Assembly: GCA_037903355.1 (NCBI GenBank)
Contig: JBAJFE010000020.1
Span: forward strand, 124,001-188,000
Reading direction: 5' to 3'
DNA: 64,000 bases
From: Trichuris trichiura
Taxonomy: Eukaryota > Nematoda > Enoplea > Trichinellida > Trichuridae
Part shown: in pieces, positions 1 through 64,000 of the stretch
Layout of the letters: each line of letters opens with the position of its first letter
Position numbering within the stretch: position 1 is the first letter of the stretch
Made by a program: the position numbers and the translations under genes
Notes under the pieces: model-generated
The model's input: the letters and a program-made list of their open reading frames with translations, nothing else
The model's database searches: none
Told to the model about the DNA's origin: nothing

Positions 1-571
1 ACCGTCCTTAAAGGAACTAATTGATCGCAGTGAACAAGTAAGCTTTGGTCAATATGCCTGCTCAACTACAGCTTTTATTAGTTGCGCCTCCGCTGAGTTG
101 TTTGAAGAAATTGTTTCCGGAACATCTTCCGTTCGCAATAGCTCAAAAGGGGACGGTTTCTCTGCTGCCTAAAGAAAAAACAAAGCAAACTACAAAAGTA
201 CACGTTCTGTCCATAGAAAACAGCAATGGATTGCTTTTTTATTTATTATTTAAAAATGACAAAAGGCAAACAAACATGAACGGAACGGTACTGAAGAAAA
301 AAGAATGCAGGCCACGTCAAAACGTGCTCCCAAATGTACAGTAAAGCAGCTGTAATGCAGGTAAAACGACTATAAAGAATTTAAGCTTTCGTAGTTCACA
401 ATATCCTGTTGATTACGCAATTTAAGCTTAACACAAAAATGAACTCTTACTTGACAAACAGTAGCCACGAGAGAGCTATCCACTGCCTGCAACAGAAGTG
501 GCCAAACAGGAGACCATTTTTAGCTTAAGCATAGCCACGCGATCGACAGAAACTTCAATGTTTTCAATTTA

Positions 572-1411
572 TTACCTGCATTCAACTAGTGTACTGTACA
601 TTTTAGAGCGCATTTCAATAAAACTTATCTTGGCTACTTTTAGCGTAATCAGAGTTGGTGTCCCTCTCCAAAAAAAAACTGAATTGTCCGCTAACGCAAT
701 GGAATGAATGAATGAATGCCAAACCTGTTCCTGCTCATCAGCTCCGTTACCGACAACCGTCCGTGAAGTGTTCGAAAGCAGTTTTTGCGATTGTGGCCGC
801 TTTTCTTCTTCTTTGTCTCTTTTAGCTTTAAGCGCTTTTTGTTTCGCTTCCATTTTGCATTGTAAGGTGTCTTCTTTGGCCCTGATGGCCTCCTGAACAG
901 CTTGCAGGCGTTCCTCGTTCAATTGGATCGACGATTTGTTCATTTTTAGCTTTGACTCCATAACAGCTATACTTGCCTTCGCTTGCACTATGCGAAGCTG
1001 CAGTTTTGATAAATCGATTTTAACTTTTTCCCTGAACATAACATTCTATTATATTTTAAATAAAACGCCATAAGTTCAGACATACAAGGCCTTATCGTAG
1101 TTTCGTTTGCCTGATTTGGAAACAACTGGGCTTTCCTATAAATAAAAGATACGACCGAAAAATAAGAGAGCATCAATCTTACGGATGTAGCTGCCGCATG
1201 CTCACTTCCTGAAGTTAAAACCGCCCTTTCGGCGGCTACAAAATCCTCCAGTTGCTTCTGCCGATTCGTTAGCATAAGTAGATTGCTTTCCATCTGTTCT
1301 AATGCTGCCAGCTTTGACAAGAGCAAAAAGCGGTTCTGCTTTTCCTTTTCCTTCATCGTGAAAAGAGACCGCCGCAAACTATCCGCATGACGACGGATGC
1401 GACTTGGAGGG
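572..1411 (-). CDS. Coiled-coil protein, partial gene (two exons seen)
   Basis: Two open segments on the minus strand join in frame. The upstream exon (1411-1183) begins after a TTTTAG acceptor and ends at a GTAAGA donor. The downstream exon (1045-572) begins after AATAG and ends at a stop. The intron is 137 bases. The product is rich in Lys, Glu, Gln and Leu with heptad-like spacing (LAALEQMESNLLMLTNRQKQ, then KLQLRIVQAKASIAVMESKL) and a KAKRDKEEEKR stretch, so a long coiled coil is likely. The acceptor at 1412 implies earlier exons that I could not find. Some ATG14/UVRAG-like autophagy proteins have a similar layout, but no diagnostic motif is visible, so I assign no function. A run of about 60 residues at the C-terminus is not coiled-coil-like and could be intron read-through. 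Confidence 0.45.
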
Positions 1412-1454
1412 CTAAAATCAAGAAAAACAACTTTATTTCCAAAATAGGCGAAAG

Positions 1455-1691
1455 CGGTTTGTTGGATCTTCTACGGCTTTTCCCGTTCTTGTCTGCGTTG
1501 GTATCTGTAGTTTTAAACGAAACAATTGCTCTACCAACGGGTGGATGAGCGATTATTAGGAAAAATAGTACGGGACCAATACACTCAACTTTAATTTTCA
1601 GAGCTTTCGGAACGCTCTAGTTCCGTCGTCAGTGCCGTAGAAGATCTAACAAACCATAAAACATCAGCCCGTTACAAAACATCCTGCTCTC
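1455..1691 (-). mobile_element. FB-1 hairpin element, copy 1 (one arm deleted)
   Basis: This 237-bp insertion is flanked by a 12-bp direct repeat, AATAGGCGAAAG, at 1443-1454 and 1692-1703. Read on the minus strand it starts with the one-sided leader (contains GGATGTTTTGTAACGGGCTG), then GGTTTGTTAGATCTTCTACG. It then jumps almost directly to the right arm, which ends CGTAGAAGATCCAACAAACC. Nearly all of the left arm present in copy 3 is missing, as if the hairpin had been deleted. The right arm matches that of copy 3 (22842-23254) over its length, and the terminal stem is still self-complementary. It lies just upstream of the coiled-coil gene exons. It has no coding capacity. Confidence 0.8.
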
Positions 1692-1703
1692 AATAGGCGA
1701 AAG

Positions 1704-3600
1704 ATTACTTTACCGGTTATACGTTTCCTCCGGATCGTTTTGCTCCTGCAAAGACAATACGAAAAGATACTTAGGAAATGGGCAAGAAAAAATAAAACAA
1801 GTTTTTTACGGCAGAAGACTGTAATGGATCTGTTGAACTGTTTGGGCAGACTTCCATCGAAAAGGAGGGCGTACTAACAGCATTATCCACTTGTACATTG
1901 TCCGAAGGATACATATTTTTTTCTTTGGTCGCGCAAGGTGGACTGCATCCCAGCTAAAGCATTAAATCAAATGGCAATGGCTACTTTACTCCGGCCCATT
2001 GCAAATTATATACCAACTGTTTCCCTTCGCAGTGGTGAGACGGCAGTGACGATATCGCTTCGGCACGTTCTAACGAATGAGCCATATATGAGCAATAAGC
2101 GCTAAAAGTAGACGAACGCATTATATCTGTAGGTGCAACGTAACATCTCCAACATAATTACGCGTAATTATTAATTGAATATACGCTCAGATCAAATTCC
2201 TATAAACGGGAAGTTGGTAGCTTCCCGGAGGATAAATGGGCGCAGAAAACGGGCCTTCTGGGAGGCAGCGGGAACGTTTCGAGAATCTATACAAGCCGTT
2301 CCTATCTATATTATTTGTCTTGCGGCGAATTGTAACCCACAACGAGTCAGTTCGTGTTATCGTCGGAGGATGTATCGATCCAGCGGGGCTGATAAACGAG
2401 TCGGTAAGTCGAATAAAAATATAGTAATGCTTAAAACTATTTCAAAAGTATACTATAGTAAATGCCAGAAAACTGTCAGTAAATTCGCCATAAAAACTGC
2501 CCTAAAGCCGCCAACGAAAATCTCGGTAAAAGCGGTACGATAAATGACGAGCAAGTTTGAATTTACAGTACTCGTCAACCGCCAAAATGTCCGATTCTAA
2601 TGCTTGTTAACAAAGCACTATTGAGCAACTACTGTTGACGTTGCGCGAAAAAAGAAGTCATAAAATAGAATTTTAAATTAAAAAACCTTTTTTGCTTTTT
2701 TGTTAATTCAAATTCTTACCTATGAGAATTTATATTAGAAAAAATTTGAGGCTGTCCTATCAAGAATAACAACTGCATCTAATTTTGAACGACTTTGAAC
2801 CGGGGAATGCCGCCACTTTGCTTTAAGCGCAAAAAGGGCAGGACCGTTGTGCTGACAGGCGCTAGCGTCACGCTGACAGCATTGCAGTGTTCTTCTATTA
2901 ATAACTCAAAGCTCAAGTTGTGATAATAAGCTTCGATGTCCCATTTATTTACCTCAGCGTGCAAGAACGAAGGTCAGCTGACTGAGCAAACTATGCTTTG
3001 CCTAAGGAAAGTGCACACTAACGCATCAGCGCGAGACAATCGAATGACATCCGTTAGTTAGATGTGTGCAAATATTTTGCGCGTCAGTTGGAAATACGAA
3101 AATCACATTGCCACTTATCGCAGAACTGAAGCTACCTAATACGCCTGCCTAGAAAAGACAACTTTTTTAAAGTTTACAACGAGGTAAAGAATGAAGGAGC
3201 AACAGGTCACAACGTTTTTAAAACTAGTGCTCCTCCCAACCTATAGCAGTCCAGGTCTCATACGGCAAAAGAAAGAGAACTACCTAGCTGCTCATACTCC
3301 AACACTAGCGCATGCAGAAAATCGGTATTTCACTTTCTGTTTGGTTGGACAGGTTAATGCTTCTTACCGTTAGAGCTCGTTTGAGAACTATACCTTTGTG
3401 TCAAACATTGTAAGCCACTTCTGAGGGCAACATTTACAGCTGGAGACGCACTGAGCCTAATTCCAAGCCGCACCTATCGCACAGATCAAAAGAATGGACT
3501 CCTCTAAAGCTCAGCTAACGTTATGTGACAAAAACCGATCGTGCACTGAAAAACAGTATCGCGCGTTTACGATGCAGTTACAAAGAGCAAAAGCCGCATG
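1704..3600. other. Spacer with no recognised gene
   Basis: Short open frames occur here, for example 2175-2543 on the plus strand. They show no recognisable motif or splice context, and many start on non-ATG codons. The only structured content is the decayed coding-like repeat at about 2780-3030, listed separately. Confidence 0.5.
2779..3030 (-). repeat. Histone-spacer repeat (decayed coding-like family), copy A
   Basis: The minus strand carries GACCTTCGTTCTTGCA followed about 80 bases on by TATTAATAGAA. The same order is seen at 10845-10930 (plus) and around 8040-8150 (minus). The translated segment reads NKWDIEAYYHNLSFELLIEE, and the other copies read as related peptides with an LLIE core. 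The open frame 2779-2964 ends at a stop and has no convincing start. I read it as a fragment of an old dispersed gene or retroelement, family unknown. Confidence 0.5.
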
Positions 3601-3621
3601 CATCGTTGCATTAAATTTGGT

Positions 3622-3637
3622 GGCCCTGAAAAGGGCC
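3622..3637 (-). terminator. Histone 3' stem-loop of H2B
   Basis: Read on the minus strand the sequence is GGCCCTTTTCAGGGCC, a 6-bp stem with a TTTC loop followed by ACCA. This is the metazoan replication-dependent histone 3' processing signal bound by SLBP. It lies 34 bases after the H2B stop. Confidence 0.95.
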
Positions 3638-3671
3638 GTTTGGGGTCATATGGCAGCAATCGTGTTGCCGC

Positions 3672-4043
3672 CTATTTAGCGCTGGTGTACTTCGTTACCG
3701 CCTTTGTTCCTTCGCTGACAGCATGCTTGCTCAGCTCTCCAGGAAGCAAAAGACGGACGGCGGTTTGGATCTCTCTTGAACTGATCGTGTGTCGGTTATT
3801 GTAATGAGCCAGGCGAGATGCCTCGGCACCAATTCGATCGAACACGTCATTCACAAAGCTATTCATTATTGACATCGCTTTGCTACTGATTCCTGTGTCG
3901 GGATGAACTTGCTTGAGAACCTTGTAGATGTACGTAGCGAACGACTCCTTCCTTGACTTCCTTCTCTTCTTGTCTCCACCCTTTGTTACTTTTTGAGCCT
4001 TGCCAGCTTTCTTAACGCCTTTTACCACTGCCTTACCAGCCAT
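3672..4043 (-). CDS. H2B: Histone H2B
   Basis: An intronless 123-aa core histone. After a basic Lys-rich tail of about 30 residues it has the H2B histone fold: [19 protein letters not shown], then [27 protein letters not shown] and [18 protein letters not shown]. It ends AVTKYTSAK, with the usual ubiquitylation-site context. It pairs with H2A in nucleosomes. It is divergently transcribed from H2A across a 205-bp shared promoter and has its own 3' stem-loop, so S-phase expression is expected. Length is normal for invertebrate H2B. NRHTISS in place of the more usual KRSTITS is a minor variation. The start follows from the family N-terminus (MAGKAV). Confidence 0.97.
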
Positions 4044-4248
4044 GACAAACTAACCAAGGACTAATGAGAATTGCGCTTCCGACAGGACATTAAGTAGGCG
4101 AGGGGCAGGTAAACAGTTGAACGTTGACCAATCAGAGGTCGACTGCGAGCCAAGAGCGGTTGAGTGACATATTCACGAGGTTATTTAAACATTACGTTTT
4201 ATCAAAGGTCATTCATTGTCATTTGTTTGTTTGACGTAAGCTGACATT
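4044..4248. promoter_or_regulatory. Shared divergent H2B/H2A promoter
   Basis: These 205 bases separate the two divergent ATGs. They hold a CCAAT box (ACCAATCAG, 4127-4135) and, in the H2A direction, a TATA-like TTATTTAAA at 4181-4189 about 60 bases before the H2A start. A matching TATA for H2B is less clear; TACTTAATG on the minus strand near 4090 is a candidate. Confidence 0.65.
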
Positions 4249-4635
4249 ATGACTGGTCGTGGTAAAGGTGGAAAAGTGAAAGGCAAGTCGAAGAGTCGAA
4301 GCAGCAGAGCAGGATTGCAGTTTCCCGTTGGGCGTATTCATCGTTTGCTTCGACGAGGAAACTATGCTGAACGAATTGGAGCCGGCGCTCCGGTATACCT
4401 TGCCGCCGTCATAGAATACTTGACAGCTGAAGTTTTGGAATTGGCTGGCAATGCAGCTCGTGACAATAAGAAGACAAGAATCATCCCACGTCATTTGCAG
4501 TTGGCCATCCGAAATGACGAAGAACTGAGCAAGTTCCTCAAAGGAGTGACGATCGCTCAGGGTGGCGTGTTGCCGAATATTCAAGCAAGCCTTCTCCCAA
4601 AGAAAACTGAGTTGAAGGCTTCCAAGAAGGACTGA
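4249..4635 (+). CDS. H2A: Histone H2A
   Basis: An intronless 128-aa core H2A. The N-terminal tail SGRGKGG appears as [20 protein letters not shown]. The fold follows with [20 protein letters not shown], the acidic-patch region [38 protein letters not shown] and the docking domain [15 protein letters not shown]. It is a canonical H2A rather than H2A.Z or H2A.X: there is no C-terminal SQ[ED] motif and the L1 region is standard. [20 protein letters not shown] is near invariant. It is divergent from H2B and followed by its own stem-loop. Confidence 0.97.
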
Positions 4636-4663
4636 GAACCAGTTCTTCCATTTGACCCAAAAC

Positions 4664-4679
4664 GGCCCTTTTCAGGGCC
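4664..4679 (+). terminator. Histone 3' stem-loop of H2A
   Basis: GGCCCTTTTCAGGGCC, a perfect 6-bp stem with a TTTC loop, lies 28 bases after the H2A stop and is preceded by AAAAC. It is the SLBP/U7-dependent 3' end signal. Confidence 0.95.
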
Positions 4680-5297
4680 ACTAAATTGTACGCAACAGTG
4701 CGCGTAAAAAATTGGTACTCTGTTTAGTAATTGAACTCAAAGTAATCTACACGGTTAAAGAGCGCGGCGAAATTTTGATGTGAGTGATAAGGCGTCATTA
4801 TAAAATTTTTAAATTGCCCTTGCTTTATGTAAGGTATAGCGAATGCGCTATCGAATTTGATGCGATTAGTAGCCGTTGGCGTGGCTACTGGCGTAAAGGT
4901 GGTTTGTGTAACTTTGTAACTTGTAGTTCTAACAGAAATGCTTTGGTTCAGCAGAAGTACCGTTGGAGTGAGAACAATTTGAATGTCACGTGATCTGCCG
5001 TTCTTTATTTAACTAGAAACTGAACAAATAATTTCCGCCGAACTATGGAAAACTAGTCGTGTTTTCCGTTTGCATTTATAAGATAAAGGTCTTCGAGAAA
5101 TTAATGTAAACATCTGGATGTCCAGATGCTAATAGCACATTCAACGGAAAGCTATGCCCGTCAGTAAAGCGTGTGCACGTTAAAAAAATGTCCTTTGCAG
5201 CAGTGGACAGTTTGCAAAAATTATTCGATTGGCTCACTAAGCAAACTATACTAACGACAAATACGCGCATTTCCTGTTTTAGTACAGAATTGTCTCC

Positions 5298-5580
5298 CTA
5301 ACAGCTGTTATTTCCTTTGTCCGCAAGAACGTAGCGCACCTGGTCGACGGGAAATTCGATAAAGGTCGAATATGTTCCACTGTTACAATGGCGTCTACGC
5401 AAGTCCGTTTGACCTACGGCTAACGCTAGTGCCCTATTTTCTGGCTGTTCCTTTGTCTTAGACTGACGTGAACATCTGCTGAAGCGAACGCAAACATGTC
5501 TATGGCGTCTATCTTTTTCGGATTCTTGGCAACCATCCAAACATTCGTCGCAGCAGCTGCGTTTATCGGTCAAAGTAACA
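5298..5580 (-). repeat. Histone-spacer repeat (decayed coding-like family), copy B
   Basis: On the minus strand one frame reads NVWMVAKNPKKIDAIDMF and, further on, another reads FIEFPVDQVRYVLADKGNNS. Both align with peptides from the copy at 14062-14360 (NIWLIAKNSNKTDAIEL and YFPVEQLVSSLRNKSNNS). A shared DNA stretch, GTAGGTCAAACG, lies between the two blocks in both copies. The two peptides are in different frames here, so the copy is frameshifted. It is homologous to a real coding sequence somewhere, but I do not recognise the family. Confidence 0.5.
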
Positions 5581-5589
5581 ACAAACGCT

Positions 5590-7030
5590 CAGATAGTCCG
5601 ACTCTGCTCCGTAGCACTCCTTATGGTTACTGTATATTGCGAAAGTGACCGTTAGAGAAAGGAAGTTAATAAGCAAATCTCAGTAAAGTAAATGCCAAGA
5701 CGAGTTCGAAGAGGATCGTTTCTGAGAGTACGACTACAAAACTTTATGCCTGTTTTAAATTAACGCGTTGCAGAGATTAATTATTATGACGTATAGACTC
5801 TAGTTTCCTTTTTGGGCAATTTTTGGGCAAATGAAGTCATTTTCAATATCCTTTAATAAAGCAGCGTATATCCATCCTGCTGGTGGTCGTACCATTCATG
5901 TTGCCTTGCCCTGATCTAGCACCGCACACATCTTAGCAATAAATTAAAAAGGTTGTTCAATAAAACGGCAAAATCTTAAAGTCCGTCTTCTTTCCTGCAT
6001 TTATAGTTGCTTGGCAAAGTGTTCTTCTTCAGTTATCGTTTCTAGCAATCAGACGAAAGCCGCAACAAGCAAATCATGCAACTGAACAGTCCACAAAAGT
6101 AAAAAAGACAATAAACATTAAGCAGACTTTATTAAAAGGCCGATTTTGTGAAAAGGTACGCGCTCAGCGCAGTCAATTCTCTGGACGGATAGTGATCTTC
6201 AATTCAACATACAGGAGAACCTCCGTTACTCTGATTTTGGTTATCCAGATTACCTAAGAAGCGAAAATTTTAAAGATTGTACAAAAGGTTTCGAACTTTA
6301 AAGTGGGCTGACGCTACCTTATACCTCACACTTTCCACTCACAGGATGTTTCAACAGAATCCATGGAGCTGTGCTCGAAAAAGGGTGCTGCTCCGTCGTC
6401 CTACGTTACTCTCACAATGGGGCTACATGGTTCCAAAGCTATGTACGCTGTTTTCTTGAATTTTTTTAACAGTTTGTTTATCCATTCTTTGTTAGGGTAT
6501 TTGTTTTAATTTTTTTTACAGAGATAAGGACGAAAAAGGGGAAAATTCCTTGGAAAAATCAAATACGAAAACCTTTCACCCCCTTGCCAGACATCCAGTC
6601 TGTAATTCTATTTCATGCATAAAAACGTGTTTAAGAGATCAACTTTACGTCAAAATAACAAATTGCTATTTGATTTTGCTGGTTTTCAATTATTCCGATC
6701 CTCAGTTCTGCTTAGCCCGGATAATAGACCACTAGATCTGAAGAGTGAAGATTATATCAAAAAAGGGGGAAAAGCCGTAAAAGATCTTCAGAAACACGGT
6801 AATATCAAAAATAAGAGCTGTCGTCTGCTTTCTGCGCTGTACAAACACTTATAACGAATAAGTAGCCTTTGTGTGAACGACGCAGTGGCTCTTTTACTCG
6901 TATATGGTCGAAACCGTAACCAATAAACTTCTGGGTAAGGCGCTTATTCCGACTTAAATTCTGACTAACAGACTTCATTCTTGTTAATCGCTGACAATTG
7001 AATCAGGAGACACCTGAAAACTCTGCAAAT
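5590..7030. other. Spacer with no recognised gene
   Basis: The region is AT-rich with short frames, such as 6277-6459 and 6550-6854, that share nothing I recognise. No stem-loop, tRNA or coherent splice pattern is visible. Confidence 0.5.
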
Positions 7031-7036
7031 TTAGTA

Positions 7037-7222
7037 CAGTAGAACCTCTGAAGTTGACCACCTCTCTATGTCGACCACCTCCCTAAGTTGACCGACTTTT
7101 GACCACTTGGTTGGTCCGCACGTCAATAATATAATATACCCACAGCCTCTTATGTTGACCACCTCCTATGTTGACCTGTTTTTCCCGGTCCCTTGGGTGG
7201 TCAACTTATGGAGGTTCTACTG
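7037..7222. mobile_element. Tigger/pogo-type MITE
   Basis: A 186-bp non-coding element with inverted ends, CAGTAGAACCTCTGAAGTTG at the left and its complement (CATAAGTTGACCACCC reading inward) at the right. It is bounded by TA on both sides (7035-7036 and 7223-7224). The interior repeats GTTGACCACCTC-like units. A CAG...CTG terminus with a TA target is typical of the pogo/Tigger superfamily. It is non-autonomous. Confidence 0.8.
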
Positions 7223-8019
7223 TATATTCACTCCTATAGAAAGCACTTTGGTCACATAAGTAATTTTCGGTTTGAAAACTAATCTTTGATTTTGGAGTTC
7301 GCAATGCTCTTTACGGCTCAACAGTTCGAACTGGTCGTGATCTCCACGTGTGTTCGGAAGCTTGTTCAAATACACCTTCGGCTCACAGACCGTAATAATC
7401 TGGACTTTATACTCTTTCTTTTAGCGTCGTCTAAGCATTTAACCGGGTAATTTGGTTGAATGAATCAGTGTTCCCAATCCCTTCAGTTATAGCAGTCTCG
7501 AACTCGCTGTTTTGAAGTGAATTTTGAACAGGAAAAACGCAGTATCTGGAAAGCGACGCTTTTCATTCAACTTTACACATTCAATTACTGAGTCAACTCG
7601 ATAAAAAGAAATCAAGGCTGCACATTGTGACTTTGCTAGCATTATTGCCAACCAAATGCGTTGCCTCTAAGTTGATTTGCATTCCGCAGATAAGCCGTCC
7701 GGTCGCAAAGTTTTTGTATTTGCGTTAAGGCAAGCAGCCGTCGGAAGAGCAATCTGTTATCATTACTGACGCGCTTGTGCTGACTGCCGTGCCGGTTAGT
7801 GGCTAGCACGAAGTTGAAATTCCAAACTTTTTCAAACCGTCCTGTGCTATCTTATCAATACGGTGCACAAAGCTGGAGAAACCTTAGCAGCACTTTTGCC
7901 TCCTCACTTTGCATTTACATTATTAGTATTCGTTTGGAAACCATTGAAACACGAAACTGGGCAATAGCGATTCTAGAAGCTCATTGGAGTTGTTTTACGA
8001 CCGCATCGTTTGACGAACG

Positions 8020-8330
8020 ACCTGCGCAGATCATCATCAATTGAACAGTAGTTTCCCGCTGTTCCATAATGGCATTCTATTAATAGTTCCTTGTGAGATA
8101 CGTTACAAAGCTCAATTTGTCGACCTTAGCGTTCAAGAATCAAGGTCAACATGTAATTGTACCAATGCAAACTCGTACGGATGCATGCATGATCAGCAGA
8201 TTCAATCCAGTCAGAGCTGGCATTTCATTGTCATTTCTAATGACCCACAGTTGTTCAGACGCTTTCGAGCAGGTCATAGCGTCTGAAACGTTTGAATTCT
8301 TGGCAATAAGCCAAGGGTTTGTCGCTGTAA
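8020..8330 (-). repeat. Histone-spacer repeat (decayed coding-like family), copy C
   Basis: The minus strand encodes NPWLIAKNSNVSDAM, close to the NIWLIAKNSNKTDAI of the 14-kb copy. After about 130 bases it carries GACCTTGATTCTTGAACGCT and TATTAATAGAATGCC, matching copies A and D. This copy therefore links the two motif blocks in the order WLIAKN block, then LLIE block. Stops interrupt it. The 142-codon plus-strand frame over the same bases (8093-8521) starts on GTG and is probably a shadow. Confidence 0.5.
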
Positions 8331-9174
8331 ATGATGGTTTTGCTAATAGGCTAATGCAACATTCCATTGATAAAATAGAATATATCGAATCTAATATATC
8401 CACACTTTATTTGGACGCAGGGACGGTAAGCTTCTTTCTTAGTAGCGGATTACTAACAAATGGGCTTATCCTACCGTATCCCGCCAATGAAGACACCCGT
8501 TGTCAGGCGTCCAATTTTTAAACACCTGTAATAAAAATCGGTTTTCATCGTATAATCTTTGAAGCACGGCCGAAAAAATCAAACAACAATTTCGGACGAA
8601 AGTAATGTATGGATCCTATCTTGGTCATCAATCAACAGTCGCGGGTGACAGAATTCTAAGCAGTAAACTAAAAAGCCACAATATTTTCATGTTTTCCATT
8701 TCCCGCCCCCGACTACTAACTCTATTGATTCGCACCCTGAAAATAAAACATCGTTGGTTCCGAAAGTTGCTTAACTCATCCCGTAAATAAAGAACTTTCA
8801 CACGATAGAGCTAAATATACGTAAAGAAAGTTTCTGCAGGAAAGCTTTATCCTGTTATAACTTGCTTACTGATTTTAATTGCACATAAAAACTGTAAAGT
8901 TTGCGATGATTCCTTGACTTCTTTAACCATTTTCACCCATCTTTACTGCCAACTCTTTGCTTTGCAATCGCTCGAATCTACCCACGCAATGGGTGCATTA
9001 CTTAGTCATTAATCAATATATCGATCAGCGAAACCTACGCTTCCGGCGAATACTTCGGCAACTGCTCTTTTCTATTGGTTGGTTACGTGACCTATAGGTG
9101 TCGCCTATAATGCTGCCTTACTAAGCGCGATGCTGAGTGGCCAGCAGTCAGTCCTGAGCTTGTTTCTGTGGTAG

Positions 9175-9516
<342 letters not shown>

Positions 9517-9551
9517 GCGGTTGCTGCATGCGCAGCTTTTTGACCCCAAAC

Positions 9552-9567
9552 GGCCCTTTTTAGGGCC
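9552..9567 (+). terminator. Histone 3' stem-loop of H4
   Basis: GGCCCTTTTTAGGGCC followed by ACCA lies 35 bases after the H4 stop. The loop is TTTT rather than TTTC, and the stem is identical to those of the other three histone genes here. Confidence 0.92.
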
Positions 9568-9619
9568 ACCAAATTTTGTTGACGCAAACTGCAATCTGCT
9601 ATAATTTGCGCGCGTAAAA

Positions 9620-11580
9620 CTGCAATGCGTAGGTGAGCGGTTTGTATGATCTCAAAACAGCGAAAAAGCTGCGAAATCGCAGCTGCACTGTAACTGGCAG
9701 CAAGTGCAGTTCAAAAGTCGAATCTCAAGTTACATGTTGAACGGTGAAAAAAATGCTAAAATTTCGAGTACGCAGGCGCTAGCAAACTAAGCGAAGTGGC
9801 TGTTTTTCTGCTGAGTGGTTAGCGAATGTTTTCAGAGCTTCCCATTCGTTCGGTAAGCTCTCAGTTAACGCCATACTCAAAGTATTCCGTTTCGCGACTG
9901 CAGTACAGTAATCTGTACCGCGATTATTCTTCTTGTAATTCCCTGTTCTCTGATGGGCAGGAATTATTTCAAGCCAATGAAACTTCGTCGTACAAGTTGA
10001 GCTAAGCTCATTCTTATTTTTGATATCAAGGAAATACTCTAATTTTTCCTCTTCTACAATTAACAAACGTTCAAAACATTTTCGCAACTGCACTACACGA
10101 GGAGGAAACGTTTGAGTTCGAAATCGTACTTACACGTAGAACCAAGCAGCATATTAATTCTACTTCGCAGCTCCTTTAACCATGCATTCGGCTATTTTTA
10201 CCTACTAACTCGTCCTTTGGCGAGTAAATCTCTATTCCACTTCAAAAGGCGAAAATTGTTAGAAAGGAAACGACCAGTGGAACTTTTCGTATGCTGCTTA
10301 TCACGTAATGAGCTTTTATCGGTGACGACGGCACTAGTTGGATCCCCAAAATCTTTATTCTACCATTCGTTCCTTTTTCCCTTCAAGAGGAACCCGTTTC
10401 AAGTCGTCACTTCTTGAATAGTATTAAAGTAGCATATGGTCCAGATAGAATAAAGTTTGCTAAAACAGGTGAACACATGGTCCTGCGAAAAGCAAAAATG
10501 CTTGGTAAGCTGTTCTTTTTGAAATTCCGAGACGTAACGCTATAAAATGTTTCGCTCAAAATGAGCTCATTTTGATAACGCTAGAATTGTACGTATTCCG
10601 AAAACTTGCTGTCTTTGCCTAAGAAAACAGAACTTCTGCGTTCCTTCAGCAATTTACTGCACTGGCGGACGGGTACTTGGCTTCTTGCCAAGAATTCAAA
10701 AACTGCCGGCGCTAACGCATATATTAACAATCTTATCAGCAGTCGCTGGTAATGAAATGCCACGTAATTAATGCACGAACGTTATCTCCCGCTGATTAAT
10801 CTGTGTGCATTCCGTTGACATAGCGAAGTTTGCTTAGTCAGTTGACCTTCGTTCTTGCAGTGTATGGTCGAAAAACAGCTTTGGAATTTATCTCACGGTG
10901 TACTATTAATAGAACACCATTATTAGAACCGCGGGGGACTAATCAATTATAGCTGACCCTGCGCAGGTCGACCGTCTAACAACGCAATTGCGAAACAAGT
11001 TGTTTGCGTTTCTGGGTCACTAGTAGCCAGTTTCTGCATGTAATGGCTTCACGGTTACAACTAATAATAGCAAGTTGATTTGTAGAAATACAAAAATGCT
11101 CCTGAATTATTTAGCAATACATTGTAAATATGAAAGCTTAAATAATGAATATATATATATGTATATTGCACTACATCTACTTGAACTGTTCGGCGAAGTG
11201 GTACGATAGCAGGGGTCCACGCAAGAAATTTTCCAACTTCATAACAGCCAAAAAGAAGCGCGGCGAACAGTAAAATCTCATCACCAAAGGAACATCTCTG
11301 GTCGTCAACGCAGAAACGAGCCAGCACGTAGCTCGGCGTATGCAATTAAGGTTTTAAATATTTCTGCTACATTCTCTTCATCAGCAATAGCGTCCAAAGT
11401 TCTACTCTTAAAAGCTTTCTGACTGCTGTGCCGTTTGGATAATCGAACATCTGTTGTATTTCCTCATTGAAAAGATGGCCACATTATGGCCGTCGTATTT
11501 GGTGCTCTCATACCTTCGGGCCCTCATACCTCAGAGCTTAACCTTCAGAAGAGAATAGCCCAAGATCCGAACAGTTACGG
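9620..11580. other. Spacer, mostly without recognised genes
   Basis: Open frames at 9779-10093 (minus) and 10112-10417 (plus) have no recognisable domain and no splice or start context I trust. The coding-like repeat copy D lies at about 10640-10930. A short (TA)n run sits near 11147-11165. Confidence 0.5.
10640..10930 (+). repeat. Histone-spacer repeat (decayed coding-like family), copy D
   Basis: The plus strand encodes GTWLLAKNSKTAGAN (DNA TTGGCTTCTTGCCAAGAATT), matching the WLIAKN block of copies B, C and E. About 170 bases later it has GACCTTCGTTCTTGCAG and TATTAATAGAACACC, matching copies A and C, with a readable SFLQCMVEKQLWNLSHGVLL. Stops lie between the blocks. The order agrees with copy C. 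Confidence 0.5.
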
Positions 11581-11590
11581 AGATCAAATA

Positions 11591-13462
11591 CAGGTAGTTC
11601 TCGTATAACGCGTGTTCATATAACGCGTTTTCGCTCATACGCGATTTCGCCAGCTGGAAAGCGTGGGCGTATGGCAAAATCTCCCCGTGTTTTCATCCAC
11701 CGAGAGCAAACAAAGGCCGCGCTGTTAGCTTATGCGCGTTCTTCGGTCACGAACAAGCGAAATGTGACAAAAACGTTTAGGATTCTTAACGGAAGTAGTG
11801 TCCGACTCAGCTGTGCACAATGCGATATGCATACTCAAACAGGCTACTGATCGGTATTCATGTTCGGTGGAGTAATTCGCGCCGGCAGGAAAATGTGTAC
11901 AGACGACGTTTCCATTTTCAATTCTCCCGAAGCGCAGGCATCGTAGACGTTTTCCAGTGAGTCGTAGTACGCTAGCACAGAATTCGGAAAGCATTCTCAC
12001 TGTCTGATTGCGAGCTCAATTCGTAAGTATTTTGTCTGATTCCGCGATCTGAGGATACCCTTTAAGTATCTGAAAATGTCTAAGCTTCCTGATTCGAAGT
12101 CAGCTGGTAGTGGTCGAAAAAGAAAGGCGCTGACTGTTGGAGAGAAACTTGAGATACTGAAACGGTATGAACGGAATGAGACGACACGTGATATCGTCAA
12201 AGCTACTAGCATAAAGGAATCAACCTTGCGGACCATTAGGAGCGACGCGGAAAAAATTAAACAGACTTGCGTAAGCGGTACCAGTTCAAGTATTGCGATG
12301 TCAATAAGAAGAAGGCCTAAGATACTGGAAGAAATGGAAAAACTACTCAGCATTTGGATCGAAACTCAAACGATGAAAAGAATAGGAACAACGTTTTTCA
12401 CCATCAGACAAAAAGCAGTTGCCATTTACGAAGACCTTAAGAAACAGTCTACAAATCCTACTGAAATTCCTCCATTTACTGCTAGTAGTGGTTGGTTCTG
12501 CCGTTTCAAGAATCGATACAGTTTTCACAATGTTCGTCTCTGTGGCGAAGCAGGAAGCGCGAACGTCGATGCCGCGCAAACACTTCCAATAGAAGTACAA
12601 AACTTGGTCAAAGAAAAGGTGACCACCGAGGAGCTGCAGGAACTTTCTGTAGCAGGGGAAGCAGAAGGAAAAGAAGATGATGAAAATCAGGAAATTCCTC
12701 CGCCGCCTCCTCGACAAATGACCACTGCTGAGCTGTCAGATACCCTGAAGACTATAGAACAGCGTTTACAATGGCTCGAAGACAATGATTGTAACGCAGA
12801 ACGCAGCGGGAAAACCACAAGAGGTATCCGAGCTTGTTTGGAGCCATACAAGCAGCTGCTGTACGAAAGAAGTACACGTGCGAAACAAAAGAAGCTCGAA
12901 TTCTACTTTACTACAATGAAGAAACATTGTGACAATGAGGAAGCGCTACCTTCTACATCCAATAGGACCTCAGTTCGCCCGTAACAAAGGATAGTGAGAT
13001 TAAAAAAGTGAGTCCAACGGAAATCCATTCTTTCCTGGGTATGAGGTCGTTTATTTTAGTACTGAGAGGGACTCTTTCCACAAACTAAAGATGCAAGCCC
13101 GCCGCTCCTGAAAGCCAGTTTGAACTCTGTCCGCTGTAAAGAGCTCTATCATAAAAGCTCTGCCGTTAACGTATGATCGCCGTAAAAGATAATGTTATTC
13201 AGACCCCGTGTAAGAGAATCCATACGTCAGCGTGCCTAACGGCAGAATACAGTAGCTCAAGTACATCATAGTTCCTGTTTCAACCCAGCTTATTTAAGAT
13301 ATCTCTCCGTTGTTGCTTACAAGTAAACAATCCTTTTGACGCTTTGAACCAAATCGTGATTTTGCTATACTTTACATGTCTCCTATAACACGATTTCATA
13401 TAACGCGACATTTTTCAGGATTTTTAAGTGACCAGACGCTCGCGTTATACGAGAACTGCCTG
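11591..13462 (+). mobile_element. Tigger-like DNA transposon, internally deleted
   Basis: An 1872-bp element with inverted ends CAGGTAGTTCTCGTATAACG (left) and the same with one change, CAGGCAGTTCTCGTATAACG, at the right read inward. TA flanks both sides (11589-11590 and 13463-13464). The ATAACGCG unit is repeated inside each end, as at 11618 and 13400. It contains one long ORF (12076-12984). A full Tigger would be about 2.5 kb; the catalytic core appears to be missing. Confidence 0.88.
12076..12984 (+). CDS. Tigger/jerky-type DNA-binding protein lacking the DDE domain
   Basis: An intact 302-aa ORF in the Tigger-like element. Residues about 14-70 are a CENP-B/psq-type helix-turn-helix (KRKALTVGEKLEILKRYERN, then SIKESTLRTIRSDAEKIKQ). 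Residues about 90-155 match the second CENP-B-type HTH (W-x-E...TMKRI, then FTASSGWFCRFKNRYSFHN). The DDE_1 catalytic domain that should follow is absent: the text passes directly to an acidic, Pro-rich linker (EGKEDDENQEIPPPPPRQ), then a C-terminal segment like the tail of jerky-type transposases. The product could bind Tigger ends but not cut them. It could be a deletion derivative or a repressor-type protein. Confidence 0.7.
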   Translation: MSKLPDSKSAGSGRKRKALTVGEKLEILKRYERNETTRDIVKATSIKESTLRTIRSDAEKIKQTCVSGTSSSIAMSIRRRPKILEEMEKLLSIWIETQTMKRIGTTFFTIRQKAVAIYEDLKKQSTNPTEIPPFTASSGWFCRFKNRYSFHNVRLCGEAGSANVDAAQTLPIEVQNLVKEKVTTEELQELSVAGEAEGKEDDENQEIPPPPPRQMTTAELSDTLKTIEQRLQWLEDNDCNAERSGKTTRGIRACLEPYKQLLYERSTRAKQKKLEFYFTTMKKHCDNEEALPSTSNRTSVRP

Positions 13463-13731
13463 TAGTTAACCTCTGGGCAATTCGATCATCGCAGATTATG
13501 CATTTGATCATTCCAGCATAGTCCATTTCAGCGATACAATTACTGCGGTAGATTAACCACTGGAACGAATCCTTTCCATAAAAGTGCAATTTTAGTTTCG
13601 CTGAGGTTCAAGCAAGCCCAGTAATCGGTTGGATAAAGCTTTTAAGGTACAAGTTTCCACAATGAAGAAATTATTCCAATGAATCTTATCTGCTCATAGC
13701 AATGTCTCCCTATATCATTTCTTCGGTTTTC

Positions 13732-13907
13732 GAACACTGGGTGCTTTGTAACGGGATGGGATTTCACAGTGTATAGTCTTCTACGGCTTTTCCCGTTTAT
13801 CTGTTGTGCTTGTATCTGTAAATTAGACGAAATACAAGCAGATTCGTCTAATCTACAGATACAAGCACAACAGATAAACGGGAAAAGCCGTAGAAGACCA
13901 TACACTA
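13732..13907 (+). mobile_element. FB-1 hairpin element, copy 2 (short arms)
   Basis: The insertion is flanked by a 13-bp direct repeat, TTCTTCGGTTTTC, at 13719-13731 and 13908-13920. It begins with a one-sided leader (TGGGTGCTTTGTAACGGGAT), then arm AGTGTATAGTCTTCTACGGC and onward to about 13832. A 10-base loop is followed by the complementary arm ending GCCGTAGAAGACCATACACT. The arms are about 63 bp and nearly perfect. Copy 3 has arms about 180 bp long, so this copy keeps only the distal part of the stem. Confidence 0.82.
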
Positions 13908-14061
13908 TTCTTCGGTTTTCTCGTTATTTTGTTACTGTTACAGAAGCTTTCTCTATTTTTTTTTATTTTTCAGTTGTCAACGCGCTTGAACAGCTTAGGA
14001 AAGGTTATCACATAGCGGAAACCAACCATCTAAGCGATTATTATCTCGTTCATCAGCAGAT

Positions 14062-14360
14062 ATGACGGCGCTTATCGAAATAAACGCCAGAACATCTGCT
14101 GTGACAAACATTTGGCTCATTGCCAAAAATTCAAACAAGACCGACGCCATAGAACTTGTTTGCGCACGTCTCAACAGCTGTTCATGTAGACTTGACAGAA
14201 AGGAACTGCCAGAAATGAGGCACTAATCTTGATCGTAGGTCAAACGCAGTAGCGCGCACGCCGTATGGACAATGCAACCCTCAACCTTTGCCTATTTTCC
14301 TGTCGAGCAGCTGGTTTCTTCCCTCAGGAACAAAAGCAATAATAGCGAATGGACAGACAT
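14062..14360 (+). repeat. Histone-spacer repeat (decayed coding-like family), copy E
   Basis: An ATG-started frame of 54 codons contains NIWLIAKNSNKTDAIEL and stops at 14224. Beyond it, in another frame, comes YFPVEQLVSSLRNKSNNS. Both blocks align with copy B on the opposite strand, and both copies carry GTAGGTCAAACG in between. It lies 200-500 bp upstream of the H3 gene. It reads as a frameshifted remnant. Confidence 0.5.
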
Positions 14361-14540
14361 TTGTGCAGCCGAACCGGAAATCTCCAACCATTTGGCGAAT
14401 AGCGTTTATCATTATCGATCGCTAGTTGCGCCTTAGGTCAACTATCGTCCAATAGCATTGCAGAAAAGTTAACGGCATGTCTGTTCTGCGTTGGCAATGT
14501 CATTTTCGTGGTTTTTCCTGGTTTAGTTCGGCTGTTGTGA

Positions 14541-14969
<429 letters not shown>

Positions 14970-15002
14970 GGAGACAAAAGTCTCCTTATTTTGACCCCAA
15001 AC

Positions 15003-15018
15003 GGCCCTTTTCAGGGCC
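15003..15018 (+). terminator. Histone 3' stem-loop of H3
   Basis: GGCCCTTTTCAGGGCC followed by ACCA lies 33 bases after the H3 stop. Stem and loop are identical to those of H2A and H2B, which argues that this divergent H3 is still a processed histone gene. Confidence 0.95.
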
Positions 15019-15029
15019 ACCAAATGGTT

Positions 15030-17990
15030 TCAATTGCAACTTAGCGGCGGCAGCAATTCGCCGAGTAATTTTCGCAAATCAAGGACCCATTTGTTCAACA
15101 GAAAAGCAGCATGAACGTAGCCTTGTTAATTGTAAGAAATGCATAAGCGGCTGACTAAGTCGTCAGGGCGAAATCTGTGGTAGCTTGTAGGTCTTTTATT
15201 CCGTCCTACGTTGGAAGTTAGGCTAATTGTGTGTGCTATAGCCGGTGTCGGCGCTTTTTCGTGGCAAGCATACGGTCATTCTGTTGCGCTAGTATTCGAG
15301 GTCAGGTCGGCTGTTTTGTACAACGCTTACCTAACCCTAAGGAAATATAAACCTGATGTTTAGTCTTCAGCTTAGTTAACGCCAGAACAGGGTGGCCTGC
15401 AAACTTACAGTAGGAAAGTTGGTCCCGTAGTTACATTTTTAACAAATTACTGAATTCGCAGAGGAAGAAAAAGTTAGCTTTTGTTCTTGCTAGATATTCC
15501 CTTAGCATAGACTTCTTATTACTGTACTGCCCCACTGACTAGAAAACTGCGAATTACGTGCTGAGCTGCGCTTTGTTGTGCGCCCACCGCTTACCTGGTT
15601 TTGCGCTGTAAGCCTAAACCAAATAATTCTTACGTTTACGCACAGAACTCCAGGTAAGGGCAGGACATTTACTGTGTGACGGTTAGGCGGTTTACGAGAT
15701 CGGATCCTAACGATTTTCAAGTGTAATCTCACAACCGCATCTGTGCCGCCTTAATGAAATCAGGGGAAGCGCTTATAAACGAAATTCTGGGTAACTAAAT
15801 TCCTCTCTTGTTTTCCGTTCCTTTTACTTTATCTTTTGTAAAGTCCGTTTGCCGAATACGTTTGTAAATGTACGATAAGTCTAAAAGTTGAATCCACAGC
15901 AAAAATTGGACTTCATTTTACAAAAGCACTTTGCGTACGTGTGTTTCAAAGCTTTCAAGCACTTCTTGGCTATTTCTTGACAAATGCTTTCCAAACGCAA
16001 CAGCCGTTTTGAAGCAAGTTCTTTCTTGCTCCTCAAGCCGTTCCACAGGAGTTTCCAAGCATTGAGGAGTTTTACTGTATAGAAGCAACTTCATATATTT
16101 TTTTACTTTATCATCTTGATCAGCTTCCAGATGTTCGTTAAAGCCAACTAATCATATTTCCATATCAGTATTGTCACATACATCCGATACTAAGACATCT
16201 CTCAATGTTCCTAGGATGTCAGCTATTTCGTCACGAGCATTGATTTCGCCAGAACTTTCACCCGTCCTTTTAAACTTACGCATTTAGTCTTCGTACTGAA
16301 CGTTCACGCTAACTACAATGTTGACGCAGCCTAGTCTGCTGCAGAAGGAACGGAAGTTCCGCTCGCCGCTTCTAATGTTAATAATGTAAATGTATGTATA
16401 TGGTTACAACGTTTACAGTTGATGAATTTGCTATTTTAAGAAACATTCGATTTGCGTTTATAAAATAGCTCCAGCCGTCCTAAGCACTTTCTTTCTATAA
16501 AAACTCACTTCCACTTTTGCAACGGCAGCAGAAAATCCTTTTTACATTGCTGCTGCTGCTCGTTCGAAAAACTCGATGAAATACCTTGCTGTTCTGGTTA
16601 TTCGAGCTACGAAAGGGCTAAGGTTATGAAAACCTGCGCATCAATTAGAAATAGCAATGTGCTCAAAGATGAGAAACGCATGGTTACGCTTCATGGAAGC
16701 CGCAACAGCACCAACCAATAGCTGAATTTTGAACTTATGCCTATGAAATTACGAGCACCATGTGTGACTACCTCTTTTCATAATCATTAATTTTACGATG
16801 AAATAAAGAAAAGAAAAACACTGAAATTTAGTCTTCAATGTCAGAACACGGGTGTGTTGGAGCCATGATTTACATCTTAATTTTTCAGCAATTTAGTATG
16901 CCCTCCTCTTTCCAAAATGCAATAGACAGAACCGCTAGGTTCTACTGAGATTCGGGGGCCTATTTGTCACTAACGGGAAGGCGTTGACAGCCCAACGGAA
17001 AATGTTCCATTGCAAAGTCAGGACGCGTTGACGTTATCTTTCTTCTCTAGGAGCCAATGAAAAACATGCTTTTACACTCCCTCCTGCCCGGTATGCTTCT
17101 AAAAAGTCTCTGTGCATGGCGTGCTTCTAAAAAGCCCTTGGCCTATCGGTAGGGAGCAGTTCCCAGAAATGAGTTCCATCTGCACACCCTTTTATCAACC
17201 CATAAAATCTTGTTATTCTATTCCTTCTCGTGCAGTGCAAGAAGCGCCGTGCCCTTCAGTTTTTGCGAACGGAACTTCAGAACAACTCATTCCATCCGAC
17301 CGTTCGTAACACAATAGCAGCCGGTAATATATTCCCATACGTACGGCTTTTCCGTCGCACATTCTCCACTTTTTCCCTCGACTCATAAAGGCGCCGACTC
17401 GTAGAAGCGTACCCTTCCATTCCTTTCTCCCTGGTATGCGCTGAACAAACAGCATTTATAGTGGTCCTTTTCTATTATTCACGCGGACTCTGGGCGGCGC
17501 GATAGGAGCGGCCAAAGCAAGAAAGCTGTGGGCACTAACAGACAAGGTCTTCTGTCCAAGTGAGAGCGCGCGCGTCAGTCAGTCATCTCGGTCTTTCGTT
17601 CCTCCGTTGAATTGCTGGTATTAGTTGCTGTACTCGACTGCTGAAGTGGTCATTTTGTGCTGACCGTCTTCTACAGTATTCGCCCTTCGTCACAGGCTCA
17701 CGTAAGTGAAATCATTTGTACAACATTATCAAAATGCATTAGAAAGGAACGGGTACCTAGTAAGTAGGCGCGGTTGCTGAGGTTGTAATTTGGAAGCAAT
17801 TATCGGTTCTATTCCTAAGGAAGTGTAGTAGACGAAACAGGAGTTGCGCAGCAGCAAATGCGAGGAAAGAAGTCTTGAAAAACGGACCCTCAGTGGTCAT
17901 TTCACGTTTGCTACCGTAACAGTATTAGTATTGGCCAAGGAACTGCAATTGCAGTGCGCTCAATTCGCCATTTGGAAGAAATAAATTTTT
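15030..17990. other. Long stretch with little recognised content
   Basis: Apart from the broken reading frame at 15921-16283, the short frames here show no recognisable domain. A GC-rich stretch at 17480-17600 (GGCGGCGCGATAGGAGCGGC, then GAGCGCGCGCGTCAG) precedes the hAT coding region and may be its 5' untranslated part or promoter. The 5' terminal repeat of that hAT was not located. Confidence 0.45.
15921..16283 (-). pseudogene. Unrecognised reading frame with one internal stop
   Basis: From an ATG at 16281-16283 the minus strand reads about 120 codons with a single TGA after about 44 codons. The composition is protein-like and mostly helical (INARDEIADILGTLRDVLV, then VERLEEQERTCFKTAVAFGK and EVLESFETHVRKVLL). 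The frame continues smoothly on both sides of the TGA, suggesting one nonsense change in a once-coding sequence. Family not recognised; a transposase tail is possible. Confidence 0.35.
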
Positions 17991-18002
17991 ACAGATTGAA
18001 CC

Positions 18003-20192
18003 ATGTCAGAAAGCAAGAAAAAATGCAGGCAGTACAATGCTGAATATTTTAAGTATGGTTTCGTTGCGTCGCCTGGTAACATGCAGGTTCCGATGTGTCT
18101 GTTATGTGAGAGGGAGTTTTCAAATGAGTCGATGAGACCCTGTAAGATGGTCAAACATGTGTACAATATGCATCCAGATGAAGCCAACAAGAATCTGGCG
18201 TATTTTCAATCGCTCCACGAAAGCTATCTCAGGCGCCCCAGATTAGAAACATCGTTTCCATCGACGTCGAGAACGCGACAGCACGATGGCCTGCTTGCGT
18301 CGTATAATATTTCTTTGCTGATTGCGAAAAGCGGTAAAGCGCATACCATTGGAGAAGAACTTCTGATTCCAGTAATAAGCGAAGTATTTAACACAGTATT
18401 ACATATACCTGCTGCAGACGTAATCAAGAAGGTCTCCCTCAGTAACGACACTGTCTAGCGTTGTATCGATGATATGGCTGCGGATGTAGAGCAAACGCTG
18501 TGCGAGTTTCTAAAAACCACGCAATTCTCGCTAGAACTTGACGAGTCCATCCTACCCGGCAATGAGGCTCTCCTTTTGGCCTATGTACGATTCATAAAAA
18601 CGGAGCAAGTAGTTCAGGAAATGCTTTTCGCGAAGGAATTGATAACTGACACGAGAGGGGAATTGATTTTCCTTGTCCTAAAAGACTTCTATGAGGAAAA
18701 GGAAATACCGCATTCGAATATAACCACAGTAGCTACTGATGGAGCGCCGGCGATATCGGGAAGGCAGCGTGGCTTCATTGCGCACTTAAAGCAAGTCGTG
18801 CCGGATATCGTCGCGGTTCACTGTGTGATCCATAGAGAACATTTGGCAGCAAAGCGTCTCAGCAATTGGCTGAATTCTTCGTTACAGTTAGTAATAAATG
18901 CGATCAACAAAATCAAAAGCAATCCGCTCAATGACAGGTTGTTCAGACAGTTGTGCGAGGAAAGCGACGCAGAATACAAGCGTCTGCTCCTGCACACCGA
19001 GATGTGATGACTTTCAAAGGGCGCCTGTCTTACGCGCGGCTTTATTGCCTTTTCGAAGCGGTTGTAAAACTTCTCGCTTCTCACGACAATGCCTTGTGTG
19101 AAAACCTGAAGAGACGTGAGTCTGACATAGCCTACTTAGCAGATTTGTATTTTAAGTTCAATGAAATGAATCTTCTCCAGGGAGACGAACTTAATCTAAT
19201 CACGACAAGAGCTGCTGTGTGCGGGTTCGTTAGGAGAAACTCCCTTTGTTCAGGCGTAATTTGGCACGTAGAGAGCTAGGCCAGTTTCCAAACCTTTGCG
19301 CCTTGCAAAAAAAGGTGGAGATCAAAGATGACGATGTCGAAGCCTACTGCCAGCACCTAGACATGCTGCACCATGATCTTTCCGCATGGTATGAGGATAT
19401 TCTTAGCATGGAAGTGCCAAGCTGGGTAACTGACCCTTTTTCGGCCGCGGAGCTGGAACTACAGGAAGAACTCGTGGAACTGCTGGCAAACGAAGAATTA
19501 AAGGTGAAATTTTCAAAGAATGGCTACCAAGCCTTCTGGCTCCAACGAGGCATTGCAGAATCATAGCCAGGCTTATGGAACATCGCGCGCAAATTGCTGC
19601 TCGCCTTTCCTTCGACATGTCTGGCTGAAAGGGGCTTTAGCGTGGTCGTGGACCTCCTGACGAAAAAGAGGAACCGATTGCAAATAGCAAAGCGAGGAGA
19701 CCTGCGACTGCGCGTCACTAATTTCAAGCCGAACGTCCAGCAGTTAGTTTTGTCGCTGCAAATCCAGCCGTCGCATTAGCCATTTGCTTATTCGGCGATA
19801 CATAGAGGTGCCATAAAGCTATATATAGGAATTGCATTGCCCTTTTCCATGAACGCAGTCCAAGCTCTTGCGAACGGTAATAAAGCCGGAAAACGGATAC
19901 AACAAGCGCCGGCAACTTTTCCGCAGCGGAAGAAACACCAGTCAACGTTGCAGGTGCTGAGCGAAGATCAGGTGAACTACAAGCATGCGCTTTTCGCTTG
20001 ACCACTGCGGACCGTCAAACATAACTGTAAGGTCGCTACACAAGATCAACGGGCGCCTGCCATGCGTCCTGTCCGTGTTGGAGTATAAAGGACTAATCAG
20101 CGTTGATCAAACCGTCCTGCGCCATCTGGGGGCCCTGGTGGGCCCTGACAAGGCCTAGAGAACCGTGGGGCAAAAAAGGTTGAGAAACTATG
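18003..20192 (+). pseudogene. hAT (Buster/ZBED-like) transposase, decayed copy 1
   Basis: Coding runs 18003-19779. A BED-type zinc finger opens it (CLLCEREFSNESMRPCKMVK, then HVYNMHPDE). It is followed by the hAT core (FSLELDESILPGNEALLLAY, TVATDGAPAISGRQRGFIA, HCVIHREHLAAKRLSNWL, INKIKSNPLNDRLFRQLC) and the C-terminal dimerisation region (CLAERGFSVVVDLLTKKRNR). In-frame stops break it at 18456 (TAG), 19005 (TGATGA, where the family has Arg-Trp before LSKGAC) and 19564 (TAG). A frame change lies near 19240. The 3' end at about 20192 carries a hAT-type terminus, GTTTCTCAACC on the minus strand. The 5' end is not identified. It is non-functional. Confidence 0.85.
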
Positions 20193-20357
20193 CTATAATC
20201 CAACGGTTTATAATTTATCGATCTATTTCGTTGCCTGTTAGCGACAACTTGAAAATATGAACTCGCGCGTGCTTGAAAAAACGATTGAGTCCATTTGAAA
20301 AGAAGAGCTTGCTGAGATTTGTAGATAATCAATGCAATATAACATGTCGCTTTAGGA

Positions 20358-21610
20358 CACTGTTTCTCAAGCGGAAGGCCGTTTGGGCCCACTGAGAACG
20401 TTTCCGAGCGTCTGGGCCCCCTATTCTGATTGGCCAATTTCGAGAGCACTGATTGACGAATTTCAGTGCACTGAATAGCTAAAACGGTTGCAACGCTAGA
20501 AGGTCAACTACAGCTGTACAGATTTATTACTGCAAACTGTTTTTCGAGAAGTCAGCGAGAGCTGCTTGGCTCGCCCTGATGCGGCCGAACAAGCCTGTCG
20601 ATGTTGGGCTCGATCGAGGTACAGCCGACTGCGTTTCTTCGTCACTAGGTTCGTAACGATACTAAATGCGTTCTCGACTAGACTCGATGAGGGAAGACAA
20701 ATCAGTAACTTTTTTACCACACCCCATACGTCAGGGTACAAATCCTGGATTTCTTTCTGCAGCCAGAGCTGCTGATAACCCTGTGACAACCCGGCCTTCA
20801 ACTCCACGTTCGACTGCAACTGCAGCAGCTCTTGCTGCAGCGAGATCTCCTCGTCGTCTAAATTTGTTAGCGGATTGATCACCCAGTCTGGGATCACCAA
20901 AGACAAAATGTCATGAAAACGACGTGCGAAATCGTCGTGCAGCACTTGGAGACGCTCACAGTACAATTCCACATCCGCTTCAGAGATCCCACCTTCGTTT
21001 TCTGTTTGGGCGAGATTTTGAAACTGGGGAACTCACCCCTTGCAAAGTTGCGCTTGAACTAAAGCAGCTTTAACATGAACGCAGAGATAACGGATTTTGT
21101 TTTAATCAAGTTAAGGTCGTCCACCTGGAACTATTTATTCATCTCATTAAATATAAAATACGATTCCGTTAAGTACGCGATGTCCGCTTTCCGATTACGC
21201 AAGTTTTCGCTCAGCGAAGCATCCTCCTGTTCAAAAAATTGAAGAACGGATTCGTACAGGACGAAAAACCTCGACAGGCAGGCACCTTTTGATAGCCATT
21301 TGACTTCTATGTGCAGAAATAGACGACTGAAGTCTTCGTTATTGTCATCACATAGTCGTCGAAAAAGTCTGTCACTGAGTGGATTACTTTTGATTTTGTT
21401 TACAGCGTTGATGACATACCGAAGAGATTCATTCAAACGTGGAATCAAACGACGGGCTACGAGACACTGCCAATGCAACACACAATGGATGCACAGCACG
21501 TTGGGAACCATGAGTTTTAGATACGATATGAATCCCCGATGACAGCTGAGCATAGCTGGTGCACCATCTGTTGCCACGGCTATTATGTTCTGAAGGGAAA
21601 TTGCTTTTCC
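20358..21610 (-). pseudogene. hAT (Buster/ZBED-like) transposase, decayed copy 2
   Basis: It faces copy 1 tail to tail. Its outer end at 20358 reads CACTGTTTCTCAAGC on the plus strand, matching the terminus of copy 1. The coding parts on the minus strand are 21577-21131 (ATDGAPAMLSCHRGFISYLK, CIHCVLHWQCLVARRL, EVKWLSKGACLSRF) and 20972-20508 (VIPDWVINPLTNLDDEEIS, then SSSLVENAFSIVTNLVTKK). Stops and a frame change separate them. Everything upstream of the GKAISLQNIIAVATDG block is lost where the FB-2 half element begins at 21611, so the BED finger is missing. Confidence 0.83.
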
Positions 21611-21762
21611 ATAAGTTGAATCAACTTATAACCGCTGAAGATGGGTGTCGTTCGACCCGAAAGCTCCGGAGAAATAAACGTTTTTTCGACGGGACTTGGA
21701 CTCCGTAATTAAAATCAATTCAGTGTGAAAAAATGTTGTCCCGTACCAAGACTCCATATAAT
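21611..21762 (-). mobile_element. FB-2 hairpin element, half copy
   Basis: Read on the minus strand this has the one-sided leader ATGGAGTCTTGGTACGGGAC, then the arm beginning GAATTGATTTTAATTACGG and GAGTCCAAGTCCCGTCG, down to the loop region TTATAAGTTGATTCAACTTA. It then runs straight into hAT copy 2 coding sequence. The second arm, present in the full copy at 49777-50021, is missing. Arm and leader match the full copy almost base for base. Confidence 0.75.
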
Positions 21763-22734
21763 CAGTAAACGTTATATAATAAACGGTTAAAAACAGTAAA
21801 ATGTTTTTCAAAATTGAAAAGACCCAACGCAAACCAGGCGAACAGCAGCTCGCACTCGCTAGCGCCGGCGCTACTCTGACAAAAAGCAATATGCCTAACT
21901 GCTCTAGCAAGGTCACTGTCTCCGGAAGAGACGGTTGCAGCCATACAAGCAGACGCTGAGTACTTCTCGCACGTCACGGGAAGCAAGACTAGAATACAGT
22001 CAGCCTGAGCACTTGTCAACGAAAGCTGCAACTCCTTCAACCCTACACTGCCAACATTAGAAGGACGCGGGAGCATAGCGGTTGTTCAGACGAGCACGGA
22101 GGCAGCTGCGCGACGTCCGTTTTTACAAAACAATTGCAAGGCAGTACGCAACGGTCGGCCTTTTCGCCAACAACGGACCCAAAGTACGGATGCTAGCGGG
22201 CGTGGACTGCCGCAGGCACGCTTGAATCGAAACAGAAGCGCCCACCTTTCTCCGTAGCACCGCCGTTAACCTAGGCGTCAACAACGAGATCCTTCCCAGC
22301 CAGCCGAAATAGTTAATTGCACTGCCCACTGCTGTAGGCAGCATTGTGCCCAAAGTAAATTGCAACATAGCAGCAGGAAGTGAACGTCAAATTCCAACAT
22401 GTCGCTTCAGTGGCACACAATAATGCTTTTTCTGCGGCTGTTAAACAAAAACAGTGACTAGTGCTTATCCTTACAATCCCATGGTTGAATCAGTCACCTG
22501 GAGACAAACAGCGACGTTTCGATTACGATTCGCCTGCTGTACGGTTCCGTCAGCATTTTCACCGGCATTATCCGCCAAGGAACGTACATGAACAAACGCG
22601 CATGCATAAAAGTTGAGGAAATGAACGCTTGGCAAACACTGTGCGCGCAGCTGCAACGAAGAAGAGGAGAGATTCAGAGTCCCGTAATGCTCCATCTTTC
22701 ACCATTTCCTGGTGGAATCAGCCGTTCAGCGGAG

Positions 22735-22741
22735 TATAAAA
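22735..22741 (+). promoter_or_regulatory. TATA box of the Kunitz gene
   Basis: TATAAAA lies 47 bases before the ATG at 22788, a good position for a short-leader gene. Confidence 0.6.
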
Positions 22742-22787
22742 GAGAAGAGCGGACCGCATCAATCACGCTGCCATTTCGGTTACAGCA

Positions 22788-24259
22788 ATGGAAACGAAGC
22801 TCCTGTACGCAGCACTCCTTTTCTTCCTACCAGTGGCCATGAAAACGGGGTGTTTTGTAACGGGCTGTATTTTCATGCCTGTAAGGTCTTTTACGGCTTT
22901 TCCCGTTTTCGTTGTGCTGTTATCTGTAATTAAACTAAAACAACTGCTCTACCAACGGATGGATGAGCCGTTATTAAGAAAATGTACAGATATCAATACA
23001 CTCAACTTTTTTAATGTTCAAAGCTTTCGGAACGCTCTAGTTCCGTCGTCAATGAGGTGGTGGAGCTACCACCTCACTGACGACGGAACTAGAGCGTTCC
23101 GAAAGCTTTGAACATTAAAAAAGTTGAGCGTATTGATATCTGTACATTTTCTTAATAACGGCTCATCCATCCGTTGGTAGAGCAGCTGTTTTAGTTTAAT
23201 TACAGATAACAGCACAACGAAAAACGGGAAAAGCCGTAGAAGATCTTACAAGCATACCAGTGGCCATGTTGGAAACATTGGACCGAGGAGTGTCCGCTGG
23301 TAAGTGCAAGTGAGATAGCTCAATTCGGAAAGTCACTAATCGTACTTGCAGCCGCTGACCAACGCGAGCGCAAAGATCCATCCGTATGTCAACTTTAACC
23401 AGACGCTGGACCATGCAATGCAGCACATCGCCAATGGTATTACAACATTACCTTAAAGGAATGTGCACTGTTCGTCTACGGTGGCTGTCAGGGCAACGGG
23501 AACAGATTTGAAAAGAAGGGAGCCTGCACCAGACTTTGCGTCATGGTCGGAAAGAAGAATCCGTGCAAACGGCCCTTGGACGTTGGCCTAGGTGTAACCT
23601 TAATACAAAGATACTACTATGTTGAAAACCTGGACGAGTGTCACTTCTTCATTTACGGAGGATCCAAGGGAAACGAAAACAATTTTGAGACGCAACAAGA
23701 ATGCGAAGCAAAGTGCCTCAAGGATAAAATGAAGAGTCCGTGCCACCAGCCCTTGGACCTTGGCCGAGGTATGGGTGTAATACTTAGATATGCCTATAGT
23801 CAAGAGCTGGACGAGTGCCACTTCTTCCAATACCGAGGAGATGGGGGGGACGAAAACAACTTCAAGACGCAACAGCAATGCGAAGCAACGTGCGTCAAGC
23901 AGCCAAAGGAGAATCCGCGCAGACAGCCCTTGGACGTCGGCCTAGGTATGGCCTCATTAGTTAGATACTACTATGTTCAAGACCTGGACGAGCGTCACTT
24001 CTTCCTTTACGGAGGATCCAAGGGAAACGAAAACAACTTCAAGACAAGGCAAGAATGCGAAGCAAGATACGTTAGAGTGCCAAAAGCCTGGTCTCACCTT
24101 GTAGCGGAACCAACCGAGGACGCCTCTTTCAAAAAGGTGCTGCCAACATCATCACCGTCATCGTCGCGTCGCCCTGATGTGCCACCAACTGACGATAACC
24201 TTTTGAGAACGGACTTGCCAACAGCACACAGTTACCCCCCAGCGATCCCCCAAAAATAA
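22788..24259 (+). pseudogene. Secreted multi-Kunitz protein, disrupted
   Basis: Exon 1 starts METKLLYAALLFFLPVAM, a signal peptide. The FB-1 element splits it at 22842-23254, after which VAMLETLDRGVSA continues. A 52-bp intron (23300-23351, GTAAGT to TGCAG) leads in frame into exon 2. Kunitz domain 1 starts VCQL, meets a TAA at 23396-23398, and then continues in the same frame (PDAGPC, then YGGCQGNGNRF to CTRLC). Domains 2 and 3 keep Cys1, 3, 5 and 6 but lack Cys2 and Cys4. Domain 4 has also lost Cys1, Cys3 and Cys6. A Ser/Thr/Pro-rich tail ends at 24259, followed by AATAAA at 24278. Serine-protease inhibition is the family role; this copy looks dead. Domains 2-4 remain one open frame from 23543, so a truncated product cannot be excluded. 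Confidence 0.8.
22842..23254 (+). mobile_element. FB-1 hairpin element, copy 3 (full palindrome)
   Basis: A 413-bp insertion flanked by a 14-bp direct repeat, TACCAGTGGCCATG, at 22828-22841 and 23255-23268. Order: one-sided leader (AAAACGGGGTGTTTTGTAAC, then GGGCTGTATTTTCAT); left arm GCCTGTAAGGTCTTTTACGG and onward about 180 bp to TGACGACGGAACTAGAGCG-type sequence; a very short loop GGTGGTGGAGCTACCACC at about 23055; then the complementary arm ending CCGTAGAAGATCTTACAAGC. The arms are nearly perfect over their whole length. It interrupts the signal-peptide exon of the Kunitz gene. Confidence 0.88.
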
Positions 24260-24494
24260 CCAATTGTAATCGTCTAATAAAACCTATTGCAAAATATTCC
24301 CAATGTTTCCACTGGGCAACATAGCTTGAGCGCACGGGTGGTTTAACGGCTAGCGACCGCTCGTGAACGCAAAGCAATGAGGCATACGAGACGACGCGGC
24401 AGTAACGAAAGGCAAGTCGCCGAAATTTCGAGCGAAAAACATTTTACATTTAGCGACTGCAGTGTTACCATTGACATGAAGGTACATGTGAAGG

Positions 24495-24725
24495 TTGCCA
24501 TTGACCGAACTGCGTCAGTCATGGGCCGCCAGCGTGGTTCTAACGCTCCTGCGCGAAGTGGCTCGGGCCAGATGTGTACCGCCTATTTGGCCGCGTTATC
24601 CGTCGTCAACACGTGGTTGCTAAACGTCTCCGTGCTCGCTTGGACTCTTCACGGCGGTGGCTCACTAGTGCGCTCAGCGAAACAGAAAGCAAACATTTGA
24701 ATGACAGGGCGACTTTTGCCAGTGC
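24495..24725 (+). pseudogene. Old hAT transposase fragment
   Basis: One frame reads RRQHVVAKRLRARLDSSRR followed by LSETESKHLNDRATF. This corresponds position by position to HREHLAAKRLSNWLNSSLQ and KIKSNPLNDRLF of the nearby hAT copies. An upstream MGRQRGS matches GRQRGF. The frames differ and the sequence is much more diverged than the two larger copies, so it is an older remnant. Confidence 0.5.
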
Positions 24726-24953
24726 GGTTGAATTTGGTTTTTCTTAACTCCTATAGCTGCAAGCAATGTGACCATAACTAGCAGCTCTGTTCTGCTAATG
24801 TTAAGGATCATTCAATTTGTACTCATACTGACCAAGTTAACATCAGCAGTATGCGCAAAAAGGGGGTTTAAGCTAGGGAACGTTGGTTTCAAAGTTGTGA
24901 CAGCATGCTTAGGTTCCTTCATATTCAAATTATTATGCATAAAGGTCCTTATT

Positions 24954-25026
24954 GGCCAGAGTGGGGATCGAACCCACGACCTTAGCGTTATTAGCACCAC
25001 GCTCTAACCGACTGAGCTATCCGGCC
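24954..25026 (-). tRNA. tRNA-Ile (AAT)
   Basis: A 73-nt cloverleaf on the minus strand. The acceptor GGCCGGA pairs with TCTGGCC. The D arm is GCTC-AGTCGGTTA-GAGC. The anticodon loop is CTAATAA, giving AAT. The T arm is GTGGG-TTCGATC-CCCAC. A and B boxes are intact and there is no intron. It appears functional. Confidence 0.96.
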
Positions 25027-25029
25027 GTG

Positions 25030-26230
25030 CTTACCGATGAAAGGCTCTTAGCAAGGGACTGCTACATTCAAGGGAGAAGAAATGAGGACTGAGAATTTGT
25101 CACTTTGTAAATTTAGCCTGCAGAGCGAGAGATGCCTGTTCATCCGAAGCAGATGAACTATCTGCTGAGAAAGACAGTCTTAACGTAAAAGCCGGAAGGT
25201 ACTTATTATAAGAATGCATGAAGAAAGTGGAGTAAACGAAATTTATAGCAAGAAGCAATTACTTGTATTGCTTTATATATCACACGTATAACAAGGCTTA
25301 AACTTTTCATGTTTCCTTATATGGCAAAAATATTTTCCTCTTTGCACCGGTATTCTAATCGTGTTAAGGCACATTTACACTTTCAAATGCGAGGATTGTT
25401 TCACTGTCTTTTCTGTTGCAAATGACATGCGCTATTTTATTTTTCTGTGCATTCATCATCTTAAAAGATGCGCACATGGTTGTCGCCTTCTGCAGTTTAA
25501 TCAGTTTGCGTATTTGTATTGATGGACGTAACTTTTGTACGTTTTGCTTACTTCATAGTGTATTGAAATTTTTTAATACGTTCACTCATTTCAATACACC
25601 ATTGTTTGTTTCCATAGTTGGTTGTAGAATTACACGTGTAGTAGTTTACAACTTATGCAACTTTGTCTTTCAGTATAGTACGGTCTTGACGACTAGGAAG
25701 TTCTTCTATTAATGGCTAGATGGAAATAATGAACGCACAACCCTTTGTGGCTGGTGCGTTGGTGAACCTTTAAAAAATTACGTTTTCATAAACGCTCTGT
25801 TTTTTAGGGAAACTAAATTCATTCAATAAATTTTGGAGCTTTCTGGCAGCAAGATTCCAAAGAGCTCCGCGAATTATAAGGGAAACTGTTTTTTGCATGT
25901 AAACAGTTGTTGCAGGAAACTCGTACGACAGTGCAAAAGTTGGTAATATATTCTTGTTTTATTGCTCTTTTCTTACCGGGGTCATTTGAGGTTCAAGTCT
26001 AAAAATTCGATTTATATGCCAACGATTGCTTCGCAAAGTTCTTATTGTGTTCGGTGAACATTGTCCATGCGATGTTTTCTTCACTCGCATCTGCATGTCA
26101 CACGAATGAGCAAGACACTTTTGCGGCGACGGCCAGCGAAAATGCTGAATTAAGCTATCTTTTGGTTAGCATATCAAGCTAAATGCTATCCTTATGTGAG
26201 TACTGCAGTGATTGTGAACAAAATGTATTG
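25030..26230. other. Gene-poor stretch between tRNA genes
   Basis: AT-rich sequence. The 98-codon frame at 25416-25712 is Phe/Cys-rich, has no splice or domain support and does not look like a gene. Nothing else is recognised. Confidence 0.5.
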
Positions 26231-26237
26231 TTAGTTT

Positions 26238-26320
26238 GACTGGAGTGGGATTCGAACCCACGCCCACCGGAGTAGACTGCGGACTTAACGCAGCGCCTTG
26301 GACCACTCGGCCATCCAGTC
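26238..26320 (-). tRNA. tRNA-Leu (AAG)
   Basis: An 83-nt class II tRNA on the minus strand. The acceptor GACTGGA pairs with TCCAGTC. The anticodon arm CTGCG-TTAAGTC-CGCAG gives AAG. A variable arm TCTACTCCGGTGGGC is followed by T arm GTGGG-TTCGAAT-CCCAC. There is no intron. It appears functional. Confidence 0.95.
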
Positions 26321-27007
26321 AGCAATCATAACTGGTGAAGCTAAGCATGAGCCATACAGGCGATGAATGTACCCAGAGTGGAAGAAAAGATAAAGTGAAA
26401 AGGAGTGCATTGATTCTTTAAAAAAGTGAGAGCAAACTCGTTCCATAGCGTTTTATTTAGTTGTGTATTTCAGTCAGTTTCGAATGCCAGACTCATTAGT
26501 GTAGTCGTAAATATTGGTAGCTTTCGTGAAACAATCACTTCCAAAATGGGATTTCCTCTTCGTCGCAGAACCTCGAAACCGTCAATAATGGTCGATGTCT
26601 TATAGATCTGCAAAGTTTCGTTTTGTTATATGCAGTTTTGCTGCCCTAGAAGAAAGAAGAAATAGTCATTCAGGAAAACGGAAAATGGATAAGAATAGCT
26701 AGGAAAATTATAAGAACGATAATGAGAACACAAAGGACGGAAGGAGATCTGAACTTGTCAGCTCACTTTCTATCATGAAAATGATGCTGAGGGAGAGAGC
26801 GGTACGGCTGCAAAGTATTATTAAAGCAACATGGTGCTTTGCAATACAACGCAAACTCAGAGCATTATCTTCCGTTAGTGTCATCTTCAGGTTTACAGGG
26901 TTCGTCTTTCTGTTTTATCAAACGATTCTGGTTTTACGACTCCATTTGACGTTTTGAAAACATAACTTTTTGGTATGAAACCATAGGTTTTCATGTTTGG
27001 ATGGTTG

Positions 27008-27204
27008 GTACGGTGCTTGTCCCGTTGAAAAATACAAAAAGTTTTTAATGGTAGGCCGTAGCTTTCGGGCCGCGCGTGGCTCACTCTCAGCGGTATATAG
27101 AGTAGGGTCGTTAATGCACCGCTGAGGACGGGTCGCGTGCGGCGCAGAGGCCAAGGCCTACCATTAAACATTTTTTGTATTTTTCAACGGGACAAGCTCC
27201 GTAC
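27008..27204 (+). mobile_element. FB-3 hairpin element
   Basis: An inverted repeat with arms of about 48 bp: GTACGGTGCTTGTCCCGTTG and onward to AATGGTAGGCC on the left, the complement on the right ending CAACGGGACAAGCTCCGTAC. The spacer is about 100 bp. An 11-bp near-repeat (CATTTGACGTT at 26943 and CATTTGACATT at 27213) lies outside. On the left only, about 55 bases of leader-like sequence (CTTTTTGGTATGAAACC, then TTTTCATG) separate it from the arm. It sits 130 bp upstream of tRNA-Gln. Confidence 0.7.
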
Positions 27205-27335
27205 AAACAGTTCATTTGACATTAGACAAATTTTCCATTGGATGAGTGCATTTTTGCACCTGTTTTACTAGGCCCATTGTACTCGCTGTTTTCTCTGGCA
27301 CTGTATGCTTTCGCGTAGCTATACGCAATCCTTGC

Positions 27336-27407
27336 GGTTCCATGGTGCAACGGTTAGCGCTCTGGACTTTGAATCCAGCAATCTGAGTTCATATCTCGGT
27401 GGAACCT
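27336..27407 (+). tRNA. tRNA-Gln (TTG), T-loop defect
   Basis: A 72-nt cloverleaf. The acceptor GGTTCCA pairs with TGGAACC. The anticodon arm is CTGGA-CTTTGAA-TCCAG, giving TTG. The T loop reads TTCATAT rather than TTCAAAT, so position 58, almost universally A, is T. A T-G wobble in the T stem adds to the damage. The B box is thereby altered. It may be a decaying copy or a pseudogene; everything else is canonical. Confidence 0.8.
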
Positions 27408-28730
27408 CCTATATTATTGGAAAGGTTACATAATTTTGTCAATAGGTTGTAGTGTACTATTGATAAGCTTTATGTGCTTGTATTGTAATTATCACGAAGT
27501 AGATTGCTGTACCGTGGCTTACTTTGCGATATTAATTGAACTAGGCAATTGAGGGAACCTGAATCGTGAGCTCGTTTGCCTGTCCATGAGACAACAGATC
27601 TTTAATCAGGTGTCATTATTATTACAACTTCGTTAACGTTTCTCGCTAACAAAGTTCCATTAACGCTAGGTGTACGCGCGCACGACAGTACGAGCAGATT
27701 CACACGTTTATGAATGTGTAATAGCGTCAATAAAGGTTTCATAATGGCAGCGTGACTGTGCAGTCACTTTGCGTCTTGTTGTTCGTGTACGTATTCTCCT
27801 TTGCCGATAACGTATCCTCTGAATATAAGATAAGACCAAATAGCAGAAATCACATTCTGTATTACACTGATTTCTCAGATAAAATGAATACGCATTTGTG
27901 TATACATGCGTATGAGTCTCCCGTTGTGGTTTAATTAGTCAAAAAACGTTCTACTGTGCGTCCGTGAGTTCTCTTAGTACCAGTTTATTCCGCGTCAATC
28001 AATCTGAACTTTATTTTGTTTTGCTGGTTAGAGAAGGTAGAATGCGCTCAATGCATTCCGTTCGTTGTCTCTACAACGAAGCTGCATTTGTGAGCTTTGT
28101 ATGAGTTTGTATGAATTTTTCGTATGAACGATGATTTGTCCAACACGTGCCGCTGCAGATTCCTTTCTTATCTCTCCCTGCTTATGGAAGCAGTGTGTCT
28201 TACTTCTTCTTCATTTATCTCCGTTGATATAACAGTTTCAATGGAAAGAAATTTGCGTGGCAACAAGATTGCATAAGGTGCGTTTGAATGTTTACTTACT
28301 TAAGCTTTTGTAAAGTTGCATCGAAGTCACTGATCGGCTTTCAGATACTGCCATTCCGTGATTATTACCGTATTTCACGGCTTATAAGTACTCCCCCCTG
28401 CGCTAGCGAAGGGTGGTAGTGATTGGCCCAGCAACGATGACGCTCATTGCTCAAGTCTAGATCAACTCTGATTGGTCAATTTCCTATGAATGCTAATCGT
28501 CCGTTCACTTGAAACTGTCTTGCCTCAGCTTCAACGCGAAAACTGATCAGCTGCCGATTAGCGCGTGTTGTACAGCATTGCGTAAGCTATGAAAAATGAA
28601 TCGTATTGAATAAGTTTATTGGACGTCTATCACAACTGTTGCATGTAAAACACGGATGCATAGATTGTAGAAGCGGACAAGCATGGTACATGAAGCGGAA
28701 AACATTAACTGCAGTGACAAAAGGGTTAAG

Positions 28731-30042
28731 CTAAGAATAGTCTTCGTCACTGTCTGGCAGTCCATCGTCTTCTGTGTCGTCCAACGGGGTGGAGATGGAG
28801 CACTTTCGAAAAGACTTCACGACGGTTTCCGTCTTCACTTTGCTCCATGCCTTTATTACGAACTGGCACAGCAAAGTGAGCGATGGAGCTCGCATTCGTC
28901 CGCTGGCAGTGTACGTTTTCGGTCCGTTCGCCATCCACTCTTTCCACTCTTGTCGAATGTAGTCTTTAAAGGGCTTATTAATGCAAACATCCAGCGGTTG
29001 CAGGACTGACGTAAGCCCACCGGGTATTACGGCTGTTTCTATTTTGCATTTCTTTAAATGTGATTTTATTGTTGCTGCCACGTGACTTCGGAATGAGTCT
29101 CACACCAGTAAGCTTCTGTTGTTACCATGCCCAGGCTTTTTTCTCCAGATGTTGTCAATCCACAATCTTCACCCTGTTCGTCCATCCAGCCGTTCTCATG
29201 AAAGTGTACAAAGGCGCCAGAAGGAAAATCCTCCTTTGGCGTCCTTTTCCTCTTAAATATGACCATGGGCTTCAACTTTATTCCATTAGCCAGGCAGGAC
29301 AACACCACCGTGAAATGAGTTCTTTCATGTCCAGTGCTCTTCACTAGAATAGACCTTGTGCCTTTGCTGTCTACTGTTCTATTGCCAATCATATCGAAAA
29401 ATATTGGCGTTTCATCCATATTACCGATGCTGCCCAATAAGAACTCATTTTCCCTTCTCAGTTTACTGACATGCCTGGAAATACAATTTCATGAGATAGA
29501 GTACAGTTTCATTTCTTCTACGAAATACAGCTTCGACTTTTGCTTATTTCGGGATGGCACGCTACGCTTCTTCAAAAAAGAGACGTGTAAACTTACCGCC
29601 GGAAGTCACGCAGCTTATCCTCCAAATCCACAGGCATTTTCTGCGCAGTTTTCGTCCTCCGTCTCAGGACGAGGTCCTTCCTTTTCATAAAACGGCTGCA
29701 CCATCCATGCGTTGCAGTAAAGCCGTATGATAAGTGTGGATTGTAGCGCGCCCAGTTCATCGCTTTATCTTGCATGTCTGTTCCTGTGACGATATGGCCG
29801 CTCTGTCGCTGTTCTCGGACCCATTCTGCCAAAGCGTTCTCCAGTTCCGGCCACGAGGCGGTGCCTGACCGTCTTGCGCGTTGTTTCTTTGGCATCTTCT
29901 TCAGAGCCTCTTCCTGTTTCCTCCAATCTATCACCATCTTCCGGGCAACGCCATACTTCCTGGCCGCCTGTGCATTGTTGCTTTCTTTTGCCACCTTGAC
30001 GACTTCCAACTTGAATGCGGCTGTATAGCTTTTCCTTTTCAT
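28731..30042 (-). pseudogene. psq/CENP-B HTH plus DDE_1 transposase, left arm, broken
   Basis: Exon 1 (30042-29593) encodes an HTH_psq domain (MKRKSYTAAFKLEVVKVAKE, then ARKYGVARKMVIDWRKQEE) and a CENP-B-type HTH (SYGFTATHGWCSRFMKRK), ending at GTAAGT. Exon 2 begins after TTTCCAG near 29480 with HVSKLRRENEFLLGSIGN and contains NMDETPIFFDM (first Asp). A one-base loss near DEQG changes frame, and the Trp before the second catalytic Asp is TGA, so catalysis is lost. The last part (29081-28731) reads GGLTSVLQPLDVCINKPFK (third Asp) to the C-terminus. Confidence 0.85.
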
Positions 30043-31259
30043 TGCTCGCGTTCAGAATGCAAGAAGTAAAACTGAAAAATTCTTTCGTTAAGGAAGCTTA
30101 TTCTTCCTTAGTCACATGGTTTTTCAGTTGCTACTGAGAGAGTGATACAAAGCGACGCGCGATACGCGGAGACAAATTTAGACAAAACTGAGGAAAGCAA
30201 GTGTGTTCAAACTGTCCCACTACGCCACTGTTACGTAGGAACCAACGAAGCACAGTCGTCCGGAGAAGCAACTTCATCCCACTTTAAGTGCCAAAGATTA
30301 GGGAGCACCGCCTAATTTTTACAGGCACAAAGCGAACAGAGACGTAAACTGTTCAACAGTTCGGCGAAGGAACAACACATTTCATCCTCTTTGGTTACTA
30401 TCAGCTAACATGTCACGTTACTCTTGTCTGTCTGATGCAGCAAAGGATGGGAAATCACAGCTCTTGAAGTTTGATGATAACACGGCGTGACCTCTATCGA
30501 TGATATCTGTAAGCTCAATCGATGACAGCTTCACGCTCAGTCGGTGGGTGCTCCTGCAGCTGTAAGTATGCGCAATGGCTGTTGAAGTTTTATGATAACG
30601 CTGCTTGACCTATATCAATGATAATTGTTAGCTGAATCGGTGAAAACTGTGCGCCCGCTCAGAACCGAGCTTTTAGTCATCCTCGATATAGATCAAGCAG
30701 CGTTATCATGAAACTTCAACAGCCATTGCGCATACTTACAGCTGCAGGAGCACCCATCGACTGAGCGTGCAGCCGTCATCGATTGAGCTTACAGATATCA
30801 TCGATAGAGGTCACGCCGTGTTATCATTAAACTACGAGGAGCTGTGATTTCCCATCCTTTGCTGCCTCAGAAGTCAAGAGTAACGCGGCATGTTAGATGA
30901 TAGTAACCAATGAGAAAGAAATGTGTTGTTCTTTAGCCGAACTGTTGAACAGTTTACGTTTCCATTCGCTTTGTGCTTGTAAAAATTAGGCGGTGCTACC
31001 TAACCTTTGGCACTTAAAGTGGGATGAAGTTGCTTTTACGGACGACTGTGCTTCGTTGGTTCGTACGTAACAGTGGCGTACTGGGACAGTTTGAACACAC
31101 TTGCTTTCCTCAGTTTCGTCTAAATTTGTCTCCGCGTATCGCGCGTAACTTTGTGTCACTCTCTCAGTAGCAACTGAAAAAACCATGTGACTAAGGAAGA
31201 ATAAGTTTCCTTAACGAAAGAATTTTTCGGTTTTACTTATTGCATTCTGCACGTGAGCG

Positions 31260-32568
31260 ATGAAAAGGAAAAGCTATACAGCCGGATTCAAGTTGGAAGT
31301 CGTCAAGGTCGCAAAAGAAAGCAACAATGCACAGGCGGCCAGAAAGTATGGCGTTACCCGGAAGATGGTGATAGATTGGAGGAAACAGGAAGAGGCTCTG
31401 AAGAAGATGCCAAAGAAACAACGCGCAAGACGCTCAAGCTTTGCCTCGTGGCCGGAACTGGAGAACGATTTGGCAGAATGGGTCCGAGAACAGCGACAGA
31501 GCGGTCATATCGTCACAAGGAAAGACATGAGAGATCAAGCGACGAACTGGGCCAACCGCAACCCTTACTTAGCCTACGGCTTCACCGCAACACAGGGATG
31601 GTGCAACCGTTTCATGAAAAGGAAGAACCTGGTCCTGAGACAGAAGACAAAAGTTGCACAGAAAAAGCCCGTGGATTTGGAGGATAAGCTGCGTGACTTC
31701 CGGCGGTAAGTTCACACGTATGCTTTTTGAAGACGCGTAGCGTACGATCTTAAAGCAAAAGTTGAAACCATGTTTCACAGAAGAAATGAAACTGTACCCT
31801 ATCTAAAGAAACTGTATTTCCATGCTTGTCAAAGATCTGACAAGCGGAAATGAGTTTCCATTGGGCAACATCGGTAACATGGATGAGACGCCAATATTTT
31901 TTGATATGATTGGCAATAGAACCGTGGACAGTAAAGGTGCAAAGTCGATCATAGCAAAGAGCACTGGGCATGAAAGAACTCACTTCACGGTGGTGCTGTC
32001 ATGCCTAGCTAATGGAATGAAACTGAAGCCCATGGTCATATTTAAGAGGAAAAGGATGCCAAAGGAGAATTTTCCTTCTGGCGCCTTTGTCCACTTTCAT
32101 GAGAAAGGCTGGATGGATGAACAGGGCGTGAGACTGTGGATTGACAACATCTGGAGGAAAAGATCTGGGCATAGTAACAGCAGAAGCTTACTGGTGTGGG
32201 ATTCATTCCGAAGTGACATATCTGAAGCAATAAAATCACATTTAAACAAATGCAAAATAAAAACAGCCGTGATTCCTGGTGGGCTTACATCTGTTCTGCA
32301 GCCGCTGGACGTCTGCATTAGTAAGCCCTTTAAAGACTACATTCGAGAAGAGTGGAAAGAATGGATGGCGAACAGACCGAAAACGTACACTGCCAGCGGA
32401 CGAATGCGAGCACCATCGCTCACTTTGCTGTGCCAGTTCGTAATAAAGGCATGGAGTAAAGTGAAGACGGAAACCGTCATGAAGTCTTTCCGAAAGTGCT
32501 CCATCTCCACCCCGTTGGACGACACAGAAGACGATGGACTGCCAGACAGTGACGAAGACCATTCTTAG
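31260..32568 (+). CDS. psq/CENP-B HTH plus DDE_1 transposase, right arm
   Basis: Exon 1 (31260-31709) encodes the same two helix-turn-helix domains as the left arm and ends at GTAAGT. Exon 2 holds an unbroken 248-codon DDE_1 domain (31822-32568). The acidic residues are visible: NMDETPIFFDM, LLVWDSFRSDI and LQPLDVC, a D-D-D triad as in the jerky/Tigger family. The tail is acidic (DDTEDDGLPDSDED). The acceptor that reads TTTCCAG in the left copy is TTTCCAT here, so correct splicing is doubtful, although the catalytic exon itself is intact. It would cut at the 4.5-kb unit's terminal repeats and target TA. Confidence 0.75.
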
Positions 32569-32989
32569 CTTAACCCTTTTGTCACTGCAGTTAATGTTTT
32601 CCGCTTCATGTACCATGCTTGTCCGCTTCTACAATCTATGCATCCGTGTTTTACATGCAACAGTTGTGAATAGACGTCCAATAAACTTATTCAATACGAT
32701 TCATTTTCATAGCTTACGCAATGCTGTACAACACGCGCTAATCGGCAGCTGATCAGTTTTCGCGTTGAAGCTGAGGCAAGACAGTTTCAAGTGAACGGAC
32801 GATTAGCATTCATAGGAAATTGACCAATCAGAGTTGATCTAGACTTGAGCAATGAGCGTCATCGTTGCTGGGCCAATCACTACCACCCTTCGCTAGCGCA
32901 GGGGGGAGTACTTATAAGCCGTGAAATACGGTACTTTTATTTAAGCTCACTGAAATCATCGTAGGAACGGAAGAGATATTTCCATAAAG

Positions 32990-33800
32990 CGAAAAATTTA
33001 CTATACCATTTTTTCATGACGTCACAAGGAAAATTCTGTGACTGTAGCAGCAGAGCTCCTTGAGACGATATACGACAGATATATGTCTTTTGTTGAACGA
33101 ATAATGTGGTTAATTTCGTGCAGAGAGTACGGAACGGCAACAGTGGTACGACAGAAACACTGCCAATTCAGCAAGCCGATCCACTGCCGCCTCAGCTATT
33201 TATATAGACAGTCTTTGCTCTCTATCAAGGTGAATAACCAAAGAGGGCCAGTGACCTACGATAGGACAATAGCCCAAGGGAGCAATGACGCACAGGGATA
33301 GCGAGCTCAAGCAGGATGACTTTCTGCAAACTGGGCACAACTTTGTAACAAGAGGGGGATACGGTCATATTGTCCTGTGGATAGTAATAAGTTAAGGCCA
33401 TGTAGGGCCGACGGCCTTATCTTGTTATCACCAGCAGGAACCTCGTCCAGCAGCTGGTAAAAGCGCACTGACCTCATGCGATAGTAAATGATGCGAAAAG
33501 AAAAACACATTTTTTATGTTAAAAAAATAGTTTGCAAGAAAAGAATTTCATGTTTCTGTATGAACTGTCTATTGTTGAATTGGTTGGTAACCAACTGATC
33601 CAACCAAGTTACTTCCGGTGATTCATTCGGCTACGGATGTTCAACGCATGAATGCTACATTGTGTCTTTTTCTTTTTCTCTACGCCTTTCTCCTCCTCTT
33701 GTGGAAGCTGGATATAAACTGGAAGTGCGCCGCTGTTGAAGCGCAGGGGAATGATTTCTCGCAACCTGGAGACCAGCTCTACTTTCTCCAGTCACTCCAT
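32990..33800. other. No recognised gene
   Basis: Short frames only. The one at 33618-33815 has a hydrophobic run (LCLFLFLYAFLLLLW) that resembles a signal peptide, but no continuation is visible. Nothing supports a gene. Confidence 0.4.
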
Positions 33801-33819
33801 CACTTACTACTGTAAGGAA

Positions 33820-34800
33820 TCACCCCAGCGCGTCCTTGTAGCGAAGATGTGTCGATGAGCCGTACCGAATGGATATATCGTATCGACGATGATGAGCCCA
33901 GCGCTGTAACCAATACGTTTTATCGATAAGGCTTCTCCTTTGTATCCAAAAATAGACAGTAATGGTTGGTGGTCGATTAATAATGTGAATTGGCGGCCGT
34001 ATACCGTGCGGTAAATTTTTTAAACAGCACAAAGGTCAGACTTGATGCCTCCTCTGCTTAGCAATACTTTTTTACTGCACAAGTGAGAACATACAATCTG
34101 TGTGCAATAGCTTTTCGAAGCCACGGGATAAGCGATGCATTATTACTGCTCCAAGGCCTTTCTATGAGGCATCAGCTGCCAATACAAAACTATTGGATCA
34201 CAGCGGGTGACCAGCACACCATAGTTGAGAAATCTTTTTCTTCTGTCGAGAGCAGGCTGACAGTGGCTTGTCCAAACAAAGGGTTGATGCCTTCTTAAAA
34301 GTGAATGAAGTGGTTGCCCGAAATTCCTTCGTGCCCTCAACGGAAAGGCTGTAATTAGCTCAGTATTCCCAGAAATAAGTGCAAGGAACCCATGCTCGCA
34401 TGTACTTGGATGCTTTTATAATCTCGAACATGGATGGGTCAGGTCGACAACCGTTCTTGTCGAACACGAAGCCTAGAAACTTAACGCACGCGGTGTCGCA
34501 AGTCCACTCTTCTGGTTTGATACAAAACTAAATTCCTCAATAATTTAATGGTATGACTCCAAATTCTATTGTTCTCCTCAACAATGATAACATCGTCCCG
34601 ATATGCTACACCACCTTTCAGTCCTGCCAGTAAGTATCCTTGACCTGCTAGAAAATACTTAGGGCTGGGTGTACTCCAACTTGTACAGAGGTACAATCTG
34701 CGATGAGTATTTAGAGTGAGGAACTATTTCGACTTTTTCGTCAACTTTAAATAGACGTCTGCAAAGTCGATGCGAGAAAAAAATTGCACCGCCGTTTTAA
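33820..34800 (-). pseudogene. Ty3/gypsy pol fossil (reverse transcriptase to RNase H)
   Basis: Fragments in order on the minus strand: RT palm FSRIDFADVYLK and FLTLNTHRRLYL, the active-site motif YRDDVIIVEENN (34583-34603), the connection region RRHQPFVWTSHCQPALDRRK, and RNase H GRQFTLLIDHQPLLSIFG (33942-33998). This is the normal gypsy pol order. Stops and frame changes are frequent. No LTR, gag, protease or integrase is visible. It is an old dead copy. Confidence 0.8.
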
Positions 34801-34978
34801 ACTCCAAAGATATATTCAGGCGGAGGCAGTGAAACTTACTGCAGTTCTAACGCAAGAGCGAAAGTCTTATACAGTTCTGAAATGATCCGTCTATTTTCTA
34901 ATCAGCGACATTTGGGATGACCCAACATGGGTGATTCAATCTGAAAATAGAGCCACTTTGCTCAAATCCGTAAATATA

Positions 34979-36278
34979 GGAGGGTTGTTCAAAAAGTTCC
35001 CGGAAAAATTAAATAAAAATTTTGTTTGCAATGATATCAAACTTATTCCTCAGTGTATCTTCCGTCAACCTCTAGGCACCCTTGCAGACGGTGTCTCCTC
35101 CTCCGCAGACGTTCCTTGTAGAATCCTGGGGACACTGCATTGCACCAAGTCGAGAAGGCGCGTTTCGAAACATCCATTGACCCGAACAACGTGGCTTTTA
35201 AATGTTCTTTTAACTTTGGGAAAAGCAAAAGTCGGATAGGGCAAGATCTGGACTGTAGGGCGGGTGTGGAATGATTTCCCACCAAAACTCACGAAGAACA
35301 GTCCTCACAGTCCTTGACGTATGAGCCGGCGCGTCATCGTGATGGAAAAAAACATTGAGGTGCAACTTGCCACTTCGTTTTCTTGTCAGTGTGGTCTTTA
35401 ATTTTCACAATATTGCTTTATAATAACTTGCTGTGACTGTCCGCTCTCCTTCGAAGAAGTTAGTCGGAATTACTCCTTCCGAGTATCAGAATATGGTCGC
35501 CATAATCTTTTCAGCCGACCTCTCCGCTTTGAACTTGACTGAACCTGCTGATCCCTTCGGTAACCACTGCTTGGATTGGATCTTACTCTCGGGGTCATAT
35601 TGGTAGATCCATTTTTCATCTCCTGTGACGACACGGTCAAGAAACCAGGTCTCATTTGCTTAGATCTTCGTTAAAAGCTCCCGAGAAAGGTTAACGCGTC
35701 CAACCAGCTGTCCTTCGCGCAACGTTTTCGGGACCCACCGAGCTGAAAGCTTCCTCAGACCAAGGGTCTCACGCAGTATTCTAAATGCTGAAAGATGGAA
35801 AATCTTATCCATTCTAGCAATCCTCCTGATGGCAATATTGCGTTCTCCTTCCACTAGGTTCCGGACAAGGACCACGGTTCTTTCGTTCGTTGTGGTTGCT
35901 GGTCCTCCCGCTCCCCGGTTGTTTTCGATGGCCTCTCTGCCCTCCGTGAAACGCCTTATCCACTCATAAACAACCGATTTAGATGATGCACTACTTTTGT
36001 AAACCTGCTGCCGACACTGAATAATCCTCCTCGGTTGCCAACCAAGCTTGGATAAAAATTTAATATTAGCTCTGACCTTAAAACGAAGATTTTCCACATC
36101 AAGAAAAAAACGATTACTTTAGGAGCAGCTTGTACCGCACTGGCGCAGTGCCGGATAAGGATACCTTCCTGTACAAGTCCGAAGATAACGGAGATAAGAT
36201 TAAACATGTTTTGGCCCATCGGTTGGCGTCCTTTCAGACACTGCACCGTCTTTCCGGAAACTTTCCGAACATTCTTCG
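34979..36278 (-). mobile_element. mariner element, inactivated
   Basis: A 1300-bp element bounded by TA on each side. The inverted ends are of the TGTTCAAAAAGTTCCCGGAA type (left) and TGTTCGGAAAGTTTCCGGAA (right, read inward). The transposase on the minus strand starts near 36097 (MENLRFKVRANIKFLSKLGW), with an HTH region (SSKSVVYEWIRRFTEGREAI) and WVPKTL. The catalytic motifs are in separate frames: VTGDEKWIYQYD (about 35600-35630), HDDAPAHTSRT (about 35320) and YSPDLALSDF (about 35240). The D-D-D signature survives, but several stops and frameshifts make it inactive. Confidence 0.9.
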
Positions 36279-36402
36279 TAATTCTAATAATAATATATAA
36301 TTGCGCCGTTAGAATGAGGATGAAGCATACAAATGATGCATAAAAAGTATATTTTCAAAGACAACGAAAGATCCGAGAACAATACTGCTTAACTAAAACG
36401 TG

Positions 36403-38537
36403 CTAATCAAGCTTGGACAGCGCTTCTAAACGTTCAGGTACAGATGGATGGCTATGATGCCAGGCCGAATATAGCCAATCATCGATAGGAAAGATTAGAT
36501 TGTCCCTACTGAGCTTTATGAGAGCGGACTTCATGCATTTGCCCAATCCAAGATTTGCTGAGAATCTGTCAGCGGCAAACTCCATTTTCCTGGTAAAGGC
36601 CACCAACATGACGCCCAGAAACTGCAACAATTTGATATTAAAGTTTCTCTTCTTTTGACAAATTTACATTACCTCTGTAACAGGTGCAAGTATGAATTGC
36701 AAGATGACGCCTAACCCTATCACTACGGGATATTCATCGTAAAACCCAAACGCATGATACAGGACAGGTTGTTTGTAAAGCCAAGCGAAAACAGCGAGAT
36801 GAGCAAACAGAGATATCTGAAATTTTTGCTTTTTAATCACTACTAAATATGGTAGCAATCAGATACCTCCATAATGATTATATTGTAAGTGTTATGCCAG
36901 AGTTTCCAATGGCCAAGTTCATGGCCGACTACGGCCAATACTTCCTCGTTGGACATACCGAGTGCCTTTTTCTTTTCACCGTTGAATTCCTTCTGAAAAT
37001 CGACCAAAAAAGGCAACATCAAGCAATGAGTCTTTTTAAAACTTATTGCCCCATCTGTTTTTTCCCCTTTCTCGTCTTTGGACGCATTTTCGTTCGTTTT
37101 GTATTCTGCTAAGAGTGTATCATAAAGAACGATGCGCTTGTTGTTCCAAATCCCGTAAAGATAAGCATTGCTGTGTGACGATCGTTTAGAACCTGAAAAG
37201 CAGTGATTTAAGCTTCGAAATCGTTTGAAACTTTGAACAACCTTCAACTATGATAATCTTTTTCAATGGATATGCTACCCGCGCGGACAGCTTTTTTATT
37301 TCTCTGTTCAATTCACCTTTCGGAAGTAGCGTGAACTTGTCAAATAATGGCGCAATAACTTCCGGATAAATGGTCATCAAAAGCTAAAACAATGGCAAAA
37401 ACTTCAAGCACGAATAAGCTAACGCTTAAATGGACTATTTTAAAAATGACAAATTAGTGAAGGCGTATTGGATCGTTTTATCGCGATTATCAGAAATATC
37501 TGACAAACAAACTTTGCGAAATCTGTTCAATTGTTTTAAGTCATTTTCGGTTCGAAAATGCGATCTACGGACCTATTCACTCTGCCTGTTTGTTGGCTTG
37601 TAGTAATGAAACACTCCCTTAAAGTAAACGACAAAGATGTACGGCTCAATGAATTGCTAACCCATAAAAAGCTTTCTAAGAAAGATCACAACACTGCAAT
37701 ACCAACAGGGGACTAATAAAAGAAAAAGTTATTTCACAAACGTTTAAGTTGCACTCTCTAACAACTGCCAAACAGCCATGGTCAATACAATGAAAACATT
37801 CCTTTTTATGTAGATGGAAGAAATGTTTAAACTTAGCGAAACAGTGCACTTCACATGTGAAATTTTAAACTTACGAAGCCTATCACGCTTAAATAAGTGC
37901 CGGTGACCAGGATGCTATGTTCACTTTGCCATTTTATAATCCAGACCAACGCTGCAACTATTGGAGTAGTAATGACCAAAGATACGAGCAGTTTCATGAT
38001 GGTATCCTTGATGAAGAATGCTACCTTCTGTTAACAGTCATTATTGGTTGACAAAAAATTGCAATTGCAGATATTACTTGTTTATTGAAACCGTGCTTTT
38101 CTTCAATAACAAAAACGCGAATATAGGACCACGGTAGGTCCAACAATGAAGAGATGATCATAGTTAATCCAACTGCCCACATTGATTGATAAACCTAGAA
38201 AGGTAGCAAACGTAGGGTCAGAATAATTTGACTACTCATGTAGTTCAATCCGTACTTCACCAAATATGCCAATTTTTACGCATATAATGCCGGCTAAGTT
38301 CCACAGGGCTGGAATAAGGTCGAGCAGCAAAATCAACTGCAAAACAAAGGTCGAAAAGCTTAAAGAATTCGCGAGCTCACCGTAGTCTGAATTTGATCAA
38401 CTATGTCGTGGCAGAAGGATAATTTTGCCAAGTCCAATTTGTACAACCTAGCTTTTGCGAATTCGTTGGCATCAAGTATTTCTTTTAATTCGGGAGGAGG
38501 CTCTGCCGTTGCCGCTTGCTTCTGATACTGAAACGGC
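36403..38537 (-). CDS. ZMPSTE24: CAAX prenyl protease 1 (STE24/ZMPSTE24 family)
   Basis: A multi-exon gene for the membrane zinc metalloprotease that trims farnesylated CAAX proteins in the ER and nuclear membrane. Exons in order: AEPPPELKEILDANEFAKAR; LILLLDLIPALWNLAGIIC; DLPWSYIRVFVIEEKHGFNK; AFFIKDTIMKLLVSLVI; EVIAPLFDKFTLLPKGELNR; then SHSNAYLYGIWNNKRIVLYD followed by the zinc site HELGHWKLWH; the membrane segment QPVLYHAFGFYDEYPVVIGL; and the final exon with the third ligand in MEFAADRFSANLG and the conserved DDWLYSAWHHSHPSVPERLE, ending at TAG 36403. The HExxH and downstream Glu are intact. Introns are about 50-500 bp. The first exon, upstream of the acceptor at about 38537, was not found. 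It is divergent from DOP1. Confidence 0.92.
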
Positions 38538-38539
38538 GT

Positions 38540-40750
38540 TTATTAGAACAGCAGATCTGGCATCAGAATCACACCTGCCGGCAGGACAAGTACAAATTCC
38601 ACAACCAGCTCAACCAGAGATAGGTAAAACAAGCAGTGAAGATTTGTTCGGCGGACAGCATACCGCTCAGTTACTATTGTTTGACCTGAAAGGAAGGCGA
38701 AGTTAGCAGGTTATACGCAGAATTTCTTGAAACAAAACCATATGATTGCAGTATAATCTTGTCACGCCGGAAGTCTTGTTAGGAAAAGTCTTTATAGAAA
38801 AACATACATGCAGCTTTCGCACGCAAACTTCAGCAGAGTGATTCGTACACTAAGCTGATAACGAGGCGACTAAAGTCCCAACAGGTGCAAAACTTTTCCT
38901 AACAGGATCTGTGCTGCAATAAAGTTAGCTTTTGAAAAAGAATTATCCGATTTAAGGAGCGTAAAATGTTGCATCTTGCTGACCACAAATTCTACGAAAT
39001 TAAAGCGAGGCACTAAAAAAGGGAAAAACATTGGTGGCGCATGCTGCAGTAAAACGATGCTGCAGTTGTAGTCGCGCTCAAACAAAAAGTCGTAATGTAC
39101 AGGAAACTAAGTGTATCAAGTTGCTAAGTCCAGACAGATCCACCTCACCTTCAACTGACTAGAACACGACGATTCCAAGCAAAGAACGACTGCACTAAAC
39201 AGTGTGCAGGTGACATTCATACAGTAATAGATTGCCTAAATGACCTGCAGGTAACCTTTAAGAATATTGTTCACCCATACGACGACAGAACAACGATACT
39301 TTAAAATACGTCCCGGTCTTGGCTGCTGAGTAAACAGCATGCCTTTGCAATGCTCACTGTAAAAGAGACAGACTCCTGAGAGTCATCTTCTAAACATAAC
39401 GCTGAACACCTCTAATCAGAAGACAATATTTTCAGCCTAACACGAAAAGTGTTGTCATTATTTTTCTCACTATAACTTTGAAATTTAAAATATTGGAACT
39501 ACTTTGGCATTCAGACAAAATGACCTTGCTGATTATACGCCCCACATTCTGTGGGCTGGAAGTTCCTTCTTGGAACGCATGCACCGGCCACCCTATTCCA
39601 GCTTCACTGGGGAGCATACTGACCGTTCCGTCTTGCCCGTACCTAAGCCGAGCCAAAATATGAACCCTATGTTCATGCTTAGGCTTAAGTACAGGCCGAG
39701 CAGGATGGCCTGCAAAATTGCAGTATGACTTTGGGGCGCATAACTAACTGACTTGACTCAGTTTATAGCAGCTGCAGAAGAACACTGAAAATATTCTTGT
39801 CTATTTAAAATGTTCTCGCAATTTAAGTAGCGCATCTTGCATTTGCCAGTGTGCCCGTTAAATTTTATTACGCATTTTGTATCATTGCATGTATGAAGAC
39901 TAATTGCATTTTATCCAACCTCTACACAACTGTTACTCAGGAAAGCTGAAACAGAACCAACAATTACCGCAGCAACAGTTTTACTTTAAATTTCAAAATG
40001 GCGCAAATCTTCACTGGTCTCGAAAGTAGCAAACCTACAGTAGACAAGTTCGTTACGGACGAAGTTTGAAGACGCATTAGCCCACTTTTTTTAAAATGTG
40101 ATTAAGTTTTTCGATTATGCGCACCGGATTTCTTGGCCATTTCTCATTGTGGAATTGGAAATCGATTTTGCCGTTTGCTCGTTCTGCAAAGCCTCACCAC
40201 GTTTTACAGTACGTGTAGCAGGCATTTTGAACTTCTCTTAAGTCGCAGCTGCACAAGCAGAAGAGCAGCCAACGTGTAACTCTGCCGTCATATCGTCATT
40301 GGCGGCAACGCTCGAGTTTAACAGAAAACTAACGTTACTCATCGATACTGCTATTTAGGAAAGTCGCAACAAAAGATAATTAAGTTGACATGCTAATAAA
40401 CTAAATTTTATGCTATTCACTTTCCCCCTTTTTCAGGGGTTTGCTCAACTGAATAATTACAAGAAAGGAGCTTCAAATTTGGTCTTATTTCATACTGATC
40501 GCAATATCGCTTCTAAAAGCAAATCAGCTCCACCAAGATCAATAAAGATACCTAGAATACAAACGAGTGCATTTAATTCATGACCTCTCTTAGTTCAGCT
40601 TCACTATACTTCGTGCCATTGTAAACAGTAGTACCTGCACATTGAAAAGTAATGCACGTGCACTACGCAAAGTAAGTGAAGGTTCCGTGTTCCTATTTCT
40701 GGCTGTATTAACTTCTTCTTAGGAACCAACTTCCGTTGGTCTGCTGAACA
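38540..40750. other. Intergenic region between STE24 and DOP1
   Basis: It should hold the missing first exon of the STE24 gene and both promoters. A minus-strand frame at 38870-39085 (VPRFNFVEFVVSKMQH) is a weak candidate for the N-terminal exon. No repeat or RNA gene is recognised. Confidence 0.45.
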
Positions 40751-43700
40751 ATGACAAAAAATGTGGAAAAGGAGCTTGACGAGCAAATGTTAACCGCCAG
40801 TTCAAAGTACAAAGCTTTCGAAAACGCAGTGGACAAATGCTTGAAAGGATTCGAGCTCAGTACGGAATGGGCTGACCTGATTGCCGCCCTGTCCAAGCTT
40901 AGCAAAGTAGCTTTCGTTTGTAATTAATTTTTCTTGACTATTTCTAACAGCAGCATTGTTGAAGATTTTGTCCAACTATAGCCATTTCGGTTGTGTTCCA
41001 AAATCGGTAATAGTATCAAAGCGTCTATCTCAGTGCCTACATCCCTCTTTGCCCTTTGGTGTTCACTTGAAAGCTCTGGAATGCTATAGGCAGGTTTTTG
41101 ACTTGCTAGGTACCACAGCCTTGGCGAAGGAGCTTCACCTGTACGCCGTGGGTTTGTTCCCGTTACTGCCAAACGCTACGATTAAAGTGAAAAGTGCCTT
41201 GTTGGACTTTTATCGTAAATACTTCTTACCTTTGGGACCATTGTTGATACCGGCACTGAGCGGCTTTCTTAATGGCGTCTTGCCGGCCTTGGAAGAAGGC
41301 TCGGAATTTTACGACCAGTATGTCTATACCACTTTTGCCTACTTCTACTTTTGCTAATTCTTTTAAGATGTATGAAGTTGCTAAACGACGTGTGCGACCA
41401 AGTTGGTTCGGATTTATTCTTCACTTGTTTATGGAATTGCGCGTGCTGTTGTCAAGCAACGAGATTACCAGCACTAACATTTCTCTTGTCTAAGTTCGAA
41501 AAGAAGGCTCCCATAGAAGACCAACTCTATCTGATCGGTACCGACATGAACGTAATGGTGAGTCTAGTTTTCGAAAACTAAACGGTCGTTCATTTTACCG
41601 TTCGGACGTGACCCATCGGAAAGCGCACGGGGGAATTACTATACCTGAAAGAGTAACGTTTATTGTAAACTAGGGCATTATGATCGAATAGCCATATTTG
41701 TAAGCGATACTGTCACTCACGTGATAACCAACAAATTTCGTACACGTGTCCCGTTGCTCGCCGAACAATTTCCAAATAACAACAAGAATTTTAATGTAAA
41801 ATGATTAGTGGGATTTTTTATTGACTTGATTTTCACATAACGGTGGTTTATACGTGAAGCACATACTGTATGCTCGACTTCGCGCGAAAATCCTTTGTTG
41901 CATTGGCTGTGACTGCAAAAGTTCACGATTTTCGGAAGCCGCAACCCCGCATGACTAGTTTTTGCCGGCACTGCTTATCATAATGACCATCTGTTTGCAC
42001 CAGCAAGCCTTAATTCACTCGCATCAGCAGTAGCAGCAGTTTTCAATAATAAGACTTGCCGCATACCTGTAATCGTGCTTATTGTCAGATGTTGAATTGG
42101 AGGATATGTAGAATTTAAAACCACATGGTCTCCAGAAGTACCGTAGCCAATTATCAAAACAAATCCCGAACAAACCTGAAAAGCGTTTTTATTTCCAATC
42201 TTCGCTGTTTCGCTCAAAATATCTGCTTCATTCTTTCATTCCCGCGTGGGATACGTTCATTTAGCATTACGTTTTCTTATTTCAACCTAGATATGGCCTG
42301 TTGCTTTATGTTACATCCTTAAGGTTGGTACTTAGTGGCTTTCTACTAAGCGGTAGGTAGCTTGAATTTCAACTTCGTAAGTCTTCAATCAAATGGCAAT
42401 TTAAAACCGACGTTTCTCAAAGAGCGCTATTTGGGGTTCCCGGAATCGAAAAGCTCAAGATGGTGATTGGGAAGAGCTAGTTGGGACTGAAAGGCACCGG
42501 AGTGCACTTTACTTGACTGGTAGCGTTGCCAAAGTCTTTGCCGCCGTTTCACTTTTTCCCGCCAATTTTACTGGTGGTCAAGATAGTACCAGCCAATCAG
42601 CTCGTTGCATTCGGGCCGGTCAGGCCAGTGGGCGATGACGACTCTTAGCTTGAGAAATAGTGACCTCAACTAATGTAACACTTGGGTGTTCACGATAATG
42701 GAGGCTTTGTTAACCCTATTCAAATCTTGCCAGTGTTAGTAAAAGAAGACTATTTTTTTAATTGGAGAAAATGATACGGTAACAAAGCTTTCGGGATTCG
42801 GCAGGTGCTGTCGTCAACATATGACTGACTGATGAACCTCTACGTTCATTTCCAACTGTTACATTTTCATTCCACGTATAGAATGAAAAGTTTGGGCATT
42901 ACATGCTCTATCGAGATACTCTGGACACTGATGCTATTGGCAGCTTTGTTCCTTGCTTTTTTTGGTGTAAACTTATAGCACAGTTTTTCGTTCTTTTTAC
43001 AGCACCGGTTTCCAGCTTTGTCTCGCTCATTCGTTGTAGTTGAACGAGACTTGTATTCAAAATGGCTGCTTTTTCAACTCCAGAGCATGATGCATAAAAC
43101 GCAGCATACTTGAGGAAATGGAAAGTTTTTAAAATGTACGCTGAAGTTTATTTCTAAAGAAATTGATTGCCCTTATGTAAATATATTAAGCAACAGTGGT
43201 ATGTCCGCAATGTGAATTATTACTTTATTCTATTGTTAATAATCCGCGTTGCGTTTATAAGCGCTGTTAGTAGTTCGTTGAGTATTGCAATGAAGCGCAG
43301 TAGAACTAACTTCAGTCGCTGTAGTAACATTGCAGTTTTTGAACATCTTTTGCCCGCGATTGGATAGTGAAATGTTTCGCCTGTTTTTGCCATACCTGAC
43401 GAGCATCGGTTTGGCTTTTCAGATTGATTTGCATATTTTTGTTGGTTTTCACCATTTCATCCGGATGCAGCGAAATGGCTTAATTGACTTTTCAACAGGT
43501 TCGCTCCTTGTGCCATATTGCCGACGATCCAAATCCTTTGGTCCAGCGCGGTCTCTTGGATTTCATAATAGTGGCATTCCCGCTTGATTCGGAATACCTG
43601 CTTTCCGACGACTTTTGTCGTTTGATGCGTAAATGCATATTCTTGATGCTGCGGCGAGATCTGTCCTTGAACAGACGACTTTTTACTTGGTTGGGTGCTA

Positions 43701-46700
43701 GAATGGGTTTAGAAGATCACGTCAATGCACAGTATTTCGAAAAGTACGCTTTGCCGCTGATTATGGTTTCTTTAACATCTCTGCTTGACGACCCAAAGGT
43801 TACGTTTAAGTCTTGCTCGTCGGTAAGTATCTTCTTTGCATGATATGTTGAATTGTAGTCACGCATTTAACGTTTTAGGTAGTACGTATACTTGTACATT
43901 TCATGGATAAACCGGAGATTGGCCGACCTATACTTGAGAGGGCGTTGATGAAATGTTTAGCCACAGCTAGTTGTCTTCATTCCGGTACAAAATGTGATGA
44001 AAATACGATCGGAGAGGACGAGCAAGAATTTTACAAAATGCTTGACCTCCTACTTTCTGGTCTTGAAAAAGATTTCATTTGGTGTTACATCGTGCATTGC
44101 TTCGGCGATTTAGCTTTAGCTGATGATCATGTTGCTGGAAAGCCGCAACTGAACGATTTGTGCGACATTCTCTTGTTGCTATTTCAGTTTACCCATTTGG
44201 TAGGTATTCGAATGTAGAGAAGTTTGTTTCGTAGTGTTACGCCATTTTTTCCTCCGCTGCTTCTTAGGCGTTGTTTTTAACTTCTCTTCTAGCTGCCGCA
44301 CGTCACCATTGATACCAACTGTTGTTTTGACCTTGTCGACGCGCTTTTGACCGTTCCAACCAAACAGTCTTCATTGCCAATGAATACAGTTTTAAAAATG
44401 GCCGAAGCAGCGTTGGTTGTGTGCGAACGCCTTTCCAGTGCTTGCCAGGTAAAAGCGGACAAGCTAGCGGGGCCTTCCACTAAAGCACTGAAAGTTCCAA
44501 CTTTTTCAGACTGTCAGCAGCGGCTGGTTTGACCTAATAAACAAATTTGATAAAACAATGGCAACCTTGGCGAATACTATTGAGAAAGTGAGACCAGCAA
44601 GCCATCTGTCAGCTCCCACTATGCGTACCTTGTTCGAAGTGGCCGAAAGACTGTTCAGTTGCTCAGTGATTAGTTCTACGGAAAACTTGAACGGCATTGG
44701 TACTATTTTGTCTGCCTACTTGGTTGGTACGCGGTGGGGGTCAAAATCTCGGATGGGCCAAAATCCTGAATAGGTCGAAAATACAATGTAATCAGCAATG
44801 CTGCATTGGCATCTGCTAGATAAGGAATGTGTTTGAGTTCAGGCATTATTATGCTCTTCTTGTTCGAAGTTAGTGATCTAAGTTTAGCAACGCCTCTACT
44901 CAAATGCATTCCTTATCTGGAAAATGCCAACGCAGAATTGCTACGAAGCTACCCTTTACAGCGTGTTTCCAACCTATTCGAGATTAAGACTCGGGATTTT
45001 GACGCTAACCTGTTCGTAAAGCGTACTCAGTGAAATGATCATCGCTTGCAAGACCAAACGGTTTTGTTCATCGTATAAGGGCTTGAACGAACAGTGAATG
45101 GTACAGTCTTTTACTTTTTTATTATTGCATTTCTAAATGCCCTAATGGCTACTACTTAGCTGGTGGGATAGAACAAAGCTGTCTTAATCGACCGTTGTGT
45201 TAACCACAGCGAAACGTTTAGTGGTAAAGGTATGAGTTCTTCCTGTGCTTACGTAGCGTTAATGCAATCGGTTCCAAAGTTTAAGAACATCCCGGGGTTG
45301 GGAACGCGCCTGAGCAGAAGTTTGAGGACATTCAATCGAGCCAAAAGTCAAACAACTGTTAGGAAATTCCTTGCAACGCGAAGCACTGTAGGCTAATTCC
45401 TATATCTCGTGTTTGAAGGCGCCAAGCAGAGCACTATTATACTGGCCTTGCATCTGCGTGGGATATGACTTCGCACGGTTGGCGCTTCGCAGACTTCCAA
45501 GTCTGTCGCGGGGCACGTACGAACGTGGGCTATCGTTGGGTTTGACCTTATTGAGGCAAGCAAACTTTGTAACAGGAATTTCGGTTAAATAACAGAAAAA
45601 CGCTGTATATTCACGTTGAGTAGAAAACGAAACAGCGATACAAGAAAGCTTTCCTATTTACGAATTTAGTTATTGAAGCTCAGGTTAGTTGTCCTCGATT
45701 TGTGAACGCATCCTGATCGATAATGAGGATTGAATGTAACAGGAATCAAGTTGCTCACATTGTAATGTCCTACTTTTATGTTGTGCAGTGTGCATTTCTT
45801 ACTTTCTAAGTAACCTTTGTTTGATTAAAAGAATGCTTTCCATCAGCCTTCATTGTATAACCGGAAAAGCTATCTTATTAGTAGGTTTTACTGCAAATAA
45901 TAAAACAAAACGTTTTCGGTATGCGCTGAATTCGCAGGGCTGAGAATGAAGCAGTTTTTGGTTTTTTTGTTACTTCTCATAGTATACGATTCCCTTCATG
46001 TAGCCTTCTGTTTTCAGTCTGCTACGGCGGGAGTACGCGTTGATTGCTAGACTGTAGTTTTTCAGCTCCACGAATTATCGAAAAAGTATAGAAAAGAGTA
46101 CTGCGTAATCCTTTTTACTCTTCCAAACGGTTGGTCACTTGTGATTGATGTTGACCCGAAAAATTGAAAAGACCCTAATGCGGATCTCCTATTATGACGT
46201 CAAAGAACAGTTCTAACGTAGCTTTGGAGTTTTTCTATGCTAAACGGTACTCATTCGTTTCTTTCATTGTGCAGAACTTTAGTTTGCAACTTGTCGTGTT
46301 TATTGTGCGTGACGAAGCAGCCTTCGTGATATTAACATTTTTCAGAATTGCTCGGCTGGCAGCAGCTGCTAACTCTGCTATTGTCGTCCTCGATTTCTGG
46401 TCAACTTGATGTCACCTTCAAAGCTATGGAAGTCGTACTGTTACTATTCGCTGTCAATTCATCAGATTCTATAGCTAACGCCAGTCTAGTGCCATTGGCA
46501 AGACGTTTGACCATAGAAGCGCTAGTGGATTTGGAAGTGTTTTTCCATGTCGATTGTTCCGTCAATACCTTTCCCGTGAAATTTTAAACAGCTTCTGTTT
46601 AGAAGTTTCTTGAAATATTATGGGACGCCCTGACGCCACTCGGACAGTGGGAACGAGAAGCTGCTTTGCTTTTTTTGCTCTTGCACTCAGTCCATCCGGA

Positions 46701-49041
46701 GTGTGAGATTTTTTTGACGGATAGATTAACGTCGGAGGATGATGTAATGGTAGTTCCTTTTGTCCTCAATGATTTTATGCGTTACTGCGCAGGAAATTCG
46801 TCACGATGCCGCGTACAAATTTACCTACCTTTCGTGCGTGATGCGAGAGAACGGTCAGACACCTTTTCGTTCCTGGCTTCGTTTTAAACCGCTGACAGAG
46901 TAAGTCCCGTTTTGATGCCCAGATGGTGTCTTAGATTTCTGCTTTATAATTTCTTTTGCTTCTCTACTTTTTAACTGCCTGAAATGTTTGCCAAGAAAGT
47001 GTAACATGCTATCCTGGCATCAATTCTTGTCCTAATTTTATTCAATTACTATACGCGAGCATACCTGTCCGTCCCCTTAAAGCAAATCTTATCCTGAACG
47101 ACCGTGATAAAATGACTTACACGAATTTTCTTACTCCCTCATGGATAGAAATCCAACATTATAGGCTGCTGCGTAACCAGTAACGCTAAGGTTAAGGGGT
47201 TTAGGCCATATAATCAAAAGTCGAAATAGTGAAGGTCTGAATATCGAATGTCAAAATATGACTGTGATCATCCGGTGTTTTGACGTTCTGACTTCCGACC
47301 TTCGATTTTATGGACTCCACCGAGAGTTAACAAAACGCACTCAACATCTTGTTCCTGAAATATTCAAATCATTGAGCTTTTAAAAGTTATAGTGTTATTT
47401 TCGATGGCGGAAGTGCTTCCGCCAGTGCGTAATGTACATCATCTTGGATAATCATTTTTAAACGTCCGTGATATTAATGCCCAACGTTAACTGTATCTAT
47501 TTGGTTTATGACAGCTTTGGCATTTCCATTTGCTGTCCCGTCATTTCCTTCCCGCTTATTCAGGACAAAAGCTTTCAAAAAAGAAATGATTATTTTCTCC
47601 TTTTTTTCCAAGCTGCAACATAACAGTTTTAGTGCGTCTGTAGCAGTACTTGCCGGAGTCGATGAGGACACGTCTGTTGGGCGCATTTGCTCCCTGTGGT
47701 ATGGTGACTTAGTGAAACATGACCGTTTGCCGGATTTGCTGCAAATAATTTGCCTTCGTTTGGTTGATCCGCAGAGTGCTCGAGTATCCGTCCAGTATCT
47801 CAGCGTGCAGCAGTGTGAACCAGATCAGAACTTGTACCAACTGGTGGTGGATTCCAATCAGTCCATTTTTCATAGCATCTCTCCATGTGGCTGTTGCTAT
47901 ACCGAACAATGGGCAAAAGACTTTCGTCGCAGAACGTTCTTGGGCACCCAGCAGCGCCTAAACAAGCCTATTCTAGACGAGCAGTTGACTGCCTGATGAT
48001 AATGCATCACAATTTAAACAAATGTTCTATTTTCAGAACTCGTGGTCACTTCCATCCCACGTCTCTTCAAGAGGCGTGCTGTTCCATTTGCCCTTTGGAT
48101 GAAAGCGAATGTATTCATTGTCTGGTGCTGCAGATGATGGCAGACGTCGTAGACAGCATAGCAAATGAAGTGGACAAAGAAATGAATGAGCAGATGATGA
48201 AACAGGTTGCATCTTTTGACCACTTGAAAAATTTGGATAGCGAACCCACCGAGGAGCTGTGCGGCGAATGTGCCAGTTCGTCATTTGCTACCGACTTAGA
48301 TTTTATTTATAATGCTGCTGAACATCCACCCGCTACCTCTGACGCTTATTGGTATCACCCGTTACATGCTCATTTGCTTATTTATCACGAGTTGTTTGAT
48401 ATGGGAAAAGTTGCTCATTGTTTTGAGCTTTTTATGAAAATGCTTCGTCATTCTCCTAGCTCTTTTGTACAGACGTTGCTCAGCACTCCGGTACATTCAA
48501 CTTCGATGGGCCGCTGTACAGATGGTGATTTATTGCTTCAATGTTTTAACATGCAGAAAGTTGCCGTACTGGCTAAGAATACAGCATGTTCCAGCCCTGT
48601 CAATGCAGCATCGGTAGGCCATGAACCTGATTGTTCGATGGATCGAACTTCTTGCCTTTACATTGATCTGGTGCTGACGCTGTCGCTTTATACGTTGCGT
48701 AGTTGTTTCACCAACAGTCCCACCGTAAGAATTAGTACAGTGGATTTAAAAATGTGTCGACAGCTTAGGCTTCATTGTCTTTCTTTTTTGTCTCGCTTTC
48801 TTGTTGCCATGTCGCAACTTGCTGCTGTGTCAGGCGACGCTTTATGCTTACACATAGCTGACGTGCTGGATCGACGAAAGTTTTCAAAATGTCTGCTGCA
48901 TCTACTGATGGCCGCCGTGATGGACATTGACAGTGTCATGTACCCGTCTGAATCAGAGAAATGCCAATCCACGGCCTGCAACCTGTCCGAATCGATTGTC
49001 AGGTTTAACTTGTGAGTTTTTTTGCATTTCTTCAAAAGCAT

Positions 49042-49088
<47 letters not shown>

Positions 49089-52000
49089 GTTTTCTCTGTT
49101 AACTGCTTGCGCCTCTTTTGATAATTAACTATTTACAGATTGCTGGGGGAGAATGACATTGAATTTTTCCATCTGTACCAGTGGAGACTATTGGAAGTTG
49201 TCGAAGCGTATCACGAATTAGAGTTCCTTATAAGACAGTCGATTAAAAATGCCGAAAGAGACCGTCTAGGCGTTGATGCGAAGGAACGACAAGCGCCGGT
49301 GCTGCCGTCGTTTCGGACAATTCACTTGCAGCAGTCGACTTGTTCAAGGAAGCTTTTCCTTATTGTTATTCTGAAAGCATTGAAAGCCGATTGTCGTTTT
49401 CACGAAATCTGGCTGCGGTCTGTTGTTAACAGCATGCCGTATTTGGGTAGCATACGTGCCACGGCAGTTGTTGGCGTGACTGAACAAGCGCTACGTAATG
49501 TCGAAGTCGCCTATCGTCATTTTGAAGACGGCTCAGCATCTGTGAAATACCCGGATAACTACGCTCCTCGTCTATTGGAGCTAGTAACGGCATTGTTGCG
49601 TCAGTGCCTTCTGGTTTCGCATGCAATACCTCCATTTTGGAAAAGAAAAGCTGAGTACAGCGATCTTCATTTGCTTGGTGAGAAGAAGATGGCTACAAGC
49701 GATATATTCGCCAATCTCTTACGAGCCTTCAACAACAGCGAAGAGGTAAGAGCTATTTGTAAAGCATTTCTATTATATGGTGTCTTGGTACGGGACAATA
49801 ATTTTTCATAATGAATTGACTTTAATTACAGAGTCCAAGTCCCGTCGAAAAGACGCTTATTTCTCCGGAGCTTTCGGGTCGAACGAGACCAGTCTTCAGC
49901 GGTTATAAGTTAGTTCAGACTTATAACCTATCCGCTGAAGACAGGTCTCGTTCGACCCGGAAGCTCCGGAGAAATAAACGTCTTTTCGACGGGACTTGGA
50001 CTCCGTAATTAAAGTCAATTCGGCATCCCTGTTAGCACTATATTCTATAGAAGAAAACGAACCATAATTGTCGTGAAGCCAGATCATCTGTCTTGTAAAA
50101 CTGCGCAATAGCTTTATATAACGCTAGGCTTTTTATTGTCTAACGTTACTTTATGCAAATGTTTTGACAGGATCGTTAACCCTTTCTTGCCCTTCTCTTA
50201 AGCCATTTACGTATCTGCGGAACTGCAATGATGTCGACTTATTTAAATGCGTGATGTCTTTGTTGAGAGTAACGTTTCCCCAAGCGAGTGTGTGATTGTC
50301 CTGCTTCCTCGCTCTTTTCCTTTAAAACAATGCGCTTAAAACACACCAATGGGAGTAGCACCTCGGCTACATGAGTGGATAACTTAATCAAAATACAAAT
50401 ATCATGGTCACTTTTTTCAGTTCGTTTTTCTAAAGTCTTTTTTTCTAATCTGTTCTGCTAAGTATATGAGTTTATCACTGATTTGAGGTGAGTTAAATTC
50501 GAATAGTCACATTTATTTGAAAAAGCTTGTTACGGGCTCTTGGTTTGCTGCAGTTGTACACTTCTTAGCTGCTATCTGCGGGTACTAATCTGATGTAAAG
50601 CAAGCCGTTGTATAGCAGCTCTAATGCACTCACAAGCCATAGCACGCAAACTTGACGCAGTTTATTCTACTTATCTTCACGGTCAATGTCTTTTTCATTT
50701 CTTATACGCATGTAATAAGGATTGAATAGTACTTCGTCGAAAATCATTATTTCAAATTCTGGGTCTTCGTTATTGCGGGCTAACAATATGATCCTTTGTA
50801 TCACACCATATTCGTCTGATATTAGTATTTGCACTGTTTCTCCATCTGCTTTGCTACCAATACTGGTGGAATTCGCCTACTGCCCTCTGTCAAGAAAGCT
50901 GCTAGCAGCCTTTGAAAGCACTCTTAATAGTTTTCTTGTAAAAGCGTATGACAGATCGCGCATTGTTCTTTTAGCGACAGTGAAAGGTGCACGGAAGCCT
51001 TTTTCAGTACGCAAGTGGCAGAGTTTAATTTCAGTCTCTCTTTACTAAATTTATTTTATTAAAAGTGCAACTTTAAATGGAAAGAATTTGGTCACCACGA
51101 ATTCGGCATTGTTGTTCGAAGATTTGCTGAGGGAGGCAAAAGGACGTCTTCTTGTACGAGTACTGCTTGCTTGTTTTTATCAGTCGGTTTTTCATGCTGC
51201 TTTACGTTAGGTATAAACGTCTTTCGCTCAACGTTGATTTCTGGTAAAACTAACCAAAGTACGACTTCTGAAATTTCAGTTGAGAACTAAACTGCAGGCA
51301 GCTACATTATCTTCTACGAAATGTGTTACGGATTAAGTCTAAGAGAAATGTTTTTTGAAAATTAAGAGATGATTCCCTCTGCTAGTTAGTTTTCCAATAT
51401 ATTCTCTCCAGAATCATCTGCTTCATTAACTTCATTATGTTAACATAGCTAACAATCAATTTACACAGGGCATATTGCACGGAATGAAAAAGTTCAATTT
51501 AATTGAAAAGGATCTTTAGTAGATTTGGTCGCGTTTAATACGCATAAGCATACGTAGCCGTAGTGCTAGTTCTTTCCGACGTTCATCGGCAATATAAAAA
51601 TTTTCACATGCAGTATTAAAGATATGCTCATAGTACTCCAGATAGTGTTGATTAAATTTTTAAGCACTGATTTTTTCAGGCGTTTGGGACGGATTCAGAC
51701 GTGACGGAAGAGCATGCAATTGATGATGTGATGCAGTCGTATGGTTTTGAAGTTCTTTCGTTTCTTCCAAGCATATTGTACACGGTGACGACGATTTCGA
51801 GGCTCGCCCGGAAACGCACAAGTGCAGTCGCTGCACTTGGCGCAATTGAGGTAAGCACGTCGTTTCTCGTTTGCCACTAAGCTGTTTGTTAATTTTTAGC
51901 AAGTTCCTAGGCTGATCGTTGAAATGCTGAGCCCTTTGTTGCTTGCTTACCCAACGCACGTGCTATCTTCTATGGCTATGGTTTGGTCGAAGTGCCGAGA

Positions 52001-55000
52001 CGGAGTACATGGCGCTCCGCTTACTATGTTGCCAATGTAGTTTCATCGTTTTAGACATCCTATTCAGAGTGTCAGCTTGAAGTAGTCCGTCTGCTAGGTC
52101 AAATCAAGGTGATGCCCTTGGAAAGGATCACGACCAATATACGCGAAACGCTGAAACGACCAGCCAACGTTTCGAACAGAGCTAAATTAGTACTGTCGTT
52201 CATATAATGTTTGAACGCGTGTTTACGCAATGATTTCAGGATTTAATTCCTTTTGAAATGTCGTTGTTGGAAATGACGCATTGCATGATCACATGTACAG
52301 CATACTCAGTATTGAAAACTTCCTATCATTCCCTTTGCTCATTGCTAGCCGATGCTCACACAACCTCGTTGTATCCGCAATCAAAGTTCATGTTATTCAG
52401 GTACGTCCTTCTCTGATAAATAAGTTAGCGAAACTGTCTGACCTTGTGTTACGACATGTAGTGTATCTTAGTCGTGATCCAGCAGTGTGCCCGTAAGGCA
52501 AAAAAAGGCTGAGAATGGCTTATTTTGAATTTTAAAGGAACGACCGTTTACTTGTATACAATCAGTAGCATTTTTGTTGTGTGAATTCAGGGCAATATGC
52601 CCAAACTTTTCCATTAAAGGACAACGAAAGCGAAGAAAACTGAAGTTGAGAAATAGTGATGAGGGAGAGCTTAGTTTCCCGAATAAGAAATGTTTAATTA
52701 ACGTAATTTAGGTGCTGGTTTGGCATTACCATCCTAGCTTAAGAAACACGACTTTAATGTCAACCTTTTTTCGCTTCTCAATCTTGGCTTTAGACGTACC
52801 TGTTCACTTCAGATGGTATGTTTTTTCTGCGTTACGATTACGTTGAGATACGCAACACCTATTTATCATACATGCTGTTTACTCACAGATATACCTGTCG
52901 CAAAAACAGTTTTTAGAAAATGGCTCAGCGGAGCGGCATAGTTCGAAAATTCTATTTATAGGCGAATAAACGTTATTTTATTTTAGGATTTTTGTCACAC
53001 TCGTCAATCGTATGAATGAGGACGACAAAGATATTCTTCCTGATTTGCAGGTTTGTTCTTTGTAGTGTAGAGGTTCCTTCTGCGTTTAACTTACAAATGA
53101 TAGGAAGACAATTCAGCGGTGATTATTTCTGCTTATATTTATTGCTGCTTTCGTCTCCCAGTTACTGACAAGTTACTTGCTGAGGTACCTCGCATACGTT
53201 CATGCCTTCGGGCAGCTCATTGCTTATTGGCTCCCACTTTCAACGAGCAGCAAGCAGATGGTTTTGCTAGTCTTTCAGTGATTATTACGTTTTTGTACTT
53301 CACGGCCAAACCACATTAGACTCGTTTTATTGAGTATGAGAATAATGGCGCACCTTTCAAGATACGTATGATCCTGACGATGCGTTCAGATGTATCCCGA
53401 AATTTCCGCCACACCTTTCCTACTCAGCAGAAAGGGTTGTAAAACGATTTGGCCATGAAGATTTAGGCTCGTTACACGACAACCCTTATGTTTCACTTCA
53501 CGCCTAATATATTTTACATTTCACACTGCTTACGAAGCGTTTTTTCCCTCTGACAATTAAGAATCAGTGCAACTGAAGAGTGCAAGATTGATGTTGGACA
53601 GATTGCGTAAAACTTACCGCGGCGTATTAATACGTTGATTCCCAAAGCTCTTTTGCCGTATTAAAAATAGAGGTGTAATTAGGGCCCCTTTATAAGTTTA
53701 ATGGTTTTTATTCTTCAATCAGAAACACTGTGGACGGGAATTAGCCCGTTTCATTGATAAAAGACAATAGTCAAACTTTTATCAACTTACCAAACAACAG
53801 CTACAGATATTATCCATTGTTTGAGCATCATTTCTTTGGTAAAGGATCGGCGCGGTACGGTCGCTTTTAGGAAACAGTTATTTTGCTTGTGTGACCTTCG
53901 TTCCGTAGCTGGTAGCAGTGCTCATAAGTTTAAGAAAGGTGTAGTACCTACGCGACGAACTGATCGCCAGTTATCAACATTGGTCATATGTGACGTCATG
54001 AATGGAACTTCCAGAATTAAAATATTCCCGCGTGCATGTCTGTAGACTCACATGTAAATGAAGCGACGACAACTGGGCAACGTTCTGTTGATTGGCTCAT
54101 TCGTCTGTTCGTAGACTATTCGCTCTTTAGTTCAATGTCAGTGAGATTAATCAGTTTCAACGAAACAGCGAAATCGTTATACACTTAATGAACATGACTA
54201 ACACTTACAGGATTTGTGCACAAAACTTGTCAGCTCACTGATTGGAATCATAGGCTGGCAGCTGGCGCAACCATACTGGTTAAAAAGGACTCTTGTATTG
54301 AAGCCACAACTGGAGAAGGGTATATCGCGCATGTTTGCATTTGCGAAATTGAAAGTTTGAAAATCGTAGAAGTTTCATCCAGTGATACGAAAGCGTCCTC
54401 GCTGAACGATATCACTTTGCTGTTTGCCGAGGACGACATGAAAAGGGATACACGGTGCAGCCAGCAAGCGCTCTCGCTGCTGTCAGAAGTTTGTCCTTTA
54501 GCATTTTTGGTGGCGTATGGAAATTTTTTTTGCACTGTTCAGCACTGCTTTGATATCTTCGACCGCCTGTACAAAGGGGACGATAAGGACAAAGTGGTTC
54601 AGCTGTTGCAATCGCTGTGGACGAATCTGCAGCCCTTTCTGCGAGTCCACAGCGTCAGAAATGCTTCGAATTTTCGACAAGTCAGTTTCTTGCTTTCCCG
54701 GTTGACCATCCTACCGCTGGTTAAAACCCAATGGCGAAAAGCGCTTCTTGATCTGCTCGTGGAGTCGTCTTTTTTTCGAATGGACGAACAATGTCTATCA
54801 ATATGGGCTACAATTATTGGAAATCTTCTTCTTCAGGAGCGAGCATTATTTCGAGAAATTCTCTGTTAGTCAAATTATCGTCTGCATTGATGAAACAATA
54901 GACTTTTAGCCAAACTAAGTCCTTCGCCCAGTCTTCTCACTTCAAAAGAGCAAGAATACGAGATGCGCGCTTCATCGCTCAGGAAGATAAGCTTTTTGTT

Positions 55001-55908
55001 GATTAGCAGTTCATGTGATCATCATATGGCGAATCTGCAAGACATTCAAGGTCTGTGGATAATTAACTGAAGCTATATTACAAACGAATTGTATTTTTAC
55101 AGAACGTGTGACCGAGAATCTACGCCTTTCTCATATCCCACACGTTTATACGGCTGTGTTCATATGTTTTCGATCGCTTCTGTTGCGCATGTCCACCCAA
55201 TATCTTCTGTCTTTCTGGCCAGTATTAATCGCTGAATTGGTACATGTGCTTACTCAGCTAGAACAGCATTTGTCAGGAGAATTCTTGCTAACCGACGATT
55301 ACAAGTGAGTATGACGTGCGGCTATGTAGTAGGGTGTTTAAACAGTTTGTTCGCTGATATGTAGATGTGCTCGCGAGGACCAATGGCTTGACTTGTACTT
55401 GGCAGCCAGTAAACTACTTGGTGCGTTGTACCTGTTTCCCGTGGACAAACTGGGCCAATTTCAACTGTACTCCGTCGAGAAGCGGATACTCCTTCATTGT
55501 TTCGAATTCTCCCTACTTGCAGGTACAACTGGACATTCTACGACAGCAAGGTGGGTCAGCATAGCAACGTCGACGTGAAGCACCGGTACATTCCGTGGGC
55601 GATTCGAATAAACAACGCACTACAGACGACGGTGCGGTGTTTACGCAGTTTCTGTACGCTACCGTAAGTTTATTCACTTTTGCCTTGTAGCAAAAAGCCG
55701 GCAAGCAAAGCTGTCAAGCGGATCTGAATTGTCTGAAACGTTTTATGGAAAAACCACGGCTGTCCTCTGTGAACGAACTGATTGACTTGTACTGTCCCTT
55801 GTGCACATTGGACCAATTGAATCTCCCGAACAGTGGACGTGCGGATGAAATGCTTGACCTTATCTACTCTTCCATATTATGCGATCTAGCGGATGGTTGG
55901 GGCTGACG
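40751..55908 (+). CDS. pad-1: DOP1 / PAD-1 (Dopey) homologue, many exons
   Basis: A Golgi/endosome traffic protein that works with MON2 and a P4-ATPase flippase. Exon 1 (40751-40919) reads KYKAFENAVDKCLKGFELST then EWADLIAAL. Later exons include 40951-41317 (SKRLSQCLHPSLPFGVHLKA, LPALEEGSEFYD), 41368-41557 (PIEDQLYLIGTDMNVM), 43499-43822 (RRDLSLNRRLFTWLGARMG), 43879-44199, 44293-44448 and 44510 on (SSGWFDLINKFDK). The middle is less certain (46.3-47.0 kb). Then 47.6-49.0 kb (LVDPQSARVSVQYL), 49139-49745, 51680-51850, 51900 on, and 54.2 kb (DLCTKLVSSLIGIIGWQLAQ). 54910-55050 joins 55103-55304 in frame as DIQERVTENLR, followed by LYLAASKLLGALYLFPVDK, with the end near 55908. Length and order fit the family. 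Some mid-gene junctions are unresolved. Confidence 0.92.
41558..43498 (+). other. Large DOP1 intron
   Basis: A 1.94-kb intron between MNVM (GTGAGT) and VRSLCHIADD (TTTCAACAG|GTTCGC), joined in phase 0. No gene or clear repeat is recognised inside. The neighbouring introns are 50-90 bp, so this one is unusually long. Confidence 0.65.
44740..45003. repeat. FB-5 inverted repeat in a DOP1 intron
   Basis: Ends GTCAAAATCTCGGATGG and, read inward from the other side, GTCAAAATCCCGAGTC. Inner arms are GCAATGCTGCATTGGCAT (44799) and the complement near 44925-44943, with ATAAGGAATGTGTTTGAG pairing with CTCAAATGCATTCCTTAT. Its centre is about 44871. The left end has tandem 17-nt units of the GGTCAAAATC type. 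TTGGTTGGTACGCGG lies immediately outside the left end only. Confidence 0.65.
47195..47330. repeat. Weak inverted repeat in a DOP1 intron
   Basis: CCATATAATCAAAAGTCG on the left pairs imperfectly with the complement CCATAAAATCGAAGGTCG on the right. A degenerate GTC(A/G)AAAT unit recurs in between, resembling the internal units of FB-5. It is probably a decayed MITE. Confidence 0.35.
49045..49092. repeat. (TA)n / (CATA)n microsatellite
   Basis: A simple repeat, ATACATACATA followed by about 20 TA units, in the short DOP1 intron between 49015 and 49138. Confidence 0.95.
49777..50021 (+). mobile_element. FB-2 hairpin element, full copy
   Basis: A near-perfect palindrome at 49813-50021 (arms about 100 bp, starting GAATTGACTTTAATTAC and GAGTCCAAGTCCCGTCG, loop near 49917) is preceded on the left only by a leader, TGGTGTCTTGGTACGGGACA then ATAATTTTTCATA. 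The same leader and arm occur in the half copy at 21611-21762. It lies in a DOP1 intron, 30 bp after a splice donor (49746). I could not identify a clean target duplication. Confidence 0.8.
50030..51670 (+). other. Long DOP1 intron
   Basis: A stretch between the FB-2 element and the exon at 51680. A plus-strand frame at 50722-51048 (PSALLPILVEFAYCPLSRK, then FESTLNSFLVKAYDRSRIV) is Leu/Ser-rich and could include an unplaced exon, but no homologous DOP1 block is evident. Confidence 0.4.
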
Positions 55909-56142
55909 CCTGCGTATTTTGCCATTATTCGCGGCATGCACATTCAACGGAAGTTGTCTTAAGAGGACATCAATGTGTTCAAGCATTCGAAAGAGTTGGA
56001 CGGTTGCGCCTGACAACTATTACGGTCTTGTGTTGAGTAAACGAGTTTTACACTTATTGCGGCAAGACTATTTACCAGTGAGGTAAACTTGCTGCCGTTC
56101 CCACGTGTCCCTAAAATGTAAAATGCTAACAAGTTTCCATCG

Positions 56143-56280
56143 TAAAACGTTGTATTGTATGGTTTTCTCGTCCGTCATTCAATTTTAACCAACCGAAGCT
56201 GTCAGTTGTCTCCGTCACCCGCTCTTAAAGTTGAATGATGAACGAGAAAACCGTACAATAAAACGTTTTACTACGAAAAC
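56143..56280. repeat. FB-4 inverted repeat between convergent DOP1 and ZW10
   Basis: The left arm GTAAAACGTTGTATTGTATG and GTTTTCTCGTCCGTCATTCAA pairs with a right arm whose complement reads GTAAAACGTTTTATTGTACG and GTTTTCTCGTTCATCATTCAA. Arms are about 52 bp with a loop of about 30 bp. It is non-coding and lies about 45 bp downstream of the ZW10 stop. Confidence 0.75.
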
Positions 56281-56324
56281 CTTTGGACCTGTTAAAAAAG
56301 AGTTTAGTTTTCTTTTTGTGAAGT

Positions 56325-59300
56325 TTACTCAACCGTTCGCGTGAGCTTGGAAAGCACAGCGGCACGTTGCTCCGTATTTTGAAATATTGCACGAATCAGC
56401 TTCCTCAGTTCATCAGGAGTAAAGCAGCTAGCCAGCGGACCATTGCCAGCGTTCCACCGTTCTTCAATTCCCTTCAAGTTGTTTTCCAATACAAAAATCA
56501 ACTCTTTCATACGTCGCCACGTGTGACAGTATGCTTCGGGACGGGGTGGCTTTTCACTCTGAAAACATTCGTTTGCTTAAACAATTAACAAGCATGGTAT
56601 AAGGATGATGTCAGCGTGTCTTAATAATGACGAAAACTGGTCTGTTTTAGAAGGGTGCTTTGTTAGTTCAACCGCTGACGGCAGGTAGTAACCATGTACT
56701 ACCCGACACTTCCGGTGTTTTCTAGTCTTTTTTTACGTGATTGACGAGATCTATTTCGTGAGAGTTTACGGTCTCGTAAAGAAAATCTATGTTAAGTGAG
56801 CTTTATTTTTTAAAAACGGAGCTTTTGGGACCACTCCATTTCCTTCGTCGGCATTCAGAATCCATTATTGCGGAAAGGGATCAAGTCAGCATGATGTGAC
56901 ATGTTAAGGTGACAGGATTTGACTTTAAACGTTAAATCCTTGAATAAGGGGGCTTTTTTCAAGTTTTGACGATTGAGGAGAAATATATTAAACGTGAAGT
57001 GGAATCAGAATAAAGCGAAACTGTTTACCTTAAAGCGTAATGTCATAGAAGAAGCTTTCCGCTGACAAAATTAAAATAGGCTTCCCAGACCGGGCCCAGT
57101 ATAGCCGACAACCGTGACAGAGGCGTACAAATTAACAACAGTCGCATACGGATCATTGAAAAAACTGTTGAAAACTACATACTTAATTACAACCCTATCG
57201 GTAAGCTTTGTTAGTGTAATTTCATTTCTTTAACTCAATTTAAATCGTTTTGTTTTAATTTAACACTTCTGTCTATTTTCAGTTTCATTTTTGCACTGCG
57301 GTTTGTTATTATTATTTATGACGAGATAGACTTTTCCAAAACACTCCTCTGAAGGTCAACTACTTACGGTGAATAGAAATTCGACGTCTGCCATCAGCGC
57401 CGTTAGTGAGTCATCTAGTCCATTCGCTTCTTTGCTTGTAATATCTTCAAGAGAGAGCACGTTCAAAATAACTGCAGTGAACAGGCTATCAACCAGGCGC
57501 CCGTAGGAAACTCTCATCACATGACCAGGCAGCAATGTTTTCCATTCACTGTGTACGCATAATAGCTGTTTCAGACACAGTTTAATCTTTTCATGGCATA
57601 TATTCGATCTTCCACCTATGGTGGCCTTGGCAAAACCTGCAATGCAAACTGTCCTCGATTCAGACGCGTAATGCTTTACACGAAAGTCGTACCACTAGCC
57701 AATTTCAAATCGTGAACCAGTTGCGTGGACTGGCATTCCAAAAATGCATTCAAGTAAGTGACAGCAAGGTGCCTCAGCTTCTTTGCTACGTCCAGATACG
57801 TAAAGCCGAACAAACACGGCGAACAATGGAGCGCAACAGCTAACTTTTGTTCCACGTCAATGTTCCATTCCAACAAACTGCGCGCCAGAAAGCACATATT
57901 GTTGAAGCTAAGTGCTAGGCGACAACTCGACAAGTTAAAATATTCTCATTACAACATAGGCAAAGCTACCTGTGACGTATGCAGATTGGGAAGCTTCTTT
58001 CAAATGGTTTTTGCCCAGAACAATGGCAAGCCATGCAGCCGTTCTGGATACTTCAAAGTAGCGGATAGCTAGTGCCTGACTCTTAGTTCTGAAAGCCTTA
58101 CGAAGCGTAGATTCAATTCGTTCAACGTAGTCGACTATCCATGAGCTGAAAGTTTTCAGTAACACATTTCAATTCGAACAACTTTAGGAAAAACTAGAAC
58201 AAACTTATCTAGTATTGCAGGACTATTTTTCTAACCTTATGCATCCGCAAGCCATAATCGAGATTATCTTAGTACAGGTAAGTAGGTTTAGACTCAAACT
58301 TTTAAGTATAAAGAAATAACTGTTCGAGCTAACGGTTTGACATTTCAATCGATGAAGCGCCTGATCAAATTGACCTCATCAACCTGACTTATCCAAATTG
58401 GGTTTAAGTCAACATGACCTAGAAGCAATTAGTCCCGCTGACATCCCTGCACTCAATTATACAATTTTTCTGGTGTAAATTCACTATACGTGCTACGTAA
58501 AAGGTATGCGTAGTAAAGACAGAGCTGGCACGTATGTATGCCATATGCTGCATGCGCGCAGTACATGCTGCTTACACTTACGAGATTTTTTGCTCTCCAA
58601 AGTTTCTACAACATATGCTTAATATTGAAGTTGTATACTGTATGCAAACAAGGTACTCGTGGAACGCGGGGCATTCACGTAGCACACTTTGTCTATAAGC
58701 AGAATACCCGCGAAACCCACGGTTTCTATTGCGTCATGTAGTAGTTATGCTGTATATACTTGCTTACGAGGAATATTTACGTCATATGTGGCTTTTGTGT
58801 AACACAAATCGCTTATAACTGGAGTAGTTACAGCGTAAGTGGTTTCTGCGGCATAGATAGATAGATAGCTACAATGTATGTAACTGTATGCATGGATAAT
58901 TTATGACACGTAAGTGGCTTAAACTGCGTATACTGAAGATATTTATTGATACCTATCTCCTCCACGGTATACGTGTAGTACCTATGTCGGGAAATACTTG
59001 CACAATGGAAATACAGAGCGTATATATGGCATACACTCAGTTTACATTACTTATGAATAGTATATTCGTGATATACACGGTTTACAGACTCACGTATAGT
59101 ATCTATGGCGTATATACTTGCCTACAGGACATATTTTTGCCATATAGGGCACGTGTGCGATATAAATTGTTTTCATATAGGATATCTGTCACACGCCGGA
59201 TCCGCAGGAACGCCTGTAGTGTCAGGGGGGCATACTGTTGTCCAGAGCGAATATTTACGGCGCGTATACAATACGCGTGGTATACACTACTTACTAAGAA

Positions 59301-61991
59301 GGTATTTGTAATATTTAGTGACTCTACGGTAGACATGCAGTATACAATGTGCATACCATACTTGCAATAAACGACAAACGACCTGTAGGCACGTATATGC
59401 GCCATAGGTACTACATGTGTGGCTGTAGACCCTGTATATCACAAATATCCTACTTATAAGTAGTGTATACTGCGTGTGTGCCATGTATACTTGCATACCC
59501 TCACTATGCAAGTATACACGGCACAGATACTGCACGTACACCGTAGAGAAGGTAGATATAGTTAAATATGTTATTTATACGCAGTTTAAGCCACTTACAT
59601 GTCATAAATTATCCATGCATACAGTTATATACATTGTAGATACTACATCTATGCCGCAGAAACCATTTACGCTGTAGCTACTCCAGTTATACGCGATTCG
59701 TATTACACAGAAGCCACATATGGCGTAAATATTCCTCGTAAGCAAATACATACAGCGTACATACTACATGATACAACAGAAACCGTGGGTTTCGCAGGTA
59801 TTCTGCATATAGGCAGTGTGCTACGTGAATGCCGCACATTTCACGAATACGTTATGTGCATACGATATACAACTTCAATATTATGCATATGTTGAAGAAA
59901 CTGGAGAGCGAAAAATCCCGTGCGTGTAAGTAGCACGTACTGCACGCATACTGTATATAGCATATATATGTGTGCCAGCTCTGTATTTACTATAAATACC
60001 TTCCATGTAGCACGTATAGCGGATTTACACTAGGCAAATTGTATATGTGAATGCAGGTATGCCAACAGGACTAGTTGCTTCTAGAACAAGTCGACTTGAG
60101 GTGAAGTCCTGTTGCTCCAGTTTGAACTGAACTGAAAATCGAGTAAAGCCAAAAGCGGTAAGGTCTCAACTAAGTAATTCATGATGGTTAGATTCAAAGG
60201 ATACACCATTGCATACCTGACGCTGCACGAAGGCGACATAACTGAAGAAATGGTTGCACGATACGGCTCTAACAGTGAGTCCAAACTTGCCACTTTTCCT
60301 TCAACTTTTGGATACGGCCAGTTGATCTCGTTGGGTGTCAACTTCAATAAGGAACTATGAACTTCCGTCACAGGTTCCAAGGGAAGTTTAAAGGCTAATT
60401 GAAATGCCGAAATCAAGGTTTCGCACTCCTTTTCGCACAAAATTGAATCGTAGTCAAGCAAGAACTTTTGCAGCGCGTAAGATTCGGCGTTCAAAAATCT
60501 TCTATTACGGAAGTTGCGTTCCAGTTCGCGGCAACTTTCCAACTGCTTTTCCATGATCAATGTTTTATTACGCTCAAGTGGCACGTAGGGTTTAAGGCAA
60601 ATAGCAATGATACCCTCCATCAACGAATCGCCAAGCAAATTGCCTACAGCGGAGCCCAGATGCACACCGTTGCCAACGGTAACGTTCAGTATTCCGCTTA
60701 AGGCGTCAAAAAAGTTTTGTACAGCACTGGATCGCCGCAGCATCTCTTCTTCATTCAATTCCATTGAAAAACCAGGTGACATACAGGTTTTAAGCGTGTG
60801 AGCACCGTTGGAAGCTTCGTAATGCAAATTGCATTGCTCGGCTTCGCGAAAACGGTCTAAGAATACGTCACATAACGCAGAAGATAGCTTACTGATAACA
60901 AAATTCAATAAGCCAAACGTCTCGAGAGCATCGCACAAGTTGACTAGTTTTCCAACTTCCTTAACAGTTACAGTCAAGGATTGGCTTTCCAGTTGGTGAT
61001 CCCACGCAAACGTTGCTCTCCACTGTCTCAACAGAAACTGGCGCATATATCTTTTTCTTTTAGACAGCCAGGTCAAAATCTTGGAAAAAAACATCACGCT
61101 CATACCCGGATGACATGTTAACAAGCTATAGCGCATATCAGGCGACATTTCATCATCAACATCATCACCATCACTGGGGCTCAAGACCTGACGTGCCAAA
61201 GCCTGCAACGAACAGTATGCTTGCGGAAACTTGTCCAGAGTATCTTCAGTCACATTCTGACAACTTAAGAACAACTGGTAAAGATCTTTAATCAAGCCAA
61301 TGGCATCCAATCGCCGCTCAGCAATGCATAATGTACTGGCCAAGCTGATAACCTGCGTTTCAATATCCTTCAGTTCCATCTCCTGAAACAACCGAAGCGA
61401 GACATCAATCTAGGAAAAGAGTGGTTCAATGGGCAACATTAACTAGTACAAAAAATGCCTGAAATTTTCGGGTATTTGTCATCCAAGCACTTTAATAGCC
61501 ATTAGGATATTCTTTGTACTCACAATGACAGATTAGCGTAAGCTGTACTTGTCGATGGATAAAGGTAAACCACTAACTAAATGTGATAGCAACGGCACAG
61601 AAATCAACATAACTTCCTACGAACAACCTCATGCAATTAAACACAGCAATTTAGTTACAACAAAGGGAAAACATGAAAGCGAAAAAATCACTCAACGAAA
61701 TGCGATCCACAACTTTTCATTCAGTCTTAGCATGAGCTACGTAAGAGTATAAACAAGTTCACTTGCCATGCTGCCCATTCCAAGGGGAAATTCGTCGTCA
61801 TCGGGAGACGACAAAACTTGGTAGCGTTCCTTTAAACTGTTTCCCAAATCACCCGTCCGAGCTTTGTCAAGATGACGCCAGCGGGAGATCAGGTGCTGCC
61901 TTAACTTTCTAAATTCTGGCTTATTTCCAATTTGCAAAAAGCAGCCTGTCGAAACGACCGACTCTGGCTGATCCATCTCCCTGTTCAATAA
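56325..61991 (-). CDS. ZW10: ZW10 homologue (RZZ / Dsl1-type tethering protein)
   Basis: ZW10 acts in the kinetochore RZZ complex and in an ER-Golgi tethering complex. The large exon 61409-60217 carries the middle of the protein (GNLLGDSLMEGIIAICLKPY, then ESCRELERNFRNRRFL). Further exons are 58145-57970 (SSWIVDYVERIESTLRKAF), about 57916-57688 (LSFNNMCFLARSLLEWNIDV), about 57638-57369 (LVDSLFTAVILNVLSLEDIT) and the last, about 56558-56325 (GIEERWNAGNGPLASCFTPD, then LIRAIFQNTEQRAAVLSKL), which is the signature C-terminus. An exon at about 61991-61750 (EFRKLRQHLISRWRHLDK) is probably part of the N-terminal half. The 5' exons were not resolved. The intron 60216-58146 contains the giant hairpin. 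Confidence 0.9.
58400..60110. repeat. Giant TATAC-rich hairpin in a ZW10 intron
   Basis: The left half (58400-59250) and right half (59255-60110) are complementary over almost their whole length. Examples are CAGAGCTGGCAC near 58520 against its complement near 59980, CATGGATAATTTATGACA at 58892 against TGTCATAAATTATCCATG at 59600, and AGAAGCAATTAGTCCCGCTG at 58420 against CAACAGGACTAGTTGCTTCT at 60064. The interior consists of degenerate units rich in GTATATAC and TACTTGC. There is no coding capacity. The outer ends fade gradually rather than ending sharply. Confidence 0.85.
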
Positions 61992-62009
61992 AAATAATGC
62001 CACAGAAAA

Positions 62010-63216
62010 GTAAACAGACTAACAGTAAGTTGGCGCGACAGTACAAACTGCCGTGCGAAGGTAAAAGCAATTGAGCTTTGAAAAACAAAAAGCCGGTCAG
62101 GAGCAGAATATTGGCAAAAAAGAAATTTATTTCGACCAAGAATCCATGTTTCTATATGCAACCGTAATGCCACAATTAGCAACCGGTGTCGCTGACAAAC
62201 CTAAGAACTTTGCCAGCAAGACTGTTTTGATTGCAATGAACCGGAGTAAAATCTTTTTAAAAGTTACTAAAATGGGAACTTAGTTTTCGCAGGAAACCCA
62301 GGAATGCAGGCTCGTTCGAAAACATTACTCTTATTCCTTTCAATGTTACATGCGTTGCAAGAGAACGAAATAAATTTCATTTGCGAGATCACTAGACCTG
62401 ACTGCTCGATACAAACACTAAAATCGACCAGCGATAAAACTTTGCTTCAGTATTATCTTGCTTCTCGCCCTACAACAACAGAAACGAGACAACGGTCGAC
62501 GACTTAAACATACTGTTAAATTTTAAAAACTGACAGACAAAAAAGGCATTTACCGAGCAGCGTTGTGCAAAGGTAAAAAGCCTAAACAATTCAAACTAGA
62601 TTATGCTAGCTCGCTGCTTTGACAATCGTTAAAATATGAGAGTTTAGCAGGAATACGGTATTCTCTGCGCGTCAGTGTGTAAAGATAAATTAATATAAAA
62701 TATTATTGAGCCCTTCGCAACGCATTTGCACCATTAGTGAGGAGTCGATACCGCTCACGAATTAGACGTTTAACTTAGCAATTCAGTGGTTTTCGGAACC
62801 GGCGAGTTTTGGTGCTGTAAACTTCCCATTCAGTTCTTCAGTAATCGCAAGCAAGACATTAGAAAAGCTGTCTAGTGAAAGCTCAGTGCATGGAAATGGG
62901 CGATATGTAGTTTAAATGGATCCTAACAAAAATTGCCAACTACAATCGGGTAATCACGTTCAATGTTCCCGAACTTCTTCGCAAAAATGCTTTACAAGGT
63001 TTAGGGCACTTGTCTTAATAAAACGTTAGTTCAATAAAACCACCGCGTTTGTTGGTCACTATTGGCTCAGAAAAGCGAATTCACGTGAACGTGTACGTGG
63101 TAATCAGTAACCAACTGAGGCTGGGATACTGTAGCTGTTAATGGTCTTTTCGTAATAGGCGTTTCTAGTGTGTTTTTTGTTGTTGGTGAATTATCTGTAT
63201 AGTCAGTATTTTCCCC
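62010..63216. other. Region upstream of ZW10 and of the small 3' gene
   Basis: It should contain the missing 5' exons of ZW10 and the promoter of the gene at 63217. Plus-strand frames at 62071-62283 and 62304-62507 and minus-strand frames nearby have no supporting motifs. No repeat was noticed. Confidence 0.4.
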
Positions 63217-63873
63217 ATGGATCCTTGTACTGAAAGATGGGTAGCATGTTGCAACTTTCTGAAGACATCTCGTGGAAAAAGGATGGTACGAAGACGTATT
63301 TTGAACCCGATGTATCCGGAGCATATGATCGTAAGTGGTTGTCTTATTTCGTTCATTAGCTACGTTGTGTAAGTGGGTGAGAATTTACCCGAGTGTAGAG
63401 CCGGCAAGTTCATGCCTGTTTGGCGCTAAATATAGCTTCGGTTTAATTAGTGTGTTTTGCTATTTCTGATTTGCTGGTTTAGAAATTGTACATCAACTTG
63501 GACAAATGGTCGCGTCCTCGTAAACGAAAGGTTCGAAGGTATATGCTTACTGAAGATTATGAAGCTAGTCTGGCTCAGGGGAGCGATCAAGGTCCCGCAT
63601 CTGATGGAGAAGGTAAGTTTCCATTTGATTTACCAGACAATTTGCGTAATTGTTATTTCTCCTTTAGAGGTAGGCGCTTTAAATGCAACTGGCGAAGCCC
63701 AAACTCCGGATGTATCATCTGAGAATTGCAGCCGTAAAAAAAGCGAACAACAGAAAGAAGGTGATGAAGAACAAAAAGAGCAAAAAGAAGAACAACAAAA
63801 GGAAGATGACGACGACGAAAAAAATGAAGATGAAAAGGCAATTAAGATAAATGAAAGCAGTGGCGTATTTTAA
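63217..63873 (+). CDS. Small three-exon gene, basic N-terminus and acidic KE-rich tail
   Basis: Exons 63217-63330, 63483-63612 and 63668-63873 join in frame through GTAAGT donors and TTTAG acceptors to give 149 codons. The N-terminal part is basic and Arg/Lys-rich (FLKTSRGKRMVRRRILNPMY, then DKWSRPRKRKVRRYMLTED). The C-terminal third is a charged low-complexity tail (QKEGDEEQKEQKEEQQKEDD). The pattern suggests a nuclear, nucleic-acid- or histone-binding protein, but I do not recognise the family. The ATG is the first in the exon and follows CCCC. Introns are 152 and 55 bp. Confidence 0.65.
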
Positions 63874-64000
63874 CGTGCTGAAAGAATCAATTTGTCTTCA
63901 TTTTGAAAAAGTTCGCTAGTAGTTTATGCGGAGCTTTTCTATGAAGTAAATTATTATAGCAGATTTCTATTCTTTTTTGCATGTCGTGTGGACAGGTTCG

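What the first reader, a model, noticed from the sequence alone, without database searches (positions are those of the whole stretch)
1443..23268. FB-1: a palindromic mobile element with a one-sided leader and 12-14 bp target duplications
Three insertions (1455-1691, 13732-13907, 22842-23254) share a conserved leader of about 35 bases on one side only, with core TGTTTTGTAACGGG, followed by an inverted repeat of variable arm length. Each is flanked by a different perfect direct repeat: AATAGGCGAAAG (12), TTCTTCGGTTTTC (13) and TACCAGTGGCCATG (14). One copy is in the opposite orientation. TIR DNA transposons normally have matching ends and a fixed short duplication. Variable 12-14 bp duplications and an asymmetric end suggest target-primed reverse transcription of a hairpin RNA, or fold-back copying, rather than cut-and-paste. 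I know of no named family with this layout.
Basis: partly seen in the sequence, partly recalled or inferred. Interest (0 to 1): 0.87.

Follow-up and report, generated by a model that had tools for sequence, protein, structure and literature searches.

The report
Penelope retroelement's short palindromic insertions
The three odd palindromes are short insertions left by a Penelope-like retroelement in a whipworm-like genome, and their shape suggests that this element copies its messenger RNA onto both cut strands of its target, starting at two different sites.

Summary
The three insertions, the one-sided leader and the 12/13/14-bp duplications are as described, and paralogous sites without the insertion hold one copy of each target. 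The leader-plus-arm pattern occurs 210 times in the genome, 0 in the reversed control.

It is not an unnamed family. Longer copies with the same ends carry a Penelope-like reverse transcriptase and a GIY-YIG-like motif. The leader is the known one-sided Penelope "tail": antisense of ORF codons 1-13 (MKIQPVTKHPVFK). The arms are pseudo-LTRs (pLTRs). FB-1 is two pLTRs joined head to head, without the ORF.

Possibly new: 28 of 28 arm pairs picked without regard to tails have exactly one tail. One cDNA thus starts about 38 nt inside the ORF, the other near its ATG. All 49 short elements have different inner joints, and 34 of 98 arms stop 30 nt below a TATA box.

Best model: target-primed copying of the mRNA 5' region on both target strands, then end joining. 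Fold-back copying of one cDNA cannot make 20 of 49 short and 5 of 6 long copies.

The parts
1443..1454 (.). Copy A, left target duplication AATAGGCGAAAG
   Evidence: single copy in paralogous site L094
1455..1655 (-). Copy A, body: almost complete pLTR joined to a 22-nt piece of inverted pLTR
1656..1691 (+). Copy A, tail; the + strand reads as a degenerate ORF start (ATA AAA CAT CAG CCC GTT ACA AAA CAT CCT ...; IKHQPVTKHPAL)
1692..1703 (.). Copy A, right target duplication
13719..13731 (.). Copy B, left target duplication TTCTTCGGTTTTC
   Evidence: single exact copy in paralogous site L089
13732..13767 (-). Copy B, tail (antisense of the ORF start; close to the family of L083)
13768..13907 (.). 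Copy B, two truncated pLTR 3' parts head to head (64-nt arms, 11 nt between)
13908..13920 (.). Copy B, right target duplication
22828..22841 (.). Copy C, left target duplication TACCAGTGGCCATG
   Evidence: diverged single copy in L091-L093
22842..22876 (-). Copy C, tail (antisense of the ORF start MKIQPVT...; family of L080)
22877..23254 (.). Copy C, inverted pLTR and direct pLTR joined at the inferred mRNA start (left arm stop +0, right arm stop -4, 2 nt filler)
23255..23268 (.). Copy C, right target duplication
6758..6793 (+). Probable remnant of a pLTR 3' end (GGGAAAAGCCGTAAAAGATCTTC)
   Evidence: similarity only

Best explanation
FB-1 elements are ORF-less insertions of an endonuclease-bearing Penelope-like retroelement (PLE). 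The element's protein cuts both strands of an AT-rich target in a staggered way, and each cut end primes reverse transcription inside the PLE mRNA near the start codon. On one strand copying starts about 38 nt inside the ORF, which gives the tail; on the other it starts about at the ATG, so there is no tail. Both cDNAs run towards the mRNA 5' end, and a third of the arms stop at one place, the probable transcription start. The inner ends are then joined, with microhomology or filler, into two head-to-head pLTRs, and filling the stagger gives the 12-15 bp duplication. Full-length copies need a longer read-through RNA with a second pLTR-ORF junction. Shown from sequence: PLE identity; tail = ORF start; one tail per insertion; two start zones; unique joints; stop cluster below a TATA box; single-target empty sites. 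Inferred: priming on both target strands, run-off at the mRNA 5' end, the joining pathway, the read-through origin of long copies.
For: Long copies with the same two ends carry RT and GIY-YIG-like coding sequence; full-length L080 and L081 have the layout tail - partial inverted pLTR - pLTR - ORF - pLTR. Tail is coding: 41 of 50 distinct tails keep ATG, minor-allele frequency 0.05/0.07/0.22 at codon positions 1/2/3. Starts in 55 of 56 TSD-resolved elements: ATG+29 to +41 on the tailed side, ATG-10 to +5 on the other. One tail exactly in 28 of 28 tail-blind pairs (25 by exact pattern, their other ends checked; 3 with a mutated tail core read). Stops within 2 nt of CTCCACCACC: 34 of 98 arms, densest other 5-nt window 6 of 98; TATATAA starts 30 nt upstream in L080. 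49 of 49 joints differ; 33 have filler, 9 of the 16 others overlap by 3 nt or more against 5.9% of random joints. Tailless arm longer by more than 5 nt in 20 of 49 and in 5 of 6 long copies. Purified anole PLE protein cuts and extends both strands and starts RT at two sites that bound the tail (PMC11167929, passages).
Against: The anole enzyme showed no difference of start site between strands, whereas here the two sites are used one per side. Arms of one copy are alike more often than independent templates would give (28 of 31 concordant, 15.1 expected), so two RNA molecules are shown only for 3 of 31. The gap between start zones in the 55 elements is partly by selection: they were found by their tail, and the TSD search reached only 45 nt past the pLTR motif. 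23 of 79 tail ends have no detected TSD. The transcription start is inferred; no RNA data. Pfam did not call GIY-YIG in this ORF.
Confidence: 0.75

Rival explanations
1. Self-priming: one cDNA (or an antisense RNA) folds back at its 3' end and copies itself, giving the palindrome. This was proposed for palindromic joints of rotifer Penelope elements, on an antisense template.
For: Arms of one copy are usually concordant (28 of 31); 9 of 16 filler-free joints lie in overlaps of 3 nt or more; published proposal (PMC3846280, discussion section). In 13 of 49 short copies the tailed arm is longer and in 16 of 49 the arms are within 5 nt, which this model allows.
Against: Only the tailed arm could be the template, as the other lacks the tail. 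But the tailless arm is longer by more than 5 nt in 20 of 49 short copies and has element sequence missing from the tailed arm in 5 of 6 long copies (L019, L056, L072, L073, L080; L062 is a composite and was not used). 3 of 31 copies have arms of different haplotypes.
Confidence: 0.12
2. A palindromic master copy is transcribed as a hairpin RNA and spread in trans by the PLE enzyme, like a SINE. The antisense transcript of such a copy would end in pLTR plus tail, so it could be a template.
For: An antisense transcript of FB-1 would carry the sense pLTR-tail at its 3' end, and a one-sided tail would be inherited (inference).
Against: All 49 short elements have different joints; the perfect joint word GGTGGTGGAGCTCCACCACC is found at only 2 places in the genome with up to 1 mismatch.
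Confidence: 0.05
3. A non-autonomous TIR DNA transposon (MITE or fold-back type) moved by a transposase.
For: Inverted repeats and target duplications.
Against: The ends do not match (exactly one tail in 28 of 28 pairs); TSD length varies, 11-16 bp in 34 exact cases outside simple repeats; the long relatives encode a reverse transcriptase.
Confidence: 0.01

Closest known systems
Penelope elements of the rotifer Adineta vaga, e.g. Pen2a_Av (PMC3846280; passages and the discussion section read)
   Same: ORF between two direct pLTRs, an adjacent inverted pLTR, a 31-bp tail on one inverted pLTR, tail reading as ORF start, TSD, GIY-YIG endonuclease; palindromes at inverted joints; foreign sequence between solo pLTRs noted.
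   Different: TSDs there are 8-10 bp in the passages seen, here mostly 12-15. ORF-less head-to-head pLTR pairs are the main product here (49 of 55 usable elements under 700 bp); I saw no such class described. Self-priming was proposed there; it is not general here.
Poseidon PAc of the anole lizard (PMC11167929; abstract and passages read)
   Same: RT starts at two internal sites near the ORF start that bound the tail; protein cuts and extends both strands; AT-rich targets.
   Different: In vitro; no strand difference in start site and no pairing of the two sites reported in the passages seen; hammerhead ribozyme overlaps the ORF start, none called here.
Metazoan retrozymes (PMC7229834; passages read)
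   Same: Short non-autonomous elements, TSDs longer than 4 bp, PLEs suggested as the mobilising machinery.
   Different: Tandem repeats with canonical type I hammerhead ribozymes and circular RNAs; FB-1 is head-to-head, inserted singly, and no hammerhead was called.

Membership tests
Penelope-like elements (endonuclease-bearing) | Reverse transcriptase of the PLE type | tested here: met
   RVT_1, E 1.9e-11; 1073 related proteins, best 120 listed, led by Trichuris. PLE type is judged from shared motifs and layout; no tree against named PLE clades was made. A PDB profile search reached telomerase RT only weakly (E 0.0077).
Penelope-like elements (endonuclease-bearing) | GIY-YIG endonuclease domain after the RT | tested here: inconclusive
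   Motif VVYELRCGCNASYIGETGNTLLHRYGQH aligns with relatives P0045 and P0049 that carry PF01541, but Pfam does not call it in this ORF at E up to 5.
Penelope-like elements (endonuclease-bearing) | pLTRs, direct and inverted | tested here: met
   L080 and L081
Penelope-like elements (endonuclease-bearing) | 30-40-bp tail on one end, equal to the ORF start | tested here: met
Penelope-like elements (endonuclease-bearing) | Variable target duplications in AT-rich DNA | tested here: met
   34 exact TSDs outside simple repeats: 11-16 bp, mode 14; GC 34% in TSDs and 38% in flanks against 40-47% along the window
Penelope-like elements (endonuclease-bearing) | Hammerhead ribozyme in the pLTR (common, not universal) | tested here: inconclusive
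   No Rfam hammerhead (E up to 10; up to 5) or 49 (up to 10); a hammerhead-like core CTGACGA..GAAAGC can be read by eye, its 3' half cannot
TIR DNA transposon / MITE | Matching ends and a fixed short TSD | tested here: not met
SINE-like spread of one palindromic master | Copies share the internal joint of the master | tested here: not met
   49 of 49 joints different

The most novel reading that the evidence does not exclude
PLE integration is an obligately asymmetric two-sided reaction. A paired enzyme starts one cDNA at the outer internal site on one target strand and a second cDNA at the inner site on the other strand, and the two are joined end to end; no conventional second-strand synthesis crosses the joint. 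The inverted pLTR and the one-sided tail of PLEs in general would be the footprint of this reaction, and ORF-less head-to-head pLTRs its default product, because both starts lie near the mRNA 5' end.
Probability: 0.5. Interest if true: 0.72.

Novelty: new variant of a known kind. Interest (0 to 1): 0.55.

Why it matters
How Penelope-like elements complete an insertion is open: the 2024 in-vitro study calls the later steps yet to be validated (PMC11167929, passage) and the 2013 paper proposed self-priming (PMC3846280). A genome with hundreds of small insertions, many flanked by intact target duplications, offers hundreds of natural end-points. One tail per insertion and a unique inner joint in each turn the question into a prediction that the existing purified enzyme could test. 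It also explains the partial inverted pLTR and one-sided tail of PLEs, and warns annotators that MITE-like palindromes can be retroelement products.

Tried and rejected
The DOP1-like ORF found no homologue at E<=0.001. Rfam miRNA and sRNA matches on the palindrome are all below gathering score and taken as chance hits to a hairpin.

Searches used references that ran into palindromic sequence and gave false arm ends; redone. Arm distances (own right arm nearest, ties allowed, in 16 of 31) had little power because copies are young; diagnostic sites were used instead; the 31 copies are those of 48 with both arms over 100 nt. One row (L029) was dropped before the start and stop counts for a poor right-arm alignment; six long elements were left out of the joint counts. 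In one search, 44 of 100 listed arm ends had no exact partner within 4 kb and were not counted (15 with a tail, 29 without by exact pattern). The TSD search reached 45 nt past the pLTR motif, so it could not itself find two-tailed insertions; bear on that. One search found inverted tails downstream in 3 loci (L015, L080, L083), read as a neighbouring insertion and as internal pLTR-ORF starts.

Literature: I saw no account of ORF-less head-to-head PLE insertions or of paired starts in the listings, or in the passages read and the one section read. The Trichuris + Penelope search gave 31 papers, 20 listed, by title all on infection surveys or trials. One search was a wider Trichuris listing, not read. 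Two relevant papers are not held.
Full report
Check of the observation. The three insertions, their identical flanking repeats of 12, 13 and 14 bp, the one-sided leader and the opposite orientation of copy A are as stated; the core in copy B has one mismatch to the stated word. The leader followed by the arm word occurs 210 times in the 72.7-Mb genome (the window is on contig C51), 0 times reversed; the arm word alone 359 times, 0 reversed.

Uninterrupted sites. The flanks of all three copies have paralogues without the insertion in the same genome. Aligned, they show one copy of the target: exact for B in L089 and A in L094, diverged for B in L090 and C in L091-L093. The repeats are true target duplications and the borders are right.

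What it is. I read 70 loci around tail hits and a few more. Of 48 elements with a first-pass TSD, 47 have a leader overhang of 32-45 nt and 42 are palindromic to the centre. Four longer ones, 933-2859 bp, have the same two ends, and L019, L072 and L073 hold RT or GIY-YIG-like coding sequence. The RT part matches RVT_1, and the best-scoring relatives are Trichuris suis and T. muris proteins (1073 hits, 120 listed, best identity 65%). The GIY-YIG-like motif aligns with relatives annotated PF01541, though Pfam does not call it in this ORF. L080 and L081 read: tail, partial inverted pLTR, pLTR, ORF, pLTR. That is the published layout of a typical Penelope copy, with its optional 31-bp tail on one inverted pLTR (PMC3846280). 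The RT has 96 matches in the genome, a lower bound.

The leader explained. In L080 and L081 the pLTR is followed by ATG AAA ATA CAG CCC GTT ACA AAA CAC CCA GTT TTC AAG = MKIQPVTKHPVFK. The leader is this stretch in antisense; the core TGTTTTGTAACGGG is antisense of Pro-Val-Thr-Lys-His codons. Of 50 distinct tails 41 keep the ATG, and change is concentrated at third codon positions (mean minor frequency 0.052, 0.066, 0.22). A family 64% alike in its RT begins MKLFKPVKRHPVFRNI.

Starts. Among 79 distinct tail ends 56 could be given a TSD and 55 were usable: the tailed side starts at ATG+29 to +41, the other at ATG-10 to +5. This set was chosen by tail and the TSD search had limited reach, so the gap is partly by construction. 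The unbiased test: in the first 100 listed places of the arm word I paired opposite arms within 4 kb, without regard to tails. Of 28 pairs 25 had one tail by exact pattern and none two. The other ends of these 25 were checked: 24 meet the TSD 3-15 nt after the pLTR motif, and the 25th (L012, read in L082) also ends without a tail. The 3 others were fetched and each has one tail with a mutated core. So 28 of 28 have exactly one; if the ends chose freely at even odds, about 4e-9. In vitro the anole PLE protein cuts and extends both strands and starts RT at two sites bounding the tail, without a strand difference (PMC11167929).

Stops and joints. In the 49 short elements (under 700 bp) 15 tailed and 19 tailless arms stop within 2 nt of CTCCACCACC; one or both do so in 27 of 49. 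TATATAA begins 30 nt upstream in L080, so this is probably the mRNA start (inferred). All 49 joints differ; 33 hold 1-165 nt of filler, and of the other 16, 9 overlap by at least 3 nt against 5.9% of random joints.

Why not fold-back. Only the tailed arm could be the template. The tailless arm is longer by more than 5 nt in 20 of 49 short elements; the tailed arm is longer in 13, and 16 are within 5 nt. Of 6 long elements, 5 (L019, L056, L072, L073, L080) have element sequence on the tailless side that the tailed arm lacks; L062 is a composite and was not used. Three of 31 copies have arms of different haplotypes. Against full independence: 28 of 31 are concordant where 15.1 would be expected, so the arms usually come from RNA of one source, perhaps one molecule. 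Fold-back in a subset is not excluded.

Model. The PLE protein cuts both target strands, and each end primes copying of the mRNA near the start codon: outer site on one strand, inner on the other. Both copies run to the mRNA 5' end and are joined. As the ATG lies 190 nt from the inferred mRNA start, the default product is a palindrome of about 420 bp. Long copies would need a read-through RNA with a second pLTR-ORF junction. Priming on both strands, run-off at the mRNA 5' end and the joining pathway are inferred.

Limits. The loci come from the first contigs of capped lists and mostly from one subfamily; 23 of 79 tail ends have no detected TSD; no RNA data; species not named; PLE clade not placed on a tree.

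Noticed in passing
window 49772-50021 and 21617-21762: Another palindrome (arms 49813-49905 and 49929-50021) and a related single arm at 21617-21762. An extension (…TTGGTACGGGACAA…) seems to lie on one side only, so this may be a second PLE-type family; no clear target duplication seen by eye.
   Followed up: partly
window 27004-27208: A third, unrelated palindrome (81% complementary arms, 23 nt between) with a hammerhead-like CTGAGGA stretch near its centre.
   Followed up: partly
window 22828-23268 beside 23543-24259: Copy C appears to interrupt the first, signal-peptide-like exon of a gene just upstream of an ORF with three Kunitz domains; at least nine paralogous matches of the flanks elsewhere in the genome, eight spanning the target.
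   Followed up: partly
window 28366-32933 and 12076-12984: A 4.6-kb nested inverted repeat with a DDE_1 ORF in one arm, and a Tc5/CENP-B-type DNA-binding ORF elsewhere: pieces of pogo/Tc5-like DNA transposons.
   Followed up: no
window 58406-60097: Another large nested inverted repeat, about 1.7 kb.
   Followed up: no
window 3598-3642 (-), 14998-15044 (+): Histone 3' stem-loops beside histone-fold ORFs; copy B lies in this region.
   Followed up: no
G000, RT matches: A second PLE family, about 64% identical, has dozens of matches of nearly equal score with open frames, suggesting a recent burst.
   Followed up: partly
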